Assembly: GCA_013407085.1 (NCBI GenBank)
Contig: JACCGJ010004942.1
Location: 86,250 to 150,249 of the forward strand
DNA: 64,000 nucleotides
Direction of reading: 5' to 3'
Origin: Atriophallophorus winterbourni
Lineage: Eukaryota > Platyhelminthes > Trematoda > Plagiorchiida > Microphallidae
Shown here: positions 1 to 64,000 of the stretch, one piece after another
Numbering within the stretch: the first letter of the stretch is position 1
How the letters are laid out: every line of letters begins with the position of its first letter
Notes under the pieces: generated by a model
What the model was told of the DNA's origin: nothing
Seen by the model: only the letters and a program-made list of their open reading frames with translations
Database searches by the model: none
Position numbers and translations under genes: made by a program

Positions 1-700
1 TTGACAAATTTCAATATCTTCTGAACTGGAACCGTTAACATGGACTGAGCCCTTGATATCATAGTGAAACGAAATAACCGTTTTGAACAGTTTTAAGGTG
101 CAGGAAATAAGAACAAGCATTTTGAAAATAAACCCTCCCCGTAGATGTTGTAGAATGACTTCGTTAAATCGATAAAAAGGGAGTAAAATGATATACGTTT
201 TTTCAAACATTTTTCGTGAAGTTGTCCCGAGGAGAAGAACTAGTCAATGTTTGATCTTTCCTTGAGGATGCCGAATTGAGATTCAGAGTAAATTCTATGA
301 GCTAAAACTTGTAGCCGAATCCGTAAGATTTGTTCAAACAATTTGCCTACAACATTCAGAGAATAGATTTATCTAAAACTGTTGCAGTCGCCCCTATCAA
401 CCTTATTCTTGAATTGAATGATGTTCATTGTGTCTCGCATCTCTTGTGGGATACACTCCTTCTACCAACACTGAATTAGCAAATAGGGAAGAAGCTGAGA
501 TAATGCTGCTCTACATCATTTAATTAGCTCAGGTGGAATTCCCTCGTCATTGAGGGCCTTCCCATTCACTAAGCGGTCGATTTCCCTATTGAGCTAATCA
601 AGAGTAAGGGTAGTATCTAAAAGTTCAATGGTTTTTAACCACTCAACATTTTCAAGTACATGCGGTGAAACCTTACTGCCCCTAGCGTGCATATGCTGTC
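1..700 (-). mobile_element. RTE-like non-LTR retrotransposon, RT fragment
   Basis: The minus strand reads, with interruptions, through a recognisable reverse transcriptase. A stretch near 560 resembles the LNREIDRLVNGKA linker. Next comes KGDRGDCN-like and then VVGKLFEQILRIRLQVLA near 350-290, and SVHVNGSSSE near 30. This is the order of the family whose other copies lie at 33.6-34.3 and 37.4-39.7 kb. Several stops; decayed. Confidence 0.65.
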
Positions 701-1019
701 TACCGATTCTGACCTGCCCATCACTCTTAACGCTGCGCAATGAAAAATTTTCAACTTTAAACGTTTAACGTTTGAAACGCTGTTGTGTTTCAGTTTTTCA
801 TGAGATTTTGATGTAAAACCATGTTATAAATCGGGATGCCATCATATGAGCAACATTCTAAAGGAGATCCGATAAATCAACTTGGAATCACGAATATTAA
901 TTAATTCATGTTAAATCAAGGTTTTTAATGGCCTAAAATGCAACAAGCTCAACAATTAATATAATGTGGTAAAACTTAAAATGCACACATATAAAACAAA
1001 TGAACAATTAGAATAAACA

Positions 1020-2230
1020 GTATATTGCTATTGAGAAAACGAAACATTTAATAAAATTTTGTCTACTTTTGTGTTACAATCATGCAAGCCATTGGAGTGA
1101 GCAACGGTAGTAGATAAACTGTTGCAAGTAAAACAGACATGGATAGAATAAAAATACCTTTTACAGTTTAGACGGGAATGGGCTACCACCAGCACATATT
1201 CATAGGTCCGATAATTTCTCGTATCCATTCGCGTGATTAGTCCCCTTAAGGGATGGTTTGGGATATGGCATATTTTGTAAAGTAATATAAGTTCTTCTAC
1301 GATTTGTCGATGCGGAAATTCGAACAGATTTAGTTGAGGTATTTTTTCTTTTGGATGCTGATAACTGGTTGTGCTGATCGGTGAAAGATTTGCTGCATAC
1401 GCTTTACATCTTTCTTGAGACATGGAGACCATTACTGCACACCTTATTCCATGGCTAGTTTTTAGTAAGTATTTATGATACTTGGAAATAACTTGGTTGC
1501 AAATTTCTTAAATACATGTTCGAGTAGATTGAGGACACGTGTTGACTTTGTAAAAGCTCTGTTAGTTTGAATTGAGGTTTTTAATCTAAAACTTATCCAG
1601 ACTACTAAATCTTTTTCTTCACTGCATTTTTCAAGGACATCTGAACCTATTTGGAATGTGAAATCTACCCGTTTCCACACGTTTATGAACCTACGTTTAT
1701 TGAATTCAAATGGCAGCTTGACCTTCAACAACCAATTGTGAGGCGTATCTAGATCGTTTAGTAAAAGCAGGAAGTCTTCTGGGATACGGATGTAACTGCA
1801 TGTCTTTATGTTCTATGCAAAAAAATGAAATGTTACGTAGAACTGGTTCCGGTATTTCATTTATATAAACCAGAAAGTGGATCGGACGAAGGGCGAATAT
1901 TTTGGAACACCGCCAATTTTTACACAGTCAACACGAACCCAAATATTGAAATTTACTAGATAGTCATTTGACCAATTCAAGCCCACAATGCTTCTGCAGT
2001 AGCAAGCTATGCCTAACACGATAAAATGCTTTGCAGATTTTAAGTAGCAAGCATGAATTGCTAACCCTTTATCGAACGCTTGTGTCCAATCATCTAGCGT
2101 TATAAGTAAATTAGATAGCCAAGAATAATTCCTTCTAAATCCCTTCTGTTTTTTCGAAAGAAAATGATTATTTTTCAAATGTATCATTAGGTAGTACACA
2201 ATGAGGCAAGAAAGTTATTCGAAAATAACG
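1020..2230 (-). mobile_element. CR1-like non-LTR retrotransposon, RT fragment
   Basis: Minus-strand pieces at 2199-1861 (QKGFRRNYSWLSNLLITLDD, then IHACYL), 1731-1462 (EEKDLVVWIS) and 1432-1028 (SRLNCKRYFYSIHVCF). They follow the order of palm and C-terminal parts of CR1/Jockey-group reverse transcriptases. Frameshifts separate them; the catalytic FADD region is lost. Confidence 0.65.
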
Positions 2231-2439
2231 GGTATGAGAGAAACGGGTAGGTATTTAGATACATTGGAGCGATTTCCTTTTAAATAAATAATAGTAATTA
2301 TTCCACGTTTCTAATCGACAATGATGACGCCACTTGACTGTGTTTAATTGAACAAATATATAAGTGTTTTGTTTAACAAGTTTGCATATTTAACGGGGTT
2401 GATCCGTCGGCCCTTGGGAAACTTTACGTTTTTGAGATT

Positions 2440-3290
2440 GAATAGAAGAAGAACAAAAAAAAGAAGAAAATGGCTTTATTCGAGTACACGAATTTTCAGC
2501 AATGAAGGATGAAGGGCAACCGTGGTTGAAATGGTTTGATTGGGGAGGTAAATTGCATGTTCTCTCGGGCTGAATACAGACGAATATAATGTGGCAAATG
2601 CTCCAGCAGATTTGGATGCAGTTGTTGTTGGTCCAGCTTACGTATTCGCGGACACAACTCCTAGTTTAACCTTATACTGATTGTTAACCAGCGATACAGG
2701 ATTTCCGGGTTAAACTTCATAAAGCGTACTAACCTTTCTGGACAGCCCAACTTGTCCTAGATGAGAAATTTGTTTATTTTGTTCTTGAGAAAGTTTTTGC
2801 CGATGCTGATACCAAGCAGCGTTTCGTAGTTTAAACCACTGATGACTTGGATTTCTTAGTTTAAATTTAACGTATTGTATTATATTACTAGAGGCAAATG
2901 TGGAGCTCACTTCGATTGAATTCTTGATGTGAGATATTAACCATACGATAGACACATTTACGCTGCTGGTTTCCGGTTAGCAGATTAACGCGCTTTAAAA
3001 AGCACCACGGAAAGCCAGAATGTTGATCCGTCCAAGTGCATTATTTGTTCTTATAGCTGGAAACAGATTGTCAACCTGGATGGCGACGTGATCACTTAGT
3101 CCCAGTGGACTTTCATAAGCAACGATAGTCAGAACAAGATCTAAGAGTGAAGGTACATCGGTTCTGCGGTATCGGGTATTACATGCAATGTGGTTATAAA
3201 GAGGAATATCGTCCAACAACTTACTGAATTTGCGTTCAAGTAAATGTTCCAACTGGCCTTATAAAACATATATTGAAGTGAAAACGCTAT
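2440..3290 (-). mobile_element. CR1-like fragment: endonuclease end and 3' terminus
   Basis: Minus strand 3252-2995 encodes the C-terminal part of an APE-type endonuclease (PSLLDLVLT, then GLSDHVAIQ). At 2500-2450 is the family 3' terminus (TTCGTGTACTCGAATAAA) followed by a GAA/TTC-type tail. The reverse transcriptase between them appears deleted. Confidence 0.6.
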
Positions 3291-4215
3291 TTAAAATGCT
3301 TAGTCCCGATGCCCTTATAATTCGTAGATTTGAGGATGTGAAACATTTCTGTCATAGCTTCATCATGCAAACCAATTATGGCACTAAAGAATCTTTATTG
3401 TAGCTGATCCTGTTTGCTATGCACTGCCTTGTCAGTTGTTTTGACAGCTTATGGGACTCCCGGAAGGTTTAAACTTCGACCGTCCCTTTGTTATGTTTGG
3501 GTTTGTTGCTGAGTAAGGTGGCACTCGGTACATTGATGCAAAGCATGATTATTCAATGCAGTAACTGTTGACTGTGTGCTTATCGCTTTCGCTGGTTGTG
3601 GGACGTTTCAACTGCCTTAAATAGAATACCTAACGTGTCCACTTTAGGAATATGTTGAACCGTGATTTTGGTTTTGAACCTGAGGGTTTTTGCTGAACCT
3701 TCAGATATGCAGGTGGATTTAGCTCCGTAAAGTTTTGTGAACCATGGAAGTTTTGGGCAGACTGGCCTTTAACAATCGCATTTGTAAAGGTGAGGAGAAG
3801 GCACTTCAAGACTCACCAGCACATTTAAACAGTGGAAACTTCATGTTGAAAGGTTTACTGAGAAACAGATTCTGACAGACTGGTGTTACAGTAGAAACAT
3901 ATACCGACAAACTGAGAGTTCTAAGCAGTGACTAGAATCTCTACCGATGCATTCAACGTTTGCATACTGAGCTTAGAGCTAAGTATCCGATCATCCAGGC
4001 TTTATTGCTCGAAACTTGTTAAAGCGGGTAAATCTTCGTTTTGTTTATTTTGACCATTTGTTTTACACAAGTAGCGTACTACAGGCATTTATCATCATTC
4101 CTGATCGATATCGCCTCCGGGGTCAGAGCTTTGTAACATTTTGCGTGACACGTGGTGCATTTGTGACATATTTGACCTCAAAATTCACTATATTATCTCA
4201 GACGATGGATGTTTC
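3291..4215. other. No assigned feature
   Basis: No open frame over about 80 codons with a recognisable product, no repeat found. Possibly decayed element sequence. Confidence 0.5.
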
Positions 4216-4239
4216 TCGAACGTCAGATCGTTTGACGAA

Positions 4240-4480
4240 ACATGTCGTGATGTGTGTGTGATGGAAATGCATGCAAATGAGTATTTTTCTTCATGGTTAA
4301 TCCTATGTTTTTGGACAAGTGATTGAACGGGTTGGCCATATCAGCATTATCAAGCAAGGGCACGCAAAAGTTTACCATTCCTCCAGTGTTTCAATTGCAT
4401 TTGGATCCTGATATTACTGCCCCTATCTATGGTATGTGTGCGATCGAAATGCATGCAAATGTGCATCAGTTCGTTTCATT
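4240..4480 (+). repeat. Diverged hammerhead-repeat unit
   Basis: Contains GAAACATGTCGTGATG at about 4227-4245, a GTGTGTG tract, ATGCATGCAAATGAG, GATTGAACGGGTTGG, TTTACCATTCCTCCAGTGTTTC and GGATCCTGAT in unit order. The ribozyme region at the 3' end is missing. Confidence 0.6.
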
Positions 4481-6984
4481 TTACCGGGAAAAAACAAAGT
4501 GCAAATCACAGCAGAAAATCGATACGGCTGGGATTGTTAATGCGAATTTGCCAGTCTCCCGTTGAGAATCTTAGTGTGAAATTCGTTCCACGTTGAGGAT
4601 ATCTCAGATTCGTACCCGACATTGATAAAAACTGATGGGCTGATCTAACAGCAGAAGTACAAATACGCTGCAAATGAACAAACGAACAGTAGAAAATACA
4701 CGGATGATGCACACAAATAACGACACGTCGTAGATCGATTAATTTTTGTATGATTAGATCCGTTGTAGCAAACTTTCAGGCGGCTATCCAGAAATCACAC
4801 CTATCGGTTGAAAAGGATGAACGTGTCGGAGCTCAAAATAATCCAACCGCACGTTACATATTACCGATTTCCTGTTTAGTAAACATCCGATGTTTAAGAT
4901 GTTAAAATGCTAAAGTAAACTTAAATTAAGAAAAATGGTTTTTCAACACGCATCTTGTGTAAAGCTATTAAATGCAAAGTTTCAGTCATGGACAACCTAT
5001 GCATTTAAGTTTGAATATTTAGATTCAACGTTTTCGGCTTGAAGAGTATTTAACTTTTAAATAACCACAAGTCATATTTTATGAACACATGTGCGTAAAA
5101 ATAAACTAAATCTGTTATCAAGACTGGAACATTTTGTGAATAGTTTTGCGGAAAATTCAGGGGTTGCTCTCATGCAATCGTCCATTTTTAATCTGATGGA
5201 TTTTAACAAATTGGCAGACTGGGAATTTCGAACAAAGCCCACACGCACCAGATAAAAATAGCTCTGGCAATTCCGTATTGAGGGTGCTATTTCTAAATTG
5301 CAACCAATACTTTTTTTGTTGGCGGAAATTCGAAGTTGGATTAAGTATTCTAGGCATAGAGAAACGGTAATAAGAACGGCTATTGCTTATTGCAAACAAC
5401 GCTTTGGGTGCCACAACAGCATACGAAGCAGTCTCTGTTTTCAGTAAAATTATTTTGACAAAAAACACTTAATTTCATTAAAGGATGACTTCTTTTGATT
5501 TCACGGGATTTAAACATAACGAACGGTTTACATCACTTTCCGTTCTCAATCAATTTAGATGTTTTGCGCATTTTGGAAAATTCAGCATGATTATCACATC
5601 TAAAATAATTTATGAAATAGGATGAAAAATGTGTATGAAACTTGTCGGTGAAGTTGTGAAATGTTTAACATTTTGTGCAATGAGTTGGATAAACCTCTGG
5701 TACAACCAGTGCTTTACGTTCCATTCCGAACGTGCGGACGTTCATAATTTTGATCATTACTCGTCACTCGCTAATTATATCTGGATGATTCTTACTTCAT
5801 TCGAATTCTATTGAAGACATCTATTAGACCAATACATTTTTAATGTCGTGTGATGAATGTTTTACAAGTTCCTATTCCAAGTTCCACATTACCCTGGAAA
5901 TGTTGTGCGTGCGCAAAACGTTTTGTCACTGTTTTGACTTACTCGGGATCATTAACATTAGGAAGATCTTCTGCGGAATTCAACAAACTGTATTTCTTTT
6001 ATGCGAGATGAAATCTAATGTCACTGCAAATGTTTTACTCAATAATTTGCATCCAATACATTGCGATACGTTCCCACACGAACCGCGCAAATTTAATCTC
6101 TCATCCGTTAATCGATAGATACGCGCTAGGTGTTGTCGTTGAAGCCATCTAAATCTGTTTAGTGACACTGAGACCAATCTATCATAATCAGAAAACTTAG
6201 AAGATTAAATGAAATAATTGAAAAACTGTTCTTAAAAATTTAGGGAAAAATTGAAGTCGATAGCAAATGTCCACGATAACTCACTAAAATTGAAACCAAC
6301 CTATACCCAACGCTACACCCCGTACCTCAACAAGATGCTCCCCTAGGTAAACAGAATGTGCGGGATGCTGAACAGCTTAGTGATGCAAACGCTTGGTAGG
6401 ACTGAGATGTTAGTCAGTTTATAACGTCGAAGTGGCTTCTACTGACTGTACTTCAGCAGAATTCTCCTAACTCCAAAAATAATATTGAAATAAAAATTAA
6501 AGAATCTCCTTGTGATATGCACCAATGTGCCGGGTTCATCAGGAACACTTTTTTTCAAGTAGACGAACTCACGACATTGAACAATGGTACCAACATTGAT
6601 GGGTGTGAGCTTGACGCTGCCTGATGCAATGACCCGCCTAAGTCGTCACCCCAATTCTCCTCATCTTGGCAAAAATCATTAACTGAGGATAACTTATACA
6701 AGCCAAAAGAGATGGAAGATGCGGTTCGTAAATATTACTTGCTTCGAGCCTGTGGCTACTGATGGACAGCGATGCCGCGAATTCTAATCCATAAAACGGA
6801 TGTCGATCAACTATATCAGAAGTGGTGATGTAATATACCATTAACATGAGCCCTACCATCTTTGACACGTACTCAATCTATTTGCTCAAATACTCATCAT
6901 CCAACACATTTACTCAGATCAATCATTCAATGTTCCTACATAAACGCACAATAGTTAATAATTAAGTTATCTGAGCTAATCGAG
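4481..6984. other. No assigned feature
   Basis: Only short open frames (at most about 103 codons, 5157-5468 minus) without recognisable motifs. A few unit-like fragments of other repeats may be present, but nothing I can support. Confidence 0.5.
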
Positions 6985-7430
6985 ATTCTTCAGGATCTGC
7001 ATGCGCTTGAAACAGTGGAAGAATGGTAAACAAGTTGCGCCTATATGCCACTGTTGGGTAAGGTTGGTACGACCAGCATGTTCAATCACATGAGCCCCCC
7101 CTCATGTAGACTGTGTTTGCAACCCATGACTATGTATAAAATAACTCACTTGCATGAAAGTCTATCACACACACACATCACACGACCGCATTCGTGCTGT
7201 TTGCATTCATCTGCTAGGGACAGTAAGATCAGGATCCGCATACACCTGGAACAGTGGAAGAATGATAAACAAGTTGCGCTTGTATGCCACTGTTGGGTAA
7301 AGTTTGTACGACCAACCTGTTTAATCATTTAAGCCCCCACTCACGTAGACTGGGTATAAAACCCATTACCATGAGCAAAGAAGCTCATTTGCATGCATTT
7401 TCATCACACACACACCCCACTACCGGGTGC
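6985..7430 (-). repeat. Hammerhead-bearing repeat, two units in tandem
   Basis: Two copies of a unit of about 235 bp read on the minus strand. Both contain the marker segments GGTTGGTACGACCA or variants, TTCAATCAC, CATTTGCATG and a CA-rich tract. The first unit ends in a decayed ribozyme. The second is cut off just at the ribozyme core. Confidence 0.75.
7178..7222 (-). ncRNA. Degenerate hammerhead ribozyme
   Basis: Minus strand: CAGATGA in place of CTGATGA, ATGC/GCAC stem II around AAACA, GAAT in place of GAAA, then GCGGTC and GTGTGA. Probably inactive, but it marks the repeat unit. Confidence 0.45.
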
Positions 7431-8189
7431 TTATTTTTTCAATGACGTGAAATAAAACAGCATGGCTTTGATTTGAAAATAGATTTTTTCTGGAACTTTT
7501 TCCTCATGTGATTAGGATACGCATTTGATCAAGGCGGTATTCATTTTGGAAATCAGCATCAAATACAAGGTATATTACTGCTGATTTTTATGTTGAATGT
7601 GTTGATGACGTACAGAGTGACGCATCCTGCTATGGTTTCTAAATCGAGTCTGCCGGTCCATGGTGCATGCCACACCCTAAAATATACTCTCGTTTATATT
7701 GCAATCTCAATGCTTCAGTAGTCTTTTATTTTGCAGACTTTCATAAGTTTTAATTGTTAAACCGATTTTTCACCACAAAATATTTTCTAATTTTGAAGTA
7801 AAAATAGCCTGCTGATAGATTGAATTTGTCGACGTTGACCTTGTGATAACCATAGAGTCTGGCGAACAATAGCAAAATCACCTCGATTATTTCAATTTGA
7901 CCTGACGCTGATTGCTTTTGTTTTTTTTTGTTCTTCTTCTTTTTAATGAATCAAAAAAAGAAAGCGCACCCGCAGCTTTTGTAGTGGAACCAGCAGGAAG
8001 CCTCCATTGTGTGCCGAACTGCATACAATATGCTTGTTTTGACACTCGAATTCTCTTCAGCGAAAAATCGGCTTTGTCTGGCAAAATGAAGTTTCGTGTA
8101 CGCAATTTGAAATACACCTTTCCTCCTTGAACAACGCGCTCATGCTCTATTATCACCACTCTGATATTTTCAACTTGTCAGGAAACGTG
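7431..8189. other. No assigned feature; poly-T/TTC run
   Basis: A pyrimidine tract at 7917-7945 may be the tail of an element. Overlapping 72- and 90-codon open frames on opposite strands at 7887-8159 have no recognisable domain. Confidence 0.45.
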
Positions 8190-9370
8190 GATGAATCACT
8201 CTGACATAAAAAGGTGGGAACGATCTGTTGCGTCTAACTACAGACCAGTCGTCTCTAAACTTCTCGAACGATTTTATCTGATGAACTTATAGAACATTTA
8301 GAAAAAAAATAAGCTTCATTTCCATCGCACAGCGCGAATTTTGTACAAGACTCTCTGTGCCCCGCCAATTTACTTATAACTCCTAATAGCTTGACTCATA
8401 CAGTGAATAATTGATTCACTATACATGCTTGTTACCTGGATATATCGAAAGACTTTGACCGTGTTAACCACAGCATACTGCTTAGGAAAATGTGCAGCTC
8501 GGGGTGGGTGGAACATTATTTGCCTGAATATACGATTACCTGTCTGTTAGAGTCATCAGGTTCGGACTTGACGGAGCAATATCCGGCCCAGTAGAAGTTA
8601 CAAATTGCAAAACACGAGGCTCAGTCTTCTGGCATATATTCTTTCAGGTGTACACGGAAGATATACATGAAAACGTAAGCAGTAATGCCATTTTATTTGT
8701 TGACGAGATCGAAGTTCAAACTATCGTGCGTACAATAGAAGATTGCCATATTCTACAAATGACATCGATGCAGTTCGTATGTGGTCCTTACGAAACTGCC
8801 TATCATTCAACAATCAAAAATATAAACGTCGGTAAATCCTTCGAATTCACATGCTTTCCGGGATCTCATCAACTTCAATGTGTTACAGAAGAGATAGAAC
8901 TGGGTGTTTGGATTAGCAGTAACTTAAAGTCGTGAAGCCTGTGTTCTGTGGTAGACGAGAATTCCTGCCAAAACTCTGCACTGCTTATGAGGACCTTTGA
9001 TAGTTTCAAAAAGCAGGTACTCCAACGGATAATTACCTACAATATCCGGCCCAAGATGGGGTACGCTGTTCAAGGGTTGTATCTCTGAACCTATTCAAAT
9101 TTCCGTACTAACCTGTCATGGGTGATTTCATCTTGCTGTTCGACATTTTTCATACAGTGAATCACCCATTTCAACACCTGTTTCGTCGGCACGATGAACG
9201 TGATACCAGATCTCATGGCTACAAGTTAACCATTCCACACTTTAGATCAAATTGTCGAAGGTTCTTCTTTGCTGTCCTAGTTTGTTTTATAAGAAACTCT
9301 CACTTCCCTCATATCATTCGTGCATCAAGCCTGGACATATCAAGGTTGAACTTGACAAGTATAAGTTGAT
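8190..9370 (+). mobile_element. CR1-like RT remnant (shared by both arms)
   Basis: Plus strand. Traces of SNYRPV and GFI-type motifs lie at 8.2-8.35 kb, and a YLDISKDFDRVNHSILL-like block at 8430. At 8648-8935 are NAILFVDEIEVQ (a decayed FADD box) and LGVWISSNLKS, and at 9118-9369 the C-terminal block ending in the SLDISRLNL region. Counterpart at 61660-62950. Multiple frameshifts. Confidence 0.65.
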
Positions 9371-9599
9371 CAACTATAACATGGCACTTTAATACACATG
9401 CTGACTTTCCATATTGATGAAACATTTGTGTTGTTTATATGCATTTCTAATATTTCTACTCTATGGTAACTGTAAAGAATTTGCTATTTGGACAATTAAA
9501 ATTTTGAATTACTTTGAATTACGTCAAAGTACATGTTCACAGACTAAATTTTGCGTTGTTGTTTTAGGAGAGAAAATGAAATTTAAACAATGGGCATAA

Positions 9600-10950
9600 T
9601 TCTTAATAACGCAGTGTGGTTATTTTCGGTGTTTTTGAACACACTAACACTGTTTCGGGCAGTGAAATACTGCACCACGATTACAAACAATGGCTCTACG
9701 TTGGCAACAACATCGGACCTCACGAGTCAGTCGTGATGGACACGTTTAGTATATTTCGTTCGCCAAACTATAAAGGTGACGGGCCAAATTCTCTAAAAAA
9801 TAAAACTTATAATGAGAGGTATGTTGGCATCAGTTAAATTTAACTGGAAAGCAAGACAACAGAATCTCCGGAAGGATTTCAGAATGATTGACCCCAGACT
9901 TTCTACACCGAAACCGCTTAATGATACATGGCTTCTACAATCAGACGAGACTCGGATTAGATACACTGTGGCAATCCCAAATAACCAACAATATCCGATT
10001 ATTGAAGGGTCAGACAAATTGACGAGCTTTCCGCTCCATCACTGTATACTGAACCCAAAATCAGTTGCGTATATACAAATCCACAAGGCCTGGTAGGCAA
10101 ACTAGCTGAAATAAAGGATCTCTGTAATCAACGCTAACTTGACGTCATAGCAATTACTGAGAAATGGTTTCAACCTCACGTGAGCAATCACGAGCTCTCT
10201 ATTCCAAACTTTGTTGAGGAGAGACTGCCTTAGAACAGGTGGTGGAGTATCTGTTTGCTACCACGAACGTTAATACTGAAAGTTATTTACAGATACTTGT
10301 CTTAATATAACAAAAAAACTGTAGAAAGCAATGCAGTACGTTCGAAAACAGCGCAAAACGCAATTATTGATTATGGGAGACTTCATCCACCTTGATCACT
10401 AGACTAAAAATTTCGCGGACTGTTTGATTATATCCCCTCGTATAATCATGTTTTCTAATATACTCGACAAAGAAATTTGCAACGGACATCCGTTCTAGAC
10501 CTAATCTTAACCTCTGAAGCCACGGCCGTTGAGGATGTTCATTATCACCCTCCACCGTTTCGAAGCAACCACTCCGTTCTGCTCTTTCATTACGCGTTGA
10601 ACATCAGTAGAATGGTGAAGCAGACAAAAATAAATAGAAAAGTTAATTACATTAGTTTGATGGAAACAGAGGGGTGCTCTCATCAATGCAATATAGATTT
10701 CAGTGATCTTGACTCGTTCTGCACAACCCTGAAAGATTACATCACCAACGTGATATACTTAATGTCTAACTGTGTCCCGAAACATAATATAAAAGAAACC
10801 CATTTCAGAACTCGCAGTCGCACTAGAAAAATGGTTGACAAAGCAAAATTTGACATAGGTTATTTCCGTGGTCGCCGAAACAGAATCGACCTGGTTAAAC
10901 TTTCGCGAATCGCGGAATCAATTCACAAATCTCAACCGGGAGGATAAACA
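9600..10950 (+). mobile_element. CR1-like 5' region and APE endonuclease remnant
   Basis: After an unassigned stretch (YKQWLYVGNN at about 9690), an endonuclease begins near 10135 (DVIAITEKWF, then ELSIPNFVE). It continues to LDLILTSEA and NHSVLLFHY at 10490-10600 and an Arg/Lys-rich linker to 10947. The upstream part (9600-10165) is also in the right arm at 60890-61440. Confidence 0.6.
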
Positions 10951-11079
10951 ATATCACTAGATCCAGCTGGCAGTATAAATGCAGCGAAATCCCAAACGGT
11001 TATATCGAACCGCTAACAACACTACGAAGCAGAAACCCAGTGTTTTTCCAATCATGCAGATAACGGAATAACGGATTCA

Positions 11080-11730
11080 GTCCTGGAATAGTTCGGTACT
11101 TGGTCGGGTTCTCTCTTCAGTCTACATCAACGACCTTGCGAAACATGTCACAGCTAAAATAGTTCTCTTTGCGTATTACGCCAAAGTTAGAATGCAATGC
11201 AATGCAATGCGAAGCAGTGTGCAACCAAGCTAGGCACATTTTAGGTATGCTTCGGCGTATTTTCGGACGATTTCCCGTGAAACATTCCCCCATTCTCATA
11301 TATACGTATTCCGTGATGAACTACTCGCTGTAGGGTTGGGCACCATGTATTCAAAAGGACATCATGCTGCTAGAAATGATTTATCACAGAGCAACTACAA
11401 TGGTTGTCTATCTCCGCAACCCACCACACAAGGTTCTATTGGATGTAATCCTAACTTTCAAAATGATGATCTCAAAGATGCACACTCTGAAGCCTCTATT
11501 TCGCCTTAGGTCAAGCCATGCCACAAGTACAGACCCACTGGCATTTAACATTCCACATTCTCACTGGAATTGCCGTCGATTATTCTATTCGGTGCGAGTT
11601 TTGTTTCACATTGAACTCCCTACCATTAGATGTGGTACAATCATTTGGTGAAAGCATTTTCAGGTACAAATCGGATATATTTATGCGTAGTAATTCCAAC
11701 CTACATGCCGTTTATATAATACAACATTAA
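11080..11730 (+). mobile_element. CR1-like RT C-terminal remnant
   Basis: A trace of LSSVYINDLAKHV (normally just before the FADD box) at about 11110, then YHRATTMVVYLRN at 11385 and FRLRSSHATSTDPLAF with the HWNCRRLFYSVRV block at 11500-11610. Frameshifted. A short ATGCA run repeats at about 11192-11210. Confidence 0.6.
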
Positions 11731-11989
11731 TCCTACCGAATATTTTTTCATCGTACCTAGACAATACATGACATTTCTTCTAACTACAAGAAGCGTCGAT
11801 CTTCCCAACGCCTAACTTTTTATATACATATTTCATACGAAAAACCTACGGTGTTGTACTACTACAAGCTTTTTATACCATAAATTCTTAAATCTTGAAA
11901 CTTGAATCAACTAAGCGTTTCAATTCCAATTAGCCTTCATAGTCTAGAAGGAGTATTATGAAATGTTTTCGTTAATAAAAAACAAGAAA

Positions 11990-14280
11990 GAAAAAATATG
12001 ATGATGCTGAATTTATTCGTGTACACGAGTTTTGAGCAATTAAATTAATTTCTCCAAAAAGATAAGAAAAAAAGTGAAAAGTATGAAAACTTAGAATCCT
12101 GATACAGGCAAACTGCCGCATTATAAATTCTGTACGTTGGCCAAACCACAATATGGTTACCCAGGCCTATACAGGCATGTGAATAACATTAGAAAATGAA
12201 GTTAAAGTATTGACGAAGAGAACACAACATTATTTATCGAATTGTCAGGCGCGTCTTTAAATCTGAAACAGCCATCGTTTGGTTAGCCATGTATCGAGCC
12301 AGGTAAGGAACAACCGAGTTTCAGAATTTATTAATTCTTGAATAGGGAATAAAATATTGGCTTCGGCTAAAGGGTAGAGGTTCTTGTTTAGTGGAGTTGA
12401 ATTGTCCAAGGATATGTTTTGATCAATCTCCTGCTTTCACGCACGTGACGATCGACAATGGCGCCTCTAATTAAATACGTGGAGACATATCTCAAAATTG
12501 AGATACCCTTAAGGTCTCTTCTGATTAGCAGAAAATAAATTTCCAGGAGGCCAGGAAAACTTACGTGGGACGCATAAACCAGGTGTCGAATGATGCAAGA
12601 AAAAACTAAGTGTTGAATAATATTGAGTGTAAAGGAGAGAGAAGAGCATAGAGTGAGAACCGACGAACTTAAAAGAATTGTGGGGTCACATGTTTGGTTC
12701 AGCTTATGCTCTCGGATATTGTAAGGCCAAGGTATTTAAAGTTACTACATCTTTCAAACACCGAGCCATCAGTTGAAACATAAGATATGTTTTAATGCAG
12801 AACTAAACATCTCTGTCCTGTCATGTTGGAAGAAAACATTTCCTTGCATGTTTGGAGATTCAAAGATAAACTAAGAGTGGATGACCATTGTATAATACTT
12901 GTTATCATTGATACAAAAATATATATTTTGGTAAATTCTGCTATTGTGGTTTAATGCAAAGTCTACTCCGTCGGTGCTCTTAATAGTAGGTGCAGAAGAG
13001 ATACAAGGAAGATAAGAAATGTAAATTGAAAATAAAAATGAGGACAGTATTGCAACCAGCAGGACACCACACAAAATCGGAATCGCGCGGTCGTATATTG
13101 AAGACGACCTTCGAAATGGGATACATTCAAGTGAATAATGGTTGATGGAACACCACATTCATATAGTTTGCTGAGTAAGGAACTTTGTACAACACATTTT
13201 GCATAATCGAAAAATAGCCTTAAGGCATTAGATTTGGTGTCAAGTGAACGTGAAATATTTTAACTAAGCAAAGCGACAGCATTAACTGTTGAACGATTGT
13301 TATCGTAGGCAAACTGATAAGTATCATGTACCTGATAACTGAAAGCCATTCGTCGTAGTATAATACTTATGAGTACTTTAAGTGAATGCGATGTGCACGA
13401 GATGTGGCGGTAATAAACCAGGATCTTCCACAGAAGCAGGGTTATACAAACCGATTTCAAACAGTCAAGGGTAATCGCTCTTTTAATGCAACGATTGAAA
13501 ATGAATGGGATTGGTGCCGAACGTAAACCAGCTCATTCCCCTAATGCAATGGATAAGAGTTTATCTGGACCTGTAGCCTTAGAGCGTGAGTCAGCCGAAT
13601 GTACACAAAAGACCTCAGATACGTTGGTGGAGGATGATATGTAACAAATGACTTGGAAACTGCCCAACTACAGTTTAATCATGTTTTTGAAGGCTTTCAC
13701 TTTCAATCTGGGTAAACACTTCAGGTGGGCGGAACAAACACGATGACAATTTAAACAAATAAATTCCTCGGGACAATGTCAAAACAAAATTATGATAGCA
13801 TGTTACAATATCGCGTTCTTTGGAAACATCCGGTTTATGAGAACAATCAAAATCAGTGGTATCAAGCATTTCTTTAAGGGCTAAAATACTGTCATTTTTA
13901 AAGGTTCTAGTAGTCATTCTTCTGTCATTGCTCCGGGATAGAAGTTTGTGCCCAGCACCTCCATAAATATAATGAAAAAGTTTGATAACTCAGTGGTTCG
14001 AAATATCGATGGAAACAAACATGTGAGAATTAAACATTTTGAAGCATTGGTGAAAGCGAAATTCAAGAAGGCGTCAGATCGTATTGATAAATGAACAAAC
14101 ATTTTAAGAAACAACTGAGGAAACATAGATAAGTTGGAAGTATTGGTGTCACCAACAAGTAGACCTTAGTAGTTTGTAGTGGACGGAAAATAAGTCTTCG
14201 CTACACAAAATACAACAACAATGGTATGAACTCACTAAAAGACGAAATGAGCAAAAGTTGAACAAAAGATCCAGTGGAGT
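11990..14280 (-). mobile_element. Non-LTR retrotransposon (L2/Rex1-like), left arm only
   Basis: Minus strand. Linker (DSILALKEMLDTTDFD) at about 13890, then TYQFAYDNNRSTVNAVALL at 13310, LSKLYECGVPSTII at about 13150, and an FLFSIYISYLP block at about 13010. The 3' terminus (TCGTGTACACGAATAAA) with an ATG/CAT tail is at about 12030-11995. The palm motifs (GAVLSP-like and ADD) are decayed. Absent from the right arm. Confidence 0.6.
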
Positions 14281-16289
14281 CAAACAATGGCGAAGCAACG
14301 CACACAAAATTCGCAATAACGAGAGAAGACTAATTCCGAGGGTTCGAATTTGTATTAACCGCTTAAAGTGTATTTTACAAACATTTATTCGAATTAAGCA
14401 AACAATCCATAAAACGAAATCTTGTGGACACAGTTGAATGTCGCAGAAATGTTAATTGCGCATATGAGCAGTTCATCAATGAATGCATGAAAATTGTCAC
14501 ATTGACAATATCGGACGATATAAGTATTTATCAGAATCATTGATTGAAAATTGGATAGATGACGAGGTTTAATCTTGAAGGCTAGCCAAGCTATGCCAGA
14601 GTTATCAAAAGTTAAAATCTGATTGTTATAAGACACCAGTTGCATCGAAGATAACTTTACCGCCACGTTTAGCCAAAGGGCAAATTTGGTCAATTCGAAA
14701 GCAACAGAAAACTTCAATTCAAAGCAACTCATTGTCAATAGGAGAAAAAAGCCATGTTTTTTTGAAACAGCGACGCTGATATACAATTAACTATTCGAAT
14801 TAAGCACTTGTAAAATTTCAAGATACTTAGACCACACGTTTCGAATATTTGAAGAATAAACACAAGTTAGGCGCATTCTAGAAATAGCCTGACTTTGGTG
14901 AAGGCGACGCGCCAACCTACAAGCTGTTTCTTTTTCTGTTTCAGTGATTGCTTTAATATATGATTCAGTATGTGCCGGAAGTGGTAGCCGAAGCTTTTCA
15001 TTTCAAATTTTTCGCTGTAAAATTCGGTATTAATTAATAGTTTCAAAATGTGCGCGCCAAATAATGTACTTCGATGATAGGAAAACATGATGAATATAAA
15101 AATATAGCGTTAGAAATAAAGGCAAAGTATTGGCAAACGAATTTTGGGAACAGCCGATATAAATGCCATGCTAGGGCTCGATAAATTAAAAACTAATCCA
15201 CTAACCCGTCTACTCATCATGCATATAATTTTGATTTCTACTTTGTTGCATCGGTGTTTCAAATCAAATCAAATTACAATCACGGTATAATTGGATTTGT
15301 ATCGATTTCTTTCTGAATTCCAATGAATTATTGCCGTATGATAATCGAACACATTTGATGTAAGCTATAAATTTGAGTTAGTTGCTTTCATTCATTTTTT
15401 AAAATTAATTCAAAGTTATAATGTTCAAAAGGCGAATAATTTACAGTGATCATAGCTTAAAAATAATGGGAATGCATAAAAATAAGAAAGTTGTTTTGTC
15501 GCTACTGAAGTGCGAGTTTGGATTTGACCAACATATAATTGTCATCGTTGAACATGTTTAGTCTTGATGCAAATATGATTTGTGCGGTAGACAGTTCCGT
15601 ATAAAACACACTGGGACAGGAACGAAGAACAGTTAATATGCAAAAATCTAGTGATTATGTTATTCTAGGGAATATTTAATTGATTGAAACTCTTAGCTGT
15701 TCCAGTTTCTTGAATCTATGGACAAATGTTTCCATTCTTAATAACACAGCACTCAAGGGGGTGGTCAATAAAAGGCTAGTGACCAAATTTCGACAGCTAC
15801 CCATATCACATAGAACGAACCTCTAGTTTCAATTATTGCCACTTTTGGTAAAAAAAGGTTACCAAGAATAGTTTTTCGTCCATTTGGTTAAATTCCGCTC
15901 ATCATATTAGCGATTATAACAAGGGTTCACGGTCAATTATTTTCAAATTCGATTGTGCATGCGATTTGGTAGATACTTATTGTGTTTGCTTTGAAAGAAT
16001 AGCCGCGATTCGGGAATCTTCATAATTATTTATTCATTATTTATTTTCAGTTCACGATCTCTGATAGTTTGGTACATGAAATAAACGGACCACTGGTTAA
16101 GGGAAGAAGTTTCCAAGATTAAATCGGCTATGAAGAATCACTTGGTGCAGATTCAAATATAATTTGAGCGGAAACGTTATCTCTACTCCATAACGTACTT
16201 TTTCGCATAGTATCTGAAAATGTACTTTCTGGATTGAAATATCAGTCACTTCAAAATCGCGAAAATCGTGACCTCAAATCTGTCGCCCC
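14281..16289. other. Upstream region of gene A, shared with right arm
   Basis: Homologous to about 58743-60770. Apart from the small CR1 piece at 15540-15630 I see no gene. The 130-codon minus frame at 14394-14786 has a partial, frame-broken counterpart at 60472-60690, so it is probably not a functional gene. Confidence 0.5.
15540..15630 (-). mobile_element. Short CR1-like C-terminal RT piece
   Basis: Minus strand, resembles the CFIRNSLPH and SLDISRLN region of CR1 copies at 9.3 and 61.7 kb. It is upstream of gene A, opposite 59390-60000. Confidence 0.4.
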
Positions 16290-16390
16290 TATCGACAGTT
16301 GATATGGTTACAACAGTTTAGCGTTGCGATCTTGGAGACGTATATATAAGCGAATATCATAATAATTGTCTAACAATTAATTATTCGAGA
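16290..16390 (+). promoter_or_regulatory. Core promoter of gene A (TATA box)
   Basis: A TATA-like stretch (TATATATAAG) begins at 16341, about 40-50 nt before the ATG, which predicts a very short 5' untranslated region of about 20 nt. The block just upstream, around 16292-16340, is strongly conserved with 58690-58740 upstream of gene B, including a run ending TTTAGCGTT and a shared GGAGACG before the TATA box. The conservation in both copies supports a functional promoter. Confidence 0.65.
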
Positions 16391-16448
16391 ATGGTTACAA
16401 CAACGATTTTTCTCTTTGTTCTGAAATTTCACTTAATATGTGGAATAA
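16391..16448 (+). CDS. Gene A exon 1 (signal peptide)
   Basis: 58 nt: 19 codons plus one base (phase 1), donor GTAAGT. Met-Val-Thr-Thr-Thr is followed by a hydrophobic core and Cys-Gly-Ile, a typical cleavable signal peptide. The gene B equivalent differs at only two residues and is also 58 nt. Confidence 0.85.
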
Positions 16449-19400
16449 GTAAGTTAATAAATATCGGCGTAAATTGTCTGATATATTCTTCTATTAAATT
16501 TTTAAAGCAACTTGCATTACGGTGTATCTAACACACAGAACGATTTCTGGGCAATTAGAGAAATTTTTTGTAAGCTAATATATTCTCTTATATATCGTTT
16601 AGTGCATAAAACGTATTTTGTCAATAAAGAGCGTCCAAAATATTCAGCAATACATTGCATGATAATAAGCTTATAACAAATATTTTAAACTTTTCGAGCC
16701 CTCTAATAAATATTGTTTGTTAAGAGGGTGAACAATTTTTTCAACCGATAACATACGCAGGAATTTACTCGTTATTCATGAAATTATTCTCAGGTCATCA
16801 GGATGAAGATTTATTCGGCCTTATCAAATGCATTGCTTTTTGATGAGACAATATGACGCTAGGCAACAGTTCTGATATGTAATCCCAATTTATTTCATAA
16901 AAAAACAAGTATTATATGAGTAAGATAGTTAAAGAAACACAGATTGTCGTCAGCCCTCATCGATCTAAGTCAACCTTGGATGTACATCACAGGCATGCTA
17001 CGCAGTTTTTAGAATGAATAAACTGTCCGATGCTCGAGTAAACATTTCATACTGATAAGAGTGCTCAGTCGATCGGCATTATTTGCACGTCGACGGCGTG
17101 ATAGGTAGTTGGGAACCAAGAGCAGTATCTGTTGATTCTCAGTATGAACAAGACGCTTTACACAATTCCTTCAACGTAAACGTTCAGGATCAAGTTCTTC
17201 CAGACTTGAAGTTCAAATACCATTGCAAACGACGTTGTACCGCAAATACGGTCTGCCTGATTGTAGACTTCATCATGGAGCAGATGTTTTGAAATATCGA
17301 CATTTGCTATTTTGTACACATGAATAAGCCAGATTAGGCGGCTCTTTTCTAGTATGGTGCACAGCACTAATCATTTTATCATTCGCCTAATTTACAAATA
17401 CGTTTCTATTATTTTTTTTAATAAAACCATTCTAAATTTTCCTCGTATTTTAATAATTTAAATAAATCATGCAACGACGAAATGAAAAAGACTCAATTGT
17501 GTTCCTTTATTCACTAGCCGTTTCGGAACTAAATTTGGCATTGAACGGATCCCAAAGTATTAGAGTTGAGTTTCCAACAGCAAAAGAAATTGAAACCGGA
17601 GTTCCTGCCGTATACTATCGGATGTTGATACCACAAGGATTAGAAATAACGATATATAAAAATTCAGTAAGCATTGTCTCAAAATACCTTATCTAACCGA
17701 TATATTTATTATTTATAACGATGTCGTTATGAACATTTAAATTCCCGCTTTTCGAAATTGAGTCAGCGTTCGTTTAGGTAAAGCAACATATATTCAATGT
17801 GATGAGAGACACTGATATAAATTAATTTTTTTGGGACGCTCGTTAATACCCCTTATTTGATAACCAGAAGAATGATTAAATCTGTATGAATAAAACTCAA
17901 CTTCGATGCAGTTGAAAATGATCACATTTTGAAAATATGTGACAGAATGAAACTTAAAATTCTGTAAAGTATTGGGATCAGACAGAGGTGGAAAAACAAA
18001 CGGATAGCAAAATTTTCATATTTTATACATAAACATTAAAGTGAATAAATTTGAAATGGGTTGAAGGACAATTTGTATTTGCATGCGTTTCCATCAACAA
18101 CACACCATTCTAAAATAGTTTTATTAATTTCGTTTCATCTCCGCAAGCTTTTAATAGAGATACAAAATGAATATGTGATTTTATATCAATCTTGCAAGTC
18201 AATACTGCATACATTATCCATGGGATTTCGACGAAAGTTAGCGAATAATCAGGTAGAAATTTTATTCTACATTAAATGCGTAAGCGGCTGCAAATATATT
18301 ACAAACAAACGCTTCACATATCTGGTCGGTTTCGTCAAATAAAGCGGCGAAATAAAATAAATTTATTCCAGCGAATGATAAGCCAATTGTTTTCGAGAAC
18401 CAATCAATGTTTTAGTTAAAACTATATTGGTTCATAGCAACAAAATCTCCAAGACTCTTTGTATTAAATGAGACACATGGTAATTAATCACACAGTGTGC
18501 GAGTGATATCCCATTTAAACGTCAGCGATTGCATTGCGAGACATTTTTTGATGAAATTGCAAATAATTTTGTAAACAAATACCACATAAACACTTTTATT
18601 TCACACATTTGCTATTTCCTTCACTGTTTAGACTTAATTGAATGCTTGACAAATGTCACAAGAAATATGAGGTATCATGCTAGATTGATCTTTTCATCCT
18701 GAAAATTAAAAAAATGACGTGAAATACTTTATTCAAAAACAAATAATTTCGTTAGTCTGGCAACATACTGCACGTTTTTATAATTTAAAAGTTTATTTTA
18801 CTACTTGAAACATCTCAGTAGTATCATTTTAATTCGAGATTCAATATTCAAAAATTCATTCAGTAAAAATCCAATAACTATTCAACACCGTAAAATATTG
18901 AATAAAAACAAATTTGGTAAATTAAGGCGTTGTGAAAATTGGAGGTTCCTGTAGGTAAAAATGTCACGGATTCTCGCGGTAAGATCGAAGATATTCGGCA
19001 AACAGACAGAAATCGGAAGTGGTTTGTACGGGGTGGGGATGCGAGCAACATATAATTTCGCACTATTTATGTTTTACCAATTGGTTTTAAGGTGGAATTA
19101 CTAAGCATATATAAATCAAGCTGGTTTCTGAAAAATAATATGCTGGCTGATCCACTAATATCGGAAGGTACCGAAAAAGCTAACAACATTATTTCAACTT
19201 CTTTTACAACAGAGCATTGGAGACCTGGGCTTTTATGATGCTCATAGGAATCGATTTTTCTCGACAAGATACGATCCTGCTGGTTGGATGCGGTACAGCG
19301 CTGGTCGTGAGTTGTGTACGGTTGTCACAAGAAATGATGAATCGTCTCGGCTTTTATTTACGCTACAAGCTGTACCACGTATGTATTCAAAATTGATATG

Positions 19401-22400
19401 ATGGCCCACAAAAAGGAATTTCTCAATATTATTTCTTTTGCGTTGCTGAAAACACTGTGAAAATCTTTTGACGGTTTATGTACTATAATACTTTTTGTTT
19501 GCTTTGTAAATCCAATTTTGAAATTTTATATTTGAATGTATTTCCATCACATCATTTTCATTTCAATTCACAATCATAAATAAGTTTTAACGTAGCACAC
19601 ATGCGCGTTCACATATTTTGATGAAAAGATGCAATGCTAAGACATTTTTCTCGGAATTAAGATACACTTAGCATTTTTCAGTGAATTAATTTGGGTTGTT
19701 TCAATTTTAAGTAACCTTTTGCTACGTAGTATTCATGTCAACAATACAATTACATGAAATAGATGAATTGTGTTATTTCCGCTAATCAGGTGGATGTATC
19801 GAAATAGCAGTGAAGTAGTAACACAATTGATAATTGCAAGAATTGGTTTATGAGAGTTCAAGTGTGGAGATTTGAGGAACAACATAATATGGTTACTTGA
19901 AGCCTTTGGATCGTTTGTCAAGAAATCACTCTGTCATTCGTTATTTATGCACCATGGTTGGTTACACGATCTAAGTTTACCAGTACTTGTAAATTTCTAC
20001 ATGTTTCACCACTTTTTCACCATTTGAAAGCTAATCTACACTGCATCTACATGCTGACTGTACACATGCCAAAGTGGGTTGTGATGTCTAAGTACCAAAG
20101 CTTTTTATATAATGACATTTTTACAATTCTAAATATGTCAAGCTTTGGGTAAATTTTGAAAACTTTGACTTTTCCGGATGGGTTCGTTAAAAACATTAAT
20201 CCACGTTTATTGCGAACCATCTTGACAATTTTACTTTGATTATTCTGAAAGGTTTTCATTATAATTAGTAAACGTTTTATCTAAGATTTTTCTGATTTAA
20301 TCTTTATAACTTTCGGTTTATACATTCAGTTTTACTTCACATTTTTATTTTCTCATTTTAAACTACTCTATGTTCATTTTCTTCCAGATTCCGCACCATG
20401 TAAGTCTTTTCATTGCTGAAAATGTGTTTGAGTGTGTTATACATTTGAGAAATAGTCATTTGAATTTAATCGAGCAGTGATTTTGGAATTTAGATTCGCG
20501 CATTTTGGACAGACTGGGCTTCCCTTTACAGGCTATTTAGGCAAATGTAACCTTGCGTAACCTGGGGTCTTAGAATAAAATCATCGTTGACCCTTTCAAC
20601 TCAGTGGCAATCAATTGCAGACAAATTTCTGATAACAAATTTACCCCATGATGTTGTTGGCATTAGAGGTGCATTAATTTTTTAATAGAAAGATTTTTCA
20701 CTGGAGATCTACACTAGACCTATGGATCAGAAGGACTGATAAGGAATGGAAAAGTTGAAACTTGTAATAAGCAAATACACTGGAAAGGAAACTTGAGGAT
20801 TGCAACTTTATCAGATGCATAGCGATAAGATCAATAATACGTAATCCAAGTATTGTTTGATGAGATTTCGACAAGAATTTCGTTACGATATACATCAAGA
20901 CTGGCGAGGACAGATTAATAGTGTCTTATACCAGCGTTAGTGAAAATTGAATTCGAAGACACAGCATTTTCATGTTTATATTTTCATTAAAATGAAGTGC
21001 TCCGCAATGTAACTTTGTATTTAAAACGAGTATGAGCTGAAGCTTGTGCGGCAATAATTGCACGTGTGTGATGTGCTTTAATTTTGGTGTTTGCAAATCT
21101 CTATTTACACGAATTTTCCAACATTAAAGAGCTTACAACCGGTCTCACTGTTTAAACAATACGATCACGATCCCAAGAATTTGATTCAGTTGATAAAAGT
21201 TAAATAAGATCATAAATTGTGATCAACTATTGAATAAAATGGAAACGGGCGTATGGATAAAGAAGTGATGCATGTATGCCACACTTGGATACGGTTGGTA
21301 CATTCAACTTGTTCAATCACATGATCATACTCTCACTACCTGATGAGTGCAAACAGCAGGAAACCGGCCGTCGGTTGTGTGTGCGTGATGGAGATTCATG
21401 CAAATGAGTTTTAAGATAATGGTCATTGATGCAAACAGAGTCTACATAGGTGTTTGGTCATGTGATTGAACAGACTGCTCGTACCAACCCTATTCAACAG
21501 TGGCATATGTTCGCAACTTGTGTACACTTCTTCCACTGTTTCAAGCGCATGCGTATTCTGATCCTACTTTACCTACCCGATGAGTGCAAACAGCACGAAA
21601 CATGTCGTGGGGTGTCTGTGTCTAATGAAGATGTAAGCAAATGAGCTTATTCCGAAAATATGGATATTTTGTATAAATTCACACCTTAAACTGCATCCAC
21701 ATAACTATCGGTGACATGGGAGTTCAATTTTGTTCACTTAGGTTCAACTGTATCAACGGATGTGGATCCGAATTTCTGTCTTTGCCAGATGAATGTAAAC
21801 CTTTTTGACGTGGTCGTTTTGAGCGTATGATTTGAAAGCTTGCAGAATTGGATGTTTTGTTTGGCCCCATTGGTTGTACCCCATCGCCATGTTTCACCAA
21901 TAGATGTTCTGAATGTCTGTCTTATATGAAAGTGACTGGGAAATTCAACTTTGGTCGAACATTTCCGTAACTTTTCCACCTTGCACTTAACGGATCGTAG
22001 TGTTTGTGAAATGAAATAGTAAGCAAAAATAGATTAATTGGTTCGACCCATGCTTCAGAAATTTGTTCACAAATTAACAATCCGAAGATAGGCTTTATAA
22101 TAATTTTACATTTCATTTGTCAGAATCTATTTGTATTATCATGTTTTTCACGAATTAAAATAAGCAAAACCGTATTATAATAATCTCCTTGCTGATTATC
22201 AAAAATTGTTAAATCATACTTTGAATTAGCTGCAATAAACGTTGTTTTCTTCGAACAGATTCTGTCGACGCTGATGAAGGAGTTGGTGGGTTTCACATTT
22301 AGAGGAAATTCGTACCGTTTTATTTTTCAAATCGAGAAATCCACAAGCGCCTGGAGACAATTGAATGTTAAGCAAGACTGGCTTATTTACAATCAGTTAT

Positions 22401-25400
22401 ATCAATTTATGATAAATTTTCGCTCCAGACACACGAAAAAATTGCTCTCAATTATTATCTACCTTTTAGCACGATTTATTATCGATATGATTTAACTCAC
22501 TTGACAGGAAGTTGAATTGTTGTAGTTGTATCCTAACTGTCACTTGTGCTCAATTCTCGCTAGCTTATGCGGAGGAACTAGGATAAGCGCACTTTGTGGC
22601 GGGATTCAAATGTATACCACCAGATGAACATCCAGCTTTTATGCTGTGCCACCGTAGCCAAGCAGATTACAAGTACGGAAACAAACAATAAATTCGATTT
22701 TATCCAACTCGATATGTAACCAATTACCAGGCTATACCATAGTCAAATGTCTTAACCACCTATAAAAAGCTCATTTGCATACATTTTCATCACACACACC
22801 CCACGACCGGTTGCGTACTGTTTGTGTGTGTGATGGAAATGCACGCAAATGTGCTTTTTTGATCATGGTCATTGATTCAAACACAGTCTACATGGGTGTG
22901 GGCTCATGTGATTGAACATGTTGGTCGTACCAACCTTAGTAATCAGTTGCATACAACCGCAATTTATTTGGCTCAACGACCAGTTTCCTAAGCGCGCCCT
23001 GGAGTAGCAAAGCAAGGTCAAATAAATATAAATATTCCTCGCGATGCATAATGTCATCTGGTAATGAATGTAAGACCGCGGTTATGCGTCGATCCATCTA
23101 TAATTTACCATGTCTACCTCCGGAGCTCATTACGCGAGGCAATTTCAGTTTTCAAAGTTTTTAATGAGCGAATAATAAAGGACCGCACTGATTCTTCACG
23201 AATACCTAAATCCCATCATAATTTAAATTCCGTTCTTGCCTCGTGCACTTCAATCGAAGTTTTCAAGCGAACTTATGCAAACTGTTCCTCATCTACTTCA
23301 TGCCGAACTGGATTTGTATAACCGATCTCGTAAACTCACAGATCGTACAATAGATGATGATTTTATCAACAAGTTTTTGTTATAACAAAATACACGCGAA
23401 ACTATCTCTTGGAATTCTTTCATAACAATTTCCTGTTATTTTTCACTTTTTTGCACGTTTCGGTTGTTCCAACAATGGCGTTTTAACGTTGGGTCGTGCT
23501 ATAAGAGAGATTTCACCAAGTCCACTTTCCTGTTGAAATCACTAAGGCTGGAACACATGCGGTTAACAAGATTGACAGAGGTGAAATCTGCACAATATGG
23601 CACTCGGCACTACGACGAATAAATATTAATTAAGGCAAAATTCTGAATAGTTTTAATTCTATTTATTTATTTATAATCTATTTAACTTATGCACAATTGT
23701 CACACTTTCAACCGTGCACGTGTGAACCAGAATGTCAATTGAAATTGATCGATTTCACACTGGGCTGCTTAAATGAGCCACTTTATCTCGTCTTTGTCTA
23801 CAAGACTTGACTCCCAAGTGATTTCAATAGGCTTTTGAATGAGACAATCAATTAGAGGGGTGAGTGGTACGTACTGACGTTTCTGTTCTGCTATCGCACT
23901 TGATTAGATGATGCTTCTGTGCCAGAAGTGAAAGCTGCCCAAAAGCTGCTCAAACCGATCGCAAATCTTCCCAATCTGGCGCTCGGCACCGATGGGAAGG
24001 CACATATTTTTTATTCACCATATGCCTACTATTTAATTAGAATGTTGTTTTTTCTTCAAAAATAGCCTAAGCTTACCTAATTAGTTTCGTACTTCTACGC
24101 ATGTGGGCAACAGTGTCGACCGACATCGACCGTGTTCACTTGTATTAGATTAATGTGGATACACACTATTAGGAATATCGACCACTGATCCAGTTGATTC
24201 TCACGAGACTTGAGACACTGTAAGCGTACTATAGGCTGTTAAGCGGTATGGTCAAATTAGTGGTGGCGGGTTGACTGCTAATTAGTCATGTTCCTTGTAC
24301 TGACATCACCATTGGCCTGACGAAGTTTCTGTGTCGGAGGTGAAACGTTACCAAAAACCTGCACTAACTGATCACACTCACATTTATTGGCATTATGAAT
24401 GAACAATCGTTCACAAACATATTCCAATCAATCCTCTAAATGATTGTTTTTAATCGTTGTTTTTATGAATTGCTTTCTTTGTATTATAGAGGATTGTGGA
24501 CGGGTTGTGAATGCGTCAAATCCAAGGTTCCCTTTGCATACCATTGGCCCGAATTGTATCAGTTTCATTTACGTTCAACCACTCACGAACAGAAGTTCAA
24601 AAACTGTTAGATTCTCCTCTGAAAGGGTAAATTTATTCGACTTTTTCTACAACACATTTTCTTTGTATAATCCGGATTATTCCGGAAACAACATGCCGAA
24701 CCGTCTTTGCTGACTTCGTTTTGTTTATTGCAAATAGTTTAACATATTTTATTGGAAATCATTCACACATTGCATCTTATTATAGTATTGAGAATTCTGT
24801 TTCATCATTGCAGATCAAAAGACATGGGATGCCAGTTTACATATACCTCGATTATCCATGCATTGAAACGGTAGAGACCCAAATCGGAAATGATGAAGAT
24901 TGTCGAGTTATTCACCCCCAATCCAATCAGCTGACAGTTTTAGTATTATTAAATACTTCGGATACATTTGCAGAAAACGATTACATCGAAGTGGCCGACA
25001 GTGAGTGTTTGGAAATATAACGTTCACGCAATCTTTTCTGTGCATTAAACGATTCATTTTCTGCAAAAAAATCAATTTTTTAGGTGAATTTTACCCTTGC
25101 CCTCATGAGTTTATTCCAACTACGACACCAAGCATCCAGGCTCCATCACGTGAGTTTATTATGTCAAAATTAAATGTTTTGCTGTTCGCTTACTTCGGTG
25201 GATGTCGATCACGGATGTACATCATAAACGCATGAAGTTTTATGCTCCACAGCTTTTCGAATAACTACAATTCTGATTCGCGATAAACAATTTTAACCAC
25301 AGCGTTTACAGCTATAGGTAGTTCTCAAACAATCGACTGCAATTACGTCCTGACGTCGTGAATTAGTAGTAGCAGCGGAAAGCATTATCTGTTTTATAAA

Positions 25401-26610
25401 CGGCTTATAGACAACGATTTGCTGGGTGCTTCCAAGGTGACTGGTCTAGACCAAATTCTTCCAAAGTCGCAGGGTCAAACGTGTTCGTACCGCAAGTGCG
25501 GTCTTCCCAGTTGTAGAGTTAATGAATTCAAAACCCAAAAGAGAAACGTTTTTAGAATACGAACATTATCCATTAGGTACGCATGACCCACCCAGAGTAA
25601 ACAGAAGGGTGAACATGCCGAGTAGAGGTTTTAAGCTGATGAAAAGTAGTAAATGCAGCCAAATTAAATAAATGCTCATATTTCTGAATGTTGTGTAATC
25701 GAGCGTAGCGGAGAATTGTGCGATACCCTTAATTTTTTATTGCCTTGTGGTATGTGAAGCTACATAATGTTGAATATATATATCAAACTTGAAGAATTCT
25801 TTTGCGCTATTCGAATGATTTTGTAAACATAATTGAAAATATAATATAAATATTTATGCTAATAACGTCAATTCGTTAATGATTACAGCTTTGCTGAGAA
25901 ATGATGAAGTTTATAAATTTTGTTCAATGATTGATTCATCATATCACTTAGGAATTATGTATAGAATAAAGGTAACATTCCATGTATCATAGGTAGAATT
26001 GTGGGGTTGCATGGATACTATTTTTTCAACTTTAAAATAAAACATACCGAATTCGCACGGAAGAAATATATTCTCTTAATTCGTCGATTCAATTAAGCGA
26101 AGTTTATCTCAAAAATTTGTATCCGTGAGATTAAAATTTTAATTATAATTATAGCTAAAAATAAACCGAAAAATAAAACTGACGGTATATATATGATTAA
26201 ATTTTAGCCACAACTACCACAACTACGACGACTCAAGCTACAGTTACAGTTCCAAGTGAGTTTTTATCAAGATTAAACATCTTGTTCCTGGGTCACTAAG
26301 ATTATTTTTGAATACCATATGTTAAATGCATAAATGAACAGTAAAACGAAAATACATTATCACCGGTACTTGAACACCAAAAGCGGTTTCTGCCTGTTTG
26401 GCTTCATCAAGTGGAAAATGTAATATCTGGTTTGGTATGTGTTGTAACCTCGGAAAAGTGGTATACACAGTAACACTTTGAAGACATTGTTTAATAAGGA
26501 ATGTACAACGAACCAACGCGGTTCGCTGAAAAACCCTGAAAAACAGTGGCCTAAAAGTCTAAATATATTTAAAAATATAGGTTATTATTATTACTATTCT
26601 TCTTCTTCTT

Positions 26611-26641
<31 letters not shown>

Positions 26642-26650
26642 TTATTATTA

Positions 26651-26685
<35 letters not shown>

Positions 26686-29157
26686 TACGTTAACAAACAT
26701 CACAGTTGATTAGATCATACTACTTTCATTAATTTAGTAGTCAAAGCCCACGAACATTTGTGTTATATTTAAATTACTTCCTATTAATTTAACACAATAT
26801 TGATTCAGCTTTGACACGAATTAGGTTTGCATAATTCAAATTTCCAGGAAGTGATTTTTACGAGAATCGATAATTAATTGGATTTATTCGTTATTCCAAC
26901 GCCATCGAGATTAAACCTAATGTGTCCGCATTTTTGGATAATACCTCCGACTGGCTGATTAGTTACCATTAATAGCGAAGGAATTATTAGCAGCTCGTCT
27001 TGTTTCAACAACATTAGATTACGTTACAATTTTCTAACGTACCTCTTTATTTGTTTTTGCTGGTTCGTTCTTGAAATCTCTGTGAATTACAATTACCCAT
27101 TATCGCGGGAACTACCTCTTTTTTGGTAAATGGGTAAATGTTCGTACGGTGGGATAATAATAGTCATCATTGTTCTCGATTATGTAGATAGTATAATAAG
27201 TTTAATGGGATTACCCGAAAACGTTAAGTATAGCAGATAGATGAAATTCGCGTTTCTACGCTCGCAATAGATATATTCTATTTCCATATTACATCAATAT
27301 TTACTGGCCAGTATAAAAGAACACTTATGTTCCAAGCATCAATTTCATGAAGTATATAATGTGCGTAATGTAAATTGTAATTTAATGGCTCATAAACATG
27401 GAGAAAAATGTTTTATGTAACTGCCTTAATATTGTATTGCATGATATGCGTTCAGCAGCCAATAGCTGTTTCTGCTCCTCCCCAGCTTGCAGACGACGCT
27501 TTACACAATGCCTCCAATAAGAGCGACCAAAAACACGTTTTTCCAAAACGCAGAGTCAATGTTAAGAGATTTCATATCCCTTTTGCGAGTGCGACTGCCT
27601 AATGTTCGACTTCCTGATTGCAACTTACCATAGAGTAGAACTTTTGGAATACGACAATTATCCATTCTGTAGATATGACCAAGCCACTTCAGCATTAATC
27701 ACTCTGTCCACCCACGATATGTTCAAGATACGACGGATACTTTTTCGATGAAGAGCATTCAGCTCTGTGTGTATCTTGCGTTGGTGTTCCAGGTTTCCAT
27801 GCCGTACAGAGAAGCTTTTAGATAATAGCATCCTTAACGCTTTAAATTGCTGCGCAGTTATAAGTTAGACAATTTCTCAAAAAAACGATGCAATTTTCTA
27901 CTCACTTCGAATCTATTTTTTATTTATAACTTAACCGAAATTGTTCAGTAATCAATCGTATCAGACATTCTAATATTCGGCTAATTAAACATAAATTATT
28001 TATCAAAATTTAAATTAATTTTCACAAGGTGCAACACCTACGACAAGAAAGGAGTCTGCAGCATTTGTTGGTACGTTGTCAATTTCGTCAGTTTGTTGAT
28101 ATCTACACAATACTATGTCCTTATAAATGGGTTATAGTTTTACTCGAGCAAGCTACAATCAGGTGTAAGCATTTAAAAACAGAATGACGAATGCAGCACT
28201 GTAGATTGTACTAACGTAAGTAACAGGCGGTATAAACAGTCCAGTTGTACTAGCTACTTATCAGCACTCGTAATGAAATATAGTTCAAGTTAAGATGCAG
28301 CAATCTCTAGTTCAAATAACTAACAGAAAGCGTAAACAATGAAAATAAATAAAAGTAAACAGATACATCTTTCATTTAAAATTCGCTCAATTAAACGCAT
28401 TGCGTCACCTGCAGCGCTGACATATATAGTTTGATCTCGAATAACCGTCGCATGTTGCGTACTGAATGCGCGATCTCCAATTATCAGCCAAAAGTAGTAT
28501 TTAGTCTCATTGTTCTTAAAGAAAAAGCTCTTCTCATGCCTCAAAATGGAGCGGTGAAGAACGATTCGTCACAAGGCATAGAGTCAAGAACTTTCATATG
28601 TATTTTGCGAACGTCTTTCTACAGTAAGTGTAGTGATGTCATTCGCTCGCCATAAAGTAGAGTACTAGGGTGAACATGCTCTGTAGACCATGTTTAGAAC
28701 GCACTTCGGCTTTTATTACATTGTCCATCCACGCTACGTCCACGAAATGTGTCTTGATTTGCTAATTGAGTGATAAAAATAGGTTGTTGGAAACTATCAG
28801 ATCACAAGTAAGCGAAACGCAACATCTCACGTGAGAAAATTGAAAAAATGCGACGGTTAGAAGTTATTAAACGTTGGTGAGATTTGAGATGAGGCAAAAG
28901 AATAATACAATATTTCGGGTACTAGGTTGTCTTATGCATATAATCATACACACTTTATTTAATAAATATACATTGGAAAAATCTGTTGACCACATTTGTG
29001 AATGTAAACTTATTAGCAGAATGTCTTAATATATATTCATAGTTTGAATTATATACACATTTTACTGGAATATCGAAATTTCTCTTTTGCAGTCAAGCCT
29101 ATCGGTCAAATGAGTTTGCTTATCATGTCTCTTATTCTACGCAAACTATTGCTGTAA
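16391..29157 (+). CDS. Gene A: secreted/surface CUB-like micro-exon protein (11 exons)
   Basis: Predicted spliced gene of 318 residues. Exons: 16391-16448, 17518-17666, 19213-19378, 20388-20399, 22259-22285, 24490-24626, 24814-25000, 25084-25149, 26208-26255, 28029-28070, 29093-29157 (TAA). All have GT/AG borders, most with strong GTAAGT or GTGAGT donors, and the frame holds throughout. Exon 1 is a signal peptide starting MVTTTIFLFVLKF. Residues about 20-124 (exons 2-3) form domain 1. Residues about 125-137 are the 12- and 27-nt micro-exons. Residues about 138-245 (exons 6-7) form domain 2, with four Cys. Residues about 246-297 are a Thr/Pro-rich stalk, and the end is a hydrophobic, basic tail (MSLLIMSLILRKLLL) that may be a membrane or GPI-type anchor. 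Five Asn-X-Ser/Thr sequons are present. The domains resemble CUB modules in pattern only; function unknown. Gene B shows the same structure, which supports the model. Confidence 0.85.
17040..17370 (-). mobile_element. RTE 3' fragment in gene A intron 1
   Basis: Minus strand. LIWLIHVYKIANVDISKHLL then a WKNL-type block and a VLFILRINRYCSW tail, matching the C-terminus of the 37.4-39.7 kb element. Shared with gene B intron 1 at 57640-57960. Confidence 0.6.
17518..17666 (+). CDS. Gene A exon 2 (first half of CUB-like domain 1)
   Basis: 149 nt, entered in phase 1 and left in phase 0 at GTAAGC. The last 20 residues, from Ile-Tyr-Tyr or Val-Tyr-Tyr through Ile-Tyr-Lys-Asn-Ser, are nearly the same in both genes, whereas the first half differs. 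Gene B has one extra codon at the start (152 nt). Confidence 0.85.
17667..19212 (+). other. Gene A intron 2
   Basis: 1546 nt, AT-rich, shared in part with gene B intron 2 (55334-57335). No element recognised. Confidence 0.6.
19213..19378 (+). CDS. Gene A exon 3 (second half of CUB-like domain 1)
   Basis: 166 nt, phase 0 to phase 1, with a pyrimidine-rich acceptor ending ACAACAG. It contains the conserved blocks GDLGFYDAH, AGREL and FTLQAVP. The pattern of an acidic residue near FYD, then S-x-G-x-x-L and a final F-x-x-x-A, recalls the second half of CUB domains. Against gene B, 20 codons are replaced and 4 silently changed. Confidence 0.85.
20388..20399 (+). CDS. Gene A micro-exon 4 (12 nt)
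   Basis: 12 nt between a strong acceptor (TTCATTTTCTTCCAG) and GTAAGT, phase 1 on both sides. It adds His-Ser-Ala-Pro, counting the split codons. The gene B counterpart (53754-53765) has the same length and the same splice signals but different residues (His-Ser-Gly-Gly). Conservation of length and signals in both copies is the main evidence that so small an exon is real. Confidence 0.8.
21331..21380 (+). ncRNA. Degenerate hammerhead ribozyme
   Basis: Exact CTGATGA core at 21340 and GAAA at 21360. Stem II is GTGC/GCAG, with one mismatch. The cleavage triplet is altered (GCC in place of GTC), so it is probably inactive. Its spacing of 237 nt from the core at 21577 defines the monomer length. 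Confidence 0.6.
21568..21614 (+). ncRNA. Hammerhead ribozyme, type I (nearly complete)
   Basis: Core CCGATGA (consensus CTGATGA, one change) at 21577. Stem II is GTGC/GCAC around an AAACA loop, followed by GAAA at 21597-21600. Stem III is the tiny palindrome ACATGT, and the predicted cleavage follows GTC at 21606. Stem I pairs the bases before 21577 (TACCTAC) with GTGGGG after the cut: five pairs, one of them G-U. Second of two cores 237 nt apart. Lies in intron 4 of gene A. Confidence 0.7.
22259..22285 (+). CDS. Gene A micro-exon 5 (27 nt)
   Basis: 27 nt after acceptor TTCTTCGAACAG and before donor GTGGGT, phase 1 on both sides. It encodes Ser-Val-Asp-Ala-Asp-Glu-Gly-Val between the split codons. 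The same 27-nt exon is seen in gene B (51863-51889) and in the spacer (40674-40700). Reading past the donor meets an in-frame TAG within about 20 nt, which supports the splice. Confidence 0.8.
22765..22960. repeat. Rearranged hammerhead-repeat fragment in gene A intron 5
   Basis: Two half-units joined head to head around 22815. A minus-oriented piece ends in CCACGACCGGT, and a plus-oriented piece begins with a GTGTGTG tract and continues to GGTCGTACCAACC. The homologous site near 41140-41245 has lost most of the minus half. Confidence 0.65.
23060..24489 (+). other. Gene A intron 5, 3' part
   Basis: Contains two related stretches (near 23910-23990 and 24310-24390) with TTTCTGTGTCGGAGGTGAAA-like sequence, and the segment at 23050-23330 duplicated at 41380-41640. 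A related stretch is at 51075-51115 (minus) in gene B. No coding frame assigned. Confidence 0.45.
24490..24626 (+). CDS. Gene A exon 6 (first half of CUB-like domain 2)
   Basis: 137 nt, phase 1 to phase 0 (AGG then GTAAAT). It starts with Asp-Cys-Gly-Arg-Val-Val, like the Cys-Gly opening of CUB domains. It has a second Cys and the block FIYVQ, and ends KTVRFSSER. Two sequons lie here (NAS, NRS). Confidence 0.85.
24814..25000 (+). CDS. Gene A exon 7 (second half of CUB-like domain 2)
   Basis: 187 nt, phase 0 to phase 1, donor GTGAGT. Conserved blocks are PVYIY, NTSDTF and IEVAD, with two Cys. Compared with gene B the 62 codons show 29 replacements and 4 silent changes, far more replacement than expected for a constrained or neutral protein. 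Confidence 0.85.
25084..25149 (+). CDS. Gene A exon 8 (hypervariable stalk exon)
   Basis: 66 nt, phase 1 both sides, acceptor TTTTTTAG, donor GTGAGT. It encodes a Pro/Thr-rich stretch with a Cys-Pro-His. The gene B version is 54 nt and almost unalignable apart from a Pro-Cys and Thr-Thr-x-Pro core. Confidence 0.8.
25310..25650 (-). mobile_element. RTE 3' fragment in gene A intron 8
   Basis: Minus strand matches to the GHVYRMDN and C-terminal part of the RTE family, strongly decayed. Shared with 49790-50260 in gene B intron 8. Confidence 0.5.
26208..26255 (+). CDS. Gene A exon 9 (Thr-rich stalk exon)
   Basis: 48 nt, phase 1 both sides. It encodes a run of seven Thr then Gln-Ala-Thr-Val-Thr-Val-Pro, a likely O-glycosylated, mucin-like stalk. 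Gene B has the same 48-nt exon with a few substitutions. Confidence 0.8.
26580..26692. repeat. TTC/TTA microsatellite in gene A intron 9
   Basis: About 16 TTC units at 26597-26640, flanked by TTA/ATT repeats to 26690. The gene B equivalent at 47998-48062 consists only of AAT-type units. Confidence 0.95.
27430..27870 (-). mobile_element. RTE 3' fragment in gene A intron 9
   Basis: Minus strand. Traces of the ARHERKLNAL and RRILNISW region at 27790-27710, then LKWLGHIYRMDNCRIPKVLL at 27695, and KRDMKSLNID to the C-terminus. Shared with 46850-47280. Confidence 0.65.
28029..28070 (+). CDS. Gene A exon 10 (stalk, 42 nt)
   Basis: 42 nt, phase 1 both sides, acceptor TTTTCACAAG, donor GTACGT. It encodes Ala-Thr-Pro-Thr-Thr-Arg-Lys and then Ser-Ala-Ala-Phe-Val. 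The small residues before the hydrophobic tail of exon 11 could be a GPI attachment region. Confidence 0.75.
28400..28760 (-). mobile_element. RTE-like fragment in gene A intron 10
   Basis: Minus-strand matches to the WEE-type C-terminal segment and to the ISWMDN/KAEVRSKHGLQSMFTL region near 28745-28660. Shared with 46110-46400 in gene B. Confidence 0.45.
29093..29157 (+). CDS. Gene A terminal exon 11
   Basis: 65 nt entered in phase 1, acceptor TTTCTCTTTTGCAG, ending in TAA. It encodes a short hydrophobic tail ending Leu-Arg-Lys-Leu-Leu-Leu. All 65 nt are identical in gene B, unlike every other large exon. Confidence 0.85.
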
Positions 29158-29198
29158 ACGATGCATTGCGGAATATCAAAAAATCGAATACAATTAAC

Positions 29199-29935
29199 AC
29201 TTCGTGAATATTGACAATTTATCGTTATTTCGTTGTCATACGAATTAATAATTGTAGCTTACGCCTCGTGCACTCAATTTTCAAATTATTGACTAATACC
29301 TTTAATACTTCGTGAATATTGTCAATTTATCTTTATTTCGTTGTCATACGAATCACGTGTTGCGTCTTACCCCTCGTGCACTCAATTTTCACATTATTGA
29401 CTAATACCATTAATACTTCGTGAATATTGACAATTTATCGTTATTTGGTTGTCATACGAATTACGTGTTGTAGCACTCAATTTTCAAATTATTGACTAAT
29501 ACCTTTAATACTTCGTGAATATTGTCAATTTATCTTTATTTCGTTGTCATACGAATTACGCGTTGCGTCTTACGCCGCGTGCACTCAATTTTCACATTAT
29601 TGACTAACACCATTAATACTTCGTGAATATTGACAATTTATTGTTATTTCGTCGTCATACGAATAACGTATTGTAGCTTACGCCTCGTGCACTCAATTTT
29701 CACATTATTGACAAATACCATTAATACTTCGTGAATATTGAATATTTATCGTTATTTCGTTGTCATTCAAATTACTAGTTCTATTGTACGCCTCGTGCAG
29801 TTATTTTCCAAATTATTGACTAATACCAATAATACCTCGTGAATATTGACAATTTATCGTTATTTCGTTGTCATTCGAATTACTAGTTTTATTGTACGCC
29901 TCGTGCACTCAATTTCCAAATTATTGACTTATTAC
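29199..29935. repeat. 108-bp minisatellite, about 6.8 copies, after gene A
   Basis: Unit starts CTTCGTGAATATTGACAATT. Starts are at about 29199, 29308, 29416, 29511, 29619, 29727 and 29835. Spacing is 108 bp, except one unit shortened to 95 by loss of 13 bp in the CTTACGCCTCGTG part. It begins only 42 nt after the stop codon, so it may lie in the 3' untranslated region. The gene B side has about two units. Confidence 0.9.
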
Positions 29936-30679
29936 GCTTTGACAAATCATTAAAAATCGTATCAAGATTGACTGTTTAGTTTGAACCAATTGTAATCCGA
30001 TAGATTTAGTTTTCGAAAAATAAATATCTCGCTGTTACATTTTGATTTTTTTCGGTGGGATTTATGCAGTAAACTGGCTTTTAAGTAACCAGAGTAAGGT
30101 TACGGGAGAGGAACGGCACCCGCAAAATACGACAGGTTATATTATTTAATTTTTGGCGAACAGACTGGTTGTAAGGTTAAATGACATTCAGACACCTAGT
30201 TCTTTTTCTGTGGTTGTGAAATCGAGATCACGAGTGTGATGCATATATTTGCGGAGCTGCAGCAACTCACTTATCCTGGGCCCAACGCCATAAAGTGCAC
30301 AATTTACTTCGATATTTAAACGAATACTTTTCCTTATTTGAATAACTTCAACAAACAGTATCAAATTACTATAACACATTGATATATTCATTTGTCAATA
30401 TACAGAATATTGTCTGGAACTAATCGAGGAGACGTTACAATGAAACATATTTGAAATGAAACTAAGGGCCTTAAAATTAACCAATGTGATACAAATGTAA
30501 AAATCGTTACAAGCTCAATAAAGAAATCATTGGCTGTTTGACATAGCAGCTAACTAAATCCTTTTGTCGTTACTTTTCGCATCAACATGGTCTCCCACAT
30601 TATTAACCGTGTTGTGCAGGTCGGCATTACAGCGGTGTAAGTGCAATGATCTTCGCTAGCCACAGAACAATAATTTACC

Positions 30680-30693
30680 CTTTATATATATAC

Positions 30694-30727
<34 letters not shown>
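30680..30727. repeat. TA microsatellite
   Basis: About 20 TA units with a few CA interruptions. The right arm at about 44690-44720 lacks the run. Confidence 0.95.
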
Positions 30728-30730
<3 letters not shown>

Positions 30731-30962
30731 GAGTGCGTCCTAGTAAAGTAACTGCAATTTATTTGAATATCTTTCGCAACGTTCGTGTAGTCTGCTTTCA
30801 TCCTGAATTCACGCATAAATCCGCTAACAAGTGGGATTTGTGTAATAGTGGTTATTTGGTTTGTGACCGCCTTGTGCACAAGCATGGATACTACTAGTTC
30901 GTTACGAAACATTAGATGCTGACTGTAATCCGAAACCAATTAATCAGATCACACAAATTTAG

Positions 30963-31022
30963 GCGTCAAGCAAATTGACCAGTCTTTTTGATGGAGCAAA
31001 TTGGCCAGTCTTTTTGATGGAG
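30963..31022. repeat. 27-bp tandem duplication
   Basis: A unit containing CCAGTCTTTTTGATGGAGCA occurs twice in direct succession. The right-arm counterpart (about 44232-44262) has one copy. Confidence 0.85.
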
Positions 31023-31289
31023 CATGAACCACGTTTTATTTATTCGAAAATTATATACATAAAAAAAGTGTTTGCACAAATATCTTCACTACTTGTATAT
31101 AGGGGAATGAAGAACTTACAAAACAAGGCCATTTAAAATCAACGGAATAATACAAAGTTTTGTTAGCGATACGTCGACGACACATTTCGTAAAATGCGAG
31201 ATTCCACCGTAAATTCTATGGATCATTTATTCTACGAAATGTTGAATAAAAGTTCTTTATTAAACCACATATGAAGCAGCACATGCTTC

Positions 31290-32475
31290 GGATGCGCAAA
31301 CACACCGTCCATACTCTATCGTGTTCTAAAGAGACAAGAAAATGGCATCGATGTTATCCACTAGGTAGCACCAATTGGAATGAGCCATCTAGTCATTGTT
31401 TTAGAGTATATATCTAAATCGAAAAGAGCTAGGGACGATCAAAAAATGAAAGGAAAAACGTCTACTGTTTTATTATGAATCGTGCTTCAAAAACACACCG
31501 ACTAATTACGGATTAACAACTGATGTGTAACAATGCTGGTCATCAATCTACCAAAACAATAAAATGCATTCTAGATATGTTTTCGAAAATTTGAAAAAAG
31601 AGATTACAATTCGTGATCAGGCTTCGAATACAAATATGGATGCATGTGAGATGTTGTGCGTTGAGAAAAAACATACTGCATGCAACATCTAAATCCTGGA
31701 AATCTTATTGTTTGCTAAGGAACAATTTCCTATAATTGTCCAGGTGTATAGAGAAGAGTATCAAATCAATCAGATGTATAAAATGGAACGAAACCCAAAC
31801 ATTAAGACCATGGTTAAGCCAGGCGTTTTAGCATTAAGTACCTTGAACGGAAATACATCCAAGGCTCTCGAAGCCGCCAATTAACACACTCAATGTTGCT
31901 CAAGATGGTCCTACCAAAACGAGCGCTTATGCTATGTTATGCCTGCATTCAGATCACAAATTAACAAAATATAAGTTATCGCTATGAAGCCTAAGGATGA
32001 CCTAATGGGGCTACTCGGTTTAAATACAAACTTTCCTAGTGTTGGCAATATAACATCACTGAATTGCAGCAAGATTCCTATTAACTTAAAAAGTGGATGA
32101 ATCACACCGATATACAAAGGTGGGAACGATCCGGTTTGTCTAACTACAGATCAGTGGTCTCTCAGCTTCTAGGACGATTTGTAGCTGATGAACTTATCAA
32201 ACATTTGGAACACAATAAGATTATTTTCATAGCACAGCGCGGATTTATTACAAGACACTCCGTTCCTCGCCATATTACTCATAACTCTTAATGGCTCGAC
32301 CCGATCCATGATAATGTATGCGCAATACATGCTTGTTACCTTGATATGTCTAAAGCCTTTAACTGTGTTGACCACAGCATACTACTACATAAATTGTGCA
32401 GCTCGGCATATATGACAGATTATTTGCCTGGTCGACTTTTGCTGGAAATTCGTGTACACGAATAAAGTCATTTTC
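31290..32475 (+). mobile_element. CR1-like fragment at inner end of left arm
   Basis: Plus strand. N-terminal RT region (MYKMERNPNIK at 31770), TPIYKGGN-like and SNYRSVVSQLLGRFVADEL at 32105-32195, AIHACYLDMSKAFNC at about 32325. It is then joined abruptly to the family 3' terminus at 32448 (TTCGTGTACACGAATAAA) and a TTC tail. Internally deleted. Confidence 0.65.
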
Positions 32476-32494
32476 TTTTTCTTCTTCTTCTAAA

Positions 32495-33420
32495 CTCAAC
32501 ACATGGAAAGATGGGTAGAGCAATTCTGAACTCTCTACTCTAGGGACAGTACGGTTTTACCGCATGCAACACACAATGTTGAGCGTTTACCACCTTTAGA
32601 TCGCTTAGATATTCTCAGTTCACACGATGAACTCAACAGTCTAATCAACAGCTTAGCAGATTGAAAGGCCACTGGTAACGACGGAATTACACCTAAGCCC
32701 ATCAGCTTTTATACAGCCACTTTGTGGTCTGCTTTTAAACTGCTTGCAGGTGGAATTTGTCCCGCAAATGATGCTAGTCACCAATAATGAGGGTGATCGA
32801 GGCGACTTCAAAAGTTACAGTGAAACATCACTATCAAATTGTTAGCTAAAGTCTTACAGATCGAGCTAAAAATTTTAGCTGGTGTAGATTACTCTGAATC
32901 TCAGTGTGGCTTTTGCTGGAGAAAGTAAACCGTAGTTATCATCTACTTCCCGAGAAAACTTCAAACATTGTGGTTTATGTGAGAGATCGAAAAATTGTTG
33001 TACTCCAAAACATCTTCTCAATGTTTAGTTGATGTCAGGATTCGACCACTGCGCGGACCCAGACTCGCGGAACCGAATGTTGGGAAAATATCTATAAACA
33101 CTATTGACATTGACCATACAATTTATTATAAACTTGCAGTTGACGTCTCACTTTGGAGGTACTGTTTATACCGTCGTCTGCAAGATGGTGGAGAGCAGAT
33201 ACTGCACTTCGATGCTGATGGTGGATCACGCCGTGCAACAGATACCGATTGACTAAATAGAGGAGGAAGAAGAAGAAAAAGGAAAAGAAGAAGAAGAATA
33301 AAAAGAGGAAGAAGAAGAATGAAATACAGCCTATAGTTTGGCGTGCTGCGGGAGAGATTGTTTCTCCCGAATAAAACTGTTTAGTAATTTGGAAAGCGAA
33401 CTGGTCATCAGCTTATGATC
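32495..33420 (+). mobile_element. RTE-like fragment, internally deleted
   Basis: Plus strand. LNSLINSLAD followed by a KATGNDGI block at about 32630-32690, traces of the following RT segment to 32940, then the C-terminal SLWRYCLYRRLQDGGEQI at 33150. A GAA-rich tract lies at 33255-33325 and the family 3' flank (GGGAGAGATTGTTTCTCCCG) at about 33350. Confidence 0.6.
33255..33325. repeat. GAA-rich tract at RTE 3' region
   Basis: Purine-rich run of GAA/AGG units following the C-terminal RTE codons. Confidence 0.9.
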
Positions 33421-33599
33421 TGAGTCCATGTTCGAGTTCGACCAAGAATTACAACAAAAATGCTAATAAAACTCAAACGACCTTATGTTGAACTTATTTA
33501 GCATAACTGGGATTGCTGTTGTGTTTCGGGGAATATTCTGTCGTTGTTTTTAACTTAATATCCAATTTAAAATTTAAAATGAATTGCTAAGAGAATTGT

Positions 33600-34320
33600 T
33601 AGTCTACTGTATACTTATCATTTTTGACCTATTTTTCTTAAAATAAATTGAAGCTTTTAGTACGCACACTGTGTATACCAAAATATTTCTCTTTGCAGTC
33701 AAATTACGGTTACCCCAAACACGAGAGTTTAATCGAGGCAAAATAACAGCTGCTCGGCCAATCCGATTATCAATCTCTGTGTATAGCGAGAGGTTATCCA
33801 CAATATTTGAACCCTAATATGTGAAATTATTTACTGGTTCATGCTGATAGTTTCTAACAGTGATGATTGAAGGCGATACAATCTTTTCACCTAGGACTTC
33901 GGTCTTGTCCATTCTCATGCTAATTGTTATCCAAAATTCATCGCATGCCAACGATATACAGTCCATTAGCGACTGGAGTTTTTTTAGGGAGTGAGCAATA
34001 AAGGCTGCATCGTCGGCAAACAGCAGGTAACGGATTACCACATCCTGTGCCATGGTTTGTGATCTCAACAGGTTCATTTTGAGACGCTTGCCATTACTTT
34101 GCGTGCGTGGGTAAATGCCTTCTGTTCTCGTCCTGAAAGCGTGCTTCAGAAGCGCAGGATGAAATGACGAACAGTGTGGGAGCATAAACACAATCTTGTT
34201 TGACGCCTCGTCGAATTTCATATGCCTCTGAAACGAAACCGTTAAAATCGACTGAGCTCTTCATACTATTAATAAAACGAAGTAAAAAGTTTGAACCATT
34301 CCGGGGGACAGCTTTCAAAC
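33600..34320 (-). mobile_element. RTE-like RT fragment
   Basis: Minus strand. VDFNGFVSEAYEIRRGVKQD (34260-34200), RYLLFADDAAFIAHSLKKLQ with an intact FADD catalytic box at about 34030-33970, ISMRMDKTEVLG, and the HEPVNNFTY block at 33830. Continues to about 33600 with frameshifts. No intact frame across the whole. Confidence 0.7.
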
Positions 34321-35264
34321 ATCTGTATTACTTCACATATAACTTCCCTGGAATGACATTTTTTAGTTCGAGAGCATTTTTAAAGTTATTGTTAGCAAGT
34401 TCACATGATACCAGTGATGAATAAAGAAACCATTTTAATTTAGATGTGTATGTCGAAACAGACGTCTGTTCACACTTTTTTCCAATAGACTTGGTTTTTC
34501 AGATATGGATAATAATTTCCAACACAAAAACCAGTTTTTAACAAGCTTCAGGCCCCAAACAATATTCAGTATACAAGTAGTGAGAATAAATGTCTCCATT
34601 CTCGAACAATGGATTGTCATCAATACCTCCGGTAATCCGGAGTCTAAATTTATCGATGGAATATATTCAACAACCTTCTGGAACTGGAATTAGTAATGCT
34701 AGCGCTGCAGATAGCTGCTATCACATAATGCATATGTGACAATATCAAAACCAACAGCATTATCTGAGAGTAATTTCAGAAACTGATGCAATATAATTTA
34801 GTGATGGTTGTATCGAAACGAGCAACCAATAGCTAGACGACAATTACTCTTTTGAACGTAAAAGTAAAGTGGTCAATTCAAAATGTCCACAAAGCAGCTA
34901 GTTCATATTAATCTACACTTATATTTATAACCATAAACGGTTATTAATAACTAATTGATAGTATGTCGTATGAAATCCACGAATGTACTATAAATGGAAC
35001 AGGTCGGAATATATTTCCAAAAGCGTACTTTTACATCTTTCTCACACGTTGGTTTTGATAAATGTTGTGTTAAGCACACAATCTCGAAGTAAAGCAGAAA
35101 CAAACGAGGATTTGCCAAGAAATGCGTTAATGTATATATACAGGTGAACTATATTCAAGATTCAAGATTCAAGTAATTGTGGTTGCAAAAAGAACATAGC
35201 TTCACTATTATCATATCATAGTAAATATTCGTTCAGGTAATAGGTATAAAATAAATGTGTAATG
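34321..35264. other. No assigned feature
   Basis: Spacer sequence between RTE and CR1 fragments, only short frames, nothing recognised. Confidence 0.5.
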
Positions 35265-35573
35265 TCAAGTATAGTCAAGTTGGATAGTTACCATGAGTAA
35301 ACTCGCAGATGTCGTTAAATCGTTATGCAACAAATAAGTATCCAGATTTCGAATAAACGTTTCGATTCTGGGATAGATGACAAAAGTTTCGGGGAGGAAA
35401 TTCCAAAGGAAACAGACACGTACGCAATAAAAATGTCGGCGACAGCTGATACGGGAGTGGGGAATTTTCAGTTTCGCTGAGTGACTGCGTGTATTTCGTG
35501 AATCACGGTATTCAAATAAATGTTTTAAGGTATGATGTGGGGTATTTAATATTTTGTATGTTAGTATCACATC
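35265..35573 (-). mobile_element. CR1-like RT C-terminus, 3' half of a split copy
   Basis: Minus strand frame LTYKILNTPHHTLKHLFEYR, then SRISCRRHFYCVRVCFLWN. The other half is at 39669-39985. The break coincides with an 11-bp duplication, AGTATCACATC (35563-35573 and 39669-39679). Confidence 0.8.
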
Positions 35574-35589
35574 CGAAGGAGGCCAACAA

Positions 35590-36225
35590 CAAGAACAACG
35601 GACATTGTGTGATTCATTCAGTCACGAGTTCGATGGACCATGAATGTACATCACAATCGAATGAATTTTCATGTTGTACAGCTTTTTGAATGACTAAGCA
35701 GTCCGATTCGGGGGGAACAATCTCTCCCGCGACGCTTGAAGCGATACTCAGAACTCGGTTGTAGGGCGTCAGTTGCACGCCGGGGGCGTGATCTTCGTTC
35801 AGCAGCCAAGAGCTGTATCTGCTCCTCCCCAGCTTGCAGACGACGTTTTACACAATGCTTCAATGTGATCGGTCAAGAGCAAGTTCTTCCCAACTCACCG
35901 GGTCAATGCAAAAACTTCACATCTATTTTGCAAACGTCTTTGTACGGTCTCTCCAATGATTGACATCCTCATTACAACTCTCAATAGAGTAGATTTCACG
36001 GAATACGGCCATTTTTCATTCTATAGACATGACCAAACCACCACAGGGGCGTTGTCGCAATACGGTGAACATGCTCTGTAGACCAGCTTTTGAAAGCACT
36101 GCAGCATTAGTCACTCTGTCCATCCACGATATGTTCAAGATACGACGGATGCTTCGTAGATGGAAAGCATTCAGCTTCCGTTCGTGTCTTGCGTAGGTAG
36201 CCCAGGTTTCACTGCCATATAGTAA
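35590..36225 (-). mobile_element. RTE 3' fragment (inverted)
   Basis: Minus strand. LLYGSETWATYARHERKLNA, then SIRRILNISWMDR, through WEELALDRS-like and VCKLGRSRYSSWLLNE to the 3' end. It mirrors 39040-39660 on the plus strand, with frameshifts. Confidence 0.7.
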
Positions 36226-36269
36226 AACAATATCTGTACAGTAAATGATAATCACAATATGCATTTACG

Positions 36270-36990
36270 ATTGATATTGATTAATGCACGATCGATAGTT
36301 CATTCACTATCTATAATATTCGTCCTCGATAGCAAATTTTAGCAAGCGATTGCAGATTAGACAGCCTTGTCTTACAATTGTAGTGGCGTTATGAGTCTAC
36401 CGTAACCACAAAACCCTCCTATTTAGTGAGCGTATAAGTCCTTTAACTTACTTTGGTGGATTTTTCATTTTAGAGTAAGCAGTTCCATTGGGCGGACTTG
36501 TCAACCGAGTCGAAGGCAGATATCCAGAAACACCACTGTAATTGCTCGCCGGGGTTTTAGCTACTAACACGCAACGATAATCTGGTCTTCGCATCAACGC
36601 CCTGTCCAAAATCCAGTTACTTAATGAGGAAAGTGTTCTCTCGAATCAGGTTAGATCTGCGAAGAAAATGGCTTCCTGTATCTTCTCCCTCAATGGGAAC
36701 ATCACCTTGGAGAACATTTCGAGCAATTCTGACACGGCTAACCCGCCTTCTTCCTTGAAAAATATTTATTTGAGGTCTTCAGGGCCATGTGCTGCTTTAT
36801 TGATTTGAGTTTTCCCCGTATTTCTGCTACACTAGACTGTGCTATTGACACCGATATTCGTATTTGCAGGAAGGCGCTGATTAAATGAATCAATTTATAA
36901 TGCCGTGAGCACAGGTTTATCAGTCATGCATTCTTTAAATTTGTCTATTATACGTGGTATTCCGTCTATACAACAAAACCCTCTCGTCTT
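36270..36990 (-). mobile_element. RTE/SR2-like RT fragment
   Basis: Minus strand. SELLEMFSKVMFPLREKIQ (about 36735), then ISAFDSVDKSAQWNCLL (about 36520-36470), the counterpart of the conserved AFDS-D motif, and later TTIVRQGCL (about 36385), the RQGCP motif. A different subfamily from the flanking RTE. Confidence 0.55.
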
Positions 36991-37379
36991 CACCGGTCAC
37001 ACAACACATGTCCCATCGATCGTCTACCCTTGACCTGATCGATGTTTATTGACTATGGTGTCGATGCGAACAAGCAGCCTTAGTTTGTCACGTGCTTAGA
37101 TCGCTTAACTTTCACAGTTTTTCGCGCTTTATGCGTAGTTACTATCACAGCATAGGTAAGCACAGCGTTTTGAAGCTCATCATTTGCGCGATCCGTTTTC
37201 TGATAATTATTTAATTTTCTCATCAAATTGAAATCATTCTCATTTCCTCATTTTATTTGATGGAAATTTGCTACTAGCACTTGTATAAGTTTGTCAAGGT
37301 CGGATCGGTTTTGGGGATAAGCTCCCAATTCCAAAAATGCTCCAATGGCACGCGTCTCATATAGCCTCTGACAAACAAG

Positions 37380-39668
37380 TCCAGCTCCTAGCCTGCACGC
37401 GTGGTCCTGTGTGACCCGGCGGAACTGCTTCTAATGACAGGAGAAAGGGCGAAGGCGGCTGACTGGCGCCTCAAAACCAGCATGCTTCGGGCAGGTGGAG
37501 CTCGTAAGTCCATGAAGGCGGCCCACTTAGGGGAAGGAAAACCCTTATCTCGAACCTCCACTGCCTTGTGGCTACATCCATTCATGGAGAAGGCTTCAGG
37601 AGTCAACCTCAAGGAAAAATCCGGAGCTGGAGTCTCGTTAGGCAGTCCGAAGTTTATTCAACTTCGTCCTGACAGCTCCTGCGACGGCATCGTTGTCCAA
37701 ACGTATCAGCCTAGCTGTTCCTTTGGTTCCAGTGGTGCCGTGCAGAGGGAGCACTTGCTGCATGGGTAACAGCTAGTTATCCGTATTGAACTGCCCTGGC
37801 GTACATCACAACGCACTAATGGAGAGGACACACCATTCCGCTTCTACGGAAAATAACAAGGGAAGCAGTTGATATCAGTTAAAGCTATGGCTCGACTGGC
37901 GCAGAGCTAAGCGCCTGGGGATGCTTCCGACGGTGGGAGAGACTCCCAGGTCTCATTGGACAGCTACCGCCCGCCTCAAGCTGGGCAGCCCCCAGTCAAT
38001 AAGATGCCGTCTCGCCACGGTCTGCTATCCTCATTGGGTGCATGGGGATTAAGAATTAACCGACAAGCAGACTGTATTTTTCCAGCGAATCGAAATACCA
38101 AACAACAAATGTGAGTTCTGAAAATTTGAACCTGGAACGTTCGGTCCATGCTTCCAGGATTTCATGACAACGTCTCGAATATCAGAAGGCGTTAGAAAGT
38201 CCGCCGTGATTAACAACGAGCTAAAGAGGCTGAATGTCAACGTGGCTGCCCTACAAGAGTCGCGCTAACCAGACACTGGTAAGCTAACAGAATGTGATAA
38301 CACATTCTTTTGGGAAGGAAAAGGTTACGATGAGCCTCGACTGCATGGAGTTAAGTTTGCCATGCGAAATGACACATTAAAAGCAACACAACCGAGCACC
38401 AGCGGGAGCGAACGGATTTGGACTTTAAATCTGAGGTGCATTACTGGTACCATCACGTTGGTCAACGTTTATGCACCGACGCTCTCCGCGACGGCTGCTG
38501 AAAAAGACGCTTTTTATCATAACCTCACAGCCGTCCTGAAAAACGTGCCACAGAAAAACTGTGTAGTGGTATTGGTTGAGTTTAATGCTAGAGTCGGTGC
38601 AGATTACGAGTCTTGGCAAAACTGTCTCGGAAGGTTTGGTGTAGGTAAAACCAATGAAAATGGGCAACGCCTTTTAGAATTGTGCACACAGTTCAATCTT
38701 TGTGTCAGTAACACTTTCTTTCAAACAAAACTACAGAATAAAGTCTCTTGGAAACATCCTCGCTCTAACAATCAGCATGAGCAAGACCAAAGTCCTTGGT
38801 CATGGGACTGTATCGCCACCAATCATCATTGTTGGAAACTGTCAGCATGAACCAGTACATCATTTCACATATCTTGGTTCAACCATTGCGGATAACCTCT
38901 CGCTAGACACGGAGAATGATAAGCGGATTTGCAGAGCAGCTGTCATTTTGTCCCGATTGAACTCTCGTGTTTGGGGTAACCGCAATCTGACTGGAAAGAC
39001 AAAGATGATGGTATACAGCGCGTGCGTACTAAATGGTTTACTATACGGCAGTGAAACCTGGACCACCCACGCAAGACACGAACGGAAGCTGAATGCTTTC
39101 CATCTACGAAGCATCCGTCGTATCTTGAACATATCGTGGATGGACAGAGTGACTAACGCTGAAGTGCTTTAAAAAGCTGGTCTACAGAGCATATTCACCC
39201 TATTGCGACAACGCCCCTGTGGTGGCTTGGTCATGTCTATAGAATGGAAAATGGTCGTATTTCGAAAGTTCTACTGTACGGTGAGTTGCAATTAGGAAGT
39301 CGACCATTGGGCAGACCACACTTGCGGTACAAAGGTGTTTGCAAAAGAGATGTGAAATCTCTTGACATTGACCCCGCAAGCTGGGAAGAACTTGCTCTTG
39401 ACCGCTCACTTTGGAGGCACTGTGCAAAGCGTCGTCTGCAAGCCGAGGAGGAGCAAATACAGCTCTTTGCTGCTGAACGCAGATCACGCCGCCGGCGTGC
39501 AACTGATGCAATACAACAGAGTTCTGACTATCGTTACAAGCGTTGCGGGGGAGATTGTTCCTCCCGAATCGGACTGTTTAGTCATTCAAAAAGCTGCAAA
39601 ACATGAAATTTTATGCGATGTGATGTACATTCATGGTCGACATCGACCGACGGAGGCCAACAACAACA
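37380..39668 (+). mobile_element. RTE-like retrotransposon, near full length but internally deleted
   Basis: A GC-rich 5' region (37380-38060) stands out from its AT-rich surroundings. The endonuclease follows: VAALQESR at about 38245, FWEGKGYDEPRLHGVKFAMR at 38312-38370, VNVYAPTLSA at 38462, LVEFNARVGADYE (normally GDFNARVG), NGQRLLELC and KVSWKHPRS at about 38755. There it jumps directly to the C-terminal RT (SMSKTKVLGHGTVSPP, FTYLGSTIADNLSLDTE, LLYGSETW). Most of the RT, including FADD, is missing. The 3' end is at about 39668. Confidence 0.75.
38362..38780 (+). pseudogene. RTE APE-type endonuclease frame
   Basis: Open frame within the element. VNVYAPT and FNARVG are the signature motifs of apurinic endonucleases of RTE/BovB-type elements. 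The usual Asp of the GDFN box is Glu here (VEFN). The frame runs on for some 20 codons after the deletion junction, out of RT frame. Confidence 0.7.
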
Positions 39669-39985
39669 AGTATCACATCGCTTCGAAGGCTTCTTCAAAC
39701 GGGAGTGGGGAGCCTCAGTCTTTGCAATCGTTCCTCGTACGTTAGTTTCCGTAAACCTCTTACGAGTTTGATTGCACGATGGTATATTTTGTCAATCAAT
39801 AGTATATCCTTTTTAACCACGGAGTCCAAGCTTGCGGTGCTTGTCTTAATCTGACATGTAAAGTATGGGAAAAGTAACAAGTGGCTCACATAACCACGTA
39901 TCACACCGAATTCGCGCAATATAGGATCATATCTTTGGCATTTACTTTGGTATTTAACGCTAGTATAGAGTTCGAGCAAAGCACT
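39669..39985 (-). mobile_element. CR1-like RT, 5' half of a split copy
   Basis: Minus strand frame with YHRAIKLVRGLRKLTYEERL running into the target duplication. One TAG-type interruption is visible near the break. Continues conceptually at 35573. Confidence 0.8.
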
Positions 39986-40254
39986 GTTGTGCGAACTACT
40001 GATTAGTCTTGATCTCTCGATTGACCTTGCTCATTCGTTCGCTAACTGTTGATGTGCACCACCTGCTCTTGTTACCAGATTAGTTTATGCTTGAGTATTC
40101 TGCTTACAATGTATTATTAATCATACTATTTAGGTTTCCAATGACTTAAAGATTTTTGCTGTGGTTTTGGGTAGCATTTCGAAATTCTTACGGTTGGAAG
40201 TCCGAACTAATATAGTTTACGCACTCTTCAAGCGCATGTGTATCCTGATCCTAC

Positions 40255-40279
40255 TTTCCCTACCTGATGAGTGCAAACA
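40255..40279 (+). ncRNA. Truncated hammerhead ribozyme (5' half)
   Basis: CCCTAC, exact CTGATGA (40264), GTGC and AAACA are present. The sequence then departs from the repeat, so the 3' half is lost. Lies at the start of the duplicated gene fragment in the spacer. Confidence 0.5.
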
Positions 40280-40673
40280 AATATTTGTATCAGATCGCCA
40301 TGTTTCATCAATAGATGGAGCATGTTGGGAATGTCTGTCTTATAAGAAAGTTACTGGGAAATTCAACTTTGGCCGAAAATGTCTCGTAACTTTTCCATCT
40401 AGCACTTAACGGATCGCAGTGTTTGTAAAATGAAATAGCAAGCAAAAATAGATTATTTGTTTCGCTACATGTTTCAGAAATTTGTTTGCGCTGAAAATAA
40501 CCTTTCAAGATAATTCTGTATCTCGCTTGTCAGAAGCTATTTGTAGAATCATATGTGTTTCACGAATTAAAAATACCCAAAACCGTGTTATAATATTTTC
40601 CTTGCTGTTTATCCTAACTTGTTAAATCATAATTTTACTTAGCTGCAATAAACGTTGTTTTATTTTTGAACAG

Positions 40674-40700
40674 ATTCTGTCGACGGCGGTACAGAAGATG
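40674..40700 (+). pseudogene. Stray micro-exon 5 copy in the spacer
   Basis: 27 nt homologous to exon 5 of genes A and B, with its own acceptor (TTTTTGAACAG) and donor (GTCGGT). It encodes a third variant (Ser-Val-Asp-Gly-Gly-Thr-Glu-Asp). No other exon of the gene is visible within the surrounding duplicated segment, so it is probably a relic, although its splice signals look intact. Confidence 0.75.
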
Positions 40701-41119
40701 GTCGGTTTTACCTTTAGCGGAAATTCATATAATTTTATTTTGCAAATCGAGAAATCTACAAGCGTCTAAAGACAATCGAATATTAAGCAACACTGGCTTA
40801 TATACAAGTTATAGCAATGTTTGATAATGTCTCGCCCCAGACACACGAAGAGATTTGCTTTTAATTATTCTCTAACTTTTATCATGATTTATTATCGATA
40901 TGATTTAACTTACTTGACAGGAATTTGCACTGTTGTATTTGTATTCTAACTATCACTTGTGCCCACGCATTTAGTGGCGGGATTCAAATCTATACCACGA
41001 GATGAACAACCAGCTTTTTACTGTGCCACCGTAGCCAGGCAGATTACAAGTACGAAAAAAAACAAGAAATTCGATAATATCCAACTTGATGTATAACCAC
41101 TCACCAGACTATACCAGTG

Positions 41120-41245
41120 TCAAATGTCCTAACCACCGGTTTCGTACTGATTGTGTGTGTGATGGTCATAGATTCAAACAAAGGTTACATGGGTGTGGGC
41201 TCATGTGATTGAACATCTTGGTCGTACCAACCTTATTAATCAGTT
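41120..41245. repeat. Hammerhead-repeat fragment in the spacer duplication
   Basis: Corresponds to 22765-22960. It retains ACCGGTTTCGTAC (minus-strand GAAA side of the core) and the plus-oriented GTGATTGAACA and GGTCGTACCAACC boxes. Confidence 0.6.
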
Positions 41246-42109
41246 GCATACAAGCGCAATTTGTTTGGCTCAACGACCAGTTTCCTAAGCACGACCTCGA
41301 GTGGCGAAACAAGGTCAAATATATAGAAATGATCCATGTGAAACCGTTTCCCGTGATGCATGATGCCATCTGGTAGTGAATGTAAGACCGCGGTTATGAA
41401 TCCATCTCTCTATAATTTACCACGTCTACCTCCGGAGCTCATAACGCGAAGCAATTTCATTTTTCAAAGTTTTCAATGAGCGAATAAGAAAGGACCGCAC
41501 TGATTCTTTACGAATACCTTGATCCCATCTTTATTTAAATTCCGTTCTTGCCTCGTGCAAGAACTTTTCCTCATCTACTTCATGCCGAACTGGATTTGTA
41601 TAACCGACCTCGCGAAATTGCAGATCGTACAATAGATGATGAATTAAACAACAAGATTTTGGGATAAAAAAATACACGCGAAGCACTCTCTTGAAATTTT
41701 TTCATAACAATTCCGTCGGACGTTTTCGTGGTTCCAACAATGACGTATTAAATTTGGGTAGTGTGATAACAGAGCTTTCACCGCGTCCACATTCCAGTTA
41801 AAACCACTAATACTGGAACACATGTGGTTATCGAGTTTGACGGAGGTGAAATCTGCACGAAATGGCACTCGGCACTGCGACGGACAAATATTAATTAACT
41901 TATGCACATTGTCACAGTTTTAACCGTGCAAGTGTTAACCCAAATGTCAATTGAACGTAACGGATTTCATGCTGGGCTGGGTAAATAGCCTCATTGATCT
42001 TGTCTTTTTCTAAAAGACTTGAAACCCAAGGGATTTCAATAGGCTGTTGAGTGAGAAAATCAATTAGTGGTGGTGAGTGGAATATTTAACTTGTAGCTAT
42101 GAGATCAGC

Positions 42110-43900
42110 TACCACGTGCTTCGTGCCGATGAAACAGGTGTTCAAGTGGGCGACTCACTCTGTACAGAATGCTGAACAGCAAGATCAAATCACTCCAGAC
42201 ACGGCAATACGAAAAGTCAAATAGGTTCAGAGATTCTATCCTCTACTCTTATGGCCTGACCGGTCCGCACTTTTGCAGCGAGGTGGTATACGCGTTGCTG
42301 CAAGGCCATGTCCTTTTGTAACCATGAGGAAAATGCTTGAACAGCGTACTCCATTGTTGGCCGGATATTGGTGTTAATAATATGTGAGAGGATCTGCTTT
42401 GTGAAAATTCCGAAGATCCCTCTGAGCAGTGCCGAGGTTTGGCCGGAATTTTCGTCTAACACCGAACACTGTCATTAAAACGTCAAGTTACTGAAAATCA
42501 ACACACCCAGGGCTATCTATTCAATGACATATAAAAGTGGCTGAGATCCCAACAAGTATGTGAATTCGAATGATATGCTGACTTTTAACGCTACCTATTT
42601 TAAATTTTGAATGATAAGCTGTTTCGTAAGGACCACGTATGAAGTGCATCGATATCATTTGCAGAATTCGACAATCTTCAATTGTGCGCACGCTAGTTCA
42701 AACTTCGATGTCATGGGAAAATAAAATGTTTTTACTGGGTACGTTTACATGCATACCTTCCGCGTAAATAATAAATAATATTGGCCCCAAGACTGACTCT
42801 CGAGGTACGCCATTTGTAACTTCTACTGGGCTGAATTTTGTTCCATCAACTTCTACCCTGATTACTCTTCTAGCCAGGTAAACATATATCCAGCCAAATA
42901 ATCTGTCACACATCTTGATCTGCACAATTTATGTAGTAGTATGCTGTGGTTAACACAGTCAAAGGCTTTAGACATATCAAGGTAACAAGCATGTATACAA
43001 TATCATGGATCGGGTTGATCTATTAAAATTTTATGACTAAAATGGCGAGGAACGGAGTGTCTTTTAATAAATCCGCGCTGTGCTATGGAAATAATCTTAT
43101 TTTGTCCCTAATGTTTGATAAGTTCATCAGCTACAAATCGTTTTAGAAGTTGAGATACTACTGGTTGTAGTTAGACACACCAGATCGTCTCTAACTTTGT
43201 ATATCTGTGTGATTACTTAACTTTTCCAGTGAATATGAATCTTGATACAATTCAGTGATGTTACATTGACAACACTACGAAATGTTGTATTTAAACCAGT
43301 AGCTTATTCAAGTAACCCTTAGTCTTCATAGCGATAATTTTTATTGTGTTAATTTGTGATCTGAATGCGGGCATAACATATCATAAGCGCTCGTTTTGGT
43401 AGAACCATCTAGAGCAAAATTAAGCGTGTTAATTGGCGGCTTAGAGAGCCTTGGATATATTTCCGTATATGGCAAGTAATGCTAAAACGCCTGACTTAAC
43501 CATGGTCTTACTGTTTGGGTTTTGATCCATTTTATACATTAGATTGATATGATAATCTTCTCTAAACATCTTGAGAGGTTCCTAAGCAAACGATAGGGTT
43601 TCCAGGATTCAGATTTTGCATGCAGCACAGTATTTCACATGCATCTATTTCCGTCTTCGAATCCTAATCTCGAATTGTAATTTTTGTTTTCAGATTTTAA
43701 AAGACAACAACAACAGTTTCGATGACCAGCATTGTTACACAGTTGTTAATCAGTCCGTTTTTGAATCACCATTGATAATGAAATCGTATCTATTTTTCAT
43801 TACATTTTCTGATCGTAACTACCTTTGTTCGCTTTAAATATATAGTCTAAAACAATGACTACATGATCGGTCATTCCAAGTGGTGCTTCCTAGTGGATAT
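42110..43900 (-). mobile_element. CR1-like retrotransposon at inner end of right arm
   Basis: Minus strand. The N-terminal region lies to about 43.9 kb, with RT pieces at 43140-42960 matching the left arm. Then come VRVDG/EVTNGVPRESVLGPILF at about 42800 and FSHDIEV, a decayed FADD box, at 42700. At 42462-42217 are IINTNIRPTMEYAVQAFSSW and LQQRVYHLA. More complete than the left-arm copy. Confidence 0.65.
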
Positions 43901-45469
43901 CATCGATGACTTTTCATCGTTCTTTTGAACAAGAACAAGTATGGACGGTGTGTTTGCGCATCGGATGCGAGTCATACTTCATATGCGGTTTAATAAAGAA
44001 CTTCTGTTCAACATTTCGTAGAATAAATGATCAAGAGAATTCAGGGGTGGAATCTCGCTTTTTACCAAATGTATCGTCGACGTAGCGCTAACAAAAATTG
44101 GATCATTCCATTGATTTTAAAGGGCCTTGTTTGGTAAGTTCTTCCTTCTCCTATATACAAGTAGTGAAGATATTTGTGCAAACACTTCTTTTTATGTATA
44201 TAATTTTCGAATAAATAAAACGTGGTTCATGCTCCATCAAAAAGACTGGCCATTGTCAATTTGCTTGACGCCTTAATTTGTGTGATCTGATTAAACGGCA
44301 TCGAATTCCAGTCAGCATCTAGTGTTTCGTAACAAATTTGTCGTATCCACACTTGTGAACGAAGTAGTTACATATTAGATAACCATTATTTCATTGTCCC
44401 AGCATGTTAGCGAATTTAGGCGTACTTTCTAGACGAAAGGAGCGGTATTGTCGACTGCACGATCGTTGCAAAAAATATTGAAATGAATTGCCGTTTCATA
44501 GCTAGTTTTCACACCTGTACATAAATGCATATACATGCCGTATGCTTCATTATAACATCGATGGCAATGTTGTCCGGGCATGTGTTTAAACGATACTTTG
44601 ACACACTGGACAATTTTCGTTGTATTCCATGTGGGAACATGCATGTCAATTTGTTATGTGTGACGAAGGTATAACTCTGGCCGTAGGACTTATCGTTATT
44701 TGGGTTTAAAGGGTAAATTATTGTTTTGTGGCTAGCGAAGTTCATTGCACACACACCGCTGTAATGCCGACCTGCACAACACGGTTAATAATGTGCCAGA
44801 CCATCTTGATGCGAAACGTAACGACAAAAGGATTTTTTTAGCTGCTATGTCAATGCAGCCAATGATATACGTATTGAGCTTATAACATTTTTTTGCATTT
44901 GTATCATATTAGTAAATGTTTAGGCCATTAGTTTCATTTCAATTACGTTTCGTTGTAAAGACTCCTCGATTAGTTACAGACATTCTTCTGTATATTTTCA
45001 ACGGATTATGTGTAATAGTAATTTCATAATGTTTGCTGAGGTTATTCAAATAAGGAAACGTATTAGGTCAATTATCGAAGGAAATTGTGCACTTCATGGC
45101 GTTGGTCCCGGATAAATGAGTTGCTGCACCCCCACAAATCGATGCATCACACTCGTCGTCTCGTCTTCACTGCCACAGAAAAAGAACTAGGTGTCTGGAA
45201 GTAATGTAACCTCACAACAGGACTGTATCGCAAAAAATTGAATAATATAACCTGTCGTATGTTGCGTGTGCCGTTCCTCACCCGAAACCTTACTCCGGAT
45301 ACTTAAATGCCAGTTTACTGCATTAATCTCACCGCAAAAAATCAAAATGTAACAGCGAGAAATTCATTTTTTGAAAACTAAATCTATCGGATTACAATTG
45401 GTTTCAAACTAAACAGTCAATCGTGATACGATTTTTAAGGATTTATCAAATAGTAATTAGTCAATAATT
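43901..45469. other. Downstream flank of gene B
   Basis: Inverted counterpart of 29936-31289. No gene recognised. Confidence 0.45.
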
Positions 45470-45672
45470 TGGAAATTGAGTGCACTAGGCGTACAATGAA
45501 ACTAGTAATTTGAATGACAACGAAATAACGATAAATTGTCATTATTCACGAAGTATTAATGGTATTAATCAATAATTTGAAAATTGAGTGCATAAGGAGT
45601 AACCAACAACACGTAATTCGTATGACTACAAAATACCGATACATTGTCAATATTCACGAAGTGTTAATGGTA
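45470..45672. repeat. 108-bp minisatellite, about two copies, after gene B
   Basis: Inverted counterpart of 29199-29935. Two units on the minus strand, containing TTCGTGAATA and TGACAACGAAATAACG-type segments. Copy number differs from the other arm. Confidence 0.85.
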
Positions 45673-45703
45673 TTAGATTGTTTGATATTCCTCAATGCAT
45701 CTT

Positions 45704-45768
45704 TTACAGCAATAGTTTGCGTAGAATAAGAGACATGATAAGCAAACTCATTTGACCGATAGGCTTGA
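45704..45768 (-). CDS. Gene B terminal exon 11
   Basis: 65 nt ending in TAA, identical to gene A exon 11, with the acceptor and about 180 nt of upstream intron almost identical as well. Confidence 0.85.
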
Positions 45769-48700
45769 CTGCAAAAGAGAAATTTCGATATTCCAGTAAA
45801 ATGTGTATATAATTCAAACTATGAATATATATTAAGACATTCTGCTAATAACTTTACATTCACAAATGTGGTCAACAGATTTTTCCAATGTATATTTATT
45901 AAATAAAGTGTGTATGATTATGTGCATAAGACAACCTAGTACCCGAAATATTGTGTTTTTCTAGTAGCTCATCTCAAATCTCACCAACGTTTAATTACTT
46001 GTAACCGTCGCAATTTTTTCAATTTTCTCACATGAGATGGTGCATTTTTTCTTACATGTGATCTAATAGTTTTTCAACAACTTATCTTTATCAGTCAATT
46101 AGCAAATAAAGACACATCTGCACTGTCTTGAACATAGCGTTGATGGACAAAGTAATAAAAGCTGAAGTGTGTTCTAAACCTGGTCTACGGTGCATGTTCA
46201 CTCTAGTACTCTACTCTATTGTGAGCGATTGAGCAGACCACACATGCGGTAGAAGGACGTTCGCAAAAGACATATGAAAGTTCTTGACTCTGTTCGTTGG
46301 GAAGAATTGCTCTTGGTCGCTCAATTTTAAGGCACTGTGTAGAGCTTTGACTCCAAGAACAATGAGACTAGATACTACTTTCAGATGGTAATTGGAGATC
46401 GCGCATTCAGTATGCAACATGCGACGATTGTTCGAGATCAACCTATAGATGCCAGCGCTGCAAGTAAGGCAATGCGTTAAATTAAGTGTTACATTTGCCA
46501 TTCTGTTTTAATTGATTAAACCCGATTGTGCACTGCTCGAGTAAAATTTAACCCATTTATGTGGACAAAATATTGTGCAGATATGAACAAACTGACGAAA
46601 TTGAGAACTTACCAGCAAATGCTGCTGATACTTTTTTCGTCGTAGGTGAGGTCACTTGTGAAAATAAATTTAAAATTTGATAAATAATGCATTTCAATTT
46701 AGCAGAATATTAGCATGTCTAATAAGATTCCATACTGAACAATTTCGGTTAAGTTATAAATAGAAAAAAAATTGATGTGAGGAGAGAATTTCATCGTTTT
46801 TTTAAGAAATTGTCTAACTTATATCTGCGCGGCAATTTGAAGCGTTAAGGATGCTATTATCTTAAAGCTTTACTGTACGGAATTGAAACCTGGAACACCA
46901 ACGTAAGATACGAACGGAAGCTGAATGCTTTTCATGTAAGAAGCATCCGTCGTATCTTGAGCATATCGTGGATGGACAGAGTGATTAATGCTGAAGTGGC
47001 TAGGTCATGTCTTCAGAATGGATAATGGTCATATTCCGAAAGATCAACTCAATGGTAAGTTGCAATCAGGAAGTCGAACTTTGGGCAGTCGCACTTGAAA
47101 AAAAGATATGAAATATATTAACATTGACTCTGAGTGTTGGAAAATACTTGTTCTTGATCTCTCTTATTGGAGGCATTGTGTAAAGCGTCGCCTGCAAGCT
47201 GGGGAGGAGCAGATACAGCTATGGGCTGCTGAACGCATATCACACAATGCAATATTAAGGCTGTTGCATTTAACATTTTTCACTATAATCAAGGACCATT
47301 AAAATAACAATTTACATGACGCACATTATATACTTCATGAAATTAATGCTTGGAACATAAGTGTTCTTTTACACTAGCCACTAAATATTGAGATGATATA
47401 GAAATAGGAAAAATATATTGCGAGCGTAGACACGTAAATGTCATCTATCTGCATTATATCACTTTAGTTTTTAGATATTTCAGTTAAATCAAATAAACTA
47501 TCTATATAATCGGGAACAAGGACGACTATTATAATTCAAACGAACGAACGTTTACCCATTTACCAAACAAGAAGTAATTACCGCGATATTGGGTAAATCT
47601 AATTCACAGAGTTATCAAGAACAGCATCAACAAATAATATGGTACGTTAGAAAAGAGTAACGTACTCTAATATTTTTGAAACAATACGAGATGGTAATAA
47701 TTTATTCGCTATAATTTCTAACAAATCGGTCAGTGTGAGATATTAACCGAAAATGCGGACACCTTATGTTTTATCTCGAATACGATGGCATAACGCTTAT
47801 ATCCACCTAATTATCTATTCTGCCGAAAAACTCTTTCTCAATATCTGAAATATGCAAATCTAAATCGTTGCAAAACTGAATCAATATTGTGTTAAATTAA
47901 TAAGAAGTAATTTAAACATAACACAAATTTTCGTGGACTTTTACTACAAAATTGTAATAGTAGTATGATCTGATCAACTGTGATGATTGTTAAGGAAATA
48001 ATAATAATAACATTAGTAATAATAAAAATAATATTAATAAAAATAATAATAATAATAATATTAACCTTTAATGTCAAACACATTTAGACTTTTAAGCCAC
48101 TGTTTTTCATGGTTCTTACAGCGAACCACAATGGTTCGTTGTACAAACCTTATTAAACAAGTCCTTTAAAGTGTTACTGTGTGCACCACTTTTCCGCTGT
48201 TACAAAACTCACTGCACCTGATATTATTTTTTCCACTTGATGAAACCAAACAAGCAGAAACCGGTTTTGGTGTTCAAGTTCTTGTGATAATGAATTTTCG
48301 TTTTACTGTTCATCTATGCAGTTAACATATGGTATCCAAAAATAATCTGAGTGACCCAGGAACAAGATATATAATCTTGTTAGAAACTCACTTGGAACTG
48401 TAACTGGAGCTTGAGTCGTCGTTGTTGCGATAGTTGTGGCTAAAATTTAATCATATATACCGTCGATTTTAATTGTCTGTTCATTTTTATCTATTATTAT
48501 AACTGAAATTCTAAATTGAAGAACACAAATTATTGAGATAAACTTCGCTTAATTAAATAGAAGAATTGAGAGAATATATGTCTTCCGTAAAAATTCGGTA
48601 TGTTTTATTTTAAAATTGAACAAAATAATATCCATGCAACATCACAATTCTTCCTATGATAAATAAAAAATCCTAGCTTACTTGAATTTGTTTTCCGAGC

Positions 48701-51700
48701 TTGTTGATTTTGCATCGGACGTTTCGTTGCCAGACTCGGCAACATCTTCAGCGATTGTTGGCAAATTGACGGCTCGAAGTGGCACTGACAAAGGTATTTG
48801 GCCGGCTGACAACTGGTCACGTGATCGCATGTGATTGATTGATTGATTGGCTGCCTTTTCAGTTCTTCGTCTCAGTCGCATCCTTGCGTAGATGTCGTCC
48901 AAGCCAACGTGTTCGTTGATCGATCGTTCACCGGAGTGCCAGGCCGTGGACGTTTACTACTTTTACTACACGAATCCATGAGCATCAACTGGCCGTACGA
49001 CGTCACGACACCAAGTCTCTCATATCAACACACGTCGACAACGAAGATCATGAGATGGACTGGCATAACTGCCACATCTTGGGCCGAGCTAATAACAAAG
49101 CAGCACGATAGTTCATCGAAGCCTGGTACTCCGGTGAACGATCGATCAACGAAAACGTGAGCTTGGACGACATCTACGCAAGGATGCGACTGAGACGAAG
49201 AACCGAAAAGGCAGCCAATCAATCAATCAATCACATGCGATCACGTGACCAGTGGTCGGCCGGCCAAATACCTTTGTCAGTGCCACTTCGAGCAGTCAAT
49301 TTGCCAACAATCGCTGAAGATGTTGCCTAGTCTGGCAACGAAACGTCCGATGCAAAATCAACATGCTCGGAGAACAAATTCAAGTGAGCTACAACAACGA
49401 CCCGAGCTACAAATATTCCAAACAATACTAACATAAAATGTTACCTTTATTTTATACATTTTAAGTGATATGATGACTCAATCATTGAAAAAAATGTATA
49501 AACATCATTATTTTTGAGCGATGGTGTAATCATTAAAGAAATGGCGTTATTAGCAGAAATCTTGATTATTATAATTGGAATTGTTTACAAAATCATTCGA
49601 ATAACGCAATAGAATTCATTCCGTTTATTTTACTTGTCTCAAGTTTGATATCTACATTTTCAACATTATGTAGCTTCACTTACCACAAGCCAATAAATAA
49701 TTAAGGGTATCGCACAATTCTCCGCTACGCTAGATTACACAACATTTATAAATATGTGCATGCATTTAATTTGACTGCATCTACGACATCTCATTAACTT
49801 ACAACGTCTGCACGTCATGTTCACCCCTCTGTGACAGCGCCGTTTACTCTGGTTCGGTCATGTGTATACAATGGATAATGTTCGTATTCCAAAAAGTTTC
49901 TCTTTTGGGTGTTGAAATCATTAATTCTACAATTTGGAAGACCGCACTTTCTGTACAAAAACGTTTGACCCTACGAGTTTAAAAGATTTTTTTTAGACCA
50001 GTCACTTCGGAAGCACCGAGCAAAGCGTTCTCTATAAGACCTTTATAAACGAGATAATGCTTTCGGCTGCTACTACTTGTTCACCTCGTCAGGACGTAAT
50101 TGCGGCCGATTGTTTGAGTACTAATTCTAGCTGTGAACGCTGTGGCTAAAATGTTTTCTCCCGAATCAGACTTTTAGTCATTCGAAAAGCTGTGGAGAAT
50201 AAAACGCAATGCGCAAATAATGTACATCCATGATCGACATCCATCAAAGGAAGCTATCAACAACAAAATTTTATTTTCGACATATTGAACTCACTTGATT
50301 GAGCCACGTTATTTGGTGGCGTAGTTTGAGTACAAGGATGGGTTGCATCTGAAAAATGGATTTTATTGCAGAAAATGAATCGTTTATAGCACAAATCAGA
50401 TTGCGTGAATGTTATATTTCCAAACACTCACTGTCGGCTACTTCAATGAAATCGCCTGGTTCAAATGTATCCGAAGAATTTAATAATAATAAAATTGTCA
50501 CCTGATCCGATCTGGGGTAAAAAGGTGCACAATATCTATCCTTTCCCATTGTGGTCCATGGGGCATCAACGCATGGATTATCGATAAATATGTAAACTGG
50601 CTGCCCATATCTTTTAATCTGTAATGATGGAACGAAATTCAAAATGTCATCATAAGATGAATTGCTTAATTGATTTTCAAGAAAATATTTTAAAACAATA
50701 TGCAATAAGCAGAACGTAGTCACCAAGTCGGTTCAGCATGTTAATCCCGAATAATCCAGCTTATAAATAGAAAATGAGTCGTAGAAAAAGTCAATTAAAT
50801 TTACCCTTTCTGACGAGTATCTGATAGTTTTTGCACTTCTATTCGTGAGTCGTTGAACGTAAATGAAATTCATACAACGCTGAGTAATGGTAGACAAATT
50901 GAACCTTGGATTTTCCGCAGCCACAACTCGTCCACAATCGGCTATAATACAAAGGAAGTAATTCATGAAAATAATTTTAAAAAACAATCGGTTAGAGGAT
51001 TTTTTGGAATATGTTTGTGAACCATCCCGTATTTATAATGCAAAGAAATTTGAGTGCAATCGGTTAGGGCAGATATTTGGTAACGTTTCACTTCTGACAC
51101 AGAAGCTTCGTCAGACACTTTGCAAACTGGAGTTCCCTGGCATTAAGAGCTCCGGTGGTAGACGTGGTAAATTATGGACAGGTGGACGGCATCATACATC
51201 GCGACAAACGGTTTCAGATGGAAAATTACGATTTATTTTAACTCTTATCTCTAGTTGAGGGCGTGATTAGGAAACAGGTCGTTAAACCAAACAAGTTGCG
51301 CTTGTATGCCACTGTTTAATGAGGTTGCTACGCCCAACATTTTCTATCACGTGTCCAAACTAGTTTCCATAACACACACAGTATGAAACCGGTCGTGGGG
51401 TGTTTCATGCAAATGTATTCATATGAGCTTTTTACAAGGTCATTGAGACATGTGTCCATGATATAGCTTGGTGAGTGTTTATACACCGAGTTGGATAATA
51501 CAAAATTTCTTGTTGGTGTTCGTACTTGTTTTCTGCTTGGCTACGGTGGCACAGCAAAAAGCTGGATGTTCGTCTGGTGGTATAGATTTGAATCCCACCA
51601 CTAAGTGCGCTTAACCCCTGGCGCGAATTGTTTACAAGAGATAGTTAGAATAGTTAAACATCCTGTCCAGTGAAGTAAATCATATCAATAATAAATCGTA

Positions 51701-54700
51701 CTAAAAAGAAGAGAATAAATAAAAGCAAATATTTTCATGTATCTGGAGCGTGTGTCTGTATATAAGCCAGTCCTGCTCAATATTCAATTGTCTTCAGACG
51801 CTTGTAGATTTCTAGATTTAAAAAATAAAACGTTATGAATTTCTTCTATAGGTGAAACCGACCTGTACTTGTATCAGCGTCGATAGAATCTGTTCAAAAA
51901 TAAAACAACGTTTATTGCAGCTAAGTCAAAGTATGATTTAACAAGTTGTGATAAACAGCAATGAGAATATTATAACACGGTTGTGCGTTGTTTTTTAATT
52001 CTTGAAACACATATGATTCTACAAATAGCTTCTGACAAGCGAGATGTAGATTTGTCATAAAAGCTTATTTTCAGATTCTTAATTTATATATTGATCTATC
52101 AGCGTAAACAAATTTTTGAAGCATGCCGCGAAACAGATAATGTATTTTTGCTTACTATTTCATTTTACAAACACTGCGATCCGTTACGTGCAAGATGGAA
52201 AAGTAACGGAAATTTTTGGCTAAATTTGAATTTCCCAATCACTTTTATATAAGAAAGACATTCCTAACAGGCTTAATTTATTGATGAAACACGGCGATGG
52301 GGTACAACCAATGGGGCCAAACAAAACATGCAATTCTGCAAGCTTTCACATTATACACACGCTACGACCAGGTTAGTACAGTTCACATTCATCTTGCGAA
52401 GACAGAAATTCGGATCCACATCCGTTGATACAGTTGAACATAAGTGAACAAAAATTGAATTGCAATGTCACCTAAGGCTATGTGAATGCAGTTTAGGGCT
52501 TGAATGTTTACAAAATATTCATATTTTCAAAATAAACTCATTGGCATGCATCTTCATCAAACCTACACTCCACGATCGGTTTCGTTCTGTTAGCACTCAA
52601 CAGGTAGGGAAAGAAGAATCAGGATCCGCATGGGCTTGATACAGTGGAAGAATGGAAAATAGTTGCGATTGTATTCCTTTGTTTGTTGAGCTTGTTACGC
52701 CTAATTTTTTAATCACATGATCCCAGACTCAGGTATACTGTGTTTGCAAAAATGACCATGAACAAAAAGCTCATTTGAATGCATTTCCAACACACACTCG
52801 ATTACCGGTTTCGTGCTGTTTGCACTCATCAGATAGAGACAGTAACGCAAGTTGTTTATCCATACTTTCGTTTTAATTTTATTCAATAGTTGCTCCGAAA
52901 TTATGACCTCATATAACTTTTATCAAATGTATCACATTATTAGGATCCTGATCCTATTGTTTCAACGGTGAGACCGTTCGTGAAGATTTTGATGTTGAAA
53001 AATCTTGTAAATAGAGATTTGCAAACACCAACATTGAACCACATCACACACATGTAGGTATGTATTTGTGATATTCAAAAGTATTGTCACACAAGCTTCA
53101 GCCCGTACTCGTTTAAAATTCAAAGCTACATTACGGAGCACTTCTTTTTTAATTAAAATATGAACATGAAAATGCTAATGTCTTCGAATTCAAAAATCAC
53201 CAAAGCAGGTGTGAGACACTATTACCCTGTCCTCACTAGTCTTGGAGCTTATCGTAACGAAGTTCTTGTAGAAATCTCATCAATTAATACTTGAATTACG
53301 TATTATTCATTTTATCTCTATGCAACTGATAAAATTGCACTCCTCAAGTTTCCTTTCCAGTGTATTTGCTTATTACTAGTTTCAACTTTTCCATTCCTTA
53401 TCAGTCCTTCTGATCCAAAGGTCTAGTGTAGATTTCCGCCGAAATCCTTCTATCAAAAATTTGTTGCACTATTAATTCAAACATTATCAGGGGGTAAATT
53501 TGTTTACAGAACTTTGTCTGCGATTGATTGCAACTGAGTTGAAAGGGTCAAGGATGATTTTATCCTATGTTGCCATGTTAACCAAACCCAGTTTACGCAT
53601 GTTATCATTTGCCTAAATAGCCTGAGAAGGGAAGCCCCGTCTGTCCATAATGTGCGAAGCTAAATTCCAAAATCACTGCTCGACAAAATTTAAATGACTA
53701 TTTCTGAAATGTATAACACACTCAAACACATTTTCAGCAATGTAAAGACTTACATCCTCCGCTATCTGGAAGAAAATCAACACGGAGTAATTTAAAATGA
53801 GAAAATAAAAATGTGAAGTAAATTTAAATGTAAAAAACCTGATGTTATACAGCTAACATCAAAAGAGTTCTTAGATAACAATTTTACTAATTGGAATGAA
53901 AACCTTCAAGAATAATCAAAGTAAAATTGTCAAGATGGTTCGCAATAAACGTGGATTAATGTTTCTAACGAACCCATCCGGAAAAAATCAAAGTTTTCAA
54001 AATTTACCCAAAGCTTGACATATTTAGAATTGTAAAAATGTCATTATATAAAAGGCTTTGGTACTTAGACATCACAACCCACTCTGGCCTGTGTACAGTC
54101 AGCATGTTGAGGCAGTGCAGATTAGCTTTCAAATGGGGGAAAAAGTGGTGAAACATGTAGAAATTTGCAAGTATTTTTCGGAATATAAGGCGCACATAAA
54201 AACACTAATTTGTAAGAAAAATCGGAAGTAAGCCTTATATTCCAGTGCCCCTCATGTATAAAATAGTGTATGTTCACACTGTGCTGAAAAATCTGTCAAA
54301 ATGTTTTATTACGAGGAATTTGATGGATTCGTAGAAGAGTAATGATTAAAAAAGTTAGTGTACTTTTTATGTAATATTGGCAGTTATTGTTCATGATTTG
54401 AATAAAGTCTGACCTATCCGACTATTTTTTGTTTCGCTTTATGCGCCGTATATTTCAGTGCGTCTTATATATGAAAACATATCGTTCACTGATACTGCGT
54501 CTTATTATAAGGTGTGCCGTATAGTCCGAAAAATACGGTACTGGTAAACTAAGATCGTGTAACAAACCATGGTGCATAAATAACGAATGACAGAGTGATT
54601 TCTTGACAAACGATCCAAAGGCTTCCAGTGACCATATTATGTTGTTCCTCAAATCTCCACTCTTGAACTCTTATAAACCACTTCTTGCAATTATCAATTC

Positions 54701-57700
54701 TGTTACTACTTCACTGCTATTTCGATACATCTAAGCTCAGTGTTATCATCTGATGAGCGGAAAAGACATATACCATTTGTTGTGTGTAATTGTGTTGTTG
54801 ATGCGAGTATTATATAGCATAATGGTACACTAAAATTGAAAAAACCCATATCACTTCACTGAAAAATGGTAATTGTGAATTCCTTAAATGCTGAAAAAAT
54901 ATTCTTAGCATTGCATCTTCTGAGCAAAATATGTAAATGCACATCTGTGCTACGTTACAACTTAGTTATGATCGTGAATCGAAATAAAAATGAAGTGATG
55001 GAAATGCATGCACATAAGCTGTTTTAAAGGTGGTTTTTACAAGGCAAGCAAAAATTATTATAGTATTTAAACCGTTATTAAATTTTTACTGTGTATTCAG
55101 CAACGCAAAAGAAATGATATCGAGAAATCTCATTATGTGGGTCATCATATCAATTTTGAATACATACGTGGTACAGCTTGTAGCGTAAAGGAAAGCGGAA
55201 ACGTTACATCATTTCTCGTGATAACCACACATAATTCACGACCAGCGGTGAACTGCATCTTTAAATCATTATCGAATCCTGTCCCGAAAAATCGATTATT
55301 ATGAGCATCATAAAAGATCAGGTCGCCAGAGCTCTGTCGAAAAACAGGATGAAATAACATTGACACCTTTGTTGGTAACGCGGGACATTAGAGTATCAGC
55401 CAGCTTAAAGATTTTTACAAAACCAACTGGATTTTTTTATGCTCAGTAATTGAACCATAAGATCCATTCGTAAAACTTAAGTAATGCAAAATAATGTTTT
55501 GCTCACATCTCTGGACTTAAACAACACGACCGGTTTCTGGATGTTGGCCGTCATCAGGTAATGCAACTAGACGTGATATTTATTTTAACGAATATTTTGT
55601 TATCTTACAGAGAAAATCAATGACCTTTTACCTACAAAAACCCTCAAATTACTCAACGCCTTCATTCAACCATTTTTGTTTTAATACAATATTTTACGAT
55701 GTTGAATATTTATTGAATTTTTATTAAATCTATCTGTGAATATTGAATCTGAAATTAAATATACACTACTCAGATATTTCAAGTGGTAAAATAACCGAAT
55801 TTAAAACTTTAAAATTATAATGAGTAGCATGTTGCCTGTCTAAAGAAATTATTTGTTTTGGAATAAAATATTTTACTTCGTTCTTTAATTTTCAGGATTG
55901 AAAGATCAAACAAGCATGATACCTCATAATCCTTGTGACATTTGTGAAGCATTCAATTAAGTGTAGACAGTAAAGAAAATAGCAAAATTTGTAAAATAAA
56001 AGTGTTGAAATTGTATTGATTTGAAATAACAATTCCAATTTCACCGAACAATGTCTCGCAATGTGATCTTGGAAGCAGAAATAGGAGATCACCCTTAAAC
56101 TTTGTGATTGATTTAATTGTGACTTCTCTAATACAGAGAAACGTGCAGATTTTGCTGGGTTGAACTTATATAGTTTTAACTAAACGTTGCTTGGTACTCG
56201 GATTTTTGTTTCACGCTCTAAGCATTAATTTTCGAAAAATTTTCTTGCGTACAACGAAACATAATTTCGAAAGTACGGAAGTGGAATATCTATGAGCCAA
56301 GCTACTGCGTTCATTGTGCTCCCGATCGATATATTTATGTATACATGTTTGTTTATTTTGGAAAAATTATGGAATCAGATCCAACATAGCTTTCCGTGAC
56401 TATTATTTGAATCGAATTCTTTTAGGATTGACCTTGTCAAACGAATCCAGATTAATCTAAAACAAATGGTCCATCATAAGCTAAAATAAATATCTGATTT
56501 TGCCATTTTAGTTACGTAAAATAGACCGAATATTTGAAGCGCTTGTTAGTAATATATGTTCACGCGCTTAGGCGTTTAAAGTAGAATAAAATGTCTACTT
56601 ATTTTATACGCTTACATCCGTTGAAAACTTATGGATAATGTTAGCAGTATTGAGCATCAAGATCGATGAAAATCACATTTTAATTAAGTATCTCTATTTA
56701 AATCTTGAAAAGATAGAACGAAATAAACAAACTATGTTTCGGTAATATTGAACATTTCGGGAAAAACATGGTGTCCTGTGAAAATAAATAACCTGAGAAT
56801 GATCCATGAAAGAAGTGCGAATTGAGCAATAGTTTTATAGTAAAATTCAGACCAAGAATTCCATCTGGTATACTCAGGTGCCTATGAAGTAATTCCTACA
56901 TTTCTCGATGCATGTAGTGCAGAATGTTGTGAGTGATTGAAAAAAAAATTTTCCTCAAAACCAATTCAACTATTTTGTCTATATAATTTATGTATAAAAT
57001 GTGATAATTTCGCTTTTCATTTGTTTTTCCTTCTTAATCGGATCCCGAAACTTGAACAAAATTGTAAGTTATATTTTGTCACATATTCTCAAAATTTGAT
57101 CATTTTCAAATTGATCGAAATTAACATTATTTAGACACACGTAATCATCATTCTGGTTTGCAAATAATGAATATTAACGAGCGTCCAAAGAATATTTAGT
57201 TTACATCAGTGTCTCACATCACATTGAATATAGTTTGCTTTAGTGGAACTAAATTTAAAGCAAATTCGAAAAGCGGAAAAGCGATACAAATAATAAATAT
57301 ATCGGTTAGAAGAGATATTTTGAGACAATGCTTACTGAATTTTTATATATCGTTATTTCTAATCCTTGTGGTATCAACATCCGATAGTATATGACATGAA
57401 CTATGTTTGCGATTTCTTGCGCTGTTGGAAATTCAACTTTCACATTTTGGGTTCCGTTCAATGCCAAATTCATTTGCGAATAGTCAACTGTATAAAGGAA
57501 CACAAATGTAGGCTTTCATTTCGTTGTGGCATGATTTATTTATACTAATAAAATATGGGTAAAATTTGGAAAGGTTTTCATCAAAAAATAATGGAAATGT
57601 ATTTGTTAAGTAACGGAGTGATAAAATGTTTAGTGCTAGTGCACCCTATTAGGAGATAGCTGCCTACTCTGGTTTGTTCATGTGTACAAAATGGCAACTA

Positions 57701-58626
57701 TCGATATTTCAAAAGATCTACTCCACGGTGACATCTACAATCGTTCAGAACAGATTTACGGTACAACGCCTTTTGCTATGGTATTTAAATTTCAAGTCAG
57801 GAAGACGTTGATCCTGACCGTTACCTTTGAAGGAATTGTGTAAGGCGTCTTGTTCATACTGTGAATCAACAGATACTGCTCTAGGTTCCCAACTGCATAT
57901 CACGTCGACGTGCAAATAACACAGAGCGATTATGTAATATTTATCAGTTCTGAAATGTTTACTCCAAAATCGAACAGTTTAATCTAAATCGTGCGTAGCA
58001 TGCAACTAGGGATGAACATCAATGGTCGACTTCGATCGATGAAGACCGACTACAATTCGCGTTTGCTTACTAGCCTTTCCTACTCATATAATTCCTATTT
58101 TTTTGGAATTAAACGTGTTTACATATCGCAACTGTTGGCCAGTATCATATTATTTCTTTAAAAGACAATGTATTTGCAAAAGCTGAAAAATATTCCATCC
58201 TGATCACTTATTTATAATTTTATACATAATGAGGAAATTTCAACGCAAACTGTCGTTTAAAACAAATTGTGTACATTATTAACCTTTAAGATTTATTTAA
58301 GGGCACAAATCTTTCTAAATATGTTTTGTAAGCAAATTATTCTGCAGTTTTGTTTAAGATTTTAAACGATTTTTTTATTGAAATAATACATTTTTATGCA
58401 CCCAAAGATATGCAAGAGAATATAAAGGTACTATAACAAATTTGAGGACATTTCTTTCATTAATTGCCAGAAATCAAATTCTGTTTAAAATACACCGTGA
58501 CGCAAATTGCTTTCCGAATTTAATAGAAACATATATTAGAGAAATTATGTCAAATTTAAGTAACTTACTTATTCCACATATTAAGTGAAATTTCAGAACA
58601 AAAAGAAAAAACGTTGTTGTAATCAT
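45704..58626 (-). CDS. Gene B: paralogue of gene A (11 exons, inverted)
   Basis: Predicted spliced gene of 315 residues on the minus strand. Exons in transcription order: 58626-58569, 57487-57336, 55333-55168, 53765-53754, 51889-51863, 50941-50805, 50618-50432, 50348-50295, 48439-48392, 46654-46613, 45768-45704 (TAA). Intron phases are identical to gene A. It has a signal peptide, two CUB-like domains (the second with four Cys), 12- and 27-nt micro-exons, a Thr/Pro-rich stalk and a hydrophobic C-terminus. Six or so Asn-X-Ser/Thr sequons are present, including one (NAT) opening exon 8. No stop or frameshift is seen, so both copies appear intact. Expression is presumably driven by its own TATA promoter. 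Function unknown; secreted or surface location is inferred from the signal peptide and stalk. Confidence 0.85.
46110..46400 (+). mobile_element. RTE-like fragment in gene B intron 10
   Basis: Plus strand. NIALMDKVIKAEVCSKPGLR-like frame at about 46132, then the RRTFAKD/WEELLLV C-terminal region. Counterpart of 28400-28760. Confidence 0.45.
46613..46654 (-). CDS. Gene B exon 10 (42 nt)
   Basis: 42 nt, phase 1 both sides, acceptor TTTTCACAAG, donor GTAAGT. It encodes Thr-Ser-Pro-Thr-Thr-Lys-Lys then Ser-Ala-Ala-Phe-Ala. Confidence 0.75.
46850..47280 (+). mobile_element. RTE 3' fragment in gene B intron 9
   Basis: Plus strand. ALRMLLS-type start, RYERKLNAFHVRSIRRILSI-like at 46910, a GHVFRMDNGHIP-like segment at 47005, and YINIDSECWKILVLDLSYW at about 47115. 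Counterpart of 27430-27870. Confidence 0.65.
47998..48062. repeat. AAT microsatellite in gene B intron 9
   Basis: Imperfect AAT/ATA repeat, counterpart of 26580-26692 without the TTC tract. Confidence 0.9.
48392..48439 (-). CDS. Gene B exon 9 (Thr-rich, 48 nt)
   Basis: 48 nt, phase 1 both sides, acceptor GATTAAATTTTAG, donor GTGAGT. Thr-rich like gene A, with Ile and Ala interrupting the Thr run. Confidence 0.8.
48673..49430. mobile_element. Penelope-like element piece (GIY-YIG domain) with inverted copy
   Basis: About 760 bp in gene B intron 8, absent from the equivalent place in gene A (about 25978-26000). The plus strand from 49030 reads NEDHEMDWHNCHILGRANNK, one stop, FIEAWYSGERSINENVSLDD, IYARMRLRRR, and a hydrophilic tail to about 49390. 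The order Asp-His, Trp, Leu, Arg and a conserved Glu-Ala-Trp is that of the C-terminal part of Penelope GIY-YIG domains. The last 270 bp (about 49115-49390) recur inverted at 48676-48945. Decayed, one in-frame stop before FIEAW and another later. Confidence 0.6.
49790..50260 (+). mobile_element. RTE 3' fragment in gene B intron 8
   Basis: Plus strand. WFGHVYTMDNVRIPKSFS-like segment at 49855, then decayed C-terminal and 3' flank (CATCCATGATCGACATCC at about 50225). Counterpart of 25310-25650. Confidence 0.5.
50295..50348 (-). CDS. Gene B exon 8 (stalk, 54 nt)
   Basis: 54 nt, phase 1 both sides, acceptor CCATTTTTCAG, donor GTGAGT. It opens with an N-glycosylation sequon (NAT) and is Thr/Pro/Asn-rich. 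It is 12 nt shorter than in gene A and otherwise hardly alignable. Confidence 0.8.
50432..50618 (-). CDS. Gene B exon 7
   Basis: 187 nt, phase 0 to 1, acceptor CCATCATTACAG, donor GTGAGT. Both Cys are conserved. About half of the residues differ from gene A, concentrated between PVYIF and the NSSDTF block. Confidence 0.85.
50805..50941 (-). CDS. Gene B exon 6
   Basis: 137 nt, phase 1 to 0. It starts Ala-Asp-Cys-Gly-Arg and ends Ser-Ser-Glu-Arg before GTAAAT, and has the FIYVQ block. The sequon NLS replaces the NAS of gene A at a nearby position. Confidence 0.85.
51280..51450 (+). repeat. Hammerhead-repeat fragment in gene B intron 5
   Basis: Holds the 3' part of a ribozyme (GAAACCGGTCGTGGGG at about 51388) on the plus strand, preceded by a CACACA tract instead of the CTGATGA half, and unit boxes. 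It is the inverted-arm counterpart of 22765-22960. Confidence 0.6.
51863..51889 (-). CDS. Gene B micro-exon 5 (27 nt)
   Basis: 27 nt flanked by acceptor TTTTTGAACAG and donor GTCGGT, phase 1. It encodes Ser-Ile-Asp-Ala-Asp-Thr-Ser-Thr. Homologous to 22259-22285 and to the stray copy at 40674-40700. Confidence 0.8.
52566..52612 (-). ncRNA. Degenerate hammerhead ribozyme
   Basis: Minus strand: CTGTTGA (one core substitution) at 52603-52597, GTGC/GAAC stem II with one mismatch, GAAA, then CCGATC and GTGGAG. It is 229 nt from the better copy at 52832, giving a dimer. Confidence 0.55.
52793..52840 (-). ncRNA. Hammerhead ribozyme, best-conserved core
   Basis: On the minus strand: exact CTGATGA (52832-52826), perfect stem II GTGC/GCAC with AAACA loop, exact GAAA (52812-52809), then CCGGT and a GTA cleavage triplet in place of GTC. 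Stem I pairs CTCTAT with ATCGAG, with one mismatch. Both strands of stem I differ from the other copies yet still pair, which could be compensatory change. Lies in intron 4 of gene B. Confidence 0.7.
53754..53765 (-). CDS. Gene B micro-exon 4 (12 nt)
   Basis: 12 nt flanked by acceptor GATTTTCTTCCAG and donor GTAAGT, phase 1. It contributes His-Ser-Gly-Gly. Same size and position as in gene A. Confidence 0.8.
54174..54537. mobile_element. MITE with terminal inverted repeats
   Basis: About 364 bp with imperfect inverted ends (TTTTTCGGAATATAAGGCGC and, reversed, TTTTTCGGACTATACGGC) and a GTA target duplication. The left arm has the uninterrupted site at about 19983-19990 (CCAGTACTTG). It lies in gene B intron 3. 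No coding capacity. The TTCGGACTATAAGGCGC-type end resembles a widespread animal MITE, from memory only. Confidence 0.75.
55168..55333 (-). CDS. Gene B exon 3
   Basis: 166 nt, phase 0 to 1, acceptor TGTTTTTCGACAG, donor GTATGT. It carries the GDLIFYDAH, AGREL and FTLQAVP blocks. The segment between them (roughly ten residues) is unrelated to gene A. Confidence 0.85.
57336..57487 (-). CDS. Gene B exon 2
   Basis: 152 nt, phase 1 to 0, acceptor TTCCTTTATACAG. One codon longer than in gene A at the 5' edge. Contains the sequon NGT and the conserved YYRMLIPQGLE block. Confidence 0.85.
57640..57960 (+). mobile_element. RTE 3' fragment in gene B intron 1
   Basis: Counterpart of 17040-17370 (FVHVYKMATIDISKDLLHG-like frame on the plus strand). 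Its presence in both introns shows the insertion preceded the duplication. Confidence 0.6.
58569..58626 (-). CDS. Gene B exon 1 (signal peptide)
   Basis: 58 nt, start ATG at 58626, donor GTAAGT just beyond 58569. It encodes Met-Ile-Thr-Thr-Thr-Phe-Phe followed by a hydrophobic core. An upstream in-frame ATG at 58731 would precede the TATA region, so the internal ATG that matches gene A is chosen. Confidence 0.85.
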
Positions 58627-58742
58627 TTTCGAACAATCAATCGTTAGACAATTATTATTTTTATATTCCTTTATATATTTATATATATACGTCTCCAATA
58701 GTTTAACGCTAAACTGTTGTAACCATATCAACTGTCGATAGT
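58627..58742 (-). promoter_or_regulatory. Core promoter of gene B (TATA-rich)
   Basis: On the minus strand a TATATATATAAATATA stretch lies about 40-65 nt before the ATG at 58626. Just upstream is the block shared with gene A (GGAGACG, and a run containing GTTGATATGGTTACAACAG). The longer TA run, compared with gene A, may shift the start site. Confidence 0.6.
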
Positions 58743-59389
58743 GGCGAACGATTTGAGGTCACGATTTTTGCGATTTTGAAGTGACTATTATTTCAATCCA
58801 AAAAGTATATATGAAAAAGTAAAGTATGTGAAAACGTATATTTTGAAGTAGAGATAACGTTTGCGCTCAAATTTATATTTGAAACTGCACCTAGTGATCT
58901 ACCACAACTGATTTAATCTTGTGAAATTCTTCCCTTAATATCTTCATACCACTGGTCAGTTCCGTTCATTTACAAAAGTATCAGAGATCGTGAATTGTAA
59001 ACAAATGAAAAATGGTTATTATGGAAGTTCGAAAATTTCGGCTAAGCACGATAAGCTTCTACCAAATCGCATGCAAATGGGAAATAAACAACAATTGACC
59101 GTAAAACCTTGTTAATAGCTAATATAATGAGTGAAACTTAACCAAGTGAATGAACAATTATAATTGGTAACCTTTTTTCGTCAATAGAGCCAAGCACTGA
59201 AACTAGAGGTGCATTTCCTGTAACATAGGCATTTGTCGAATTTGGATCACTAGCTTTCTATTGACCATCCTCTTGAGTGCTGCGATATTAGGAATGGAAA
59301 ATGTTTTCAATGGACTCAAGAAACTGGAGAAGCATAGAGATTCATTCAATAAAATATTCCCTAAAATAAGATAATCACCATATTTTTAC

Positions 59390-60000
59390 ATAATAAAGGT
59401 TCTTATTTGCTGTCCGAGTGCCTTTTATATGGAACACTCTGCCCCACATATGATTTGTGCACCAAGCTCGAACACGTTCAATTCTGAACTACGTAACTTC
59501 AGAAGGATCTTCGGTAGTTTCAAAAAGCAGGTACTCCCACGGATAATTAACACCTATATCCGGCAAAAAATTAATTAGGCTGTTCAAGTATTTTCCACCA
59601 CGGTTTAAAAATTATATAGACTAGCAGCAACGCGTTTACCACCGCGCTACAAAACTGGTGACCGGTCTATAAAACAGGCGAATGGTGGAGAGCGTTGCAT
59701 CTCTTACTTTTCGTACTGCCGTGACAGGGGTGATTTTGTCTTGCTATTCAACTTTCTGCATACAATTATTCATCCACTTCAACAACTGTTTCATCGCTGA
59801 GAAGCACGTGGTGGCAGATCGGATGGCTAAACGGTAACCATTACGCACTCTAGATCAAATTATCGAAATTTCTTCTTCGCTGTCCAAATAAGAAACTCTT
59901 AATAACTTCATATCATTTATGTATGAAGCCTGAAAAAATGTCAAGCTTGACGAGTATATGTTGGTCAAATCCAACCTCGCACACTAGTACATAAGCAGAC
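59390..60000 (+). mobile_element. CR1-like C-terminal RT fragment
   Basis: Plus strand. ITPIY/PTME-like traces at 59500, then GDFVLLFNFLHTIIHPLQQL at 59735-59790 and SRSNYRNFFFAVQ at 59850. A shorter left-arm counterpart is at 15540-15630 (minus). Confidence 0.5.
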
Positions 60001-60749
60001 TTTCAATACTGACATAAAAACTTTGTTATTTTTATGCATTACCGTTATTTTTTAGCTATGGTTATTGTAAAATCTTATTTTTGACCAAATAAAATTTGAA
60101 GTAATTTAAAAAAATGAATGATAGCAAATAAAGCACATTTATAGCTTATTTCAAATGCGTTGGATTACGGCAATAATTCGTTGGAATTCAGAAACAATCC
60201 AATTACTATCAGGATATTTCTGTAATGCGCATAACTTGTGTTTATTCGTCTAATATTCGAACCATAAGGTCTAAGTATCCTGAAATTTCACAAGTGCTCA
60301 ATTCGAAAGGTTCACAACATACCATCATCGCTGTTTCAAGAAACCTGGTTTCTCTCTCCAATTGATTATGAATTTTTTCTATTAAACGTTTCTGCTGCTT
60401 TTGAATTGATCAGACTTGCCCTTTGGCAAAACGTGGTGTTAAAATAACTTGTTTTTGAAGCGACTGGTGTTTTGTATAACAAACAGGTTTTAACTTTTGA
60501 TAATCCTGACATCTTTAACCTAGCCTTGGTGTGTAAACCTTATCAACTTTTCAATTTTCAATACATTATTCTGATAAATACTTATGTAGTCCCCAAAGGT
60601 CCATGTGACAATTTTTATGTATTTATTTATGAACTCCTCATATTCGCGATTAAAATTTTCGCGTCTTTCTATTGCGTACGCAAGCTTTAGGTTTATGGAT
60701 TGTTTGCTTTATTCGAATAAATTTATGTAAAATACACGTTTAGCGGTTA

Positions 60750-61440
60750 ATACAATTTCGAACCCTCGGACTTAGTCTTGTTCCGTGAACGCGAAATTTG
60801 TGCCTGTTGCTTCGTGCGGGAATCGTGATTAACGGATTCTCCAACATATTTCTACATTTTGCAACTCGGATATCATCTATGATTTCCCAGTTATTGCTAT
60901 GACGTCGAGTGAGTGTTAATTACAGAGATCGTTTATTTCAGTTAGTTTGTTTACCAGGCATTTTGCATTTGTATATAAGCAAAGGATTGTGGGATTAGTA
61001 TACAGTGATGGAGCTGAAAGCTGGTCAATTTTTACGACCCTTCAAGAAACTGACATTGGTCGTTATTTGGGATGACCGAAGAGATCTATTCCGAGTCTCC
61101 TCTGATTGTAGAAGCCGTGTATCATTAGGCGGTTTCGGTGCAGAATGTCTGGGTTCAATCATTCTGATATCCTGCGGTAGATTCTTATAAATGCTTTCCA
61201 GTTGAATTTAACTGACTCCATGATACCAATCATTATAAATGTAATTTTAGAGGTTTGGGCCCGTCACCTTTATTGTTTAGCGACCGAGATATTCTAAACG
61301 TGTCCATCACGACTGACTGGTGAGGTCTGATGTTGTTGCCAAAGTAGAGCCACTGTTTGTAATCGTGCTGCAGTATTTTACTACTTGAGGCAGTGTTCGT
61401 GTGTAAAGAGCCACACTGCGCCATTCATATTTATGCCCAT
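60750..61440 (-). mobile_element. CR1-like 5' region, right arm
   Basis: Minus strand counterpart of 9600-10165, including DYKQWLYFGNN and VVMDTFRISRS. It enters the endonuclease (DVIAITGKS) at about 60900 and then breaks off. Confidence 0.55.
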
Positions 61441-61649
61441 TGTTCAAATTTTCTTTTCTCTTCTAAAACGGAATATAAGCAAAAATGCATTATTTAGTCT
61501 GTGAACATTTACTTCAAAGTTATTCAAAGTTGTAATGGTCCGAGAAGCAAATTCTTTACAGTAACCATAGATTAGAAATATTAAGAATGCTTGATATCAA
61601 AACCCGTGTTTTATCCATATGGAAATTCAGCATGTGTATTCAGGTGCGA

Positions 61650-63700
61650 GGTTGGATTTGATCAATATATACTTGTCAAATTCAACCTTGATATGTACAG
61701 GCTTGATGCACAAATGATATGAGGTAAGTGAGAGTTTCTTATAAAACATACTAGGACAGTAAAGAACCACCTTCGACAATTAGATTTAGATTGTAGAATG
61801 GTTAACTTGTAGGTATGAGATTTGATAACACGTGCATCTTGCCGGTGAAACAGGCGTTGAAGTGGGTGATTCACTGTATGCAGAATGCCGAACAGCAGGA
61901 TCAAATCACTCCTGACACAGCAGTACCAAAAGTCGAATATGTTCTGAGATGCAATCCTCTCCTCTTACGGCTTGTTGTTTAGAACGGTCACCAGTTTTTT
62001 AGCTCGGTGGTATACGCGTTGCTGCAAGGCCATGTCGTTTTGTAGCCGTGTATACAATGTGTACTCCATTGCTGGGCGCATATAGGTGTTAATTATGAGC
62101 GAAATTACCCACTTTGTGAAACTAACAAAGATTATTCTGATCAGTGCCAAGGTTTGGTAGGAATTTTGGTCTACCACAGAACACAGCCATCACGACTTCA
62201 AATAACTGCTAATCCACAAACCCAGGCCTATCTCTTCTGTAACCCAGTGAAGTTGCTGCGATCCCGAAAAGCTTGTGAATTCGAAGGATTTACCGACGTT
62301 TTAACACTTTACATTTTTGAATGTTAAGTAATAGGCAATTTTGTGAGGACCACGTAAGAAGTACTTCGATATCATTTGTATAATTCGGCAATCTTCTATT
62401 GTGCGCACGCCAGTTCAAACTTCGATGTCGTCAACAAATATAATGACTTTACTGCTAACGTTTCCATGTATATCTTCCGCATGCACTACAAACAATACTG
62501 GCCCCAAGATTGAGCCTTTTGGTTTGCAACTCGTAACTTCTATTAGGCCAGATAGTGCTCCATCAAATCTGGACGCGATGACTCTACCAGTCAGGTAATC
62601 CTTTATCCAGGCAAATAATCTGCCACCCACCCCGAGCTGCTCCATTTTCTGTAGTAGTATGCTGTGGTTAACACGGCCAAAGGCTTTCGACATAACCAGG
62701 TAACAAGCATGTATAGCGTATCCATTATCCACGGTGCGAGTCAAGCTCTTAAGAGTTATGATTAAATTGGCAAGTCACAGAGAGTCTTGTACAGAATCCG
62801 CGCTGTGCGATAGAAATGATGCTTATTTTGTTCTAAATGTTTGATGCGTTTATCAGTTCTAAATCGTTAGAGAGGTTTAGAGGCCACTGTCTGTAGTTAG
62901 ACACACCAGATAGTTCTTACCTTTGTATATCAGAGTGATTCATCCACTTATCCTTGCTACAACTCAGTAACAAGTTTAAAAGAGCAGAGTGGTGAGAATA
63001 TAGCACGGGTGCATTGTTTAGGGAAAATCGGTGTTATATTTTCATCGCTGGGAATGTTTTGTATTTAACACGAGTAACCTCACCAGTACATTCTCAACGT
63101 TCTTAGCGATGTCTTGTATTGTTCAAATTTGTGATATGAATGCAGGCATAACATAACATAAGCGCTCGTTTTGGTAGAAACATCTATAGTAAAATTGAGC
63201 GAGTTGGTTTGCGGCTTCGAGATCCATTGAGGTATTTTAGTTTATGGTAAGTAATGCGTTAACGCCTGGCTTGAACCTGGTGTTACTGTTCAAGATCGGA
63301 AAGAGTAGCTTCGCTTTTCGTTCAATTTTATCCATCAGATTTATTTGATACTCTTCTCTATCCACCTTGCCAAGTTTAGAAACTTTGTTCCTCAACAAAC
63401 GTTAGGATTTCTGGTATTCAGGTGTTGCATGCAGTAAGTGGTTTCTCCACGCACAGTATCTCACCTGCATACATTTTCATGTTCGACTCCTGCTCAGAAA
63501 TTGTAATCTCTCTTTCATATTTCTGAAAACATATCTAAAGTGCAATTTCATCTATTTACTCGTAGATTTTCAACAGTATCGATGACCAACATTGTCGGAC
63601 ACCATTGTTAATCGGTGCCCAGTCGGTTTATTCTAGAAGTGTCATTGATAATGCAGCCGTATCGTTGACCTTTTCCGTTGGCCACGAAGTGACAGACACA
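61650..63700 (-). mobile_element. CR1-like retrotransposon, right arm outer end
   Basis: Minus strand. The RT N-terminal zone is at 63.7-62.8 kb. At 62744-62415 are AIHACYLVMSKAFGRVNHSI, GGRLFAWIKDYLTGRVI, SILGPVLFVVHAEDI and IIFVDDIEV (FADD box with A to V). At 62177-61965 are INTYMRPAMEYTLY and the LQQRVYHRA block. At 61904-61662 is the C-terminus. The longest CR1 copy in the window, with frameshifts between blocks. Confidence 0.7.
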
Positions 63701-63841
63701 AAGAACCGTTTATCGTAGCATGCATGTGTACATAAACAGCGTAGTCCGTTTCAGTCTTTCTTAAAACGTGTTTAATGCTTCAACGCACTGTGACTTACCT
63801 CGCCGATAATAAGCACGCGGAAAAGGATCTTACAGTCTTAA

Positions 63842-63873
63842 ACTAATGAATGCAAACAGCACATGAAACCGCC
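63842..63873 (+). ncRNA. Decayed hammerhead core
   Basis: CTAATGA, ATGC, AAACA, GCAC, two extra bases, then GAAACCG. It resembles the family core but is clearly degraded. Confidence 0.35.
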
Positions 63874-64000
63874 CAGGACCTATGTAAGGAATTGAGGTTG
63901 TACGCATTTGCTGCGAAAGCACCAAATACCCTTTCCACAGGTATCTGTGTAATGCCTATATAACGTTTACTTTCAAAGGTTGTGCTAAGAGTTCATATAA

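Follow-up and report, generated by a model that had tools for sequence, protein, structure and literature searches.

The closest described systems are the micro-exon genes (MEGs) and the polymorphic mucins of schistosomes and the CUB-like proteins of nematodes. In the excerpt of PMC4350168, MEGs are described as genes in which very small symmetrical exons hold the majority of the coding region; for the size of these exons, PMC10526429 gives 6-81 bp in its main text and 3-81 bp in its abstract. SmPoMuc, according to the excerpt of PMC2576457, is a multigene family with glycosylated repeats and exchange between copies, in which exons stay different as introns homogenise. C. elegans RBT-1 is described as GPI-anchored and CUB-like in PMC7228132.

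The window, a contig stretch of 64,000 nt (C3501:86250-150249) from a 537-Mb trematode genome, contains two convergent 11-exon genes. Gene A (16391-29157, + strand) encodes 318 amino acids in 957 coding nt and gene B (58626-45704, - strand) encodes 315 amino acids. We re-derived both genes and recovered the ends and splice signals of the original prediction; all internal junctions are GT/AG and intact. Exon lengths, which had been predicted to match apart from E8 (66/54 nt), differ in addition at E2, where the acceptor of gene B lies 3 nt further upstream. The features are as follows, with the basis of each in brackets.

14291..32431, + strand: left arm of the inverted duplication, holding gene A (blastn, arm against arm)
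42890..60814, - strand: right arm of the inverted duplication, holding gene B (blastn, arm against arm)
16341..16349, + strand: TATA-like run some 40 nt upstream of the gene A start codon (by eye from the sequence)
16391..16448, + strand: gene A exon 1, signal-peptide-like, 58 nt (re-derived model, hydropathy)
17518..17666, + strand: gene A exon 2, 149 nt, coding for the first half of domain 1 (re-derived model)
19213..19378, + strand: gene A exon 3, 166 nt, coding for the second half of domain 1 (re-derived; relatives found)
20388..20399, + strand: gene A exon 4, 12-nt micro-exon, phase 1-1 (length and splice sites shared with B, C, D and F)
22259..22285, + strand: gene A exon 5, 27-nt micro-exon, phase 1-1 (27 nt in B-E, G, K and P)
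24490..24626, + strand: gene A exon 6, 137 nt, coding for the first half of domain 2 (re-derived; relatives found)
24814..25000, + strand: gene A exon 7, 187 nt, coding for the second half of domain 2 (re-derived; relatives found)
25084..25149, + strand: gene A exon 8, 66-nt stalk exon that codes for one Cys (re-derived; relatives)
26208..26255, + strand: gene A exon 9, 48-nt exon of the Thr-rich stalk (re-derived; present twice in C, D and F)
28029..28070, + strand: gene A exon 10, stalk, 42 nt (re-derived)
29093..29157, + strand: gene A exon 11, 65 nt, coding for the hydrophobic C-terminus and the stop (no difference between A and B; hydropathy)
58569..58626, - strand: gene B exon 1, 58 nt (re-derived model)
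57336..57487, - strand: gene B exon 2, 152 nt (re-derived model)
55168..55333, - strand: gene B exon 3, 166 nt (re-derived model)
53754..53765, - strand: gene B exon 4, 12-nt micro-exon (re-derived model)
51863..51889, - strand: gene B exon 5, 27-nt micro-exon (re-derived model)
50805..50941, - strand: gene B exon 6, 137 nt (re-derived model)
50432..50618, - strand: gene B exon 7, 187 nt (re-derived model)
50295..50348, - strand: gene B exon 8, stalk, 54 nt (re-derived; relatives)
48392..48439, - strand: gene B exon 9, stalk, 48 nt (re-derived; relatives)
46613..46654, - strand: gene B exon 10, stalk, 42 nt (re-derived; relatives)
45704..45768, - strand: gene B exon 11, 65 nt, coding for the hydrophobic C-terminus and the stop (re-derived model)

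As predicted, the 12- and 27-nt exons lie between the two domain-coding exon pairs, three symmetric stalk exons follow (66/54, 48 and 42 nt), and exons 4, 5, 8, 9 and 10 are phase 1 at both sides in both genes. Judged only from phase, each of these symmetric exons might be skipped freely. The two genes lie in the arms of one inverted duplication, whose introns are also about 80% identical. Therefore, agreement between A and B alone is weak evidence for the gene model, because the copies are not independent witnesses. An allelic or assembly duplication was rejected as the source of the pair, as the arms are about 20% diverged and lie on the same contig. Rfam and tRNA searches gave nothing significant for this locus.

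Searches of the genome revealed 37 matches to domain 2 and 30 to domain 1, and queries from the second subfamily gave 22 and 39 matches. Either domain is carried by 27 contigs. Where a contig carries both, they are no more than 15 kb apart with the expected order and strand in 17 of 18 cases (16 of 17 before the last places were added), and this is the decisive support for the gene model. The sole contig with the domains in the wrong order, C7385, likely holds two neighbouring genes, since both halves of a domain 2 precede its domain 1. Family size would be roughly twenty loci, a loose count because some matches are probably haplotig twins (probably C6260/C8404, C2802/C11352 and A/C10073). To describe the locus as a pair of genes understates this.

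Paralogues C and D keep the exon set, including the 12- and 27-nt exons, at each junction that could be seen; E11 of D was not found in the stretch of D examined. A large part of the exon plan is present in E and F, and likewise in G, K and P, which are distant relatives (38% identical in domain 2). Between the domains, each of G, K and P shows a single 21-nt and a single 27-nt micro-exon candidate in phase 1, where the chance expectation (shuffled mean) is 0.04-0.20 per locus and length, the two lengths having been chosen after K and P were seen. G, scanned later for 9-30 nt, gave exactly the 21- and 27-nt candidates, and K has two further candidates of 15 nt. The 12-nt E4 is also found in F, and its counterpart in G, K and P is 21 nt. 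E has a 27-nt exon candidate with a weak donor, seen by eye, and gave no 12-nt exon at the filter used; F has no 27-nt exon resembling E5 and one weak-donor candidate of 27 nt. In the stalk, E9 is duplicated in C, D and F, and E8 measures 66, 54, 54, 39 and 72 nt in A, B, C, D and F, respectively, which is a multiple of 3 in all five measured, with its Cys present in each. The four Cys of domain 2 are invariant in 10 of 10 aligned members, and domain 1 has a single Cys. These comparisons show a family with a common exon plan, linker micro-exons across two subfamilies and stalk-exon duplication in some members.

A and B diverge by 18.7% in exons and by 17.3% in introns (10,152 aligned intron positions), so exons differ slightly more than introns, in frames that stay open. 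The A-B dN/dS is 1.35 (bootstrap 0.91-2.09). Evidence for positive selection is mixed: comparison of Nd/Sd with neutral simulation gave P values of 0.019 for all exons, 0.009 for E1-E7 and 0.58 for the stalk, whereas a likelihood comparison under a codon model between omega fixed at 1 and omega left free, with kappa only stepped over a grid under omega=1, gave no significant difference for any of the five regions (p 0.08 to 0.52). Positive selection is therefore not shown. For E7, dN/dS is 1.74 (A-B), 2.43 (B-D), 2.45 (C-D), 1.64 (B-C), 0.97 (A-D) and 1.43 (A-C). For E6, it is 0.07-0.28 among B, C and D and 0.94-1.57 against A; the strong conservation within the first group would fit functional constraint on this segment, a point against the best explanation given below. 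B and C are 96.8% identical over 11 kb, with E1-E5 identical, and 91% identical over the interval 49431-51116. We read this pattern as patchy sequence exchange.

The protein of A and B begins with a hydrophobic stretch of about 19 residues that would fit a signal peptide, judged by hydropathy. Two domains of about 105 residues follow, each from two exons, and N-X-S/T sites number 5 in A and 6 in B. Ser, Thr and Pro together account for 51-55% of stalk residues. Among windows of 11 residues, the twelve with the highest hydrophobicity all fall at the two ends of the protein, and the C-terminal tail MSLLIMSLILRKLLL has two basic residues within its hydrophobic run. Basic residues inside such a run are unusual for a GPI signal, and the run is short for a membrane span. 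The hydrophobic C-terminus suggests a tether. The predicted secretion therefore needs to be qualified.

At a probability of about 0.55, the best explanation appears to be a diversifying, glycosylated, tethered or shed two-domain trematode multigene family that probably faces the host. The signal-peptide-like N-terminus would bring the protein into the secretory pathway, and the C-terminal signal, of GPI type or a short anchor, may hold it at the membrane, or else the protein may be shed. O-glycans would decorate the stalk and N-glycans the domains, and the two variable domains would bind host molecules, of the snail or the vertebrate; by analogy, the host interface is probably where the protein is located. 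Duplication, patchy exchange, fast change in E7 and changes of stalk and linker exons could then produce a repertoire of variants comparable to that thought to arise from schistosome polymorphic mucins and MEG products. By description, SmPoMuc is similar in being multigene, with glycosylated repeats, exchange between copies and exons kept different beside homogenised introns, but neither a two-domain ectodomain nor a micro-exon linker appears for it in the excerpt of PMC2576457. In addition, the repeats of the A/B family are whole stalk exons, with one or two E9 in each gene looked at. A more tentative proposal, which we hold to be doubtful, is an undescribed hybrid of MEGs and polymorphic mucins, in which a pair of extracellular domains from ordinary exons is joined by a micro-exonic hinge (12 or 21, then 27 nt) conserved in deep paralogues, the stalk is lengthened by exon duplication, and splicing and exon copy number would tune the hinge and the stalk in a host-facing receptor or decoy repertoire.

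Both domains could instead have a divergent beta-sandwich fold, of the CUB type, the nematode CUB-like type or another, making the family a trematode counterpart of tethered CUB-like proteins; we regard this as a possible reading that falls short of even odds. The domain length of about 105 residues recalls CUB (PF00431) and CUB-like (PF02408) proteins, as do the four Cys of domain 2, a number that forms two disulphides in the CUB domain, and the possible tether recalls RBT-1, a GPI-anchored CUB-like protein in PMC7228132. CUB PF00431 has 20 matches over the cut-off in the same genome, many of which likewise span half a domain per exon; an alignment built from the CUB copies of this genome misaligned exon fragments and was left out of the comparison. 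In contrast, domain 1 has one Cys, and the domains called CUB-like in the original prediction gave neither CUB nor CUB_2 in Pfam scans of A and B (asked to E 10) and of 18 domain sequences (to E 5), in which the HMMER filters discard most hits above about 0.1. CUB-like PF02408 was also absent from these scans and had no match in the genome search, where its 14 controls were likewise silent. Trematode identity of the genome is supported by the trematode eggshell synthesis domain (TES), by its family name a trematode marker, which had 6 genome matches over the cut-off and none in 14 controls.

The same Pfam scans found no significant match to any family. The weak hits were GBD_T9SS_assoc (E 0.032), DUF5061 (E 0.14), DUF3439 (E 0.79) and SSP160 (E 6.6), none of them significant; the best hit of domain 1, found in 2 of 8 members, was to a galactose-binding-domain-like model (E 0.032), which would favour the CUB-type reading but is not significant. 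PDB sequences gave no significant relative (best E 0.13), which argues against the CUB reading. An internal duplication relating domain 1 to domain 2 is unsupported, with a non-significant hhalign probability of 0.9%, and this also speaks against one CUB fold for both. Protein A and the domain-2 alignment had no significant match among 5.8 billion proteins from public genomes and metagenomes. Consequently, the claim that no named family is recognisable was borne out within Pfam, PDB and these proteins, animal protein collections being outside this scope. In titles and abstract starts of the literature on trematode CUB-like, GPI or micro-exon families, we recognised none as the same family.

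A Thr-rich stalk that bears two extracellular domains, in a family whose paralogues change fast, would suit gamete or pairing molecules as well. The protein may thus serve adhesion or recognition in reproduction or development, its fast change reflecting sexual conflict or species recognition and not the host, and no result here puts it at the host interface. Roughly twenty loci with stalk and linker variation would exceed what is expected of gamete proteins, and we consider this role rather unlikely.

It is less likely still that the family belongs to the true MEG class, with E4, E5 and E8-E10 serving mainly alternative splicing into many variants per gene. Each of these five exons has phase 1-1 and a length within 12-72 nt, the length of E4 is 12 or 21 nt by subfamily, and the number of E9 varies. 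The family shares with schistosome MEGs its flatworm origin, a putative signal peptide, small symmetric exons, long introns and a high dN/dS of the mature protein, as these are described in the excerpt of PMC4350168. However, of the 957 nt that code for protein A, E4 and E5 account for 39 (4%) and the five symmetric exons together for 195 (20%), whereas MEGs are defined by a majority, so the suggested kinship is not supported in the strict sense. The other 80% lies in exons of 58-187 nt, mostly those of the two domains; the micro-exons form the linker and the short symmetric exons the stalk. A length of 27 nt is kept by E5 in A-E, G, K and P, and such strictness suggests a fixed linker instead.

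In a simulation of frame decay at the intron substitution rate, none of 1500 exon sets stayed stop-free, with a mean of 6.8 new stops. Among the 99 intron gaps no longer than 30 nt between A and B, 89 have a length not divisible by 3, and the exon lengths differ by 3 and 12 nt only, both multiples of 3. That A and B are decaying, neutrally drifting copies in a family whose other members function is therefore very improbable, although the codon model puts overall dN/dS near 1 and exons are no better conserved than introns, because open frames, intact junctions in both genes and length differences in multiples of 3 all speak against it.

If transcribed as predicted, the tethered or shed two-domain family would be a sizeable parasite family missed by profile annotation, because its exons are short and it has no Pfam profile. 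If this is true, the use of micro-exons in flatworms would widen from small secreted peptides to the linkers of two-domain, probably surface-tethered proteins. The family thus offers a direct test case of whether micro-exons and stalk exons create protein diversity at the parasite surface.

The searched genome (537 Mb in 15,840 contigs, with the window at G000:C3501:86250-150249) has six places over the Pfam cut-off for the trematode eggshell synthesis domain, against 0 of 14 control genomes, and it was therefore read as a trematode genome. The window carries an inverted duplication with one gene per arm, and the two genes are convergent.

14291-32431: left arm, holding gene A (16391-29157, + strand)
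42890-60814: right arm, holding gene B (58626-45704, - strand)

Introns of the two arms are about 80% identical. We re-derived the 11 exons per gene (E1-E11) of the original prediction in A and B on opposite strands, and all junctions are GT/AG. Because A and B are copies, their agreement alone is weak evidence. Three lines are stronger: the behavior of the exons relative to the introns, relatives elsewhere in the genome, and recurring exon edges. Introns of A and B differ at 16.9% of 9,537 positions in well-aligned stretches (17.3% of 10,152 positions, unfiltered). When exon sets were simulated at the intron substitution rate, none of 1,500 was free of stops, and the mean was 6.8 new stops. 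Of the 99 gaps no longer than 30 nt in the introns, 89 would be frame-breaking, whereas the length differences between exons of A and B are 3 nt and 12 nt.

Searches of the same genome gave at least 37 matches to domain 2 of B (E6+E7), at least 30 to domain 1 (E2+E3), and at least 22 and 39 to the domain-1 exon and domain 2, respectively, of subfamily 2, a group of distant relatives with 38% identity to A in domain 2; all four counts are lower bounds. Among the matches listed for the A/B-type domain queries and one row of the subfamily-2 domain-1 search, both domains occur on 17 contigs, and in 16 of these the two share a strand and lie no more than 15 kb apart, with domain 1 upstream. Adding places from the subfamily-2 domain-2 search gave the expected order and strand in 17 of 18. 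Several members appear in duplicate with equal scores on separate contigs (C6260/C8404, C2802/C11352, C10073 and gene A), which looks like retention of both haplotypes in the assembly. Exon edges recur in the following relatives.

C3501:31481-17369: gene C, every junction present
C1329, from 39256 downwards: gene D, every junction of E1-E10 present; E11 was not found in the stretch examined
C11352:88929-88940: 12-nt E4 of family member F

Genes A, B, C and D, as well as F, have an E4 micro-exon of 12 nt, although A and B differ at 5 of its 12 bases. The 27-nt E5 is shared by A, B, C and D; locus E on C6260 has one too, as read by eye and with a weaker donor. In F, no exon of 27 nt similar to E5 came up, nor did locus E show a 12-nt exon at the filter applied. 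The E5 peptides SVDADEGV, SIDADTST, STDIDHAT, TMDHDQST and TTDHDGET share acidic and hydroxyl residues; that of locus E, TVTHHFHT, is unlike them. In subfamily 2, the interval between the domains contains a single candidate exon of 21 nt followed by a single one of 27 nt at each of the loci G, K and P. The splice sites of these candidates are strong and their phase is correct, and 0.04-0.20 are expected per locus and length in shuffled sequence. These lengths were chosen from a 9-30 nt scan of K and P that also gave two 15-nt candidates in K; G, scanned later over the same range, gave only the 21-nt and 27-nt candidates.

Exons of A and B differ by 18.7% and introns by 17.3%, and dN/dS over all exons is 1.35 (bootstrap 0.91-2.09). 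The fastest part is E7, with dN/dS of 1.74 (A-B), 2.43 (B-D), 2.45 (C-D) and 1.64 (B-C), and lower values of 0.97 (A-D) and 1.43 (A-C). For E6, comparisons among B, C and D give dN/dS of 0.07-0.28, and comparisons with A give 0.94-1.57. Compared with neutral simulation, Nd/Sd gave P of 0.019 for all exons and 0.009 for E1-E7; taken singly, domain 1 gave 0.052, domain 2 0.098 and the stalk (E8-E10) 0.58. In a likelihood test of omega=1, by contrast, none of five regions reached significance (p 0.08-0.52). Thus, the family evolves fast under uneven constraint, and we do not claim positive selection. B and C (the latter at C3501:17369-31481) are 96.8% identical over 11 kb (window 51115-62103), with E1-E5 identical, but 91% identical over window 49431-51116; their 3' parts are more diverged. 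This suggests a recent duplication with patchy exchange.

Several elements lie in and around the genes.

48664-49431: fold-back element of about 770 bp in intron 8 of B, absent at the matching place of A
48674-48944 and 49121-49391: its inverted ends, 271 nt, 96% complementary
29187-29929 and 45456-45675: tandem repeat with a 108-bp unit, immediately beyond the stop codon; about seven copies follow A and two follow B
23159-24316: about 1.16 kb in intron 5 of A, missing from B
62415-62774 (-): reverse-transcriptase remains, RVT_1 over cut-off
38269-39606 (+): reverse-transcriptase remains; an endonuclease match at 38269-38850 is weak and does not reach the cut-off
16341-16349 (A) and 58671-58689 (B): TATA-like runs, some 40-45 nt ahead of the start codon, read by eye; if used, they would mean very short 5' leaders

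Window 38764-39673 recurs on C1329 and C11800 at 87-93% identity and is therefore a fairly young repeat.

The predicted proteins are hydrophobic at both termini, and their stalk is 51-55% S/T/P; A has five N-X-S/T sites and B has six. Each domain is encoded by two exons with an internal phase-0 intron. Domain 2 has four cysteines invariant in 10 of 10 members, and domain 1 has one. No significant match was found among Pfam profiles, PDB sequences and a collection of 5.8 billion proteins, and nothing was recognised among the papers listed by literature searches; within that scope the family can be called undescribed. The best hint for domain 1 was a galactose-binding-domain-like Pfam model (E 0.032, 2 of 8 members). 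The description of the domains as CUB-like stays an impression, because the 20 matches over cut-off to canonical CUB domains in this genome, many covering only part of the domain, do not include the A/B family.

Judged from sequence, this anatomy fits a glycosylated ectodomain, either tethered or shed, in which a stalk that can lengthen carries two variable domains. A role at the host interface is the likeliest reading, with a probability of roughly 0.55, by analogy with the products of schistosome micro-exon genes (MEGs; PMC4350168) and with polymorphic mucins (PMC2576457); a role in reproduction or development is its main rival. The A/B family falls outside the MEG class as defined in PMC4350168, and kinship with that class in the strict sense is not supported. 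E8 is 66, 54, 54, 39 and 72 nt in A, B, C, D and F, respectively, and a single E9 was found in each of A and B, against two in each of C, D and F. Since the stalk exons are phase 1-1, the stalk can change in length, through evolution or splicing, with the frame kept intact. Skipping of E8 may not be neutral, because this exon has one cysteine in all five of these members. If E4, E5 and E8-E10 are alternatively spliced, the family may work like MEGs.
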